Shown one piece after another: positions 1 through 64,000 of a stretch of 64,000 bases of DNA. Source of the DNA: Muricea muricata. Lineage: Eukaryota; Cnidaria; Anthozoa; Malacalcyonacea; Plexauridae. Under the pieces are notes generated by a model that saw nothing but the letters and a program-made list of their open reading frames with translations, was not told where the DNA came from and did no database searches. Location: contig OY979718.1 in the NCBI GenBank assembly GCA_963855995.1, forward strand, positions 28,863,282 to 28,927,281. The letters run 5' to 3'. The translations under genes were made by a program, and so were the position numbers. Positions within the stretch are counted from its first letter, which is position 1. Each line of letters opens with the position of its first letter.

Positions 1-237
1 GTAACGGCCATTTTTTCGCCATGCTTTGCTCTCGAATATAAGGTGAGACCACCTTTCGATTTACAAAATTTTTGAACAAAGTTCGCATGGATAGCTTTTA
101 GTGAGATTGCATTCTTCGACTCCTTCGTTTACACATTCTTCCAAGTCAATTTTCTGGTCGCTGTCTTCAATTAACGAATTAACTACCGATTCCATAACAT
201 CTCCTTCGTTGCTCGGGCTTTCCCCTTCACAATCCAT
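1..237 (-). pseudogene. C2H2 zinc-finger protein, N-terminal fragment with frameshift
   Basis: On the minus strand an ATG at 237 opens an acidic reading frame (begins MDCEGESPSNEGD) that reaches YPCELCSK and then meets a TAA at 61-63. One frame over, the text continues FCKSKGGLTLYSRAKHGEK to the window edge. Joined by a one-base shift in an A-run near 72, the two parts resemble a C2H2 finger (C-x2-C, then K-H). The His spacing is not fully canonical because a Tyr sits where the first His would be expected. The rest of the gene, if any, lies beyond the left edge. It may be a decayed transposon-borne finger protein or a real gene with an assembly error. The finger is seen; the gene identity is unknown. 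Confidence 0.5.
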
Positions 238-615
238 CTTTGAGATTTAAAAGATTTCACTCAAGACGACATAAATACGTTGAAAAATGCAGCGAAGAAG
301 ACAAAATCGTAACTTGATACCATTTTATGTTTATGTTACTTTGTGTCGGCTTAAGATCACGTGACTACTTAATTTTCATAACAATAATATTTCTCGCCCC
401 CAGGCTCCAGTTTCCTATCCTTCCCTTCAACTATCTATGGACGGTAGAATTTCACTACGGTTTCAAACTTTTACGGTACGTATACCGTTTTCAAACTCTT
501 ACGGTTAGCATTACGGTTTCACACAATTTCATACCGGCATCGTGTGAACGCAACCCCTAAATGTAAGAATTTCATACCGTTCTCAAACTCTGCCGGTATC
601 GTGTGAACGGGGTCT
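238..615. repeat. Non-coding stretch with a degenerate internal repeat
   Basis: No gene seen. Between about 440 and 612 a motif of the type ACGGTTTCAAACTTTTACGG recurs at least three times, and ATCGTGTGAACG occurs twice. This looks like part of a small repetitive element that abuts the retrotransposon fragment starting near 616. Confidence 0.4.
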
Positions 616-915
616 AAAAGACTATTATTTTTAAGTTATAATTGCTACCATGGTCATGCACCAACGCAACTGCAGAACCTCGTTTGTAAGACTAATCATC
701 GGTATAATTTCAGAAATAACTATACTTTCAAATTACCGGCTCCCAAAACAAATTTTTTGAAGAAATCTATAGTGTACAGAGCATCATCAATCTGGAACAC
801 TTTAGATAATGACACTAAGATAGTTGATAACATTTTTACCTTTAAGACAAACATTAGAAATTCTCATCAACAGTTCAATTATATTATAAACATGCAATTA
901 GGAATTAGAAATTAG
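616..915 (+). pseudogene. Non-LTR retrotransposon RT, C-terminal fragment
   Basis: An open frame without a start codon runs to a TAG at 913-915. It contains NHRYNFRNNYTFKLP and RASSIWNTLDNDTK, which match the conserved end of CR1/L2-type reverse-transcriptase ORFs, where an Asn/Arg-rich stretch is followed by a W-N-x-L box. Only about 100 residues of what is normally a 900-1000 residue protein are present, so this is a 5'-truncated copy, as is common for target-primed insertions. The 3' UTR and a short-repeat tail follow directly. Confidence 0.75.
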
Positions 916-1135
916 ATATTAAGGATTAAGAATTGTACATATACATTTTGTAATTTAATAATTAGTTAATTTTGGGAGGGAAATTATTTGTATAATATTG
1001 GGTTGGGGTATTTAAGAAGGGATAATTTAATTAGATACACGACCACATCAGTTTGTAGCTGCCAACTTATCGTGTTTAAATAAATGCTATTATTATTATT
1101 ATTTGCAACTTACCGTGTTTAAATAAATGCTATTA
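916..1135 (+). repeat. 3' UTR and duplicated ATT-type tail of the truncated retrotransposon
   Basis: The 3' end CGTGTTTAAATAAATGCTAT occurs twice (around 1071 and 1113), separated by an (ATT)n run. The GTGTTTAAATAAA string also ends the CR1-like element at 62.26 kb, so the two elements share a 3' end type. Confidence 0.6.
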
Positions 1136-1188
1136 GTAGAATCATACTAGTACGCTATTGCAAATGATGTAATTTGATTGGTTACTCT

Positions 1189-1220
1189 ACTCGCTATCTA
1201 CTCCTCCATAGATAGCGAGT
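1189..1220. repeat. Short palindrome
   Basis: ACTCGCTATCT and its reverse complement flank a 10-base loop. It lies just left of the larger palindrome at 1326-1417 and probably belongs to the same kind of hairpin element. Confidence 0.6.
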
Positions 1221-1325
1221 AGCGAAACAATCATCTTCCTACATTGCTTAATAATTTTAATTGCTTAAAAATCAAATTTTTTGTTGAATATTCCATGTTT
1301 GACCAATGATTCTACTAAAACAATT

Positions 1326-1417
1326 AGATTACTCGCTCTCGATTTCTATGCGGGATAGTTGATTCGGGCTTCGCCCTCATCAGCTGTCACCGCATAGAAA
1401 TCTCGAGCTCGTAATCT
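1326..1417. repeat. Foldback (palindromic) element, about 92 bp
   Basis: AGATTACTCGCTCTCGATT pairs with the complement near 1399-1417, and GATTTCTATGCGG pairs with CCGCATAGAAATC. The apex is GGGCTTCGCCC. A TAT/ATT-rich low-complexity run follows to about 1480. Confidence 0.7.
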
Positions 1418-1515
1418 AAATGTTAATTATTACTATCATTATTATTATTATGATTATTATTATCATAATATTATTATAACCGAGAGATTCGAGCAGGTAA
1501 AACATTCAATACATC

Positions 1516-1900
1516 ATGTTTAACATTTATGTTAATAGTTTGCCAAATGCTGTGGAGAATACTCGTGTTATATTGTATGCAAATGATGCTGTCTTGACCT
1601 CTGCTGCGTCGACATCTCAGGAATTGCAAAAGACCTTGGAGCATAATTTTAATTTGATTTCCGATTGGTATTCTGATAATAGATTAACACTAAATGTCAA
1701 GAAGACGAAACTTATTCTGGCAGGTAGTAAAACTAAGTTGCTAAAATAGATTTTAAGATTTTAAGTTACAGTCACAAGATGGTAGAGAGATAGATCGGGT
1801 CAAGTCGTTTAAATATCTCGGGGTGAACTTAGACGAGAAATGGAGCTGGAAGCCACATATCAAGGATCTGCTTCAAAAATTGGGCCATCGACTCTCAGTA
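1516..1900 (+). pseudogene. Non-LTR RT fragment, palm motif 5 region
   Basis: The frame from 1516 reads MFNIYVNSLP, then LYANDAVL, where the catalytic F/YADD box carries Asn in place of the first Asp. It continues to SDNRLTLNVKKTKLILAGSK, typical of RT motifs 5-6. A stop ends this frame at 1747-1749, and a neighbouring frame continues FKYLGVNLDEKWSWKPHI (motif 7). The altered catalytic box, the frame change and the missing upstream motifs all mark a dead copy. It abuts a second, different RT fragment near 1900. Confidence 0.75.
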
Positions 1901-2430
1901 AATAAAGAATTCGAGGTCAGCACACATAAATATGCTGACGAAGAAAATGCGAAGAAAACAAAAGATATGTGGATTTGTTTTGGAAAATCTAATCCACAGC
2001 CACCTACTCTTTATATTGGGGGTAATATGATCAAAAGAGTTGATACATTCAAGTTGCTTGGTGTTGGTTGTCAAAGTAAAATGAAATAGAATTCTCATAG
2101 TAAAGAAATTACCCGTAAATGAAATAGCAGGCTACATCACCTAAGGCAGTGCAGAAAGACACTCCTGCCCAAAGAAGTCGGCCTGGCAACTTATTGTACC
2201 AAAATTCGACCGCTGCTCGAATACGCTGGTCCAGTCTGGGGTGGTATACCTCTCCACTTAATGAATGACCTCGAAGGTGTTCAAAGAAGAAGTTTACTTA
2301 TTATCGGTTTACCGGTCGACACACTTCCGCCACTTTGCAAAAGAATAGAGAAATTAACCCTTCGAGAAATGGAGGCGGTTATCCGAGACACAAATCATCC
2401 CATCATCATTTGTGCCTCGGGCAGTTGAAC
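1901..2430 (+). pseudogene. Second non-LTR RT C-terminal fragment
   Basis: Frames in this stretch read DMWICFGKSNP, then IKRVDTFKLLGV, then SRLHHLRQCRKTLLPKEV and IRPLLEYAGPVWGGIP, followed by LEGVQRRSLLIIGLP. This is the typical end of the RT ORF in Rex1/CR1-like elements (thumb and post-RT region). A TAG at 2087-2089 and a frame change interrupt it. The text differs from the fragment just left of it, so two elements lie end to end or one inserted in the other. Confidence 0.75.
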
Positions 2431-2630
2431 TAAAAAGTTCAGAATAAATTGTAAATTTTTATAGTAATATATGTAATATGAGCGAACAATTGAACTTTTT
2501 AACATTAAACTTTAAATTCTCATTGTAACATAGGTAATTTTACAATTTTAGACAGATTTTGTAAGTCCACTGTATTTTTCTACTTAAGGTGGATTGTTCA
2601 ATAAAGCTTTATTTATTTATTTAATGTAAA
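2431..2630 (+). repeat. 3' UTR with TTTA-type tail
   Basis: Non-coding, AT-rich, ending with AATAAAGCTTTATTTATTTA. The short tandem tail marks the 3' end of the preceding retrotransposon fragment. Confidence 0.6.
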
Positions 2631-2639
2631 ACAATGGAA

Positions 2640-3075
2640 AAACAAGCAAAACGTTATAGAATCGTTTGACAACATCGAGGAAAAAGTAGGCATTCTTTCA
2701 TTTCGTTTGACATAGTCGACTTATACCCGCATGCATAATCTTGAAAGATCATAAACCGAACTTTTAAAACAAATTATAAGCCAAACGAAATCAGAAATTG
2801 GAATAACTAGCAAGAAAATCGTGGAGAGAATCAACCAAAAAGTCGTAGAAGCCACAGGCGTAAATCAGTGGAAAAAGACCATTTCCGACGATCTAAAGGG
2901 CTTAAATTTTAAAAATTCGTGCCTCGTGACCTTGAGCTTTTATTGCTAGAGCATGGCCAATATTTTTGTGCTAAAAATACCCAAGAAGTACTCAAATGGT
3001 AAAAGAACATACCTAGCAAAACCAATCATGCATTTATCAGCTTTGATGTGACCGATTTTTACCCATGGACAATTT
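2640..3075 (+). pseudogene. Decayed RT of the FISFDxxDxYP type, two overlapping pieces
   Basis: One frame reads RHSFISFDIVDLYP near 2680-2725. Another reads KSEIGITSKKIVERINQKVV, then ATGVNQWKKT, and later NIPSKTNHAFISFDVTDFYP near 3010-3065. Both pieces carry the same catalytic box (F-D-x-x-D-x-Y-P, RT motif A), so parts of two related copies lie in tandem. I recall this RT family from cnidarian genomes, often with a C-terminal GIY-YIG-like domain; a matching C-terminal remnant lies at 23.4-24.1 kb on the other strand. Stops and frameshifts are frequent. Confidence 0.6.
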
Positions 3076-3340
3076 CCCGGCACCCATGCATTATTCTCTA
3101 TATAAACTGCAAAGAATAATAAAAAAACACATTCTCGAATCGGACTTAAAGTCGTAACGACGAAAAATTTCTGTGGATTGGGTGCAGCATAATCCTTGTT
3201 GCACAGAATATTACTCTCTCATCTGTCATTATTTTGTCTGTCAACAAAATCATTTGCTCGCATGCAGCAGAAAATGGGGCTTTCAAGAGAAGGGGCATTC
3301 ATGAAACAGCAGAACAAAAGTAGTCATAGTTAATATCTAC

Positions 3341-3455
3341 CAGATCGTTGTTGATTCTGAATATCCTACAACAGCATGACAACCAAGTGCTTTAGCATGA
3401 GACCTAATCTCAGTTCGAATTTCTCTCCACCATGAATCTCTAGTTTCAGGTTCGT
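3341..3455 (-). CDS. C2CD5: C2CD5 exon E
   Basis: Acceptor TTATCTTACAG ends at 3456. The exon starts with two bases completing an Asp codon and reads [14 protein letters not shown], then [19 protein letters not shown]. The donor is GTAGAT at 3335-3340, leaving phase 2 (TG). This is one of the most conserved stretches of the protein. The next exon must start with C, T or G, and I do not see it between here and the left edge. Confidence 0.9.
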
Positions 3456-6400
3456 CTGTAAGATAATACATACGATTTAATTGGAGTAGACCGATGCCCG
3501 AAATACTAGAAAATGACCATGGCGATTAACATGGCATATGTGCCAAAACCAGAATCCTGAACGAAAGTCCTCAAAATGACCGCGCCCTGAAACGGCAGTG
3601 CCGACATAGGCTTAACTTCAGACCAATGCAAGCAACAGCCTTTTTGAAGTGCCTATACTGTTAAGAAGAGTTGCTTATAGGGGTGGTTATTAGAAGCAAA
3701 ACATTGCCTAACTATAATATTTGCCAAGAAAATCACCACTCAACATGCCAGGTCAGCAGCTAATTATGCATAAAATCACTAAAATTGCTGGCAGAAATTA
3801 AATTTTCATATTTCCTAAAAAAATATAAATTGAATCCAATTATTGCAGATTTCAAAAGGATTAACATTATTATGTTGATAAATAAGGCGTTGTATTTCAC
3901 TTACTTCCCCCCCCCCGCTCCCCGCAAAAACACGATCTCAGCCATATTCTCCTTCTTGTTTGCTCTTGTATCACACAATTCTTGTACATTTCCATAATCA
4001 CAGATGACTAAAGAACAATTCTGCCCAGTTTCGACTTGTTCTGAGACTGTGCCAACGACTTTATCTTCGATTTTGAACCATCGACAACTAGCCAAAATTG
4101 TCGCCATTACGAAGTCAAAAGCGGCAACGCTTTTGTGCCCGATAAATGTTGCTTCTCGTGTTCATGTATATTTATATTATGTAGTCCAATAGTGCTTTAT
4201 ACTATTGAATTTTTGAAGCTGATTTTGTAAACTTTGATTAAATTTTAATATAAAAATCCACCCACACAAAATCGAGTGTCAGAGTTGAAAGTTCAGGCTT
4301 CAAAATAATTTGAAAGTCACTCGCAATCGTCACGAAAAATCCTCGTGGGTGACCATACCGGGAGGAGTGAATATTTTCACAAATATTTTGCTTATTTCCA
4401 CAGCAACCCAAGTAAATATTTCATATTAGTATAATTTCTTTAGTAAATAATGGTTTTCAAGCATTTTTATTGGTTACCTGACCAGTAAATCTGAGGCATT
4501 ATTTACTAGCAGGCATTTTTTCAAAATGGCCGCCAATGAGAGTTGTTTTGATATATTATACTTTTGCCAAAATTGGCAAATGGAGAAAAACTGCATTAAT
4601 ATAAACTCAAAGAATACAAACAAACTTCGATGAGGTGATAGATCGTCTGCATATACCTTATTAAGTTTTTTTTCACTATTTAAAAATTACTTTAGTCTTT
4701 ACTTAGGAATTTAAAAAAAATAAACTGTATTCATAAAAGACAACAGGGGATTTTATCAATATTTACCAATAATCACTTCGCCTTCGGCGAATAATTGCTA
4801 ATTATTCTATTTTCATAAGTTGCTTATTTTGTTATTTTCTTGACAGTTTTGACAAGAAAATCCAATTAGACAATTCAACATGGGAATCCAAAACCACAAT
4901 ACTACGGTGGCCCATCGTTCTCGTCGTATATTCAACATAAATATATATAAAAAAAACAAAAATGTATTTATAAAATTTAAAAAAGCATAATAAATATAGA
5001 AAATAGAAAAAAAAATTAAATTATTCTAAAAAATAAAATTAAAAATAAAAAAATGAAAAATATAATATAAAAATTATTTCTAAAAAATACAAAAAAACAG
5101 TAACAATAAAAACTAACATGCGATTCTAGTTTCAAAATCAGAATGAAATTCAACTTTCAAATTGTGAAAAAAGCTCAACGTTCTCATTTCATTTAGGGAA
5201 AAAACAACTTTAATTTTAAATACACTGCGACTTTCGTTTCAAAAATCAAAATCAAATGTTGTTAAAAAGCCCATTGTTCTCATAGACCATGATGCACCTC
5301 GGTCTGTGGCTGAGTAGCTCAGTCACTAGACTAGACACAAGAGCCCCAACCTCGTGCTCGACTGTTTGCGCAAAGTCAGCGCAAAAACAGCTTACAAAAT
5401 TATAAATGCCACACCTAAAAGAAAAGCAGTTTAAGATAGCCTGGCTCCAAAAATGTCAGCAAAGGGAACCAGAAAAGATGGACAGAAGGCAAGCGGTAAA
5501 ACGCCTAATGCTCACCTGACTCTGTATGATTTGGTCCCTATTAAAACAAGATAATACCCAAATTTAATAAATTCACAATGATCCCGTTGTGACTTCACAT
5601 AGCAATGAATTTGACTCTCTAGTAGACACTATAGTTTGTTTTTTCTTTCTTTTCACTTTCAGGGTGTGGAGATTAGACCTTTCAATGTTTTGTCAAAAGT
5701 ATGAGTTAAATCTTTACAGTATCAATACAGGTTTAGACTGATAAATGTATACTAAAATGTATACTGGTTGATTGTCTATGCATGGGGAGGAGAAAGAGTA
5801 TACTGCATTTGGTGCTGCTTTCGTCTTGCCATTTGACATTGTAAATGGAGCAGACTGAGCAGTACGCGAATCACTATGTGAATTGGCCTTCACAGGCATG
5901 GCATTTTGAACACATAACTTTGGCCTATGAAGTGGTAAGTGTTAGGATTGAGATTTTGATACTTATTATAAAATACATTTGTCATTATACAAGACTACCA
6001 ACAAAAAAAGTAAATATTCTAGTAGGGCCTCTTCTTTGTTTCGGTCTGCCCAGAAGCAGATAACCACGTAATAAAATATGCTATTGCCTGGTTGCTAAGC
6101 ATGCTATGTGTCCATACTCATGTCGTCACGGATAACACGAAAATTAAACACTGTGCAATATCGTTTGCGATCGCTTCGTACGGCGCAGAATTTGTTGATC
6201 GTATGAAAAACTGCATCGAGCGTGTAGAGCTATGTTTTAGCTTTGCTGTGATAGTGTTTGTTTTCGCAGGGAGCGTGTTTATTTCGAGATATTTGCCTTT
6301 GAATAAGGGCACCTGTCGGTCGGGTGACCTGCCTTGTCGTCTATTTATACCAGTGGCATATGAGCCTTGAAAGTCAGTGCCGAAAACCACTCGAAATCGA

Positions 6401-9400
6401 ACAAAGCGCCACAAAAGATTCTAAATAATACATGTTAAGCTTATAGTGTTCATAAAACATTAAACAATTATTGAATGAGGTCGAGCAGGATATAAGGAAT
6501 TATTAAGGCCTCGGTTTGTGTAATAACATAACATGGACATTAGGAGCAGTATCATTATAGACATTAATCATAATTATAATACTGTAGAAAGGAAGAGGGT
6601 CATATAGGAGCACAAAAGAAAGGTATTCTTTCAAAACCAGGAACGATCAAGTGAAAAGTGGTTTTGGATTTCCATGTAGTTGGATTTTCTTACTAAAACC
6701 ATAAAAAAACATACGCAAATATTTATTGCTAGAATCTTAAACTTATGAAAATAGAATATGAAATATTTACTTGGGTTGCTGTGGAAACAAGCAACGTATT
6801 CGTGAAAATACTCACTCCCCCCGGCATGGTCACCCACGAGGAATTTTAGTAACGATCGTGCGTGACTTTCAAATTATTTTGAAGCTTTAAACTTTGACAC
6901 CGATTTTGTGTGCATGGGTTTTTGTATTAAAATTTAATCGAAGTTTATAAAAAAGCTTCAGAATCGGGAACAATGCGGCAAGACTTCGTAATGGCGGATA
7001 TTTTGGCTAAATATCGAGGATACAAAATCGAAGACAAAGTAGACGGCACAGTGTAAGAACAAGTCGAAACTGGGCAGAATTGTTCTTTAGTCATCTGCGA
7101 TTATGAAAAAGTATAAGAATTGTATGATACTTCGACCACTCGGCGATTAAAAAGCAAACAAAAGGGAAGATATGGCTGAAATCCTGTTTTTGCGGGGTAA
7201 GTGAAATACAATGCCTTATATATCAACAAAATAATGTCAATGCTTTTGAGATCTGCAATAATTGGATTCAACTGAACATGGTTTTTCATGTTATAATTTT
7301 TTTTAGGAAGTATGAAAATTTAATTTCTGCCAGCAATTTTAGTGATTTTGTGCATAATTAGCTGCTGACCTGGCATTTTGAGTGGTGATTTTCTTGGAAA
7401 ATATTATAGATAGGCAATGTCTTGCTTCTAATAACCACCTCTATAAGCAACCCTCCCAAACACTACAGGCACTTCAAAAAAGCTGTTGCTTGCATTGGTC
7501 TTAAGTTAGACATATGTAAACACTGTCGTTTTAGGGCGCGGTCATTTTGAGGACTCTCGTCCCGGATTCAGGTCTTGGCACATAAGCCATGTTGACCGCC
7601 ATGGTCGTTTTACCCTCAAACAAATTATCTTTGGTAAATGAAACGCATGCAAAACCCTACACAGGATCTAGACTATACACACAAACACGCTTCTCAGCTA
7701 AAATTTTGGAAGTTAAACGATAGTCAATTAGGGTAAATTTATTGACAAGTTCCGAAAACCCCACTGGTATCAAGCAAACATATTTTTAAAGCTCGTAATA
7801 ATATTCTTAAAATTATGTCTGCCAACGTTTTGCAATGAACCAAAAGCAAAAGTCTAAAATATTGAAATTGGAGTGAAAGTACAGAAAAATGGGTTTCACC
7901 AATGTAATATTCACTGATGGATGCCGTGCTATGCCATATCTCCTGTTCGAAACGTCATCGGCACGGTGGACGAAGAGCCCCATATTCTGGCAAACCACAA
8001 TAATATAGTATTTTAGGACCATATTGGTTTAAACGTGGTGTGAAGGTTGACTCCCAGGGCTACTGCACATTTCTGAATGAACACCTTGTGCCCTAGTGGA
8101 ATAATTTACAAACATGTTTCCTTTTGTGCTGCACGATAATGTTCTTCCAGACACTGACAGGCAGTCTAGCATTAGCGCTTCAATACTCAGGGGAGTTGGA
8201 TCATTAAGTTGAAAGTATATGTTGTTAAGAGCTCTTTGGTGTTCAACAGTCGACATGTTTAATAACATGCTCGATTGTTCACAGATGCTTTAATAACTAT
8301 GATGAGTAGTGTAGGCCAACACGACACACTATACCTGGATTATTAATTCTATCCAGGAGTTTCACGGATCTAGCACAAACTATGCCTCCAATACTACGTA
8401 GAAATCGAGGAGGAAACTTCGTTAAAGTAAAGAATGGAAATTCCTGAAAAAATAAAATATGATACAAACATTGCCTGATGTTTTCTATTCACCCAATTTT
8501 TATATTTTGTTATTTCACGCGCCTCAGTCTTGAAAAAGTATAAGTAATTGATAAACCAAGAGTAGCCGATCTGCATCTGATTTACTTGCGCGAGCCGAAG
8601 GCGAACGGTAGTAGATCGGATACTGACGGATGAAAACGCTTTATTCTATACGTTTGTATTTTTCATAATCTCAAATAAATTAGTAATTTCCCGCCAGAAA
8701 ATCAACTTTAAAGTTCATTTAAATCAGGGAAACGTCTTTACCCGATTTACATATCTTGATTAACTATGTACTTCTTTTGTATTTTCTTAATGAATTATTG
8801 ATTATGTTATAAACAATTAATAAAGATTACTATAATCACATAGGTGAAAAATGAAAATAAAAATAAAAAAAAGAGGGGGGACTTCTAACCTGAAACTTCC
8901 GCGACATCCAAATTCGAAGCTCAAACTTTGAACTTTCAACGTTATATTTATGGTATCTTACTTTAAACCTTGAATTTGAAGTTCAAACTAAACAGCTCAT
9001 ATATAAGTTCAAAGAATTATCATGTTTGTATATGCTCACCTTGCTAATAGGTAATCATTTCATCAAAAATGATAGACAAAGCAACATTAATAGAACTAAC
9101 TCGCGTTTGTAACTGCTCAAATCACTCGTGGTGGTGCCATATAGAATAAAATGCGTGCCATATTGAATAAAAGGCGAGACTGCCTGCCTCTGCTTAAACA
9201 CACACAACACATAAGCTCGTTTACTATGCTCTCGCTATAATGTAAGAAGCCACTCCTCGTTACAAATCATAGTTTTGATGTCCAATCAAAGTTAAATCAA
9301 ATTTGGAACTTACAAATTCGTCTATTGTTCTCTGTTTTGTCATTGTGTGACGAGGCATCTTTGAAGTTCCCAAGGTTGCACCTAAACTCCCCTTCTCAGC

Positions 9401-12400
9401 ACTACCACTGCAGTCTAAATATAACAATCATTTTGTGTTGCTTCCGTAGTGCCTCCCAACACCCTTATTCCAAAGTCACCTGCGCATATACAGTACTGTG
9501 TCATTGCTGTGTTAAAACATTTTAGCGTTCTTTTTCTAGCAATGTTAGCAGTATGGTTGGAATGCTGATAATACTTTAATGCCCCTCTGATAACTTGTTA
9601 ACTGTTTTTCACAACATTATGAGCACCATGAAGTGCAATTTAAAGCTACCATCTTTTGGAGACTCGATGATTAACATGCGTTTGTAGCCTTTGAGGTACG
9701 GAATGCATCAAGTAGTCAGGGCGTATGCTGTATATGACGTACAGTACATTTTTCTAGCAATAAATTTTTTTCGGCTATTTCAAGAGCCCATGATTTTCAA
9801 TTGCCACGACAACTAAAACAAACATATCCTTTAGTAAACCGTGTAATTAAATTTCGTTTAGTGGTTAATGAAAGTTAGTTTTTAAAAGCATTGGCAATGG
9901 GCATAATTATCACAACTGAAATCAATTCCCCTTTTTCCTAGTTTTTCACAATCATTATATAGAATTAGGGAGGATTGGAGGATGGGATTAATTTATTTCA
10001 TTTGAATTTTATCAAAATTAAAAAAAAATGAAAGTGAACCTTTTAAAGGTGAACCACAATCTGAATCCGTCGATGAAGTTCTTCTTTTTCGTTGAATATT
10101 TGGTGGAAACGATTTTGAAGGATCAGCTGACAATCTTAAAATTCATAAATGAGTATTACCACTAATGTTACTTTGGCAAAGTGTAGACGGTGGTGTAGCG
10201 GCAAGGATTGATGTCGAAAAGAAAGTAACAAGTTTTATTATAACACGAATCGTAAAATAAATAAGTAAAATTTGAAGGGATATGACAAACAGAATGTCTC
10301 ATTTGAAAGCCATAAATCATACCTCATTTAGATTTTTTATACCTCGCTTATTTCATGAGATTTTGGTGAGCTTTGGTGAGGTCGCAAGAAGAGTTAGCTA
10401 CATAAAACTAATGCCAAGTGCTTAAATTACTTTATAACATAAGCAGAGTAAAATCTGCAATGTGATTGGCTAATGAGCGTGATTTGACATCATGCACGCG
10501 GCTAGCTTTTTCGATCTTTTGGGTAGCTATAAACTCGTCAAACAATGAGACAGTTGTCTTGGGGAACATCGAGCTTGTAACATTCTGAATAATTTTATCA
10601 AAAAAAAGTAAATTGTTTTTTTAGAGTTTCATCGTCAATCCTGCAGAATAGCACTTTTCTAGGCACTTTTAACGAAGTATTCATTTAAAGCAATAGGGGG
10701 TATAAATGTTTTGTAAAGCCTTGCGTGTATGGCAAACCTCTGGATTAATGTGTTGTAGTTTTTTGCCTGTTTTTAATTCCACGAGCGATGTATTTTGCGT
10801 TTAATCAAAGTCACATGCTCATCACGTGAAATTGAGTTGCCAATCTTATGTAGCTATATTAGTATAGGTAATAGTATGGTTTCGAGTGCAATTACGGATA
10901 AACAAGCACGAGTGAGTTTTTAAAAACTGCAAAATAGCACGAGTCCGAAGGACGAGTGCTATTTGCGGTTTTTAAAAACTCACGAGTGCTTGTTTTCCGT
11001 AATTGCACGAGAAACCATACTATTACTTGATAATAATATATATAGAAATGATCGAGACAAGATGACAAACATCCGGTGATCACGAACGCACCAATTTCCG
11101 GTCGTTTTAATTAAATTGTTATTGTAATAATTCAAAATACACCAAAATAACTGTACAAGTTGGTTGTTTTTTACCGTATATTACACAACATTTGTTAATT
11201 GTTTTAATGACAGAATATTTACGGCAGTCCGTGGCAGGTTTCTACTCAAATTTTTAAAAATTCCAACGTATAAAAGTCTTTTAACGTTCTCGTAAAACGA
11301 AATATTCAAACGAAGTTCAAGTCGAACTAGTCGGAATCGCTTTCAAACATGAGAGTTCGCCGTCGCTTTGGTTCTGAAATTTGAACATCCGAATCCGATC
11401 GGCTGGGTGGTATGACATTAAAGGTGACATTGCAGTTGTGGAAAGAGTTACCAAACATCTGATGCTTGTTTTCATGTCTTACTAATGACTGGCTGAAACA
11501 TGGTTTGTCGAAGGCCATATTTGTTGTTGTGGAACCCGATCGTTTGTCGTCGATATTGAAGGAAGGGTTAGATATTTGCAAGTTGTTTCGTCGGGATATT
11601 TTTGTAGAAAGATCTCGTTGCTCAACTTCGTCTCCTTCGTCGTAGTCGTCAAGGGACTGCAAGTTGCGATGGCCAGTAACTTTCACGATGGAGGATCGCT
11701 CGACATTAGTTTTTTTCAACTTGTTGACCAGAGTCTTTCGAGCGCTGTGGTTTGTCAGTTTCTTGTAGGTGGCTTCGAGTGACGATCCGGCTACGATTCG
11801 CTTCATCATTTCATTGACACGATTGATGCCCATTGGTTGTGCTTTATACCAAATCTCGTCTTTCGCGCCGTAGTTAACAGAAAGGTAAAAGGGGCCTGTT
11901 GTTTTCATTTGTTTTGGTCGTCGTGACAAGTACTCTTTAAAAAGCGACACTGGACAACGTTCTCCTCCTGTGGCAAACATTTTTGGTGAGAAATCTCGGG
12001 ACTTTTTTGATAATCCGCCACCTCTTGTTTTAGTCAGCTCTTCGGCGAATTCGACGTACTCTTGTCCGTCATCGTCTTTGCGAAGTGCAAAGTCGTCCAC
12101 TTTCATGCTGTGGTGCTCTTGGCGGCCTCGCAAACCAAAATATTGTGTGAGTATCTACCAAATTGTATTGACTAGGCTTTCTGGGCTATTGTTTCCAAGT
12201 TTACCAGCTACCCATAGCATTTCTTCCTCCTCCTTCGACAAACTTCTTGCCTTGTTTTGACGCTTGCCTTTTCCTTCTTCGCGAAGTCGTCTGGCTTTCC
12301 CTTCGAGCACTTGCTTTGAAGTGGAAAACTCCCTGTCACGAATAATGGACTGTCTATAACCGTGTTCTTTTAAATGTCGGTCAAGAGCTGCAATCATAAC

Positions 12401-15400
12401 ACGGAGGCTGTCTGGCTCGTAATCTTCGCCGTCTTTATTTCTCACTTCGGCGTAAAATTGTTGAAGAGCCGTGTCTAACTCGCTTGGTTCGTAAGTTTCA
12501 ATTTCTTCGGGAAATCGTTTTTGTTTTGCCCAGCTTTTAAATAAGGTTATCCAAAATTTAGTGCTCGTTGACGTGTTTTTGTTTTTGGCATTATTTTGAA
12601 GCTCATGAATTGTGTAAGTCTCGACATTTGGAAATCTTTCACTACTGGCACCGGCCATATTTGTTTTTGAAATGAGCAAGAAATTATATTTTGGTGGGAA
12701 TTTGTGTTAGCCAATCAGATACGTTTGTTACAAAATTTTGCACTGTTGTTACAGATTTTTGCACTGTTGTTACAGATTTTTGCACTGTTGTTACAGATTT
12801 TTGCACTGTTGTTACAGATTTTTGCACTCCTATTTGGGATTAACTGCACTCGAATCAACCAATCACAGTCGAGAAACATTTCTATGTATATTATTATATA
12901 TGTAAACGATCTATGCTGCCGCTCGCGCTTGCGGAACACGAAGTTTCCAGACATTTTTGGGCCGCCTATGATCCTTGGTAGCCCAATAATTGATGGTAAA
13001 TACTTTTTGGTTCAATAAATATACGTATTTATTTGTATTTATGTATTTTTCATTGAACTTTTTGTTTATTAAACCAAAAATAGATTTACTATCAATTGTT
13101 GGGCTACCTAAGATATTATCACACCATAAGTGCATGCATTTATTTCTCAAAAAAAGTCGATGCTTAAAATGTTGCAACAAATGTGTTGTTAGAAATAAAG
13201 AACAGAAATTGGACGGATACTGAATAAATGGGTGAATTTTGGCGTCGCAGTATATTCCATACTCTGAATACTTACATTTCTGGCATTGCTGTCTCATCTC
13301 TAGGAGATGTCGCAAAACTAGTTGGAGTAGATGGAGAAGAAGTGGCATATATCTTTTTTAAAAAAACGCAGGTACCGATACCACGAACCACAATGCCAGA
13401 TTCACCTTCTAAATCAAAATACTGCTGGTACCTGGTGATGAAGGACAAATAAACACAGCTTCAATTTTAATTTGAAATAGAGTATGCAAGTACCATTAAC
13501 ATATAACAAACTTTTGGTTTAATATTTTTACGACAGGTCTGATTTTACAGGTATAAAAAACATACAGTAAAAGCATCAGTGGGTATATTCGTTGTTTCAA
13601 TTTATACCATTTCACGTGACAGAAACTGATATTTATAACATTGAAATTTTTTTCGGTTCGGTCGCGTGGTTTTGGGAACGGGGGGAAATCGTATCGTAAT
13701 CGTTTTGCACACATTCATGTATGTATCCTGTATGTACTTTGTACGTGTCTCGTGCACGTCTTTCGAAACATTGTGTAGCAATATAGTGATTAAATATTTT
13801 TAAAAACGTATACAAACTAGGGATCCAAGAATAGTGCAAAGTTTTTGAAAAGACATTTGACACTAATATTAGATTTTTCAATTGAAAAATCAAGGAAACG
13901 TTGTTACTAGCTTTGCAATTCACTTCTTCAAATGGTGTGGTCCGCGAACTATTCTGCCATAAAAAGCCGAGTAGTTTAGCAACTCATGATTGCAGAACTA
14001 TACAAGACAGTATTTAAATAATATATTTCCCCATATCATACAGGTATGACAAGGCTTATAATTTAGGTATACTAACGTCTTTCTTCGAGTATATAGCTAT
14101 AAAACTGACACCATAATCAACGTATTTACAGTATAGGTGTGCTTGGTTCAGTTAGGAATGTTCTTTACGCAGGATAACTGAAGACATCTGTGGTTATACA
14201 AGATGTTCGTATACTGTGTTGTCACATTGACTTTAATTTTCGAAACTAACACCAGTCGCACCATTGTCTTTATTGATATTAGAAATCATGTGAAATTCTT
14301 CTTCGGTCATGTGTTTGACAAACGTAGAAATATCCATTTCATTTTTTGGAGTTAAGATCTCGTACAGTATATATGTTTGCTCTACCAGTACGCACAATTC
14401 TAATTTTCTGACTTCTTTTCTTTTTAAACTTTTGAGTCTTCTTAATAGCACGACACGGCTTTATAAATTGCCACATGTTTACAGTTGTTGGTTTCTGACT
14501 GACATACAGAATCTAGTAGAGAGCAAATTGTGCCAAGACGATGATTTAGGAATATTACTGCTTTATGAACCTTTTTATTTTACACCTTTTTGTTTTATTT
14601 TTGCTCATCAAAGGGAAATGGCAACAAAAAATTTTATTGTCTCATTTAAAAGAGACTCTAAAACAATATAGAAGTCTATTGCAAAATTTTTATATCTGTT
14701 TTACTTCAGGATGTATTCTCACCTAAATCAACGAACGTCCGCCATCTTGGATTAATTTTTCACCTCATTAACAATGTTTTGGTGACGTCACAACAGGGAT
14801 GAGCCAGTCGAAAATCCTCCTAAATACCTACCAACAATCAAATATTGTTTGAAATCTTCTCACTCCGTGCTAAAATCCGAAACACGTGCCGAACTTGCGG
14901 TTATGAGAGCATATTAATCATTGTGTCGCATGAAAAAAAACCGCGTGATCCCAGTTGTGACGTATCGTGCATATCTACAAATATCCAAGATGGCGGGCAA
15001 CTAAAGATTTCAAGTCAAAATATCTCACCAAATAAGGCAGATATAAAAATTCTGTAATAGACTACTAAAAATTTTGTTGCCATTTCCCTTTAAATGAACT
15101 AACTTTTTCATGAGAGTTCTAGACGGTTCACGATCAAGCCTCTTAGCATGTACGAAATGTCTAGTTATACATCGCAATCTAATATTTGCGTAGATATTAT
15201 GGCTATCTGGTGATAGAATAGGGTTAGTTTGTTTTTCTAAACGATCGTCATATGTTGCTATAAAAGTACAAGTCTCATTGACCTTATATTCCCAAGGTCA
15301 CCTTGAGCATCACGAGTTTCTATAATTTTTCTAATAAGCGTAATTCTTTCACATATAAAGTTCTCATCTTTGTAGATATAATTAAAGCTTTCATAGTTTC

Positions 15401-18400
15401 TCATATTTGCTACTAGTTTCTCATAAATTCTCAATAGTTTCTCTCTCAATTGAACACGATTTTGCACCGCTGTGTTAGACCCGTGAACAAGTTCCTTATC
15501 GATAACATGTTGGCTATCTCCTATGCAAGCATGCCACGCCGTCTACCTTGGAGTAAAAAACTATTCGCTAAAAACCTGAAATCAGAATTTTTAACGCGAC
15601 GAAATCTTTACAGTGTAAAACCATATCAAAGCATGCAATTGTTAGGGTACTGGACATATAAACTTCATATTATAATTTCAAAAGGCTCACTGTAAATTAC
15701 AGCACAACTCATGAATTTTATGCGATAGGTATAAAATAGTAACCTGCTGAAACCTGCTGCATCGTAGTTAGTTTACTGTATATAGTCCATCAATTTAAAT
15801 TTTGCGAGAAGTACGTTTATAGGGCCATAATATATAGTTGATGCTGTCATGCTGATATAAGCAGCTAAAGAAAGGGCACACAAAGCGTCTGATGCTCGCT
15901 GCCAAAAGAGCAAATCAAAAGCACATTGCTTGTATTAAAGTAGTTTATAATAGATTTCTGATGGTCAAATGTCGACATCAGTGTCTATAATATAGAATAA
16001 ATTCAATGCTTTCAAGTTTCAAACATTTTGCTAGCCTCCGACACCATATGATGCTTTCATTTTGATTTTGTTGCTTGTTCAAAAAATACATTTTGTTAGG
16101 CAAGTGTTCCTGTGACTGGTATTTTGCAAATGAATCATATAAACAAACACTTCGTGCCCTACCAAAATCGGTCACTAGTGACGGATGACTTTGCGAAACG
16201 GTATCTCGGGTTCAGTATAACGTATTTGCACCAAATGAACACCAGATTAAACGCCATTTTAATAACCTTCAATTTACTATGCATAAAAAGCCTTTTTTTG
16301 CTTTTAAAGGCAGCAAACTTCAAAATTTAAAAGTTAATTATACGGAATAGTACATAAATTTTTCAAAATAGCACCAAAAATATCGCTGCATTTTTTCTAC
16401 ATTTTAAACTAAGTTTCATACGAAAATACTACAAACTAAAAAAACCCAGCAAAATCTAAAATAAGCGCGCTAACATTGTTTACGTTCGAAATATTAATTG
16501 CTACAAATTATTTTGACCTTTCGCTGCAAAAATCCAATGCCATCCTTCACTGTTTCTTCCTCAAAATACCACTGAATGAATCGCTATCGTTTTCCCAAGA
16601 TATTTACCGCTTTTGAGGGAAAAATATTCAATATTGAAGACGCTACAGCGACTTGCAGCGAATACGTAAACATAGTACAAATGTCTTGCGCTTTGTTACA
16701 CCGTCGAACAATAGCCGCCGACAAGCGCTGAAGTAACTAGGTCTTACAGCTGGACTAAAGATATTAATATCCCCTTCAACATGCATCACTGAACGTAAAT
16801 ACAAAAATATATTCGATTGAAACGTATGTTTATATCAATTCATTACAGTAGCCTGTAGGCCATTGTCACAGGGACCGCGCGCTCTTGGACTTCCGGTATT
16901 GGAATTGCCAAATTTCGTGAGCAAAATAGCCTATTTTCATCGAAATATTTCTCGAGAGGTATATAACTTTTGGTCCTAATTTTTAGTGTGCCTATGGAAA
17001 ATGTGTAGACCTATCTAATGATATATTAATGAGGTATGGATGCATCGTAAGAAGAAAGTTATGATCGATCAAAAATCATCAATTTTGTTGTCAAAACACG
17101 GCATTAAAAAATTACGCGCCACCGGCTTGCGCCGTGACCACCTCGTGTTCAATCGTGATTAGGGAGGGTCATGGCTTTATAGAATACCCTAAAGGTCGAA
17201 ATGTCGAGAGAGCACAGGGTTTCTCACTCACTGGGACTGTATCTACTTCACCAAATTTAGCTAAAGCGCGAGCCCGAAGGGCGAGTAATGATTGTCGCGC
17301 TACTAAATTTGGTGAAGTAGATACAGTTCCAGTGAGTGAAAAACCCTGTGCTCTCTCGACATTTCAACCTTTAGGGTATCCTATAAAGCCATGACCGATT
17401 AGGGAGTGAGCTCCGGGGTCTTATGGAACAACATGGGTACCAAATGAAAGCCAAGGGATACAGGTTTCAACTCTGGGGACTTTTTCAACGAATTTTTGTT
17501 TGAAAAGCTAGACATTTCGAAACCTAAAACAAGAACTGAAGTTTTGCATTTTTCTGTTGAAGAATGTCGAGAAAAAGTGGTAAGGTTGAAATCTTTGTGT
17601 TCTTGGCTTTCTTTTGATGTGTATTGTGTGCTTTGAGGTAGCGAAGCTAACTCCCTATTTGTATTTGAAATTAGGTGATGTTGGCGATATTACTACTTCG
17701 CCGCCATGCTTGCGAAGTATTGAAGCTGCGTGCGGTGACAACTGCCGCCGCTTCAGCGATGAAGAATTAGTCTCCCTTCTTACAAACGGGGCCAAGCCAG
17801 ACTGGTGGAAAGGTGAGAATAAAATTTGCTATAATCTTGTAATAAAAATATTTGAAATGGCTAGTGGTTTGAGTGGTAACCAAGGTAACATGGAGGGGAA
17901 AAGCCTTGTTGCACTAGATCACAGGATATCACTTCCAAAACATGTCAAAAATCTCAAACGAAAAGCATGCAGTATGTAGAAAAAAATCCTGCAGATTGTT
18001 GTAGTATTGTTTCAGATCTGTATCAGCAAAGCAAAAAGACGCGGTGTATTGGGGAAGAGTGCCTAAAGTATGGTATAACTGAAGATTTGCTTGATGCCTG
18101 GAAGTGAAGTTGAGAATGAAAGCATGTGTTCATTCAATCTGGTGAAGGCCCCAACTTTCATTATAACTAACAAATTAGTTTTGGAGTTAAATGATTATAG
18201 GGAGAAAAAAGGTCAAACATGGAGTACATTGCTGTCATGGTTGCTTAGTTTTACTAAAGAAACAAACAAAGAAACAAGTGTGTTTGCATTTCACTGGGTA
18301 GTTGATAAAATTGTGGAGCAAAAAACGGGACCGAATTGTCGGATGAACAACAAGAACAAATTAAGAACTGAAATCACAAGAAGATATTAATCTGAATGAC

Positions 18401-21400
18401 AAATTAGATGCTGCCCTTGAAGCTACAAGACTAAAGCCCAAAAATTAAAGTCTTATTATAAAGTTAGAAATAAGTCTTTTCAAGGAAATGAAGGGAAAGG
18501 GCATCTTTTTTCTAAGATTGCAGAACTGAAGTCCAGGATTTCTAAACTGGAAAATGGGCTTGAAGTCTTACAAGAGCAACTTGAAGAATTCTTGCAAAGC
18601 AAAGAGGTAAAAACTTTGCACAAAGGTAAGTATACCAATGAAGTAAGGGCAGTATATGAAGACCTATTGTGTTAGGGAGTAGGGGTGGAGAATGCTCAAA
18701 AAGTGGTAAGAACTGTCATAGACAGACTTGCAGGTTTGGAATGCAAACGACTCCCCAAGGCCACTTTTGCTAGATATATGTATTTAGAAGCTAGGCGACT
18801 TTCTCAAATTCATCTTGCAGAACAGTTGCTTCATGAGTGGAATTCAGGTAATCGCACCTTGCATAGTGATGGAATCTCTAAACATGGTTACCACTATGCC
18901 TCATTTGATGTGACATTAGATAATGGTAATGTCATGGTAGCTGGGTTACGGGACATGGCATCCGGTGATGCTGAGTCACAACTAAATTTGTTGAAAGAAG
19001 TTTTAGGTGACATTACCAGCTCAGTGGATGACAAAAATGCTGACAAGAAGGTGATGAAATTCATAAAGAACTTGATGTCAGACCGTTGCATTGTCCAAAA
19101 GAAATTCAACGAGATTCTCCAAACATATCGTCAATCCATCCTTCCTGAAGTTGTTGAAGAGTGGGATATTGTGGATAATGATGAAAAGTCCAAGATGTCA
19201 AGAATGAATGACCTGTTCTGTGGCCTACATTATATCGTTGGACTTGCTGACCAAGCAGAGGAGGCTTTGAGAGTGTGGGACAAACTCCTGTATGATGAAG
19301 CTTAAGTCACGGTGGGTATAGTAAAGGAGGGGAAAGTGGTACCCTCTGTTTACTTCGAACAGTGCGCAAAGCTGTTCAGGGCAAAGAATGCGAGCGATCT
19401 GGTAGAGCAGTATCGTTTGCTGACCATGCCCGAGAGAGAGGCATTGAGTCAATACCCCTTGCTTCTTTTTTAGGAAATAGATTTAATATCATATTTCATA
19501 ACGGTGGAGGTGTATTTTATCTGCATGAGCACCTCAAATCATTCTTTGACATCATGAAGGACGAAAACAAACTGCTGAAGGCAGTTTATTTTAATCTGGA
19601 AGTTTCTTTCTTTTTAGCTGGTTGCAGGGCCCTCGGCTTGATTAACAAATTTATTACAGTTCCATTGTGGAGAGTCCTTGCCAAGGAAGATGTAGGTTTC
19701 AAAGATATGAGCATTCGATACCAAAGACTGTTGAAGTGCTTTGAAGAATGGGCACAAGATTCCACCCCTGTGCTCACAGGCAAAGCAGTCGTGTTTGAAG
19801 ATGTCGAAATCAAAAAAAGATGTATGCTATGAGAAGTTTATCAAAGAAGACCCTGATTGGAATCCAATGACAAAGTAAGTCCTTGAGTTGATATTCGGGT
19901 CATTCGTTGTTGTAACAAAGCGAATGCTGACTGATCACCTAGAGGGTGGTAAGTATGACAAACCTGATGATGAAATGGAACATGAATGCAAGAATGCCCC
20001 AAAGACCAATGTTGTTCCAGAACGAGATTTTTGAATGCTGGATCATCTTCTTGCACAGAAACCAAATGCAACAACCTTGGACGTAGAAGACCTTGTGATG
20101 TTCACCAAGAATGACACCAAAGGCTGGAGAGATTCACTTACCCCTGAGAAGAGAGAGGCAGTGATGAAAATGGCGCAAGTGTCAAAGGCAAGCCAGAGAC
20201 AACAGTCCATTGAGCGAAAGGCAATAACTAGAAGACAGTGAGAAGAAAAGCTTGAGAAAGGAAAACAAGAAAAGGACAGAAAAGAAACCAAGTTAAGAAT
20301 GCTATAACAAGATTTAGTCCAGAAAGTAGAAGAACTTGGTGGGATGTGGAAAACAAATGAAGAGATTGATGAGAAGATTGCCAATATATAAGCACAGAAA
20401 AAGATAAGAAAATAGCCATCAAGACTCAGATCTAGTTCAGAAAGATAGTTCTTGGGGCAAAGCATAAAGATAAAAAAGTATTTCAGATGTCATCTGAGGG
20501 CAAAGCATTTAGCAGCCAAATGCTGGTCGGTAATCTTAAAGAAATAATTCGACAATCAATTGAAGACAGTGAAAAGGTAATCGAACCTGAAAACCCTCAA
20601 GTTACTCAAATTGGAGAAAAACTGATCTCGCTTGAGAAAATGTTGGAGCAAAAAGAGAAATACAAGGAACGAGCCAGCAAAGAAGTGGAAAGAGCTGGGG
20701 AGAAAAGAAAGTGAGACCAACCAACACTGATGAAAGAACTGCAAAAAGAAAAAAGGATGGCAAACCAAGTGAAAATATTCCAACTATAGTTGTGCCAGTA
20801 GATCTTGTTGGGAAACGTGTGTCTCAACATTGTTTTGAGAATGACGAGTCGGACTGGTTTGAAGGTGTTGTCATTGACATTAATGAGACCAATAATGAGG
20901 ACCCTGATCTGTTTATCAGATATGATGGTTATGACTCTCTATATGTCTTTTCGTACCACGACTTTATTGATGGTAATGTAAAACTGATAGCAGTGTCTGA
21001 AGAAGTTTCTTGGGTAAAAAGATATCCCAAAGATTCGAAGATGAAGCTCAAAACCATACCTGGTGGGAGAATTGCAGAGTATTAAATATTGTAGAAGGTA
21101 GTGATGTCAATAGTCCTAAGTTTGTCATTGAATTTGGTTCTCAACCAGAGTTAGATAACGACAATGAAGATGAGGAGAGCGTGGAAAGTGAAATTTGCAT
21201 TTTCAATATAATTGAAGACTACTTGAATAACGATTTGCGAATACTTTGAACTGTGTTCAGAGTTTTGAAAAAGTTGCACTGTACATGTCAGAAAGTAACA
21301 AATGAATGTTGAAATGCGCAACTGGCTGCAAATAGAGAGTGGTGGCTTCATGGTGAAAAAGTACTGGAATATACAACTCTTGCGCCATTGCTGCGAAAAA

Positions 21401-24400
21401 GTTCCAACCAGATTGGAATGCGCAACTGGCTGCGAATAAAGAGCAGTAGACCAAGCTTGCGCCATGTTGCCGCAAAAAAGTTCCAACCAGTACAGTAAAA
21501 GTGATTGTGAAAACGATTTTGTGCTGCCTGCTGGTGTTTAGTTTGAGAGAGGGTGGGTGAGGAGAATAAGCTGAAGAACGAGGGTAGGAGGGAAGGTTGC
21601 TCTTGAAATCTTATCTTATGAATAGAATTTCATCAGCCAATCTTCAGCTTAGGCCTCAAACTTAACTCCAGCGGTGCAGATATGGTGGTGTTAAAATAAA
21701 GTTAGTGAAAATCAATTATTCTTTTCTTCTTTTTCTAGATTCTAACTTTCAAAGGAAATAAAGGCCTCGTACAGTTTGATAAAATAAAAGAATTAAATCC
21801 GTGTACATGGTAATCGCAATAGACATAAGAGTGCGGATTATATAAATTATGCTCCTTTTCATTTTAGAGTTGGCTGTGATTAAACCTAAGTAACATGTAA
21901 CAGCTGGCAACAGGTAACATGCAAAAAACATCTACTGTGAATTAAACATATTCTGGGTGAAATTATTGTTATTGTTTTTCATTCTAGTGTATATTACAAT
22001 ACACCTTGGATTCGCAAAAAAGTATGTAGAGCTGAAATAACCACCAAAAATGAAAACTAAAAATTTTTTGTTGTTGAAACTCTGTCAAATATTAATAACT
22101 GGTGGTATCTGTCAACAGACTAACACTTTAATGGTAATACGTTTTAAAAATAATTATTTTTACCGAAAAAAGTCATCATTTACATGTACGACGTCATCAC
22201 CTATGACATCATCAGTGATGACGTCATAGATCTGTACTGTTGTCATAGAAACAGTCTATGTAAAGAGTGTTTGGGATTTTTCTGGGTGCATGGTTATAAA
22301 TCGATAATTTTTGGTAAAGAATGTGCATTTAAGTACACATTATTCGGAGCTATGACGTCTTGTGATGTCATCATATTTCCATGGTAACGGACTTTTGTAC
22401 CGTTTTGTGATTAACGCTTATTGCAGGTTTTCACTCTTTTTCCTTGTCGTTCTATGACGTATTACGGTTGCCATGGCAACTGTAAGGGTTCAACTGTTAC
22501 AGCATGTTGTTGCTGTGTATGTCACCTATGTACTCTGAGAATGAAACGTCTCGAAGTTACCGTTTTATATGTAGAAAAATCGGCTTAAAATCAATCATTT
22601 TGGTGTCGCGCTTCACACCCAGCTGTAATACAATTTTACAGTGTGGCTCTTCGAAAAATTGGGTCAAAATGGCGATCTTCAAACTGTCATAACTTTTGAC
22701 TACCTTTACCGATTTCGATGAAACAAACACCAAACTGACGAGTTTTATCAAACTAGCGTATTTTTAGAGACCCCCTGTTAATTTGAAATTTTGACTGTTA
22801 TCCCTACCATTGAATACTTGATTTCCACTTCGCTCCTTGTATTCACCATTACGAAGCGCTAAATCCATGGCAAACACGTCATTTAACCGTGTTTTGGTTC
22901 TAAAGAAAGACGAATTGGGTGTTCCGAAGAAAAGAATTTGAAAATTCTCCACGGGGAATATTGTTTAGAATCTTACAGGCTTGGACAACAACCACATATA
23001 AGTCCGTGGGAGCCGTAGTATTAAATCATACTGTTTCAAAATTTTGAAAAATGCTTACCGCAAACATTTTGAATTAAACGACAAAAATATGCGTTTATCG
23101 CCGCTCTATTTATCGTCATTTACACTATGACTGACTGACTCACTGACTGACTGACAGACTCACTCACTCACTCACTCACTGATGTGAATTTTCGCCACTT
23201 ATCACAATACTGCAAAGCTTCTTTGAAACTTAATTTGCACTAAAAAGAGTGCTCAATAAGTTCAGCAGAGCTAATTACTAATTGTATTACTTCATAACAT
23301 TTGAACTATTCTGACAATTGTTGTTACTCAGAGTTTGATGCAGTAGCAATTTTCGAACAACCAAACGTTCGGTTGATGATTGTTTTCTTGCACAACCATA
23401 CACGTACGCATGCTGTCGTGTTCAATCACAAGCGCGCCATGACTTTTGCGCGGGTGAAGTTTCTCGCCTTTATTCAGGAGATTGTTTTTAACAGCCTTCA
23501 GGATATGCAGCTTCTCACTGTCGCACAGGTTACAGTTTTTTGATCCAGCCGAATACGCATTCGTTTGTTTCACAATGGACCATTTGATTTGGAATGCGCA
23601 GTTACGTTGTTTTAGTGCCCAAACTTACTTTGATAGCTCGGTTTCATTTCGGTACGCTTCGTTGCGGATGGTGGTTTCTGTAACGCTCCTTGAATGCTTT
23701 GGCTGTTACACCAATGTACTGCTTCGCTCAGCGTTTTTGGTCGTTATTTCTGCTTTATAAACGATGTTCCTGTTTCCCTTCGAGTGGATATATGTCTTTT
23801 CTTTTACAATTGCATGTTTTTCGAGGGTTATAGGTTGACTTTTTGTCGACAGATACTGTTGTTGTGGCTCGATATAAAACTTTTGACATTTTTAATGCAA
23901 CTGTAGCTCACTTTGAAAGTACTCCGGTTGAAAATTTTATGGAGTGGGCTTGTCTTGGAGAAGTGATTATCGACTAACCGTAGGAAGTTTTTTCCGATGT
24001 TTGATCTTACGTTTTTACTAAACGGCGGGTTGAACCATATGATGTTCCTTCTACGCTTTCTGCTAGCTGGACGAGAGTTTTCGGCTACAATGCACTTTTT
24101 AACTAAAACCGTAGGGAGCCACCTTAAGTCGTCACGAAAACATTTCGTGCACTTAAATCAAGTAAGACTCGTTACCAATCCCAGTTGGTCGATAGCTCAA
24201 TTGGTAGAGCGGCCGTCTAGAAACCCTAAGATGCGAGTTCAAATCCCGCTCGAGACAACGAATTTTTTGTTGTTTCAGATTTTTATGTATTGCATGTTAA
24301 GGATGTCACAAATTAGTTGGTTCATTTCTCAGTTACCAATATATAAATGTACATTTCAGAAAAAATGATCCAGCAACTTTTGTAATAACTTGCATCAAGT

Positions 24401-27400
24401 TTGTAACATTGTATGATGATTTACAGCTATTTTGCTCAAAATTTTATTTGTGGAAACACATACTCAAAAGAAAACCCTGTTAGTTCTGGCAGCATAGTTT
24501 TTTCCCAGAGTGTACTGTCAAAGAAAATCCTTTCAACATGCTAATCATTTTTTGCGTAAACAACAAAATTTGTCCACTTCAGCTGCAGTGTGCCCAAACG
24601 TCCTTGGACTTTTCAACAAAACTTTCCCATTAACTTTTGAAAGGAAAAATGTTTTGTCCTCACAAGCTATGAGGCTTCCCGCCTCAATTAATGACAATTG
24701 TTTCATCTCTCCTTAAAGGACAATGGCAATAAAAAATTTTATTGTTTACAATTGTTAAGTTGACATGCGGAATACTTAATTTTATATTAATAGATCAATT
24801 GCTTTTCGGTATGAAATAGATTGTCCGTTAAAAACACACAAAGAATAACGCAATGTTTATGTGGGAGAAATGGGTCATGGTGATGAAGTACTCCAATATA
24901 AAAGAACTATTACATAGCATTACTTATGTAATCATAGACTCGTATACAGTAACCAGCGGGGTGCATATAGGCCCGCTTGTAAGCTGAGTGCCCTTGGGAT
25001 TAAGATTCCCATCAGGCAATGTTAAAGGGGTTAAGATCCCCCCTAACATTAACCTGTCCAAGGGGTTAAGATCCCCTTGGACAGTCCCTAGAATTTGAAC
25101 AAGGGGTTAAGATCCCCATAAGACAATGTTAGAGGGGTTAAGATCCCCTCTAACATTAACCTGCCCAAGGGGTTAAGATCCCCTTGGACAGTCCTTAGAA
25201 CTATTTACACATATTGTAGTAACATTAAAGATGTGAGTCTATGGCCTGAACGTGATTATGGGAGCACTTCATCCCCACAAATACACAGAATGTGTATTCC
25301 CCATAGACGAACAACCAACTCCCACAACAGCTGTAGTCATATAGAAGACAGTTTTTGCCAGGAAATGGTAAGACTTGCTGTTTAGGCATTACCATTGGTT
25401 TTATTACAGCTGGATCATCAGGGTGGCCAGGAAAAACCTGGGCACAGGAAACCTGGATGGGGCCAGATAAATACCAGCAGCTTCCCCACAAAGCTTCTAT
25501 ATTACAACTTAATGATGAAACCACTGGTAATACGGAAAACAGAGCTGACCATTCTAGCCTTTTTGAAATATTTGTTCATCACTATTTAATCAGTTCAGCA
25601 TTCTTTCAAGATTTTTTTTTTCCGCAGGGAGACAAACAGAAATGACCTTCTATTATCATTATTTTTTTTTTCTTTCTTATATACAGTATTTGTTCATTCT
25701 GTTTTAATCACTTTCACACGATTGCATGTGAGTTGTGTTTTATGGCAAGAATAAAAATAACTTGGCATATTAAAAACATTGTTTTGCCCTGGTCTTCATT
25801 TTCAATATTTTGGAAACTTTTGTCGTTAGTTTTACAGATCGACTGCGCCGTTAATCGATATACTGAAGCTTGTACTTTCCAATTCCGAGCGGCGCGCGCA
25901 GACTGACAGCTAGCGACGCTTATGCGACTTAAGCAGGAACCAATTTGAAATAAATAAACTGTGTCAAAATTTAACTCTAGTAAGATGCCGAATGCCACTA
26001 GAAGTAATATTAATTTTTTGAAAGTAAACATTAAAATTTAAGTACAGTTGGAAGAAATAGATTTTCCTTTGTGTAAGCAGAAATTTTTTCCACTGGTCTT
26101 AATAACGGGATATATAGAATTTCTTGATATGTGTCAAATACAGATCTTGTGCTCAATATTTCTCAAGATATCTCATCTAGGAAAGCAATCATATTTGTAT
26201 CGCATGTCTCAACCGCGTTAAAATATATTCAGCTGATTAGATCAGGTAGGATTACACAATAATCTCTCTTAGCAAGCCTTATTTATGCTCGTGTTCTACC
26301 ACAAATAACAAATTGTGTGCATTTTGATTAGATTTTAAACGAAATATGCAATAAAAATTTTTGGAATGCCCGGAATACTTACGATACCATATACAGCTAG
26401 CGCACATCATGATAGATGTAATATCAGATGCGACACTCAACTAGGTGCCACAATCCCCTTCAGACGTTGGTGTTGTTGCAAAATCTGCTGTACCGTACTC
26501 GCCAGAGCGCAGGGAAGAAACCGCGTCAACAGCTAGTATACACGCAGGCTTGAAACGATGTTGGAGACACTATACAAGCTAGCGCTCTTCTACAGGACTG
26601 AGACGCGACGCTCGACGTTGGGTTTGAACAAGAATCTGCCGTGTTGATCGCGATCTCGTCTAGAACAGCTGGGCTGCTGTTGTAACAAACTTGCTGAGGC
26701 ATCGTGGACATGACTTTGACAGCGGCACGGGCCGCATTGGTTGCAATAACGGCTACCGATTCTTCCACGCTACGAGAAACAATTGGTCATATCTTGTATG
26801 CGCCAAGTGGTCCTTGGAAAATAACGAAGATTGTGGGTTGTCAAGTTAAGGAAATGTCGACGTAGACGGCAAATTTGCGTTCCCTGCGGCGTCTACCGTT
26901 GGCCTCGAAGACGAAGTGATTGCGTGCTGTTGTAGCCGAGAGACTAAAGCATTCTTTTGTCCATGGTTAGGTAGTCCTCTCTCAGTACATTGGCGTCGTA
27001 AACTCTCCGTATCACTATTGGCCGCCGTTGATCGAGATCAATCATTGCGGTTAGAAATCCCTTTGGCGTTTTTACGACAAACAGGAGGCATTTCGATGAA
27101 TAATAATTTGCGTGGAAATTCAAAATTATTGTAGCAGCTCCTATCTCTTGAGAGCTTTTACACAAATTAAAGATATGACTGGCGAGCATGCATTGTTATC
27201 CTTACAAACGGACGGTTTTTATTGGCCGATCAGATCTCGGTCATATTATTCAGAATTCTCATTGGTTATTTAAGACAAGCTGGCATGATGTGCACGTGCC
27301 CACAGCATGCATAGAGCATGATTATTGAGCTGATGTTAAACAGCGATAACCTTTGATCCATGCGTGAAATATTCAAATCACACCTAACAGAAACATGAGA

Positions 27401-30400
27401 ACTTAGCACAGCCAATATGACTGCGTGAACAATATTCGAGGGACTTCCCTGCAATTATTCGCATTGCTCTATTAACTTTAATTTATAATTTTGGTATTAT
27501 AAATTGGCTTTTGTGCTTGTCCATTGCCTTTCATTGATGAGAAAATTGTTGGAAATGTTTGATATATTTAAACACTTGTCCGCCATCTTGGAAAATTCCG
27601 CATATGTTAATTTATTCGGAAAACACTTGATGGCGTAAATGGCTGGGTGAACGCAAATCCAACATTATAAGGTGTAGTCATTGGAAGCCCACACAGCCGG
27701 TTTAAAGTGAATAACAGCTCGTAAATCACTTGAAATAAGATTTAAAATATCAAATTAGCTATAAAATTTGTTTTAAAACCAAATATGTAACATTTTCTGG
27801 TCGCAGTGTGATTTAGCTACATCATCACATAGGCCACTGATGATTTAGCTAAATCACCTCGCGGCAAGAAAACGTTACATATATGGTTCTAAAACAAATT
27901 TTATGCCTAATTTGATATTCTAAATCATATTTTAAGTGATTTACGAGCTTTTATTCACTTTAAACCGGCTGTCTGCGCTTCCTACGGCATAGCAAAGTGC
28001 ATAGCTCTGTACGAAAATTGTTCTAAAAATGCCCAAAACACACCTAATTGCATTAGTTCTTTGGGAATTGTACAGCTGTTTGCTATCCTGTCTGCAGATT
28101 AGATTTCCAGAGTAGAAAGTTTTTTTAAGCCATAAAATGCGTGATGACTATAGCGAACTGTCATATATATAGAACTATAGTACCTGTGCTCATGCGTGAC
28201 AGCTAGTTCAGCTAAATCTGAAATAGCATTATCCTGCAATTGGGTGTATGTAATTCTATAAAACATACAACACATATATCATATTTACTATTTTCCAACG
28301 TATACAGATAGACAATCTGCTGTAAAAATCGGTAGACAAAACGTGAATTATGAACTAAAATGGTCTTTAACAATCGACGGTCGTAACAGCAGCAAAACGG
28401 CACTCTAACCGGCTTAGAAAGTATACAGTATATGATCTACAGGGTGTATAAAAAAACGGAGTCCATGTCTTGTGTCTCATTATTTCTAAATTACTGAAGC
28501 TTATAGAACAATTTTGGATCAATGCCCAACATAGTGCCTTGAGTAAGGCCATAAAAACAAGATTTAAAATAGAAATTATTTATTGTGACGTTTCGTCTTA
28601 ACTTAAGACATCTTCAGACAAGTGGATAATATTACATACAGAGTTTAAATATATATCTATGCTAATAGTGTTGTTATATTTACAAGGTGTAAAATTACAA
28701 GGGTTAATTAAGGATATAGACGTGTGAAGGTGGATAGGACATTACAAACACACACAACATAAACGACAAATTAGAAGAGGTTAAGAGGAATAGAGTTGCC
28801 TTGAACGTTTAGATTAGGTTTGTATTTATTAATGAGGAGACTCTCGTGTATCATTAATTCGTATGAGTCTGAGGAGGAAGAAAGAATTTGAAAGTCGTCA
28901 AAGCTAGCAGGGTGCCCAGAGGCGTTTATATGGGACAGAATACTAGACATAGCTGGGTTGGTTGAATGTTTTCCCGTGATTGGAGAGATACCCAGATGTT
29001 CAGATATCCTAGTGTGTAGATGGCGCGTGGTTTGACCCACATACGACGCGGAACAGCATCGACACTTGAATAAGTATACCACACTGGATCTCAAGTATTT
29101 GGGAACTTTATCCTTGAAGGGAAAAAAGGAAGAGATTCGTCTGGAAGAACGAAAGACAAATCTAATGCCAAGATGAGGAAAAGCAGCGTTGCAGAGTCGG
29201 TTGATTTGAGTGCGTATCTGTAGAGAATGTATCCCTGTGAATGGGAGGCAAAAATAGATTATTTTCTTAGAGGCGGTCAGAACAGGTGGTCTAGGGTCAA
29301 AGGTGTGCTCGAGGAAGCGGCGAACAATGCGGTCGAACATGTGAGAGGGAAAACCATTCGAGTTAAATAACTTTCTGACAACTTCAAGCTGTGTATGAAA
29401 ATTTTCATAGCTAGAACAAAGGTTGAAAATGCGATGAATCAAACAAGAAACTAAGTTCTGTTTGTAGGCAAGAGGAATAAAACTGTTAAAGTTGGTGAAT
29501 AAACCAGTAAACGTAGGTTTGCGGTAAACAGATGTAGCGAACTTTCTGTCGGAACGAAATATGTCAATATCGAGAAACGGTAGTTTCCCATCGCGTTCGG
29601 TCTCAGTGGTAAAGGTTATATTGGCGTGTTGTTGGTTAAGGTAGTCGAGAAAAAATGGTACGTGGTCTGAGGAGCGGAAAAGAAGGAAGCAGTCATCAAC
29701 ATAGCGTCTGTAGAGTAGAGGTTTGAAGGAAGAAGGGCAGTTGTTTAACCATTTTTGTTCATGGAAGGACATGAAAATATTGGCGAAAAGAGGACCTAAG
29801 GGACTGCCCATTGCCACACCGTCAACTTGTTGGTATAGGCGGCCATTAAAAATGAAGTGACAATTTTTGACGGACAGGGACAAAAGTTTTTCGAACTCAG
29901 AGCGATTAAAACCGTGGAAGAATTGGTGATCAGAGAATAACCAACAACACGCCAATATAACCTTTACCACTGAGACCGAACGCGATGGGAAACTACCGTT
30001 TCTCGATATTGACATATTTCGTTCCGACAGAAAGTTCGCTACATCTGTTTACCGCAAACCTACGTTTACTGGTTCATTCACCAACTTTAACAGTTTTATT
30101 CCTCTTGCCTACAAACAGAACTTAGTTTCTTGTTTGATTCATCGCATTTTCAACCTTTGTTCTAGCTATGAAAATTTTCATACACAGCTTGAAGTTGTCA
30201 GAAAGTTATTTAACTCGAATGGTTTTCCCTCTCACATGTTCGACCGCATTGTTCGCCGCTTCCTCGAGCACACCTTTGACCCTAGACCACCTGTTCTGAC
30301 CGCCTCTAAGAAAATAATCTATTTTTGCCTCCCATTCACAGGGATACATTCTCTACAGATACGCACTCAAATCAACCGACTCTGCAACGCTGCTTTTCCT

Positions 30401-33400
30401 CATCTTGGCATTAGATTCGTCTTTCGTTCTTCCAGACGAATCTCTTCCTTTTTTCCCTTCAAGGATAAAGTTCCCAAATACTTGAGATCCAGTGTGGTAT
30501 ACTTATTCAAGTGTCGATGCTGTTCCGCGTCGTATGTGGGTCAAACCACGCGCCATCTACACACTAGGATATCTGAACATCTGGGTATCTCTCCAATCAC
30601 GGGAAAACATTCAACCAACCCAGCTATGTCTAGTATTCTGTCCCATATAAACGCCTCTGGGCACCCTGCTAGCTTTGACGACTTTCAAATTCTTTCTTCC
30701 TCCTCAGACTCATACGAATTAATGATACACGAGAGTCTCCTCATTAATAAATACAAACCTAATCTAAACGTTCAAGGCAACTCTATTCCTCTTAACCTCT
30801 TCTAATTTGTCGTTTATGTTGTGTGTGTTTGTAATGTCCTATCCACCTTCACACGTCTATATCCTTAATTAACCCTTGTAATTTTACACCTTGTAAATAT
30901 AACAACACTATTAGCATAGATATATATTTAAACTCTGTATGTAATATTATCCACTTGTCTGAAGATGTCTTAAGTTAAGACGAAACGTCACAATAAATAA
31001 TTTCTATTTTAAATCTTGTTTTTATGGCCTTACTCAAAGCACTATGTTGGGCATTGATCTTTATAATAAGAATACGTTTTCCGCCTGGCACGTCTCATGC
31101 TACAGTATTGAACAATTTTGGACTTGTTTTAAACCACGTTCTTTTCTCTTTCGAACAAGCCGTAATTCGTATTTTTACTCCGCGTAACGTACGTGCTATG
31201 ACAAATTTAGTAAAAGCTATCGATTTGAGATGCCCTCCAATTATGCAAATTCACTATGTCTTTCATGGTCGCCAGTTAAATTTTTAATTTTTTCGCTTAT
31301 TACATAAATGGTATTTCTGTCAAACTTAATAAAACTTGTTATAAAGCTTTACAGAAGATAACGGACCGTTTACATCAACAAAAACCTTAGATTTATGCCA
31401 AAATAATGAGCGAAATTAGCGTTTTGTTTATCCGCGCGTGCACAATGTTGTCGAAATTGCATAATGTTAATATTCATGAAGTCGATACAAGCTTGAACTA
31501 TCCGTTCGTAGTGCACGTTAACGGTCCGTTATCTTCTGTAAAGCTTTATAACAAGTTTTATTAAGTTTAACAGAAATACCATTTATGTAATAAGCGAAAA
31601 AATTAAAAATTTAACTGGCGATCATGAAAGACATAGTGAATTTGCATAATTGGAGGGCATCTCAAATCGATAGCTTTTACTAAATTTGTCATAGCACGTA
31701 CGTTACGCGGAGTAAAAATACGAATTACGGCTTGTTCGAAAGAGAAAAGAACGTGGTTTAAAACAAGTCCAAAATTGTTCTGTAAGCTTCAGTAATTTAG
31801 AAATAATTAGACACAAGACATGGACTCCGTTTTTTTTATACACCCTGTATATATGTGGGCATATCGCCAGCACCACTATCACAACAAACAGCGCATATAT
31901 GCGCGCGTTATATGTTATCGTTGTGTGTATTTGCGATGTCTGACTGTAAAAAAGATACACAAGTCTAATATATTTAGCAAATAATTATTTCTGTGCCTGA
32001 GCATGCATTTATGCATGTTTTCATAGTGACACATAATATTTTGTACATCGCCCAACTAACTCGTTTTATGGCCTGACGATTTACTCTTTATGGTTGGTAT
32101 AAACCAGCATTATTTGCGAAAGTTGTACATTTTGTTGCGCTTCATTGCATCAGACATAACCTTCGCGTCATCTTACAGTGAAGTATAAAACATGTATCGC
32201 CCAGTTTATGGTTGTAACAGTGACAGCAAAATGACGAATGAAGTGTGTTTTTTTCGATTTCCAAGTTTGCAAATCACGAAATCAGCAATACAGAAAAAAG
32301 GCACGGGTTGAATTCTGCAAGCGCAAAGCATTTAATCGTTTGTCAAACACTAGAATGTTCTCACTTCATTACGCCGCAGACACGTTCGAGCCAGAGCTTC
32401 GGTCGCTTATACTTCTGCTTGATTCTCGCTTAAATATTTTCCATACCAATGATTCAAAGGCAATAATTTCTTTACAAAACGTTCGTAAACTCGACAGACA
32501 CCGTAGAAAATATATTGCATGTTTTTATTCTACCCAGCCATTTACGTCATACGGGTCATGTGACACGAAGATAATTTTTCGAAAACACGCGCCAAGATGG
32601 CCGCGAAGAAGTGAATTAGCAGTCTAATAACATACAAATAACGCCGGAACGTAAACGTTCGTTGAGGTTTTACTATTATATTCATTATCAGGAAAGGCAA
32701 CACTTTCAATCTAGTCAATAAAAATTTTTGTTGCCATTGTCCTTTAAATAAGGAAGTTGATCTCTCCAAGACCAATAACAGTGGACTCAGTTGAATCATG
32801 GATGCGAAAATCAGGGCTGGCCCCGAACCGGGGTGATGTTTGGACGACTTACAGAATGTTGTATGTGTGAAATATACTGTTTTAATGGCTCATTTTCATT
32901 TTGTTAACCCCACTTACAAGGTGCTGGACATGATGAAGACTTTGTGCTTGACCAAAGTGGGTTCAAAATTGATTTCGGAAAAATAGATTTTCTCCTTTTT
33001 ACTACAATCCAATTTGACGCTGTTATTCGACTTTTTCTCTCATTGTACCACCTGTCACAGGCGGCTTGTCCTCGAGTGTTTAATTATATTTCCAGCATTT
33101 GCTCATACGTCATTTAATTAATTGTGGATTGTGCTTTTTCAGGAGGAACATTGGTCAAACTAATCTGGGTGTTTTTTAAATTTTCTAGTAGTTGCTCTCG
33201 GACATGGCTGTCATATAAGTTGTGTTGAGAGTGGTCAGATCATCTTTTCTTTGACGGTAGCATGTTGAGCTTTTTTATTGCATTCAATACTATTGACCAA
33301 TGTCTTAATGTCACTTTCAGTTACTTGGTGGTTTAGTGGTGTTGCATTGTAATTTGGGTTACTTTCGCTTCTACATTTTCGCTTCTTATCTTTTCAATAA

Positions 33401-36400
33401 GATTTTTTGAACTCTATATCTTCAAAAAGAACCGCATCATGCCATCATCTGATGCTTTTCATGGGGTACAATCCATCGCTGTAAGACCTGAGTTCATGTC
33501 AAAGATAATGGGACTTCTAGCAGTTCCAACTGTACATAGTCTATAATTTGATAACATAGCAGCAACATGTTTGCAACGGCCTCCCTTGCCTGCCTTACAT
33601 AAACAATGCCCACGAATTACCTCGCCGGTTGCTTGATTTAAACGCACATAAACCATACTGTAAACTGTATAATCAAGTCTCTTAATTGTTGCATGTACGG
33701 TAGCTTTTACAATAAATGATTTCCAACATCACCATTTGGAATATTTGGCTTAAGGTGGCTCCCTGCACTTGCTTTGTAGTAGCGCATGGCTGTGCGTTGA
33801 GGCTTATTAGGACAATAAAACATGTGGACAAGGCTTGGAATTTTGTTATTAAGGACAACAAGGACAACGAATCGCTTTCTCGATTTCTTGCACCGATGTT
33901 TCAATGAAGTTGACAAAATGGGTCAAAGCCCAGTCACAGGTAAGCGTTTGAACTTGATTAGATTCCTTGAAGAGTGCTCGTTGGCCGTTTATAGTTCGTA
34001 TAGTAAAATTGTTCACCTTCGATGCATGTCTTTCTATATTCTTGTTTGGTAAAATATATTCTGCAAAGGAACGATCACCTGCTTGGTTTATTGCTGCTAT
34101 TTGACATGGTTCAGCATCTTTCCCCATTTTATTCGTCTCAGTGTCAAATATGAAAATATTTTGAGATGAATCTGTCTTATTGATCTCTATGGGAGAACAC
34201 TGGGGTCTTGGTGTGTAGAGTGGCACAAATTCTTCATAAGCACCAAGACTGTCATCTGGAATATCAATTTGTAGATTTTCCTCATCATCACCACTAACAC
34301 CAGAATCTTTTGATGGTGTTAGACCAATGTTTTTCTGGTATGTTGTTCCTTTCTTCTTTTCATTAGATGAGATCCCATGAATTCTCTGTTTTCGAATTTC
34401 ATTCCTTCTCTTCTTGAACTGCAACGATTGTTTTCTAATGCTGTCGTTTTCACTTTTTTTCTCCACTTCGCAAATATAATCTTCACAGGTCCTTCCAAGA
34501 TCGATACCAAGGGATTCCAAAGTTCTAGAAATGTACCCATAGCCAATTACATTTGTTTGTGCTACTGCACTAGCAACACGAAGATCATTGCTGTCACTAC
34601 TACAATAATAGCGGCTTTTGGGTGTCTTGAACTAACTGTGTTATTAAATGACTCATTTCTTTGTGAGTAATTAATAAGTGAAAGCTTTTCCACCATGGCA
34701 TCTGAATGATACTGACAAAAATTTCATTTAGAGCATTTTTTAGCTCTTCTCCATATAAATCTTTTCTATATGGAAGGTAGGAATGCTTGAAAAGTGCAGG
34801 GTCTTGCTTCCATCGACACCAAGACTCATTGCCTTTGGTATGATCTCCAAAGGCATGTGGCAAAATACACTTTAAAATTATTTGCATTGATTTTGGGTCA
34901 CCTTTATTTTGGTTGACTGCCACCATGAAGCATTTCACAAGGTAATCAATCAACTTTGTTGACAAACAGGAACACTGTGGAAATTTTTTCGTGCTTGCAA
35001 GATTGTGAAGTCTGTATGTCAAAGATCGTTTTATGTGGATAATATCGCTAAAATTTTCAATACCATAAGGAACTTGTGCATGTAAAAACTCTCAGTAGTG
35101 GAACCATCATCCCCTGTGTATGTTGTATACTTGGCATCGTGCTTTGATATGTTATTGAATAGTTCAACTGCTGCTGTTGGTTCCATTGCTTTTGACGATC
35201 CACTGTGGTTCTTGCGACAATCATGTTCTCGAGGTGTTACATTGTTCTTTTTGGCATGCTGACATGTTCTGCAGGGGTTTTTTTTTGTGATATAGTCCAT
35301 CATTTTCCCTGTATGAACACCCATGGCTGCAGATTGGCCTGTATTAGAGTTAAAGCCCTCGCCCCTTTTCTGCCATCATCACGAAATTAGTAACATATTA
35401 TTTTCATCTGGTGTCTTGCCATCCATAATTGCTTGTTCTTTTTCTTTTTCTATAGTTGAAATGCACGATTGTTGTGCAATAGATTCAATTGCTTTGTCAG
35501 CTTCCCGCTCTCTTGTTTTCCATGGTGACCGACTCATTCCTGGAATATCCATAACTGACAAAATTCCCTTCATGTGAGTTTCACCAATCCCAGTATGAAG
35601 ACCAGCTAAAGCTGCCTTTGTGTTGATGTTGTAGATATTATTATTATTATTATTATTATTATGAATATTTAACATGCAGGATAAACACTTCAGTAAAAAA
35701 TTTACTGCTATTACTGTGTGTCCTGTCAGATTAATAACAATACAATTAGATATTATATAAAAAGTTACTATTTATATAGTTATATATAAACATATACTAT
35801 ACATGCATTAAGATGAAAACCCCCCAACAAACTAGATATTTACAAATATAAGTGTTTTACTCTGTTTCTAAAATCAGAAAAAGATTCTGTTCGTCGTATC
35901 TCAATGGGCAAGGCATTAAAAATTTTTACACCCATTGAAAAAAACCCTGATTTGGCGAGATTCAGCTTTACTTTCGGAATACAAAGCAAAGCCCCATTAT
36001 TTCTCGTGGGTTTGTCATGTACTTTAAGTGTGAAGTAATCTGAAAAATGTTCGTTGGTAACCCCTAACATACATTTCTTAACAAGCAACACGGCATGTTT
36101 ATGAATTTCGTTGAGGGTACTGGGTCGTTTTTCCCCAAGGATCTTCTGAACTCTGCAATCAATTGATTCCAGCATCGTTAGTTGGGTATTTGAATAGTTA
36201 AGGTTTACAATGCAGTTGAATAAGACTGTTGGCAGAATTATCCCCTGATAGATCATCCCCAAACTTTTCTTTGTTAAACAGGGCTTCAAGGAAGAGAGTA
36301 GACGTAACTTTGACGATAGTTTCCTATAGGTCACTCTGAAATTTTCACCCATGTTCAGTGTTTTGTCTAAGGTAGTTCCGAGGTATGTATATGTGGTGGT

Positions 36401-39400
36401 TGAAATTATTTTTGTATCGTGGTAGCGTAAGTCTAATTCATCTGGGCAACTGCTTAATCTTTTTGCTGTTCCAAACAACATTGATTCGGTTTTATTCTTC
36501 TTAAGGTTGATAACTAGTTCATTTTCTGTAAAGTATTTATACAGATTTTTTAAGTCAGCATTCAATTTACTTTCGATAGTGGAAAATGATGGATCAGCCA
36601 CATAAAGAACTGTATCATCAGCAAATAATACAGCTCTCGAATGAATGAGATTTTCTTCCAGGTCATTAAGGTATAATAGGAACAGTACTGGTCCCAAAAT
36701 CGACCCTTGCGGCACTCCACATGTTAAAGCGAATTCATCTGACAATGTGTTTTTATAGCTGCATACTTGCTTACGTTGAAATAAGTAGTCAGAAAACCAT
36801 TTATGTTCTATACCCACGATACCATAACTTTCGAGTTTCACCAGTAATATACTATGAGATAACGTGTCGAAAGCTTTTGATAGATCAACAAATATAGCTC
36901 CTACGAGATTCCCCGTGTCCGCTTCCTTTCGAATATTGTCCGTAAACAGAGCTGTTGCATATTCTGTAGATCTCCTTTTACGGTAGCCAAATTGATTTCT
37001 AGATAATAAGTTGTTACTTTCGAGGAATTCGGTTAACTGTTTATGTGCAGCACGTTCTAAAATTTTAGATAATATCGGCAACACTGATATAGGTCGATAG
37101 TTATCGAAGGATGATGTTGGTCCACTTTTGTGAATAGGAGTCACCTTGGCAATTTTCCACTTTGAGGGCACCACACCGGTACGTAAGGACAGATTTATAA
37201 TATAAGACAAAGGCGTCGCCAGTTCGCTTGCTGCATCCTTCAATATGCCAGGTGGAATATTATCGTGTCCAGGAGATTTCCCACGTTTAAGAGCCTTCAA
37301 CTGTTTCTCGACAAAGATTTTGCTTACATACGTGAATTCAAACTGTTTGTTTGTTCTCACCTTCGACTGTGCAGGTGGTTTTCCCCAAGTAAAATTTCTT
37401 AGTGGCATTGACTTTTGTTTTAATTTAAAAGCCATAGTTGAAAAGAATTTGCAAAATTTGTTCGCGACTGTCTTTGTATCCGTTGTGCAGTCTTCGTCCA
37501 GACTAGTTTGTTTTGAACTTGCTTTTGGAAATATATTCTTTATTACTCTCCAAAACTTTTTAGGGTTATTACAGGTTTCATCTTGAAGATTTCGATGATA
37601 CTCATACTTGGCTTGTTTTACGGCGTTGTTACATCGGTTTTTCAACTGTTTATAGGCTATCCAGTCGGTCTCGGTATTTGTTTTCCTTGCCTTCCGATGA
37701 AGTTTATCACGAGTGTTCATTAGATTCTTCAGTTCAGGCGAGAGCCACGGACAGAAACGTCCTTTAACCCGCTTCTCTATAATGGGAGCATGTTTGTTTA
37801 TATTACGCATTAACAGATCTTCCATGAATGCCCACGCTTCATTTACGCTTTGTATTAGGTAAAGCTTGTGCCAATTTTCTGCATTTATATCTTTACAAAA
37901 TTCGGTCGAGTTATAGTTTGAATAATTTCGTATTTTGATTGTTTTTCCCGTATACTTTCGATTGTTTAGCTTACGCACGCAACCCACGCAATCGTGATCA
38001 CTTAACGATAGAGGCACTACTTTCCATTTTGCAATATTCTGTTCACTGTTTGTCAATATAATATCTATCAGCGTACTGGACTCTGTAGTAACTCTCGTGG
38101 GGCTATCAATAATCTGTTTAAGACCAGCAATATTTATAATATCCTTTAATTCTTGATGATCCGACTTTTTAAGATAATTTATGTTCATATCTCCCATAAG
38201 AATCGTTTCCATTTTTAATTCGTTTACAATTGACAGCATACATTCAAAAAGTTTGTTAAAGTCTTTCAAGTGGTAAAGGAACGAGTCAGGGGGGCGGTAA
38301 ATACAGCCAACTAGGAAACTTTTCGCCTTTACTGGGAAAATCTCTATCCAAATACACTCTAAACTTTCCGATTTAATATCCGGTCGCTCTTTCCACTGTA
38401 GTTTGTTCGATATATATGCCGCTACTCCACCGTGTTGTCCACTAGGTCTGTTCTTCTTCACAAAGTGGTACCCCGGGATTTGATATAGTTTATCATTATC
38501 AAATTCGCTGTTATTTACTATGTGTGTTTCTGATAAGGTATAGATGTCAATGTCCTTTCCTAGTTCAAACACGGTGGATAAATTAGCCATTTTTCCAAAC
38601 AAACCCCGAATATTTTGGTGGAATATGTTTACTCCTTTCATTTTAGTCAAGCCTGCAAGACTGTTTGGCTCTGGGCACGTTTCATTACAATAATTTTCAA
38701 CACGAGACGAGAAGGAAAGGTTCTCAGCTTGTACCTCACTAGTTGCACTAAACACAGGGCCAGGGTTAGAACTTACATCACCAGCAAGCAAAATAAGTCC
38801 AGCAGCAGTCAGGCTTGTCCTCGTTAAAAGAAGTCCAGCTCGAAACTTCACCAATGTTGACAATTTACTATTACAACTCTGCCTTGGGAGTCCCGAATTT
38901 CGTCCAGGAAATTGCTTCATATCCAACTTAAAGGCCGTAAATAGGCTACCATTACTATATAAGCTTTTGCTATCTCTTCTGAACTTCCAAAGAGTCCAAA
39001 AGAGCAACACTACGACGAGATAACAGGAACGCTGAGTTAACGTGCTAACCGCCATGACACGATTTTCACACGACTTGATTTTTTAATAGCACTAAATTAG
39101 TTCCACCTGTAACTGCAGACTTGTGAGTCAGAGATGTTGCAACATAATTGACATGACCACAATTCTTATACTGAATGCTAAGTTGGCTGGCAAGACCAAA
39201 ACGTTTTCATCTTCAATGTTGCTCAATGACAATGGCCTTTCAAAATAATACTGCATAACTTTATTTTTCAAATTTTTGCACATTTTCTATCAAGTCAAGA
39301 GGCTGTATGTACTTTATTTACATGTTTCACAAGAAGGAATGTACTTTATTTAGATACTTACATAATAGCCTGATGAAGTTTTAATAATGAACACTGCATG

Positions 39401-42400
39401 TTTTCATGTACAGAAGTTATGTACAACACACTATTTATTAATTATATTTAATTTACATATATGGTTGCCTTCTGTTCACCTTTTTTACATAATTTACAAC
39501 ACTCCAATCCTTTAGATAGAGTGTTTATGTCGATAATTCTGCTGCCCTGAGGTAGATTTTCCTTTCTTTGCTGTTTTGCCTAATTTTAAAATATTAAATT
39601 TACAACTTCGTTTTAATTTAGGGTTATTGAATGTGAACGTACGGGCTAATAAGCGCGGCCTACCGTGTTTGAACGAGTCGCTATCGCGATGTTTTTCGCT
39701 GGTTCAAAAGTTTCATTTTCTTTTTCCTGGCTTGAAATACGTCGTGTTTTCCACGTCTGAAGCCTTTCTATACGTTTTTTTTGGGCTCCCTCGTCGTTCT
39801 GCTTCAATTTTTCGAAATTTTCCGGACGGAAGACGATAATTAAATTTCGCTGCCATTTTATTTACATTTGCTTTGGCATTTAAAAATTCCGCGCGCGATG
39901 TTTTTCCCGACACTCCCTAAATTGTTCCGCGAAAGTCCCGCGCCACGAAATTTGCTCTTTCGTTACCAGACCCCATGAAAACAAGAGCAGGGAAGCACTT
40001 CAACTTGGGTGTTTTTTATGTAGCCTTCTTTAAACAAGCGATAGCCTAACTTCTCATCTTTTTTAGTGGTGGATGGTTCCGCCAAGCCCAAATGTTTTTG
40101 TAATTTATCATTTAACTCCCATTTTTCTACTTTATGTTAGCTAACACACCAGTACATCGAATAAAGACCAAAAATACAATATTGTAAAGCCTTCAATGGT
40201 CTTTAAAGGCAATGTTTACATTTTTCCCGCCAAAACTTTCAAACAAAACAACCCAGGCTAGCCAAGCCGCTTTGATGAATAGAACAATCGAAAAGCCGAG
40301 AGCACATGATAATTTTAATAAACAAAACGAGAGCAAGGAAATATACATACAAGTCTGAAAACAAGGCATGCTAAGGAACTGCAATACAAGAGATATTGTA
40401 CATAGCAGAATTATTCCGCGATCGAAACTAACTACGTAAACTAACCTCTTCAAAGTGAGCAGTTCGTCCGTTTAAAGGCCTTTTTTCGACGCATAGACTA
40501 TTTGCCTCTCGGTGTTTGAAAAGCCCCTTACGCTGTTAAAATTGCATCGATCCTTTTATTTTAACATGATTTGAAAGCTGGGAATTTGTTTTCCTACAGG
40601 GCACTGTAGTTGTGTCGATCGTTGTAAAAATAGAGGGGCAAAAATTGAAAGGATTTCGTTGCAATAACATCGAGTCGCATGCGAGCACTTCCCTCACGGC
40701 AACTGAAATTGGCTTTGATAATCAACTACCGTCACACATTGTGCCTTTGCACGCAAAGAGAGAAACGTCTATTGACGCGTTTACCGTATCATGGAGGAAT
40801 TTAAAATTTTATGCCTTCCACCATTTAATGTAGCAGCAGCTGTTAAAAAAATTCAGACAGGGGGGGGTCAGGGAATCTGTGTCATTCTAAAATGGCCGAC
40901 ACAGAATTTGTATGCAAAACCTTTTCACATGATGACCAAGGACAATTTACATTAAAGGAAGAAAAGATCTATTAATGTTACCAAGCCATCCCCACGAAAT
41001 TCATCCAGTTTGGGAAAAGATGAACCTCACAATCTGCCTTCTATCTGGGAAAACCCAGAAAAATACGACTTATCAGCTGATGCGAAAGAAGCAATAATGG
41101 CCTCGTAGTAACCAGGTACATCAAAGCAGTACAAAACATACTTAGATTAATGGCAGATGTACCGTAGGAAAAACAAAATGTATGTATTTAAACCACGTTT
41201 AGAATGCAATTGAGTTTCTTGTCACGCTTTACAAGTCTGGTATAGGGCACCATGCCATCAACACTGCAAGGTCAGCGCTTTCTAACTTAATTACACTAGA
41301 AAACGGCATGAAGTTGGGAAAACACCACCTTGTCACAGGTCACGGAAGCACGAGAGGCAAGATGGCGGTCGATCTTGCTCTCTTGGCAATTTAATAAATT
41401 ATTTGATATTTTGTTTCAAATTTATGTTAAGTCTAGAGAACGATGGATCAAAAATCTCTTGAACAATTAGTTAGCAAACTTTTGGATAAAAAGCTCAATG
41501 TGCTGAAAACATTGGAAGAACTTAAGTCCAAAATTTCTGTGATCAATAAATTTGAAGAAGCAGTATCATTTCTTAGTACACAATATGATGATCTTCTCCC
41601 TAAGTTAAGTAATCTGGAGTCAACTAGCACCAGTATTATCGAAGAAAATATTTGTTTGAAATCTGAATTACAAAAGGCAACTAATGATCTTCAAATGGTG
41701 AAGCAATAATTAAATAATGCTGAGCAATACTCACGCAGAGACTGTCTTGAAATACGAGGGATACCGTTACAAAGAAATGAGATCTGTAATAACCTGGTCA
41801 AGAAGGTTGGTGATTTAATTGGCATAAAGTTGACGATCATGATATTTCAGTAAGTCATTGTCTTCCTGGAAGTGCTCAAAGGCAATCCAATACATCGCAG
41901 GCTGCAAGTAAGACGATAATCGTAAAATTTGTTAGCCGTGATATTCGCGATAAATTCTATTCGTCAAGGAAAACCTTCGAGAAAATTCGACCAAAGACAT
42001 TGGCCTGACAAGGGTAAGTGAACATAGAATATTTATCGGTGAGAGTCTTACAAAACAAAATCGTCGACTTTTTTATCTTTGCTTGGAACGGAGAAATCGT
42101 TTGAAGTATCGATATGTTTGGACATCGGCTGGAAGAATATTTCTCCGCAAGGATGAATCGAGTCCAGTAATTAGTGTTCTAACTTTGAAAGATCTTGAGA
42201 AAATTACAAACGAGTGAAATTGTTTGGTCAGTTGAGTATTAGTAATATAATCTTTGTTTGATTAAATGTATTCTCCCATGCAGTCACACAGTTTAAATAA
42301 TCTGCCTCAATTGGACTTGATACAGACCTTGAATTGCCAAGATGACATTTCTAATTTAGATCCGCATTTAAATATCCCTTGTCAGTGTAATTTCAAATAT

Positions 42401-45400
42401 TATACAACTGATGAGTTTCGAAATGACGATTTTATAAAAAATTGTATTTCTGTGAATCATCTCTCTTTTCTGCATAACAATATCAGAAGTCTTAATGCTA
42501 ATTTTGATAATTTTGTAAAAATGTTATCTGAGCTTTCCTGTAGCTTCTCGGTAATAGGGCTTAGTGAAACTCGACTTAATGACAGATTGGAAAGCACTTT
42601 TAATTATCATCTTGACAGTTACTCTTTTGTCTCTCAGCATAGTCTATCTAATGCTGGAGGGGTAGGACTTTATGTGAAAGATAATTGCTGTTATGATGTG
42701 AGGCATGATCTTTCTGACTCTGTGGCAGGATTTGAAACCCTTTGGATTGAAATCCAAAGTAATCGTAATCACAATATTATTTGTGGGGTATTTTATAGGC
42801 ACTCCACAGTAATATTGATGCCTTCATAACTTTTCTAAATCAAACTCTTGACAAGATTAGTAATGAACAGAAGAATTGCGTTCTGATGGGTGACTTTAAC
42901 TTAAATTTACTCAATGTTGATTCTCATCCTTCAACTGAAGAATTTCTGAATACCTTAGGGCCATATTTCTATAATCCACATATACTTAAACCCACACGTA
43001 TAACTAATCATTCAGCTACTTTGATTGACGATATGTTTTTCAATTCTTTATCATACAATTAGTGGAAATCTTGTTTGTGATTTGTCTGATCATCTACCAA
43101 ATTTTCTTATTATAAATAGCCTGTCAACATTACCAAAAAATATTGAGATCTCCAGAAGAGATTACTCTCAGTTCAATCAATCAAACTTGATTAATGATGT
43201 CGAATCTGTTGATCGGTCCTTTAATTCATCTAGCAATGATGTCAATGTTATGTTTGATACATTTTACTCAAGATTATCCAATATAAATTAATAAAGTTAA
43301 TTATTATCGAAGATATTTTAGTTCTAATACAACTCATATAAAGAATATTTGGAGGGGGATTAAACAAATTATTGCACTGAAACCATTGTGTAATAACATT
43401 CCAACAAAGCTTCTTGTTAGTAATAATGAAATTACTGATACTTATCATATGCCCAATTCATTCAATGATTTCTTTGCTAATGTTGCTAATAACGTTGTAA
43501 GCAATTTGCGACCATCTAGTTATTCTCCCTTGTCATTTACGCCCAACTGTAGACAATTTCATAGTTTTTATCTAAGTCCAACTAGTGTTGATGAAGTCTT
43601 GTATGAAATAAGTAATTTAAATTCATCAAAGAGTTGTGGTGCATTTAGTATCCCCATTACAATCTTGAAGTTATTAAAACATCAAATATCTTTATCTCTA
43701 GTGGACATATTCAATTGTTCATTTTCTACAAGTACTGTACCAGAAAAATTCAAGATTGCTTCTGTAATTCCAGTACATAAGCAAGGTTCAAAATTCAATT
43801 TGAATAATTATCGCCCTATTTTATTGCTTTCAATTCTCAGTAGAATCCTAGAAAAAATGGTTTTTAAACAATTGGACAGTTTCATTGTAAAGCATAATTA
43901 GTTGTATGAAAATCAATATGGATTTAGATCTAATCACTCTACTCTGCATGCAGTTATTTCAATTACAGATAAAATTCAAAAAGCTATTGATCAAGGTTAT
44001 TATTCATGCGGAATTTTTCTGGACTTATCAAAGGCTTTTGATATGGTGAATCATCAAATTTTGTTAGATAAGCAGGAATATCACGGAATAAGAGGATTAG
44101 CCAAACAGTGGTTTGAAACCTATTTAATGAATAGGATGCAGTTTGTTTCCTTGGGTAGTTGTAAGTCTGACATGTTAAATATTTCTTGTGGTGTTCCACA
44201 GGGTTCAGTTTTAGGACCTATTCTTTTTTTGTTGTACATAAATGATTTCAGTAATTGTTCTACAATTCTGGATTTCCATTTGTTTGCTGATGATACTAAT
44301 ATTTTCCATAGAGATAAAAGCTTATCAAATCTGGAATCAACTGTTAATAATCAACTTTCATATATAAATGATTGGCTTTCTTCCAATAAATTGACACTAA
44401 ATGCTGACAAGTCTAGCTTTATTGTTTTTCATCCAACTCAGAAAAAAATTTCTAACAGCTTTCAGGTACACTTTAACGGCCATTTACTTAAACGTGAATT
44501 TAGGTGTAATTATGGATTGCCATTTGAGTTGGAAGGATCATGTCTCACACATATCAAAGAAAATAAAACGTAATATTGGAGCGTTATCTAAGATACGCCA
44601 TTTTGTTAGCTTGGACATTCTTAAAAGTTTGTACTATGCTTTGATATTTCCATGTTTAACCTATTGCTTAGTAGCTTGGGGTAATACGTACTTTTCGTCT
44701 TTGTTACCGCTGAACAATTTACAGAAAAGAGCAATACGGATAATTACATTTTCCGATTATAATGAACATACAAACTCTTTATTTTTGAGTCTTAACATCA
44801 TTAAGTCGTATGATCTTGTTCATTTTCAAACGGCGTTGTTCATGTACAATTACCATTACAATAATTTGTCTGAGTCCTTCAATTCTTTTTTTCATGTGGT
44901 GAGAGATAAACACGATTATAATACTCGATTTGCAGTTGGGTCAACATATTCTATTCCAAAGTTTAGAATCAACTATGGAAAATTTAACATAAGATTTGCC
45001 GGTGTTAAGGTGTGGAATTCGATTAAAGAGTCTACTAAAAAACTTACAAAATCTCAGTTCAAAGTCAAATTAAAAAATGATATTTTTCAGTTGTATATCA
45101 AGTCCAATTGGGTGTCTCCTCCTATGTTTAATTTATTGTGTGTCTATTTTTCGAATCATTGAACTACTTAATATGATCATAATTTACTGGTTCCTTTTTC
45201 CTCTCATACATTATTATAGTTATTTTGTTATATGGACCAGCTACCTGCCTAGATTAGCCCAATGGTTATTGCAGCTAGCTGATCACCTTGTATTATGTTA
45301 TTATTTTTATTCATTATTTCCTTGTAAATTTTGGTGATAAATAATAATAAATTGTAATGTATTGTAAATTGTATCGTATTGTAAATTGTATTGTAATTGT

Positions 45401-48400
45401 AAATTGTTACACGTTACATGAAAGGAATTTTCGAGACTAGACCAGTTCCCCCAAAGTACTCTGAAATATGAGTTGTGTTAAATCACCTAAAAACATTTGC
45501 GCTGGTGAGCGCTTTACCGCTGAAGGAACTCGCATTAAAACAAACGATGCTTTTAATGCCTCACTCTACGGGGCAGCGGGGGCAAACAACTGACAAGATG
45601 GATGTTAGTGGGATACAAGCATTACAAGACAGATACAGAATAAGCACTAATACGTCAAATCCGGACAACATTTGGCATCGATTGACTTACTGGCATTCCC
45701 TGAAGAACAAAGTTTTTGTGTCATAAAGACCCTGGAGGAGTATTTACACTTAACATATCAACATAGAGATAAACATTCTCAAGTCTTGCTCAGGTATATC
45801 CAACCATCTAAACCAATTTCAAAAGAAACGATTGCTCGTTGGTTGAAGGTTGTTCTAAAATCTGCTGAAATTGAGGTTGCAAAATGTTCAGCACATAGCA
45901 GTCGAGCTGCATCGACATCGACTTGTAAGGCAAAGAGCCTCACCATGAAGAAGAAAATGGCAGCCGCAGGTTGGTCGAACGCGGGAACATTCGGAAAATT
46001 GTATGAAAAGCCAGTTAATATAGAAAGCCGGAATTTCGGTAGGTCCTGTTGAAACAGTAAACATTGGTTATATGTATTAGGCTTATATATGTATTCAGTG
46101 TATGACAGTTCGCAGTCGAGGACCTGAAATTTCATGGGACTCTTTCGTGACAGGAACTGATGACAAGATAGAATTCTACAATTGAACGAGACTTACCTGG
46201 AAGTCGAAGTTTTATTGGGATTCTATTTTGGTCGTCAGTTCAGACCGAAGGAGTCACATACCCAAGTACCCGCCCTTTCCTTATTTAATGTCTAAACTTC
46301 GTGTACTACCAACGTTGAAAACTGATCAGCAGATGCGCATGCGTATCTCATGTGACTCTCTCGTTTCGAACGGATGACCAAGATAGAATCCCAGTCAAAC
46401 TTCGACTTCTAGGTACGTCTCGTTTAATTTTATAATTTAGCGTGTTCTCCGCGTGTCCAGAGCAATATGCATTCCTGAAATAGCATGCTATCTGCATTCT
46501 ATGCACCTGCGCGTAAAAAACTCGATATTTTCAGACAGTTCCCGCATTTTTATTTATTCATTTATATAGCTTCGCCTATAATTACACAATCAGACAACAT
46601 ATACAACCATTTCTGCTCAACCTCAAAGCGCTCAAACATCAAAACGCACATGTTGTCATTTTAAAAAAAAGAACCATAAATTAATAAGTCCAAAATTGGA
46701 AAATAGGAAAGTTACTTAAAAACCTGGGAAACACGTAGACAAAACATACAAAGCAGAAGGGGCACAAAGCCTCGTTTCGAGGTTGAACAACGCTAGCATC
46801 AACAAAAACAACGACAGAAAGACGGGGACACCACAACAGCTTAAAAGTAAAATCCTATTACTGTGGGCCCTTGTGTATGGGAAAAAATATAACTAACATG
46901 TAAATTGTAATTGTTTTACTGAACATGTAATAGTAGCAGTACGTTAATGGCGGCATTGGTTTCCGCGATGTGTTACATTTCGGGCAAACTGTCCTGAGTT
47001 TTTGCAAGCATTTGAAAATACACTTCAGTGCTGACAATAAATTCTTTGGAGTTTTCAATACATTTTAAGATGAAATTTGAACATAAACTAAATAAAATTC
47101 AAAAACAAAAACGTGCGGTATTTAGACAACTAATACGGATATCGTTGGATAGTCTGAAACATACACGGAATTTAATGGTTGGTAAATCATTTTAAAATTT
47201 CAAATATGTGTAAAGGAAACTTTATTAAATTGTAGTAAGCTTCAGAATATCTCTTGCATGAAAATTATAGTTTTCTAGCGACCTTAGAAAAATTCGAAAA
47301 TGGCGTGCGTACTGTATCGGTACATAGAACATTTGTCGTTTAGCTCGCGTATTCCGAGCTTCAGGATGCCGATCACCAGAATACATCCATATATGGCTTA
47401 TTGTGCCATTATTGGTGGGACAAGTTGAAATGCAACACGGCTTGAAAAACTAGTGTAAAAGCGTCTTCCAACTCTAACAATCTTACCCAATGACTGCGTT
47501 TCCACCCAAATCAAGAACTTTCAATCCAATTTTCCTTTGCAGTTCTCCTGGAAAATATTCAATATTAGGCGACGGTGAATGACCATATTGCGTATGCAAA
47601 CATGTTGAGTTGGTAAAAATTTGCATTTGTGTTTTTTTTATTAAAACCACCTGGATTACTTTTGATATGCATGTTGCATGACAGGCAACCTCGTCCCCAG
47701 GGTCATCTTTGTGGGCGCGGTGAGGAAATAGATGACCCTGGTAAAGGCTGTAAAAATGTCCAAGATTCTTGGAGATTTTCGAGTATGCGCCGTCAGTGAA
47801 TAATGTGGCGCTGACTCAAGTTACCACTGGCACTGAGCATTGGCGTGCAAATTTTTACAATGTATACAGAAATTTACGCTCACATAAAAACAATATTTAA
47901 AAGAATGTTTTTTAAGGTATGATACTCAATATTAAAAAACAATTCAAACCAACCACAAGTTGTATATAAAAGCCCCAATCTAATAAATGTGCAGAAAATA
48001 TCATTTCGTTAAACCAATCACACTTATTGTCACAAACCCTTACTGGTCGAATGTGTTAACCAATGAACAAGGAGATTAGGACAGCCTTTACCAGGGTCAT
48101 CTATTTCCTCATCGCGACCACAAAGATGACCCTGGGAACGAGGTTGCATGACAGGCAAATAGTTTACTAGCTCATATATAAAATGGTTACCACGGGACCA
48201 AAATTATATTAATTTTTAGCCACTAATTCTACTACTAATTCTGGCATTAACATAAACCTGATGTTTAAATATAGATTATAGTAATTTTGTGACTAATCGA
48301 GCTTGAAATGTTACTATAAATTTAATGAAACCAGATAAAAAAATCAATCCATAACGACAGATTCTTCAGGGAATACGCCAGACATTCGCACTGCATGAGA

Positions 48401-48578
48401 TTAACGCCACATATTTTTGACAGCTCTATTACGCAAGACAAACTTAATTTGGTTAATAATTGTGATTTCGTTTTGAGAGATATACAAATAATTATCAAGT
48501 CATCTTACCCGAAAGTTTCTGAAAAAGTCTCTGGCGAGCCTCGTTCGAAGATCTTGGGGTTCGGAAGTTATCAATCCA
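3341..48578 (-). CDS. C2CD5: C2CD5 (CDP138)-like gene, seven internal exons over 45 kb
   Basis: Seven minus-strand exons join in phase with GT-AG borders and give about 235 residues: Z 48509-48578, A 47487-47547, B 13276-13431, X 10040-10134, C 9314-9414, D 8335-8443, E 3341-3455. The product matches my memory of animal C2CD5 in order and wording ([78 protein letters not shown]). C2CD5 is a cytosolic and membrane-associated protein with an N-terminal C2 domain, known in mammals for insulin-stimulated GLUT4 traffic. The GGNAVxGY and GCHAVVGY boxes belong to its repeated YbjQ-like domains. The C2-domain exons upstream of Z and the exons after E were not found and may lie outside the window. Splice phases are 1, 2, 2, 1, 0 and 1 between successive exons. 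I see no stop or frameshift, so the gene is probably live. The family name is from memory, not a search. Confidence 0.88.
3511..4427. repeat. Left arm of a 0.9-kb inverted duplication
   Basis: This stretch is the reverse complement of 6755-7611 with scattered changes and small indels. Shared strings include AGCTGCTGACCTGGCA and GGTCACCCACGAGGA. A run of C at 3907-3917 is an insertion relative to the other arm. Both arms and the 2.3-kb spacer lie in the C2CD5 intron between exons D and E, so the whole is probably one foldback-type transposon of about 4.1 kb. Confidence 0.8.
3901..4107 (-). CDS. Short conserved reading frame in the inverted-duplication arm
   Basis: ATG at 4107 in a fair Kozak context opens a 68-codon frame: [16 protein letters not shown], then [18 protein letters not shown], then [14 protein letters not shown], and ends after a G-run. 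The copy in the other arm preserves the same frame over most of its length, with several changes at third positions, which suggests past coding constraint. In the other arm a GTAAGTG follows directly after the codons for FLRG, so this may be a first exon. I do not recognise the protein. Function unknown; the confidence is that it was once coding. Confidence 0.35.
   Translation of the reverse strand: MATILASCRWFKIEDKVVGTVSEQVETGQNCSLVICDYGNVQELCDTRANKKENMAEIVFLRGAGGGK
4428..6754. other. Spacer between the inverted arms; no gene recognised
   Basis: Contains a small hairpin TTCGCCTTCGGCGAA (4785-4800 area), very A-rich low-complexity DNA at about 4930-5110, and a possible tRNA-derived SINE near 5300-5540. 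A pyrimidine tract ending CAG at 5661 and a GTAAGT near 5934 could bound an exon, but no frame between them looks coding. Open frames at 6092-6414 on both strands have no recognisable content. Confidence 0.5.
5300..5540 (+). repeat. Possible tRNA-derived SINE
   Basis: GGCTGAGTAGCTCAGT resembles a pol III A box, and about 40 bases on GTGCTCGACTG resembles a weak B box. The following text (ACGCCTAATGCTCACCTGAC) looks like a SINE body. No target duplication was identified, so the call is weak. Confidence 0.3.
6755..7611. repeat. Right arm of the 0.9-kb inverted duplication
   Basis: Reverse-complement partner of 3511-4427. On the plus strand an ATG at 6991 opens [16 protein letters not shown], matching the frame in the left arm but broken by two in-frame TAA codons. 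A GTAAGT at 7197 follows the codons for the last shared residues, and a tract ending TTTTTTTTAG lies near 7300. Homology stops sharply near 7611. Confidence 0.75.
7612..8334. other. Intronic DNA; possible transposase trace
   Basis: No gene supported. Plus-strand frames near 7890-8110 read [10 protein letters not shown] and [16 protein letters not shown], which faintly resemble Tc1/mariner transposase text (TDE box and following strand), but stops and the lack of further motifs leave this unproven. The last bases run into the donor of C2CD5 exon D. Confidence 0.25.
8335..8443 (-). CDS. C2CD5: C2CD5 exon D
   Basis: Acceptor TTTATTTTTTCAG precedes the exon, which starts in phase 0 and reads [15 protein letters not shown], then [18 protein letters not shown]. 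The donor is GTATAG (8329-8334), phase 1, which fits the start of exon E exactly (a split Asp codon). Family members usually show FPPGF where this copy has FPPRF. Confidence 0.9.
8444..9313. other. C2CD5 intron C-D
   Basis: No gene. A GCGCGAGCCGAAGGCGAACGG string near 8590 resembles the apex of the palindromic elements elsewhere in the window. A 21-base near-duplicate (GTGCCATATAGAATAAAATGC) lies at about 9132-9173. Confidence 0.5.
9314..9414 (-). CDS. C2CD5: C2CD5 exon C (linker)
   Basis: Acceptor ATATTTAG, donor GTAAGT (9308-9313). The exon reads [16 protein letters not shown], then [10 protein letters not shown], in the position of the Ser/Gly-rich linker of the family just before the FPFFT box. 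The phase (split Asp codon at the start, phase 0 at the end) fits both neighbours. Less conserved than the other exons, so the call leans on position, splice sites and phase. Confidence 0.7.
9415..10039. other. C2CD5 intron X-C
   Basis: AT-rich, no repeat or gene recognised. The short plus-strand frame at 9325-9525 overlaps exon C and is a shadow. Confidence 0.5.
10040..10134 (-). CDS. C2CD5: C2CD5 exon X (Ser-rich linker), tentative
   Basis: With an acceptor at ATTTTAAG and a donor at GTTCAC, both weak, this 95-bp exon reads [18 protein letters not shown], then [13 protein letters not shown]. It supplies the phase change (2 to 1) needed between exons B and C, and its Ser/Lys-rich text fits the family's variable linker. 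A stronger-looking CAG acceptor five bases downstream would not keep the frame. A transcript is needed to settle the borders. Confidence 0.55.
10135..10866. other. C2CD5 intron B-X, part
   Basis: No gene or repeat recognised in this AT-rich stretch. Confidence 0.5.
10867..11027. repeat. Foldback element, about 160 bp
   Basis: Near-perfect palindrome: GTAATAGTATGG at one end pairs with CCATACTATTAC at the other, and ACAAGCACGAGTGAG pairs with CTCACGAGTGCTTGT. The apex is AGTCCGAAGGACGAGT. It lies 300 bp downstream of the Crypton-like ORF, but no link between them is shown. No clear target duplication. Confidence 0.8.
11327..12658 (-). pseudogene. Crypton-like tyrosine recombinase, one in-frame TAG
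   Basis: A single frame of 443 codons runs from ATG 12658 (MAGASSERF) to a stop at 11327-11329, broken only by a TAG at 12155-12157. All tyrosine-recombinase residues are visible: Arg in GLRGRQEH just after the stop, H-x-x-R in NHSARKTLV, His in KVTGHRNLQ and the nucleophile Tyr in LDDYDEGDE. The N-terminal half is helical and charged (core-binding part, [19 protein letters not shown]). This pattern fits Crypton transposons and their domesticated relatives (KIAA1958-type), which cut and rejoin DNA through a 3'-phosphotyrosine. The break sits between the core-binding half and the catalytic half. It may be a recent mutation, a recoded stop or a sequencing error. It lies in the C2CD5 intron B-X in the same orientation. 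Confidence 0.75.
12724..12828. repeat. 21-bp tandem repeat, five units
   Basis: Five units of GTTGTTACAGATTTTTGCAC plus T, the first slightly diverged. It starts 66 bp upstream of the recombinase ATG, and CCAAT strings lie on both sides (12713 and 12859 areas), so it could be part of that element's promoter. Inference only. Confidence 0.85.
12973..13112. repeat. Small inverted-repeat element (MITE-like)
   Basis: GGTAGCCCAATAATTGATGG at the left pairs with CATCAATTGTTGGGCTACC-type text at the right, and a second block (TTTTTGGTTCAATAAA against TTAAACCAAAAA) lies inside. Total about 140 bp, AT-rich loop. Confidence 0.7.
13276..13431 (-). CDS. C2CD5: C2CD5 exon B
   Basis: Acceptor TCCTTCATCACCAG, donor GTAAGTAT. 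It starts with one base that completes the split Gly codon left by exon A 34 kb away, and reads [20 protein letters not shown], then [19 protein letters not shown] and [10 protein letters not shown]. The join gives the conserved [16 protein letters not shown] text without a gap, which is the main evidence that the 34-kb gap is one intron. Ends in phase 2. Confidence 0.9.
13432..14604. other. Start of the 34-kb C2CD5 intron; no gene recognised
   Basis: A minus-strand frame at 14233-14451 reads [19 protein letters not shown], then [18 protein letters not shown]. It looks protein-like but has no recognisable family, start codon or splice borders. Nothing else stands out. Confidence 0.35.
14605..15097. 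mobile_element. MITE of about 490 bp
   Basis: Terminal inverted repeats of about 32 bp with the core AAAGGGAAATGGCAACAAAA; an inner pair, ATATCTG/CAGATAT next to CAAAATTTTTATA, lies just inside. The interior holds two copies of a CCAAGATGG/CCATCTTGG string and no ORF. Single ends of the same type occur at 24711 and 32750. Confidence 0.75.
15098..17156. other. No gene recognised
   Basis: A minus-strand frame at 15258-15467 reads [20 protein letters not shown], then [20 protein letters not shown]. It has protein-like composition but no family I know. Frames at 15450-15695 and 15978-16330 show no motifs. The rest is AT-rich intronic DNA. Confidence 0.35.
17167..17396. mobile_element. 230-bp foldback MITE with 10-bp target duplication
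   Basis: Ends are GGTCATGGCTTTATAG and its exact complement; the two arms of about 100 bp pair with few mismatches around the apex GCGAGCCCGAAGGGCGAG. The element is flanked by GATTAGGGAG on both sides (17157-17166 and 17397-17406). A 9-10 bp duplication is typical of Mutator-like elements, so it may be a non-autonomous MULE; that step is inference. Confidence 0.9.
17564..21249 (+). pseudogene. Decayed multi-domain gene of an uncharacterised repeat-borne family
   Basis: Pieces in order: MSRKSG (17564), an intron 17580-17674 (GTAAGG to TTAG), then [19 protein letters not shown] and [13 protein letters not shown]; a coiled-coil stretch ([20 protein letters not shown], about 18500-18600); [20 protein letters not shown]; the core [56 protein letters not shown] and [18 protein letters not shown] (to 19305); [20 protein letters not shown] and [19 protein letters not shown] (to 19832); DHLEGGKY and [25 protein letters not shown]; and two Tudor-like repeats ([11 protein letters not shown]...LFIRYDGYD, then [13 protein letters not shown]) ending at 21249. 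The Asp residues in HSDG and MSDR could be part of an RNase H-like DDE core, so it may be a transposase. Several frameshifts and stops (near 17968, 18100, 18674, 19303, 19470, 19874, 20238, 21007) show it is dead. I recall related proteins, without a named function, from corals, fish and molluscs. Confidence 0.65.
21308..21495. repeat. Two-unit tandem duplication
   Basis: AATGCGCAACTGGCTGC and AAAAAGTTCCAACCAG each occur twice (near 21313/21416 and 21396/21475), giving two diverged units of about 100 and 80 bp just after the decayed gene. Confidence 0.7.
21496..22186. other. No gene recognised
   Basis: AT-rich intronic DNA without a repeat or ORF that I can assign. Confidence 0.5.
22187..22484. 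promoter_or_regulatory. Cluster of CRE-like sites and an RFX-type palindrome
   Basis: GACGTCAT, TGACATCA and TGATGACGTCA lie within 22190-22223; TGACGTC and TGATGTCA follow near 22353-22372, and TGACGT again at 22454. GTTGCCATGGCAAC at 22467-22480 is a perfect palindrome matching the RFX X-box consensus, and CCATGGTAAC at 22379 is a half-match. Whether any factor binds here is unknown; it could also be part of a repeat. Confidence 0.4.
22485..23123. other. No gene recognised
   Basis: Short frames on both strands without motifs. No repeat identified. Confidence 0.4.
23124..23181. repeat. GACT/CACT microsatellite
   Basis: Tandem tetranucleotide run, first ACTG then ACTC type. Confidence 0.9.
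23430..24063 (-). pseudogene. RT C-terminal remnant with GIY-YIG-like domain
   Basis: Reading the minus strand: [18 protein letters not shown], then [20 protein letters not shown] and [18 protein letters not shown] (24063 to about 23860); [17 protein letters not shown] (near 23715-23660), a GIY-YIG-type nuclease start; and [20 protein letters not shown] (near 23570-23500), a Cys pair that follows the nuclease in this family. Several frameshifts separate the parts. It matches my memory of a cnidarian RT family whose catalytic part resembles the pieces at 2640-3075. Confidence 0.6.
24187..24258 (+). repeat. tRNA-like sequence, probably a SINE head
   Basis: TAGCTCAATTGG fits the A box and AGTTCAAATCC the B box of a pol III promoter. 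The D arm (GCTC-loop-GAGC) pairs perfectly and the T arm has one mismatch, but the anticodon stem and the acceptor stem do not pair well. That makes a functional tRNA unlikely and a tRNA-derived SINE or pseudo-tRNA more likely. Confidence 0.6.
24259..24710. other. No gene recognised
   Basis: Frames at 24259-24368 and 24510-24716 carry no known motif. Confidence 0.4.
24711..24744. repeat. Single MITE end
   Basis: CTTAAAGGACAATGGCAATA followed by AAAAATTTTATTG matches the terminal repeat of the MITE at 14605-15097. I found no partner end nearby. Confidence 0.5.
24990..25203. repeat. Array of six hairpins with a shared GGGGTTAAGATCCCC apex
   Basis: The apex starts at 24996 (variant GGGATTAAGATTCCC), 25027, 25062, 25103, 25134 and 25169; spacings are 31, 35, 41, 31 and 35, so the array is a 107-bp unit of three hairpins present twice. 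The arms outside the apex differ between hairpins but stay complementary within each one: TGTCCAA pairs with TTGGACA, and AATGTTAGA with TCTAACATT. That points to selection for, or generation by, pairing. No cas genes, and the spacers are duplicated, so this is not a CRISPR. Confidence 0.85.
25204..26439. other. No gene recognised
   Basis: Frames at 25225-25645 lie on both strands without motifs. T-rich runs occur near 25610 and 25660. Nothing assignable. Confidence 0.4.
26440..27091 (-). pseudogene. Gag-like or SAP-domain protein remnant
   Basis: ATG at 27091 opens [17 protein letters not shown], a TGA at 27038-27040, then in the same frame [28 protein letters not shown] and [14 protein letters not shown] to a TAA at 26846. 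The [16 protein letters not shown] text fits a SAP (DNA-binding helix-extended-helix) motif. In other frames [19 protein letters not shown] and [10 protein letters not shown] follow down to about 26440. Base composition is richer in G+C than the surroundings. It resembles the first ORF of a retroelement, but no RT is linked to it. Confidence 0.4.
27092..27684. other. No gene recognised
   Basis: AT-rich; a CGCCATCTTGG string near 27582 and GCGTAAATGGCTGGGT near 27632 are shared with the MITE-related stretch at 32.5-32.75 kb, so a diverged copy may lie here. Confidence 0.35.
27685..27980. repeat. Foldback element, about 300 bp
   Basis: ACAGCCGGTTTAAAGTGAAT pairs with the complement ending at 27972. 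Paired blocks continue inward (GTAAATCACTT, ATCAAATTAG, AAATTTGTTTTA) to a centre at CATAGGCCACTGATG. Arms are about 140 bp with small indels. Confidence 0.8.
27981..28439. other. No gene recognised
   Basis: AT-rich DNA. Only the TA that precedes the mariner-like element at 28440 is notable. Confidence 0.5.
28771..29945 (-). CDS. PLE reverse transcriptase/GIY-YIG, 5'-truncated (left copy)
   Basis: The frame enters from the junction near 29940 and reads [18 protein letters not shown], then [19 protein letters not shown] (RT motif B), [12 protein letters not shown] (motif C with both Asp), [15 protein letters not shown], and ends with the endonuclease start [20 protein letters not shown] and HTRISEHLG (GIY-YIG, here Y-V-G with the following Arg), then the Cys/His-free tail [16 protein letters not shown] motif A, with the first catalytic Asp, and everything upstream are missing, so it cannot be active alone. 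No stop or frameshift is present in about 390 codons, which suggests a recent insertion. Confidence 0.85.
29946..30805 (+). CDS. PLE GIY-YIG part (right copy)
   Basis: Same protein as the left copy from [18 protein letters not shown] to the end, almost identical (one visible change: TGSFTNF against TGLFTNF). It lacks motifs B and C. The near identity shows that both arms were made in one event or are kept alike by conversion. Confidence 0.85.
31848..32191. other. No gene recognised
   Basis: AT-rich intronic DNA right of the mariner-like element. Confidence 0.5.
32192..32425 (+). pseudogene. THAP-domain fragment
   Basis: ATG at 32192 opens [18 protein letters not shown], then CFFRFPSLQ; after a frameshift near 32290 the text goes on [19 protein letters not shown], then [14 protein letters not shown]. 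This is the THAP pattern (V-x-G-C, F-R-F-P, W/F-x-x-x-C-x-R, C-x-x-H, F-E-P), with the third zinc ligand Cys replaced by Phe before S-L-H. THAP domains bind DNA in P-element-type transposases and host factors. The rest of the protein is not recognisable. Confidence 0.6.
32426..33458. other. MITE-related DNA and unassigned sequence
   Basis: A single terminal repeat of the 14.6-kb MITE type lies at 32716-32750 (TTGTTGCCATTGTCCTTTAA), with a CGCCAAGATGGCCGC string 150 bp left of it. Nothing recognisable between 32751 and 33458. Confidence 0.45.
33459..35628 (-). pseudogene. Mutator-like transposase remnant with DEDDh exonuclease and SWIM parts
   Basis: Read on the minus strand: [20 protein letters not shown] and [19 protein letters not shown] (35628-35400); GWQKRG-like text with two stops at 35375-35380, then [49 protein letters not shown] and [10 protein letters not shown] (to 35090); [29 protein letters not shown] (to 34700); [33 protein letters not shown]; then an exonuclease start [20 protein letters not shown] (34200-34080) with ASKVNNFT further on; finally a SWIM zinc finger [20 protein letters not shown] (33600-33540). 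The first part matches my memory of the animal Mutator-like transposase family. At least four frameshifts or stops show it is dead. Its N-terminal part lies at 39096-39206, beyond a retrotransposon. Confidence 0.7.
35629..39095 (-). mobile_element. Non-LTR retrotransposon, near full length
   Basis: The element holds one intact ORF (35840-39055), a 3' UTR of about 190 bp, and ends in an (AAT)n tail at 35629-35665. It lies inside the Mutator-like pseudogene: the transposase text stops at about 39096 and resumes at about 35628. The exact ends and any target duplication are not clear to me. CR1/L2-type by protein content and short-repeat tail. Confidence 0.8.
35840..39055 (-). CDS. Endonuclease-reverse transcriptase with N-terminal 2A-like motif, intact
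   Basis: 1071 codons from ATG 39055, no break. Residues 11-25 are hydrophobic ([15 protein letters not shown]). Residues 81-100 end in [14 protein letters not shown], a 2A-like peptide, which in related elements makes ribosomes skip the last Gly-Pro bond; here Ser stands where the usual Glu of D-V-E-x-N-P-G-P would be. An apurinic-type endonuclease spans about 142-365 (HQNIRG, SETHI, GCIYRPP, GDMN, SDHD). The RT spans about 585-900: [17 protein letters not shown] (Asp724), [16 protein letters not shown] (Asp813 and 814), TYLGTTLD. The C-terminal part has no nuclease motif. The complete frame and intact catalytic residues make this the youngest-looking element in the window and perhaps a live one. 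It copies its RNA into a nicked genomic target. Confidence 0.92.
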   Translation of the reverse strand: MAVSTLTQRSCYLVVVLLFWTLWKFRRDSKSLYSNGSLFTAFKLDMKQFPGRNSGLPRQSCNSKLSTLVKFRAGLLLTRTSLTAAGLILLAGDVSSNPGPVFSATSEVQAENLSFSSRVENYCNETCPEPNSLAGLTKMKGVNIFHQNIRGLFGKMANLSTVFELGKDIDIYTLSETHIVNNSEFDNDKLYQIPGYHFVKKNRPSGQHGGVAAYISNKLQWKERPDIKSESLECIWIEIFPVKAKSFLVGCIYRPPDSFLYHLKDFNKLFECMLSIVNELKMETILMGDMNINYLKKSDHQELKDIINIAGLKQIIDSPTRVTTESSTLIDIILTNSEQNIAKWKVVPLSLSDHDCVGCVRKLNNRKYTGKTIKIRNYSNYNSTEFCKDINAENWHKLYLIQSVNEAWAFMEDLLMRNINKHAPIIEKRVKGRFCPWLSPELKNLMNTRDKLHRKARKTNTETDWIAYKQLKNRCNNAVKQAKYEYHRNLQDETCNNPKKFWRVIKNIFPKASSKQTSLDEDCTTDTKTVANKFCKFFSTMAFKLKQKSMPLRNFTWGKPPAQSKVRTNKQFEFTYVSKIFVEKQLKALKRGKSPGHDNIPPGILKDAASELATPLSYIINLSLRTGVVPSKWKIAKVTPIHKSGPTSSFDNYRPISVLPILSKILERAAHKQLTEFLESNNLLSRNQFGYRKRRSTEYATALFTDNIRKEADTGNLVGAIFVDLSKAFDTLSHSILLVKLESYGIVGIEHKWFSDYLFQRKQVCSYKNTLSDEFALTCGVPQGSILGPVLFLLYLNDLEENLIHSRAVLFADDTVLYVADPSFSTIESKLNADLKNLYKYFTENELVINLKKNKTESMLFGTAKRLSSCPDELDLRYHDTKIISTTTYTYLGTTLDKTLNMGENFRVTYRKLSSKLRLLSSLKPCLTKKSLGMIYQGIILPTVLFNCIVNLNYSNTQLTMLESIDCRVQKILGEKRPSTLNEIHKHAVLLVKKCMLGVTNEHFSDYFTLKVHDKPTRNNGALLCIPKVKLNLAKSGFFSMGVKIFNALPIEIRRTESFSDFRNRVKHLYL
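39096..39206 (-). pseudogene. N-terminal piece of the split Mutator-like transposase
   Basis: Minus-strand frame [20 protein letters not shown], then [15 protein letters not shown]. It precedes, in this protein family as I remember it, the [17 protein letters not shown] text found 3.5 kb away at 35.6 kb. The C-x-x-C/H-like NCGHVN may be half of a zinc site. Together with 33459-35628 it shows that the retrotransposon inserted into this gene. Confidence 0.6.
39207..40891. other. No gene recognised
   Basis: A minus-strand frame starting with ATG 39856 ([20 protein letters not shown], then [17 protein letters not shown], to 39713) has a good Kozak context and basic composition but no known family. 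It could be a first exon or chance. The frames at 40193-40453 and 40612-40833 have no motifs. Confidence 0.35.
40892..41341 (+). pseudogene. Tyrosine recombinase, core-binding half (split gene)
   Basis: ATG at 40892 ([19 protein letters not shown]). In shifting frames the text goes on [20 protein letters not shown], then [11 protein letters not shown], then [20 protein letters not shown] and LGKHHLVTG. This is the SAM-like core-binding domain of tyrosine recombinases found in many invertebrate elements. Stops (two TAGs after the codons for IMAS, one after YLD) and frameshifts show it is dead. The catalytic half lies at 45410-46052, after a CR1-like insertion. Confidence 0.65.
41443..42217 (+). 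pseudogene. CR1-like ORF1, coiled coil plus RNA-binding part
   Basis: ATG at 41443 ([19 protein letters not shown]) begins a coiled coil of about 88 residues. A TAA at 41707-41709 is followed in frame by [19 protein letters not shown], a box typical of retrotransposon ORF1 RNA-binding domains. After a frameshift come [20 protein letters not shown], then [19 protein letters not shown] and [15 protein letters not shown]. The protein would coat element RNA. One stop and at least one frameshift make it inactive. Confidence 0.6.
42266..45162 (+). pseudogene. CR1-like ORF2, endonuclease and RT with several breaks
   Basis: ATG 42266 begins the frame. The endonuclease shows [30 protein letters not shown], then after a frameshift MGDFNLNLL, and later DLSDHLP. 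The RT shows [18 protein letters not shown], a TAG at 43899-43901, [50 protein letters not shown], and after a frameshift [15 protein letters not shown] and the C-terminal [10 protein letters not shown]. Catalytic Asp residues are kept, so the breaks are fairly recent: about three frameshifts and one stop. Confidence 0.85.
45410..46052 (+). pseudogene. Tyrosine recombinase, catalytic half (split gene)
   Basis: [17 protein letters not shown], a [12 protein letters not shown], then [13 protein letters not shown] (catalytic Arg), [15 protein letters not shown] after a frameshift, [30 protein letters not shown] (H-x-x-R), [16 protein letters not shown] (Trp and the nucleophile Tyr). All five catalytic positions are readable. 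Joined with 40892-41341 it is one recombinase of about 350 residues. The inverted repeats just downstream (46180-46429) could be the element's end. Confidence 0.75.
46180..46429. repeat. 80-bp inverted repeats downstream of the recombinase
   Basis: AATTGAACGAGACTTACCTG pairs with the complement ending at 46429; the paired text continues through GAAGTCGAAGTTT and GGGATTCTAT to GAGTCACAT. A third, partial copy (GATGACAAGATAGAATTC) lies at 46158-46176. This arrangement recalls the terminal or split repeats of tyrosine-recombinase elements, but the link is inference. Confidence 0.7.
46430..47224. other. No gene recognised
   Basis: A minus-strand frame near 47060-46915 reads [20 protein letters not shown], then [18 protein letters not shown], after one stop. 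It looks protein-like but I know no family. The rest is AT-rich. Confidence 0.3.
47225..47449 (-). pseudogene. Unknown protein-like frame in the 34-kb intron
   Basis: A 74-codon open frame reads [20 protein letters not shown], then [20 protein letters not shown], then [20 protein letters not shown]. Composition and the Cys cluster look like real protein, but it lies just inside the donor of C2CD5 exon A, so it cannot be part of that mRNA if exon A joins exon B. Probably a remnant of a transposon-borne ORF, or chance. Confidence 0.2.
47487..47547 (-). CDS. C2CD5: C2CD5 exon A
   Basis: Acceptor ATATTTTCCAG, donor GTAAGA (47481-47486). The 61-bp exon reads [19 protein letters not shown], beginning and ending inside Gly codons. 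The first Gly is completed by exon Z, the last by exon B. The GGNAVIGY box is the heart of the first YbjQ-like repeat. Confidence 0.9.
47689..48143. mobile_element. MITE of about 455 bp in the C2CD5 intron Z-A
   Basis: Terminal repeats of about 75 bp: CCTCGTCCCCAGGGTCATCT at the left, with the complement (GGGTCATC...CGAGG) at the right; AGATGACCCTGGTAAAGGCT forms an inner part. TTGCATGACAGGCAA flanks both sides (47674-47688 and 48144-48158), so the target duplication is 11-15 bp depending on where the element ends. No ORF. Confidence 0.85.
48509..48578 (-). CDS. C2CD5: C2CD5 exon Z
   Basis: Acceptor TTATTGTGTTTAG, donor GTAAGA (48503-48508). Starts in phase 0 with Trp and reads [20 protein letters not shown], then KLS and one base of the split Gly codon. 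It fits directly before exon A. The preceding exon should end with a Glu/Tyr/Gln-rich stretch; I could not find it up to the right edge. Confidence 0.9.
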
Positions 48579-48766
48579 CTAAACACAATAATTTATTAAT
48601 ATTAGCTATATTGTTGAAAACGATCTAAAAGGAAGTGAAGTACTCTCGCGATGATACGGATTAACATCAGTAGACTAATAGGATGTTTGAAAGCCAGAAA
48701 TACACAATCAATATTGCCAGGTTGATTAGTAATTGTCTGAACTTTGACATATCGTTATTAGTCAGC

Positions 48767-48832
48767 ACACGCACACGCACACGCACACGCACACGCACAC
48801 GCACACGCACACGCACACGCACACGCACACAC
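48767..48832. repeat. ACACGC microsatellite
   Basis: About ten tandem hexamers of ACACGC. Long frames here on both strands are repeat artefacts. Confidence 0.95.
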
Positions 48833-48945
48833 ATGCAGATACGATACAGTATATATATCTTCATATAATACCTCATTAAATTCTGGTCGTTTGATTGGTT
48901 GATTATGGTCACGTGATATTAAATAAAAAGTTCAATTTTTTAAGA

Positions 48946-49006
48946 GTGCAATGGAAAACGTTCCATTGCACTCATAGGAGTGCAATAGTTTTTTCCATTG
49001 CACTCT
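48946..49006. repeat. Double hairpin built from GAGTGCAATGG
   Basis: GAGTGCAATGG or its complement occurs four times in 60 bp, so either two small hairpins or one larger hairpin can form. Confidence 0.7.
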
Positions 49007-49179
49007 CACAATTCCCATCCGTCAAAAAGCTCTTTGTACGGTCTTTGCAGTTTACTTTAGGCTGGTTTCGGTCTTGAGATGAATGCGAAAGAATCCAAAT
49101 ACTAAAATACGACTCAAATGCGTATTGTTTTAAATGTCAAATAAATTGGTTTTGAAAAACAATAGTCTGGTATTATATA

Positions 49180-49342
49180 AAACAAATAACGAATGTTTTA
49201 TTAGTGCAATAGTAAGAATATTTTCACTCAGTGAAAGATTGATTGTTCCATTCAACTCGGCTATCGCCTCGTTGAATGGAACAATTAATCTTTCACCTCA
49301 TGAAATATTCTTACCATTGCTCTCATAAACATTCATTATTTG
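49180..49342. repeat. Foldback element, about 160 bp
   Basis: ACAAATAACGAATGTTTTA pairs with the right end; the inner arms (GAAAGATTGATTGTTCCATT and complement) meet at the apex GGCTATCGCC. Confidence 0.8.
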
Positions 49343-50411
49343 TATTCCATAGTACGAGAATCCCTAGACTGCAAAAACTTTTAATATGTATACTGATTTG
49401 TAGAACTGGTCAGGTCAATGCAGGTAAACAGCAGCAAACTAATACGATATTTTAAAAATCAAACGTGCTGTTCTTTTCTGCAAATTCTTGCAAATTTCAA
49501 AGTGTAGTCTTGCATTTCTAGAATACCATCATTCTGTTTTGCATGATAAAATAAAATTCCGTTCTGCATGATATATGTGCTCAAAAGCTTATAAAGCTGG
49601 TCTAGATGCCTATTTCCATGGAAACAAGCGAATTCTTTCGATTTTGGCTGACCTGCAGGGAGTTCTGACCGATTTGCAAAAGTCACATTGAAGCTTTGTC
49701 AAAAGATTCGGAAATGTCAACTACTCCTTGCAGTATTTACGAGACGGTTCAATCGGCACTTGCGGCGAACAACTGGTCGGTTTTGAAAGAGTGTTGGACT
49801 GATCTCAAAAGGAAAATCGATGCTATATCACAGTACGATTGAGCAGTTGCTGGGTGCCATCATGCGTAGCACGGACGTAAGTTTAAGCAGGAATATCAGA
49901 GCTGAGATCTGTATTTCAAAGAGCGTGCGGGATGAAAAGAACAAGTATTTTACTGCGATAAAACCTAACGTGATTTGTCAAGACTTTTTCGTTTTAGCAA
50001 TAATAAACATTATAATCGAACAAGATTCGCGACTGCGCGTGATGCATATGCATAAAAATACACCCGACTAAGATTTCGATTGCACAACATATTTGCGGTT
50101 AATGGATCAAACCTAAAGAGCAAAATGTTATTCGCTAACATGAAGAAAAGCCAGAAGTGTTTATGTAATAGTTGTGTGGGCTATAATAAAAAAATATATT
50201 ATGTAAAGGTGAAATGTCAGGTTTTATACCTATTTAGTTGTGACACAATATAAAATTATTGCTAGTACTCTAAAGTACGGCCAAAATCTCAACACAAGGC
50301 TATTAAGCATTCGGGTAATTTATATTATTCTTGAGTGTAGTCTATTACGAGTCGGTTAGACTGTGGAATAAATAATAAAAATAATTCCAACTGTAAATTT
50401 AACATATATTC
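49343..50411. other. No gene assigned; short coding-like stretch
   Basis: ATG at 49714 opens MSTTPCSIYETVQSALAANN, then WSVLKECWTDLKRKIDAISQ (42 codons). A neighbouring frame goes on LYHSTIEQLLGAIMRSTD up to a GTAAGT at 49877, as in a first exon with a frameshift. I do not recognise the protein. The minus-strand frame 49459-49686 has no motif. Confidence 0.3.
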
Positions 50412-53400
50412 CCCGAGCCAACGGCGCGAAGCGCCGTTCCGGGCGTAAGCCCGGGGCGAGGGTTACTAATTTCGTATTAGGGGAGTTGAAAGTCGTTGTT
50501 CGTGGTAGTTAGGTAGTAAAAATGGTATGTCCTCACTGATCTCAACAATATGGCGGACTATCATGAATGGCTAACACTGATTGGCCAGATTTAAAATTTA
50601 TTGTTGATTGATTAATCACGAATTCAACTTATTCAACTGTCAGCAAATATTTAACTTTAGTTAGCTTTTTGCACTATAATATTTTGTATTTTTGCAAAAA
50701 GTTTTGGGAGCTTTAACAACAATTTATTGTTGTAAAAATTAAATAAAAAGCATTTATCAGGTCAACAGATATGGAGTCAAGCAAGCAGCGAAAGGAAAAC
50801 GAGGAAGCAGAACGTTTAGCAAGGCGAAACGAGCGTAGACGACGACAAAGGCTCGAGGAGACTGCCGAAGAAGATTGAAGAGAGATTAATTCGGGGAAAA
50901 TACAGAGAAGCGCCAACAATTGACTACGGCGTGAAATACAAGGCAAGTTTGTTGATAATGCGAATTTATACTTGTGTTTTAATGCTTTATAAAGGCCAGC
51001 GTAGCCGTACTCATCCAGTCTATTCACTGTTTAAATTTCAGAGTAAGTTTATGTTTTGTAAATGCAAGACTGTCTTCTTATTATTAATATAATTAATAGG
51101 TCGTATTTTTTACCAAATTTAAGCTTACATTAGGCGTAATAACATATCGATGACAAATGTTGTGCCATTTAAAAAAATTGGCAACAAAACAAGGATTAAA
51201 AACTCAATATTTTGTCATTTTGAAAAAATATACAGAAAGAATAACAATTGCCGTGTTGCTATGACAACAACCTATTCAAGGACTTCATGTAATTCCGAAA
51301 ATACAGTTGCATGCTCTTAGTTAGTGGCGAGGGGTTGCTGCATGCATGTATTTCTAGTATTATATAGACTGCCATCGAATAGTAAGTATTCTGAAATCTG
51401 ATTGGCTTGCTACTAGTACGATAGCTCATATCCTACTAGTAGAGAGAACAAGACGGCGGCAGCTTTTCGATTGCAAGAATCTTGTTTTGGGCATTTTGGA
51501 AGCGTTTCTTGGCCGTACGTACAACACATGAACTTAGGTAAGTTTTAAAACGTTAGTACTTGATTTAAATGTCACCTAAACAGCTAAAGTACAGTTTTTA
51601 TGAATTAATACTGAATAAGTTTAGCGAAAGCTGGAAAAGATTATAATTGTTTTAAATTGTTATAACAAAAACTGTGCTTAATTTTGGGGTCAACAAACGT
51701 TTGTTTCGCCCAAAACATTTACATTTTTTAAAATTCAAAACTTCTGGTAAATTTGTTTGAAACATAATTTTAAACAAGATGCCTGCTAAGGCGTTCACTC
51801 CGCCTGCCGAAACGAAAATGGGCACAAGGCCAGGCAGGGCTGTAACTAGAGAGTTCATTGGAGGTGGGGTATATTCACTTATTTCTGTTCTGCCCAACTA
51901 TAAAATCAATTATTATTAGGGTACCTTCCAAGGCATTTTACCAGTAAGACATTGCTAGCACATCTTATGTAATCACTAAGATAACCAAAAATCAATGTCT
52001 GAGTGACCTGCCAGGCACTCTGTCCAGAGTCCTAGTAGGATTGCATTTTTTAGAATTTAATTTAAATTAACATAGTACATATGTTAAACAAGATTCTTTT
52101 GTCATAATACCACCAACATATAGCTGTTTTATTTTGCAAGTAAAGAAAATTTTACTAAAAGTGTATACAATACATCAATATATTAACCTGATAACATCAT
52201 TTAAATCTATTCTGTAGCACACTGCCTGAGGTCTCCACGATATAATTTGTTGGGAACTTTAGACTAACATATGTATTTCTGGAAATGGAATGTAAAATAT
52301 CTTCAAAAATATGACTTATAATTCAGTATTTTTGTTTTTTTTATTCCAAATTTTGAGCTGCTGCCTGGCTTGATTTGTTAAGTATTTATTATATTATTTA
52401 AATAAAATGCGCATGAAAGCACCCAAAATATATATTTTGCATGTTTACATTATGCCATTTAGGCATTTAACAATGAGTTCATTATGTTTTTGATGTTTAC
52501 AAAATGTTGGCTAGCCTTTTGATATGTTGACAAGCTTTGAATTAGATATTTGATGTGTTGATAAGGTGTCAGGTAAATATTTGGCATGTTTATAAAATGT
52601 TGGTAAGGATTTTGACTAGTTGACAAGTTTTCGACTAGACTTTTGACATGTTGATAAGATCTGAGTTAGTCTTTTGATGTGTGGACAAGCTTTGAAATGG
52701 ACTTTTGACATGTTGATATATATGCTCCTAGTTAAACACTTGGCATGTTGACAAAATGTCGGTTAGGCTTTTGGCTTGTTGACAAGTTGTCAGTTAGACT
52801 TTTGGCATGTTGACAAGATGTCGGTTAGGTTTTTGGCTTGTTGACAAGATGTCGGTTAGGCTTTTGGCTTGTTGACAAGATGTTGGTTAGGCTTTTGGCT
52901 TGTTGATAAGTTGTCAGTTAGACGTTTGGCTTGTTGAAGATGTCGTTAAGGCTTTTGGCTGGTTGACAAGATGTGGGTAAGGCTTTTGGCTTGTTGACAA
53001 GATGTCAGTTAGACTTTGACCTGCACATGCATGCCAACAAGTTGCCAGTTAGACTTTCGTCATGCTGACAAAGTATTTACTCCCAGAAAGCTTCAGGTGT
53101 CAGTTGAAACATTGGTATATAGGCAGGGTGTCTGATAAAGTTTTGGCAAATTGAGAAAGTGCCAGTTGAAAGTTTACTAAATTTAAGTTAGAATTTAAGT
53201 TAAATTTTGTTCCATTTTTTCATTTTGCATTTTTGAATTTTGTCTTGCTATATTAATAACTAGAAATACATGCATGCAGCAACCCCTCGCCACTAACTTA
53301 GAGCATGCAACTGTATTTTCGGAATTACATTAAGTACTTAAATAGGTTGTTGTCATAGCAACACGGCAATTGTTATTCTTTCTGTATATTTTTTCAAAAT

Positions 53401-54080
53401 GACAAAATATCAGTTTTTAACCCTTGTTTTATTGACAATTTTTTTAAATGGCACAACATTTGTCATCAGTATGTTATTACGCCTAATGTAAGCTTAAATT
53501 TCGTATAAAATACGACCTATTAATTACGTTAGTAATATCAAAGAAGACAGTCTTGCATTTACATAAACTTTCTCTGGAATTTAAACAGTGAGTAGACTGG
53601 ATGAGTACGGCTACGCCGGCCTTTATAAAGCATTAAAACACAAGTGTAAATACGCATTATCAACAAACTTGCCTTGTGTTTCACGCAATAGTCAATTCTT
53701 GGCGCTTCTCTGTATTTTCCCCGAATTAATCTCTCTTCAAGAGTCTTGTGGCAGCCGTTTTCGTCTTATTTCTCGTCTTTTTGGATGCCTTAAGTGTTTG
53801 CTACTCCTGATAGTCCGCCATAATCCTGACATCAGAAATGACTACCCTTCGTTGGTTGTGAAAGTTGCCAAATCTTTTTGTAAAAATACAAAATATTGTA
53901 GTGCAATATAAACCGCCATATTTTTGAGATCAGTGATGACCACCCACTCACCGCCACCCTTGGACCACGCGCCCGCGATATTTGATGAACTTCAGACTTC
54001 GCTATGCTTTCCTTTTCCCGGGTGTAAATAGCCGTGTGGAATTAGTACACTCGCACGGCGCTTCGCGCCGTTGGCTCGGG
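50412..54080. mobile_element. Large inverted-repeat element, 3.7 kb
   Basis: Ends are CCCGAGCCAACGGCGCGAAG and its complement. The arms are 50412-51350 and 53270-54080, clearly related over most of their length (for example GCATGCAGCAACCCCTCGCC and complement at the inner ends), with one larger difference near 50760-50900 against 53730-53860. The left arm carries a small frame MESSKQRKENEEAERLARRN, then ERRRRQRLEETAEED, of the kind seen at the start of some helicase/transposon proteins. The 1.9-kb centre holds a minisatellite. No transposase seen, so probably a non-autonomous foldback element. Confidence 0.8.
52480..53065. repeat. 31-32 bp minisatellite, about 18 units
   Basis: Consensus CTTTTGGCTTGTTGACAAG followed by ATGTCGGTTAGG. 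Units are best conserved at 52740-52990 and decay on both sides (further faded copies to about 53180). It lies within the centre of the inverted-repeat element. Confidence 0.9.
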
Positions 54081-55067
54081 ATTATAGCAACAATCTTTAC
54101 AGTAATCGACTTAAAAGTATTTCTGTGATTTGTATTTTCTGTGATATCCAATTTGAAATCCTTTCTCTGAGTCAACTATTTAACAATAAACATGTCAATT
54201 TTTTTACAAAGAAAGTTATTATAAATATTATAGATAAAGACTAATAAAATGCCGCACTCAGCTTTGACTGTTGACGTTCTAACAAAACAAGTAAATCGCT
54301 CATAAAAACAACAAAAATTAAAAATTAGACTAAGCTATTAAGTCTGAAGTCTCCACGATATAATTTGTTGGGAACTTTAGACTAACAATAACATATGTAT
54401 TTCTGGAATTGGAATGTAAAATGTCTCTTACCTTTTATAATTATATGAGATCCCACTAGCAAATAAATCATTTTGTACGAAATATTAGCATCTCAGCATA
54501 GGTAGAATTTGAAAACCAAGGAAAGAAATCACAACGTGTTTAGAATTAGGAACACAATTCCTAGACTCACTCCTTGATCATGGAATCTATCAAAATTTGC
54601 CGTTTTAAAACATTTCTGGAGCAATATTTTGATAAAGAACCTTCCTGCTTTTTGTTCACTATTACATGTTAAAAATTGTGTTTTGTATATAGATATTTCA
54701 GTAGAATTTGCGTTTGATTCTTGTGTAGAAATTTCTAAATTTAGGAACACGACAGAAAATGACGGAAACACGTTCTCAAAACTTCACCGCGATACATCGC
54801 TCCTCGGTAAGGTTTCGCGGAGGAATTTTTCGTTTTAAAGAATCTTCGCACGTAAAACCTTCTTGCGGTTTACATGTTTTAGCATACATGTTAAAATGCG
54901 TGTTTTGTTGACATATTCCGCTAGAAATTGAGTTTAAACGCCGTGTTTAGGTCGGCTCACGCGGCTTGTGCCAGCGGTATCACCCATGAGCGCTGCGCCT
55001 ACTTGCGACACCGAAAAAAAATAAAAAGGAAAAAAATAAAAAAAATACAGAAACGGGGCGAATTTAA
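54081..55067. other. No gene; one direct repeat copy
   Basis: 54349-54422 repeats 52231-52300 (GTCTCCACGATATAATTTG, TTGGGAACTTTAGACTAACA). One copy lies inside the inverted-repeat element, the other 270 bp outside it. Otherwise AT-rich, with an A-rich run at about 55010-55050. Confidence 0.6.
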
Positions 55068-55068
55068 A

Positions 55069-55096
55069 ACTCCGCCTCGCCTACGACAGGCGGAGT
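55069..55096. repeat. Small GC-rich hairpin
   Basis: ACTCCGCCT, a 10-base loop, AGGCGGAGT. A second GC-rich imperfect hairpin (GCTGCGGAGCGAG...GAAGCAGCAG) lies at about 55150-55186. Confidence 0.6.
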
Positions 55097-55315
55097 AATA
55101 ACGACATGCGGTATTAGCTGAAGTTGTTTACATTGCTAAATTGACTAATTGCTGCGGAGCGAGTGAGCCTGAAGCGAAGCAGCAGACCTAATTTGTGTAT
55201 GTAGGGGAGAATTTATCTCAAACCATGTTTACCGCAGTGCATTGTGGTCATGCGCGTTCGGAAATGCGCAGAACACCTTCCTCACCTGTGTTTCGTCACC
55301 AATTATGTCTTGTGT

Positions 55316-56246
55316 TCAGAAGATATCATGTTTCCGGCTGGCTGTTTAAAAAATCGTAGTTAGTCAAAAGCATAAAGCTCGATAGCGCATCTATTGTTGG
55401 ATTGTTGGGTTTTGAAGCCAGAAGTACGTCACATTTTTAGACTCGCGCGGCCATGTTGAATGGCCCCACTTGAGCATCGAATGCTATAGACATCTACTAC
55501 CGGACATACAGCTTACGTTTTGAAACAAAAGTTTTCACAGTTTTCTAAAAGAAACTACGTTGATTTAATTTTTGAGTGGGGCCCTTAAACATGGCCGCCG
55601 CTCTCAAAATATGACATGTTTCCGGCTTCAATTTTATTTGTATTTTGTATTACGATGCACTATCCAGAGGTCAAACCTCAAAAGCAAATGCCTTATCGAG
55701 GTTAAATTACATATGCGAGAGGAAGACAATTTGTTTTTCAGAATATATTCATTTTTGAAGTCTGCTGTTTGCGTTAATAGTCAACTACTACAATTTAAAA
55801 CGAGTTTGTTATTCGCACGACAATATTAAATCTCGTGTTAAATTTCAGTGGATCGCGTCTGTGAAATTGTACTAAAGCGCGTTTGTTTTGTCGATAACAA
55901 TTTTCCAACATTACCATTTGTGCTAATAGTCAAGTATAATCAAAGTTAACAAACCACAGTTAAACAGAGACGCCGCATAATATATTCATGTTATGTTCTA
56001 AAACGCATCTGCTGTTCACGCGACATTATTTGCCATGAGTTTTAAATTTCGAGTGTTTGTGTTCTAGCAAATATATCCAACATACATAATTATACAACAA
56101 CTAAGTATTTCAGAGTTCACTGTAGCTGTAAGAAAATCGTCAGCGTATTATCCCTTATTTATCGATAAGGCATTTGCTTTTCGACTTCGTTCATCGTTGA
56201 CCCCTTATGCTTAAACCAGCCTGAAACATGATATCTTCTGGCAGAA
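55316..56246. repeat. Diverged inverted-repeat element
   Basis: CAGAAGATATCATGTTTC near 55318 is complementary to text near 56225-56245; AAAAGCAAATGCCTTATCGA near 55679 is complementary to 56163-56182. An extra palindrome (GCGGCCATGTTGAATGGCCC against GGGCCCTTAAACATGGCCGC, about 55447-55602) fills the left side, which explains the uneven spacing. Confidence 0.55.
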
Positions 56247-57324
56247 AAACTGAGTCAAGCCGAGTAATGTACTGGCAGGCTAGTAATGCACACTATCCCA
56301 CTGAATATATTTTGGGTTGCATAAATGTCATTTTCCAATAACCTATAAAATAATTAAAGCTCCGCAGCATTCCCTACCTTGCAGGTAACCTAGTAAGTAT
56401 ATTTTATTAAAATAAAACTGCAGCCACAATGCATTGCGATCGCCTGCGGTCATATTACGGGGGTTTTGGTATTGAAATCCGAGAATGTCTTATCCATCCG
56501 TATTGAATAATAAAATGTTATTATTGCTTCAAGTGAAACACGTTTTCAAGTGTTCATTTACGACTTTATTTTGAATTGTTATCTTCGGGTTTCACTATTT
56601 GGGTGCGACGAAATGCCAAACCAAAGTCTACAAAACTAAGGAAGACCAAAACACAGCAAGATTCTACCGGATTTGCTGAAAAATCGCACAGCGATTTTGC
56701 CAAAATGTGATTTTGTATTTGTTGAGTAAGATCGTTGAGCAATTGGAATAAAACGATTCAAGGAGTGCGTCATCTGTACGCAAACCTCTCAGTAAGTCGC
56801 AAATATAAGAATAACGAATTTCCTGTTTTATTCATCATTTATAACTCGGTAGATGTTTTAATTGACGGTTGGCTTTTGCATTGTTTTACGTAGAAGCGCT
56901 GTCCTATTCGAGGCCCGAGAAAAGCCAAGTGGATAGATCCTTATTTGGTAAATGTTCTACCGTTGTTGCTCAAGGTGAATCAAGTCACAATGAATAAGTT
57001 CTAATAGCTATAAAAGTTTAATAATACCGTAGGTTTAATGTATGGAGGTTTGCCTGTGCAATATGCTTTTTTAGGACTGTAGAGGTGACTGGATTCGCTG
57101 ACCCCGTCCACTCTGGTCTAAATATTAGCATGGTAGAAATTGTATCCATGACACTAAATCCTTAGCATGTAAATTTCGTTTATTTCTACTGACAGCTCAA
57201 CCATCAGTGAATCAGAATCTGAAACCAAGCCAAATTCTTTTGTTGGAACGAATGAATTTTAAGTTATGCTCTTCAATTATTGTGGGGATTACACCTACCA
57301 TTTTGAATATAGCAGCCACTTAAT
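56247..57324. other. No gene recognised
   Basis: AT-rich. If the integrase fragment to the right once had its RT and protease, they are not recognisable here. Confidence 0.4.
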
Positions 57325-57600
57325 CCACATCCAATTCCGGTATATCCATGGCAAGTTATCGGAACAGATGTCTTTCATTGACAGAATGACAACTTTTGGT
57401 AGCAGATTACTTCAGCAGATATTGGAAAGTAGTTAAACTCAGAAGTATGACGTCAGAAGGCATCATCACCGAGATGAAGAAAATATTTTCAGGATATGGA
57501 ATTCCAGAAGAAGTAAATTCGGACATTGGTCCACAATATGCAGCAAGAGAATTCCAAAAATTCGCTCAGATCTGGAAGTTCAAGCACACAACCTCTCGTA
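57325..57600 (+). pseudogene. Ty3/Gypsy-type integrase core, left half (split gene)
   Basis: PHPIPVYPWQVIGTDVFH, a TGA, then after a frameshift LVADYFSRYWKVVKLRSMTS and SDIGPQYAAREFQKFAQ. These are the first two acidic positions of an integrase D-D-E core (IGTDVF and NSDIGPQY, where the usual Asn before Gly is Ile). The third part lies at 62295-62921 beyond a retrotransposon. Integrase joins retrotransposon DNA to the host genome. Stops show the copy is dead, apart from the insertion. Confidence 0.75.
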
Positions 57601-57622
57601 CAGCGACTTTGCAGTGTTCGCA

Positions 57623-59187
57623 ATGAGCAGACGTGTAAATTCGAGCCCCGTAATCAACGGCCAAAGTTTGGCTGACTCGTTATTGGATTTCATGAATGCT
57701 TCTGCAAGTGAGAGGGGGAATATACCTCTATCATCGCCCATTCATGATGAGCAACTGAATAAATATTTAAGTTTTGAAAGCGATGATTTTCGATGGAAGG
57801 GAACTTCAGATCAGCTGAAAAGATTCTTTGCAGAGGATTTAAAGCTTTCCGGCAAATGGAACTCTCCTAGCGGTGGAGTGTGGTTATTCTCAACGAAAGA
57901 ATATGAAGTCAAATGGCAGAAATCAATGAAGCTGGTCGTTATCCGAGACACCACAGATAAGTTCATGTCAAATTGTCTTATGAAGTCATTAGCCAACGAT
58001 AATCTTAATGATAATTCAGCAGCCGATTTGAACAATTCTTCTGTTAAAGCAGCTGCCTCGGTATGCGATGACCATGTAGAAACTTTTGAAGAGTCTATTA
58101 ACGATAAACTTGATTGTATTCTAAAGACCTTATCTGATCTTAAACAAATTCCTATTCTGCAAGAACAAAATAAGAGCCTTAAGAAAAACCTAGAAGATCT
58201 AGAGTCCAAGCATAGCAGTCTGATGTGTATCGCTTCTGAATTAAAAAACTAAATTAAAACCCTCGAAGATGAAAAGTCGGGCTTGATTACTGCTCTCAAG
58301 CTTGTGTCCTGTGAGGCAGGAAAAGACGATGAGACCTGCAAGGACGTATATCTTAAGAAATGTGAGGAAAATGGGTTAAATATGCAGCCCCCAGCCAAGT
58401 ATCGTTCAAAACATATATCAAAAAGCAAGTCAACCAACAAAGGTAGCATAAATAATAATGTAAATCAGCAAACCAAGCAAAGTGGGCACTCCCCTGTTAA
58501 TCCTACTAACAATGCTCAGGCTAATCCTACTAACAATGCAGAGAGTAACTCCCACGATTTGGGCGAAAATTATAATAATGAAAGCGTAGGTGGCCAAAAT
58601 AACCTAAATCAAAGCGTTGGCGGCCTTGACAGTAATGAGCCAAATGAGAGCGTGCATAGTAAACATGATGGCAAGTCCAAATTTAAAAAGAAAGTAACTG
58701 TCATAGCAGGTGATTCCATTATAAAATATTTACAAGGATGGAGACTATCTGATACTAACAATCATGTTGTTGTCAAGAGCTTTAGCGGTGCAACTATTGA
58801 AGATATGGAGGACTATCTGAAGCCCGTTATTCGTAAAGAGCCTGAATCCATAGTTCTTCACATTGGTACAAATGATCTCAATAAACTATCGCCTAAGCAG
58901 GTAGCTGATAGTATCACAAATCTAGGTACTCAGATAAATGAAGAATCTCCAAATACCACTATTGTTATTTCTAGTATACTATTAAGAACTAATAAACCTA
59001 ACCTAGCTAGCAAAGCAACTGAAGCTAACAAATTGTTAATTGCTACATGTTCTAAAAACAAATGGAAGTTTGTAAACCATCAATCTATCAACCAATCCAA
59101 TGTTTAAATTCAAGAGGTTTACATCTCAATCGAAAGGGTTCTTCTATGGTTGCCGATAATCTTAGAAAACTTATTTGTACTCAGTAG
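57623..59187 (+). pseudogene. CR1-like ORF1 with coiled coil and SGNH esterase domain
   Basis: ATG 57623 (MSRRVNSSPVINGQSLADSL). The N-terminal part contains FRWKGTSDQLKRFFAEDLKL and LVVIRDTTDKF; a coiled coil follows (ILKTLSDLKQIPILQEQNKS). A TAA at 58250-58252 is the first break. An Asn/Ser-rich linker leads to the esterase: VTVIAGDSIIKYLQGW (GDS block, catalytic Ser), FSGATIEDME, VLHIGTNDLNKLS (GTND block), and after a frameshift near 59100 LNSRGLHLNRKGSSM (D/G-L-H block, catalytic His). SGNH esterases are known from CR1 ORF1 proteins, where they may bind or cut lipids. Ends at a TAG, 59185-59187. Confidence 0.8.
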
Positions 59188-62131
59188 GATATTGCCAACT
59201 GGGAGTCGGCAAATCCAAGTCCTATAAATCCTACTGAAACTCATTCTCTTCAACACATTCTTAATAGGCGTGGTCTAGCGACTGCATGTTTAAATGTTAA
59301 TAGTTTACTTGCTCATATTGACCAACTAAGAATTTTCCTTAGTATCCATAAAATTGATATTCTCACTGTCAATGAGACCAAGCTAGACTTTTCAATTAGC
59401 TCTAATGAGATTCACATATCAGGCTATGATGTAGTTAGAAGACACCGTTGTCATAATGGTCGTCATGGCGGTGGTGTCTGCATTTTTATTAAAAACAATC
59501 TAAATTTCAGAATTCGAGAAGATTTCTCTAAAGATAACCTTGAATTTCTTGCTATTGAAGTTTGTAAACCTCATTCAAGGCCGTTCTTGGTTGCGGCCTG
59601 GTATAGACCTCCAAACTCCCCATTATCTAGTTTTTCTGCCTTTCGAGATGTAATTGATATGATAGATGCCGAAAATTTAGAGTTCTATCTACTAGGGGAT
59701 ATTAATTGTGATTTATTAGCCGAGAGCCCTGATAATAGCACTAAGGAACTCCTTAGCATTTCTACCATTTACAACCTTTCCCAAATAATCTCACAGCCTA
59801 CCAGAATTACCAATACTTCAAAGACACATATTGACCTCTGCTTTACAAATTACCCTGATAAAGTAAGACTGTCTGGAACACATTCTTTAGGTATAAGTGA
59901 TCATTCTCTGATTTATTTAATTCTCAAATCTAATTGTCAGGTAATTAACACTAATTTTCCTGTGGCTATGAGGCAATTCAAAAATTTTAATGACGAGGAA
60001 TTTTTAAACGATCTTCGTCAAGTTGATTGGACTGAGGTGAATTTACTAAATGATCCTAACGACATGTGGTCTGATTGGCTTTCAAAGTTTTCAGCGATTT
60101 TGGACATACATGCTCCGTTTTCGAATAAAAGACTCAGATGCAAAAAATCTCCTTGGATTAATTCATTATTAATTCAAAAGATGCGTGAAAGAGACTCCCT
60201 CAAAAAACGCTTCGACAAAAACCCTAATGATTTCGTTTGGTCACAGTTTAAAAATGCGCGCAATGAAGTAAATAATCTGGTCAAAAAAACTAAGCGGGAT
60301 TATTTCATGACGCAGATTAATACAGCCAAACGTGATCCTAAGAACACCTGGCGACTTATTAACGAGCTAACTTCACGCAAAACTAGTGTAAACAGTAATG
60401 TGAAAGCTATAAAACAAGAAGGAGTTACGCTTACAAATTCTGCTGATATCGCTAATACGTTTAATAATTACTTTACAACGATAGGTGACAACCTTGCCAA
60501 GAAAATACCTTGTTCCGATGTCAATCCCATATCTTATATTAGCCCTGTAAATAGCGCTTTCTCATTTGCTGAAATAAGTCTTGAGTCAGTTTTGAAAACT
60601 TTAAAATCCATTAATCCTGATAAAGCCACTGGCCCTGACAATATTCATAATAAGGTCTTGAAAATGGCTGCCGAGATCTTGTCTCCATCCTTGTTGGCCA
60701 TTTTCAATCGTTCTCTTTCTATGGGAATATATCCCGACGATTGGAAGATGGCGAGTTCTGCCCATTTTTAAAAGTGGGGATAAAGATGATATCGGCAACT
60801 ATCGACCTATATCAATTATCTCTGCAATTGCCAAAGTTTTTGGCAGGCTTGTTCATGACCAGTTTTGCACCTATTTATCTTCTAATCAACTAATTAACCA
60901 TTATCAATCTGGCTTTAGATCTACATTCAGCACTCTAACTTCGTTACTTGAGTCGACTAATGACTGGTGTGTCAATATTGACAGAGGTCTTCTGAATGGT
61001 GTAGTCTTTATTGACTTAAAAAAGACCTTTGACACTATTGACTATGATATTCTGCTTTCTAAACTGTCAGCATACGGTGTTGATGAACTGGCACTGATAT
61101 GGTTTCGGTCTTATTTAACGAACCGAAGGCAAACGTGTTTTATCAACGGTTAGTTCTTACGTATTTCCACTCCAAAAAGAGGGGTTCCTCAGGGCTCTAT
61201 AATCGGGCCTCTCCTGTTTCTAGTCTATATCAATAACCTTCCAAACTGCCTGAATGAGGGCTTTCCAAGAATGTTTGCGGATGACACCAATATCAGTTAT
61301 AGTAGCAATAATCCAACTAACTTGGAAAATCTTATGAATTCTAGCCTTGTTAATCTGAATAGATGGCTAATAGCCAACAAACTAAGTTTAAATATAGCTA
61401 AAACTGAGTTCATGGTCATTGGTTCACGTCAGCGCCTAGCTACTTCTGATAATCACGAGCTACGTGTAACTGTTTTCAGTGAGCCAGTTAGACAAGTAAC
61501 TTCTACAAAAACATTAGGGCTGACTCTGGATGAAAATCTTACATGGAAAAACCATATTGAAGTTATTTCTAAAAAAGTTTCTTCTGGCATTGGGGCTCTT
61601 AAAGGTGTGCGTGGGCTGATGGACCGAGAAACTGCAATTAAAGTTTATAAAGGATTTATAGAACCCTATTTTTCTTATTGTGCCCCAGTATGGGACGGGA
61701 TCGGTGTCACGTTAAGAGATAGGCTTCAAAAACTCCAAAATAGAGCTGCTCGGGTCATAACCCAGTCCACATACGATATTTCTTCTCGTGATCTTTTAAA
61801 TGGATTGCAGTGGAACTCACTGTCAATAAACCGTGATAAACAAAAAGCCATTTTTATGTTTAAAACGCTAAATGGCTTAACGCCCCAATATCTTGAAGAA
61901 ATGTTTTCATCCAGAATTGGCCATTATTCTCTAAGGGATTCAAATAGGAAGCTGTTCATCCCTAAGCCTAATACTGACTACCTTAAACGCTCATTCAGTT
62001 ATAGTGGTGCGTCTCTTTGGAACAGCTTGCCTGAATCTCTTAGATTATCACCATCTCTTACGTCTTTTAAGATTAATCTGGAACATTTATATTCAAATAG
62101 ACTTTCTGACTCCCACACGGCAACCAGGTAG
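59188..62131 (+). pseudogene. CR1-like ORF2, endonuclease and RT
   Basis: The frame opens right after the ORF1 TAG with DIANWESANPSPINPTE and has no ATG before the endonuclease: CLNVNSLLAHIDQL, LTVNETKLD, GGGVCIFI, AAWYRPP, LLGDINCD, ISDHSLIY. RT: GPDNIHNKVLKMAAEIL; a frameshift near 60750; ARVLPIF, GNYRPISIISAIAKVFG, QSGFRSTFSTLTSL, VFIDLKKTFDTIDYD (Asp kept, Lys-Thr for the usual Ser-Lys/Ala), a TAG at 61151-61153, KRGVPQGSIIGPLLFLVY, MFADDTNISYS, TLGLTLDENLTWKNHI, and the end GASLWNSLPESLR. One frameshift and one stop, otherwise complete. Confidence 0.88.
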
Positions 62132-62294
62132 AACAGTACTTTAATTTGCATTTGCTATTTCTTTTTACCTACTTATCTACCTTACCTTTACTTTATCTAA
62201 TTACTTTTTTCTTCGTTTGTAAATAGTTAATATTTTTATGCTGATGGTTCCTTCCGTGTTTAAATAAAGTATGTATGTATGTATGTATGTATGT

Positions 62295-62921
62295 ATATCC
62301 CAGAAGTAATGGTTAGCAGAAAGGACGGTGCAGTCGGTAAAGAATTTATTATCGAACACCTTAAGCAGTCAGCAAGATCCTTACCTAGCAATACTGGAAA
62401 GTAGCAATATTGCAGTGGATGGACTCGCAATTCCAGCACAGCTTCTAATGAGTCGTAATTTAAGATCCACCATTCCATCATTACCTCAGCATTTCAAACC
62501 CAAAGTCATTGAGGCTCAAGTTTTTCGGGAGAATCAAGAGAAGATAAAACAACGACAAAAATTTTACCATTATGAACATTCTCAAAGTCTTCCTACGCTC
62601 GTAAAAGGAGAACATATAAGAATGACAGAAAGAAAGAAGTGGAAACCAGCCAAGGTTACGAGGAAGGCAAATGAGCCACGTAGCTATATTGTACAAACTC
62701 CTGAAGGAAGAAGTTATCGAAGGAACCGAAGCCAGTTGTTAAAAGCAAAGGGACAGAATAGTTGGCCACTTGAAGATACAAAAGAAGAGTTTGAAGAGTC
62801 AGAGGAAATAGCGGATAAAGAGGTCAGGGAAACAAGCGAACAGTCTAAGGACACGAATAGGCATTATATAACTAGAAGTGGTCGAGTGTCCAAACCACCT
62901 CAAAGATTTAGCTCTAGCTAA
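62295..62921 (+). pseudogene. Ty3/Gypsy-type integrase, right half and C-terminus
   Basis: Text resumes YPRSNG, then TVQSVKNLLSN, DPYLAILESSNIAVDGLAIP, PAQLLMSRNLRSTIPSLP and LVKGEHIRMTERKKWKPAKV, GRSYRRNRSQLLKAK, and ends HYITRSGRVSKPPQRF. The catalytic Glu should lie just after YPRSNG, where a small break falls. The tail YRRNR and TRSGRVxKPPxRF is typical of this integrase type. From about 62325 the frame is open to the stop. Confidence 0.8.
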
Positions 62922-63009
62922 TAATAAACGAGGTATAGATTATGAACACTTGTACTTGAAAATTTTTAAGTAAAATTAGAAAATAAGAGAAATAGATATA
63001 TTCAATTAA

Positions 63010-63155
63010 TATAACAATAGAGTTGACGTTCGCGGGCATAAATATGTTTTTGGCCCGACTCAGAATCATTTTAGCCCGAGCGTAGCGAGGGTTAAAATGA
63101 GCTCTGAAGAGGGCCAAAAACATATTTATGCCCAAGAATATCAACTCTATTACTA
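63010..63155. repeat. Foldback element, about 145 bp
   Basis: AATAGAGTTGA pairs with TCAACTCTATT, and GGGCATAAATATGTTTTTGG with its complement. The apex is GCCCGAGCGTAGCGAGGG. The strings TTTTAGCCCG and GGGCTAAAAT recur at 63267 and 63658, so further diverged parts may lie to the right. Confidence 0.8.
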
Positions 63156-63854
63156 CTATAATAACTTTAAAGCCCTTTTAACGTTAAACTTTAACTTTGT
63201 TTTTCAAAAAAAGAACTACACTTAAATGGCTTCCGACTACTTATACATTGGCTATTACGTCAGCGGGCTAAAATGTATTTTAGCCCATTGATTTGTTTAT
63301 TTTAGCCATATATATCTCATATATATTAGATAGCGCATCTGTATATTAAAACTGAAGCCAAAAATCTCAGCGGTTTCTCCTCATAAAAATAGCCGGCGGC
63401 CATCTTGGTCGTTCCCAGTCTTCAAAAAAAAAATGCCAAAGAAAACACTATACTTTTCTGCATTGGTGTATTAAATACTTTTTAGCTGCACAAAACAAGA
63501 TTTATTGTCAACTTTGTCCATTTCCGCAACACAAAATACACAAATTATCATGCTCCTTGTCAAGTCTGTGGAGACGATCAGCACCTGCGATCTGGCTTCA
63601 ATTTTCGCCTGCCCACAGTGTGGGATGCACCATTTAGTGTATATGAGATATCTATGACTTTAGCCCGCAAAATACGTCACAATGCTCGCTAAAGTTGTGA
63701 AACCCCCTCGAAACAAAGTGTCAAAGTCGATAAATGCATAAAATTAACGAACCTTTGTCATGCACGAGAAAATAGTATGTAAAAAATATATAAACCAAAA
63801 AAGCCACATTGAAAGTCATTGTTATTTATTTTCACTAAATATTGCCATTTTTTA
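63156..63854. other. No gene recognised
   Basis: AT-rich. A GGCGGCCATCTTGG string near 63395 recalls the MITE interiors at 14.7 and 32.6 kb. Confidence 0.4.
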
Positions 63855-64000
63855 GGATAATTGGTTTGGTGTGTTGCACCATGTTGCTGGCGAGCATGAA
63901 TAACGAATGCAACCATGACCCATCGGTTGACACAAAAGCGGACAAAATCCTTTTGAACAAAACTTCTAAAGCACAAGAAGCGATAAGAAAAATTGTCACG
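63855..64000 (+). pseudogene. Fragment of an uncharacterised transposon-type protein, cut by the window edge
   Basis: After a CATTTTTTAG tract the frame reads DNWFGVLHHVAGEHE and a TAA. One frame over the text continues NECNHDPSVDTKADKILLNK, then TSKAQEAIRKIVT to the edge. This matches my memory of a metazoan repeat-borne family with a W-x-x-V-L/I-H-H-x-x-x-x-H-E-W box. It goes on beyond the window. A one-base shift between the two parts marks it as broken or mis-sequenced. Confidence 0.45.

Follow-up and report, generated by a model that had tools for sequence, protein, structure and literature searches.

The stretch of Muricea muricata DNA analyzed here, 64,000 nucleotides long and referred to below as the window, is almost certainly a section from within an ordinary C2CD5 orthologue, with exons spliced from one pre-mRNA and introns that have grown by the insertion of mobile elements. 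The first-pass annotation had proposed seven minus-strand exons between positions 3341 and 48578, with GT-AG borders and in-phase joins, and its coordinates, read on the minus strand, are exact in the final model. The same is true of the join that it drew from 47487 to 13431 across 34,055 bp, over which a protein of the octocoral Paramuricea clavata aligns without a gap. The C2CD5-like identity is likewise borne out: homology extends over each of the seven exons, and two stretches match the Pfam family PF23025.

All exons are short and lie on the minus strand. Exon 1 (48509–48578, 70 nt), delimited by its AG and GT borders and by phase, contains the start of the first YbjQ-like domain. Exon 2 (47487–47547, 61 nt) ends in GGNAVIG, and exon 3 (13276–13431, 156 nt) continues with FDLEGESG and carries the remainder of the first YbjQ-like domain together with the start of a linker. 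This linker extends through exons 4 (10040–10134, 95 nt) and 5 (9314–9414, 101 nt). The second YbjQ-like domain starts in exon 6 (8335–8443, 109 nt) and continues in exon 7 (3341–3455, 115 nt). Taken singly, exons 1 to 5 score 52.0, 44.3, 97.8, 58.9 and 63.5 bits, respectively, with the P. clavata protein (P0001), while exons 6 and 7 score 63.5 and 78.6 bits with a predicted snake C2CD5 (P0002). All seven acceptors are AG and all seven donors GT when the outermost borders, those of exons 1 and 7, are counted as well. Phase is kept at each of the six joins, and the spliced model of 707 nt gives 235 stop-free codons.

The six introns measure, in exon order, 961, 34,055, 3,141, 625, 870 and 4,879 bp. 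Intron 1 (47548–48508) contains an inverted-repeat (MITE-like) insert with arms at 47674–47772 and 48060–48158, intron 2 (13432–47486) is rich in mobile elements, and intron 3 (10135–13275) carries a tyrosine-recombinase element.

Exons 1–3, 6 and 7 were located directly in a tblastn search whose query was a hand-written vertebrate C2CD5 sequence (E values from 2e-16 to 3e-5). The two linker exons were picked for their resemblance, splice sites and phase; a weak tblastn probe match (E 16) led to exon 4, and exon 5 is one of seven candidates from a splice-site scan. Both were later supported by the P. clavata protein, which was found after model building and played no part in it. The acceptor of exon 4 (TTTTAAG) is weak and its donor (GTTCAC) departs from the consensus; support for this exon comes mainly from that one relative.

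A protein search with the model recovered 205 proteins at E≤0.001 among 449 candidates, 120 of the 205 being listed. The best among the matches listed is the P. clavata "C2 domain-containing 5-like, partial" (E 1.7e-88), which aligns with model residues 1–161, covering exons 1–5, without gaps and with 142 of 161 residues identical (88%), a level that by itself makes an octocoral host likely. This gapless alignment bears out the four joins of exons 1–5, including the one across 34 kb. The predicted snake C2CD5 aligns with all 235 residues at 53% identity with 17 gap positions, and thereby covers the remaining two joins (exons 5–6 and 6–7). The match to this C2CD5 of another animal is collinear over all seven exons (P0002, model residues 1–235). 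The two PF23025 stretches, which belong to the Pfam C2CD5 YbjQ-like domain, are matched with E 3.3e-47 and a score of 159.5 bits, where the cut-off stands at 29.1.

Single-exon scores range from 44.3 to 97.8 bits with the P. clavata protein and from 38.9 to 78.6 bits with the snake protein (five exons each). In a control set comprising 100 Markov-randomized windows plus the window reversed, the best scores were 26.6 bits with P0001 and 28.5 bits with P0002, any match being found in 100/101 and 99/101 subjects, respectively. The exon scores are far above chance. A PDB sequence search gave one match, which is not meaningful (E 0.87). No relative of P0001 was confirmed among 2 pattern matches in viral_contigs and 34 in genome_contigs, and a literature search found no paper joining "C2CD5" with "YbjQ". 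An Rfam search returned one tRNA match. In the mouse, C2CD5 has been described as acting in trafficking and as regulating the secretion of norepinephrine (PMC13090686).

The public P. clavata C2CD5-like model departs from C2CD5 homology exactly past the boundary of exon 5 (9314–9414). This departure is probably due to the annotation running into intron sequence.

The exon sequences, their borders and phases, their homology and the stop-free frame are read directly from the DNA, as is part of the element content. A processed copy is ruled out by the introns that lie between the exons. A duplicated, unprocessed C2CD5 copy in decay, with introns swollen by transposons since it is no longer expressed, would agree with the heavy element load and with the outer exons not being seen in the window. 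However, the 235 codons contain neither a stop nor a frameshift, the splice borders are kept in 14 of 14 cases, and identity to P. clavata reaches 67/68 in the first 68 residues, compared to 75/93 in the linker. This contrast is the pattern expected of a protein under selection. Given the intact frame and the much stronger conservation of the first 68 residues relative to the linker, a decayed copy appears unlikely, and we assign this explanation only a minimal probability.

For the functional orthologue, we infer expression, splicing and function. The seven exons would be spliced from a single minus-strand pre-mRNA, and the resulting message would code for the pair of YbjQ-like domains joined by the linker. 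Repeated insertion of mobile elements, which splicing would then take out, would have enlarged both the 34-kb intron and the outer ones.

The gene was initially thought to frame most of the window. The seven exons at 3341–48578 stand, but the gene probably spans all 64 kb, as no outer exon was found. Searches for outer exons with the hand-written vertebrate C2CD5, P0001, P0002 and P0004 yielded only chance-level matches within the window, among the matches listed. The part of the P. clavata protein upstream of exon 1, residues 1–60, has no match at E≤5 anywhere in the window; the five exons present match this protein at 62–100%. With the C2 and C-terminal regions of the hand-written vertebrate sequence as queries, the matches listed beyond 48.6 kb and short of 3.3 kb were all at chance level, and the reading that the window has no exon past 3341 is based on this one sequence. 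The best upstream match among those listed (E 0.22, 21.6 bits) sits on a simple repeat (48733–48798). The N-terminal C2 domain (PF00168) was not found in the window and would sit beyond 64 kb. Since the outer exons were not found, the entire window probably lies inside the gene, with an intron of probably more than 15.4 kb before exon 1 and one of probably more than 3.3 kb after exon 7. Full-length C2CD5 has about 1,000 codons, of which 235 are seen here to be intact. The gene shares with C2CD5 of P. clavata and vertebrates the same exon text and two YbjQ-like stretches; it differs in that the window holds the middle of the protein only, the C2 domain and the C-terminal part not being found in it.

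Intron 2 had been described as full of transposons. It is element-rich, and the elements are intronic by position; about 48% of its length can be assigned to mobile or repeat features (16,192 of 34,055 bp, with spans set by hand). The strictest count, which includes the nested insert described below and frames above the Pfam cut-off only, gives no more than 7,714 bp (about 23%). One of the elements is a LINE on the same strand as the host gene (35840–39055, minus strand), with an uninterrupted ORF of 1,071 residues containing an endonuclease and a reverse transcriptase. Its nearest database relative, which stands for 31 sequences, covers 69% of the query at 98% identity. This LINE looks young and carries the text GDVSSNPGP near its N-terminus, which we take to resemble the 2A self-separating peptide motif. 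A second LINE on the plus strand (42266–45162, outer span set by eye) is broken into several frames; the frame at 43902–44570 matches RVT_1, while the frame at 42266–42826 has no Pfam match. A Mutator-like transposase remnant (34603–35022) is also present and, with an adjoining ORF, occupies 33852–35022 on the minus strand. A tyrosine-recombinase fragment at 45672–46052 (plus strand) matches below the Pfam curated cut-off. Hairpin and tandem repeats were also detected in this intron by repeat searches.

A nested insert occupies 28438–31849. Here a palindromic DNA element, flanked at each end by TA, is interrupted by a Penelope-like dimer in head-to-head arrangement. The arms of the dimer (28517–29638 and 29938–31059) are 1,122 nt each, differ by 3 mismatches and lie 299 nt apart. 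Pfam matches to RVT_1 (3.3e-5) and GIY-YIG (0.0011) are both below the curated cut-offs. A 13-bp direct repeat is located at 28506 and 31110, at the edges of the dimer insertion, and the inverted arrangement together with this repeat fits a Penelope-like element (EN+). At its right edge, the dimer has 50 extra bases (31060–31109).

Such repeats bear on the integrity of the assembly. Inverted arms of 1.1 kb are among the places where assemblies fail, and if a misjoin had brought sequence from elsewhere between real flanking exons, the 34-kb intron length would be wrong. Exon order, strand and phase are, however, right on both sides of the 34-kb gap, and the 13-bp direct repeat is what an insertion would leave, so that this part looks like real DNA structure. 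The chance of a misjoin seems to us very small, and we retain the reading of a single long intron.

Head-to-head Penelope insertions with short target-site duplications are known in the rotifer Adineta vaga (PMC3846280). The arrangement there is similar, with inverted repeats, 5′ ends facing inward and a short target-site duplication, but the duplications described in that report measure 8–10 bp (none in one case), compared to the 13-bp direct repeat here. The coral dimer also differs by sitting inside a palindromic DNA element. A host-gene transcript would carry the Penelope dimer as a long hairpin. We consider it very unlikely that such a hairpin RNA, transcribed with the host gene, feeds into RNA editing or into silencing of the Penelope family by small RNAs; if it did, the host gene would be the source of a silencing trigger against that family.

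Another part of intron 2, at 17448–21082 on the plus strand (span set by eye), contains a decayed copy from a protein family that has neither a name nor a Pfam match. The 20 related proteins found, named no more closely than "hypothetical protein", come from contigs of 20 different lengths. This element is probably mobile. The predicted model of its best frame is of low confidence (pLDDT 58.9, pTM 0.45) and shows the order strand-strand-strand-helix-strand, which would presumably fit the core of an RNase H-like transposase. On this model, the family could represent a transposase not yet described. The alternative of a nested host gene at 17.4–21.1 kb was judged less likely, given the broken frames and the naming and contig spread of the 20 relatives.

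Further elements and repeats are located outside the 34-kb intron. The tyrosine-recombinase frame in intron 3 (11330–12706, minus strand) has matches to DUF3504, Phage_integrase and QRICH1, is interrupted by one stop codon, and is, we assume, Crypton-like. The first part of a LINE in the upstream intron (57614–62131, plus strand) includes a GDSL-type hydrolase domain (PF13472). A minisatellite with 31/62-bp units is present at 52512–53017, and the ORFs at 50713–51027 and 53588–53911 have similar text on opposite strands.

If the window is the inside of one host gene, the elements in it are to be judged as intron passengers. The analysis indicates that a correct reading of short exons from raw sequence is possible even where tens of kilobases separate them. 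Gene models can break at such introns, as illustrated by the public P. clavata model, which leaves C2CD5 homology after exon 5.

The median intron of P. clavata is given as 382 bp (PMC7467007), and mean introns in the cnidarian genomes tabulated in PMC7642931 range, where given, from 800 to 3,572 bp. At 34 kb, intron 2 is a long intron for this group, judged against a P. clavata assembly that is fragmented (scaffold N50 near 24 kb) and shows long introns poorly. Transposon-rich long introns are already well known, and the C2CD5 finding is biologically ordinary. Animals with large genomes, such as lungfish and axolotl, also have very long introns in ordinary genes, and lungfish introns are reported to average 50 kb, with the largest at 5.8 Mb (PMC7875771). 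The coral C2CD5 intron is much smaller. Because introns in these animals are far longer, a transposon-rich intron of 34 kb is ordinary in kind.
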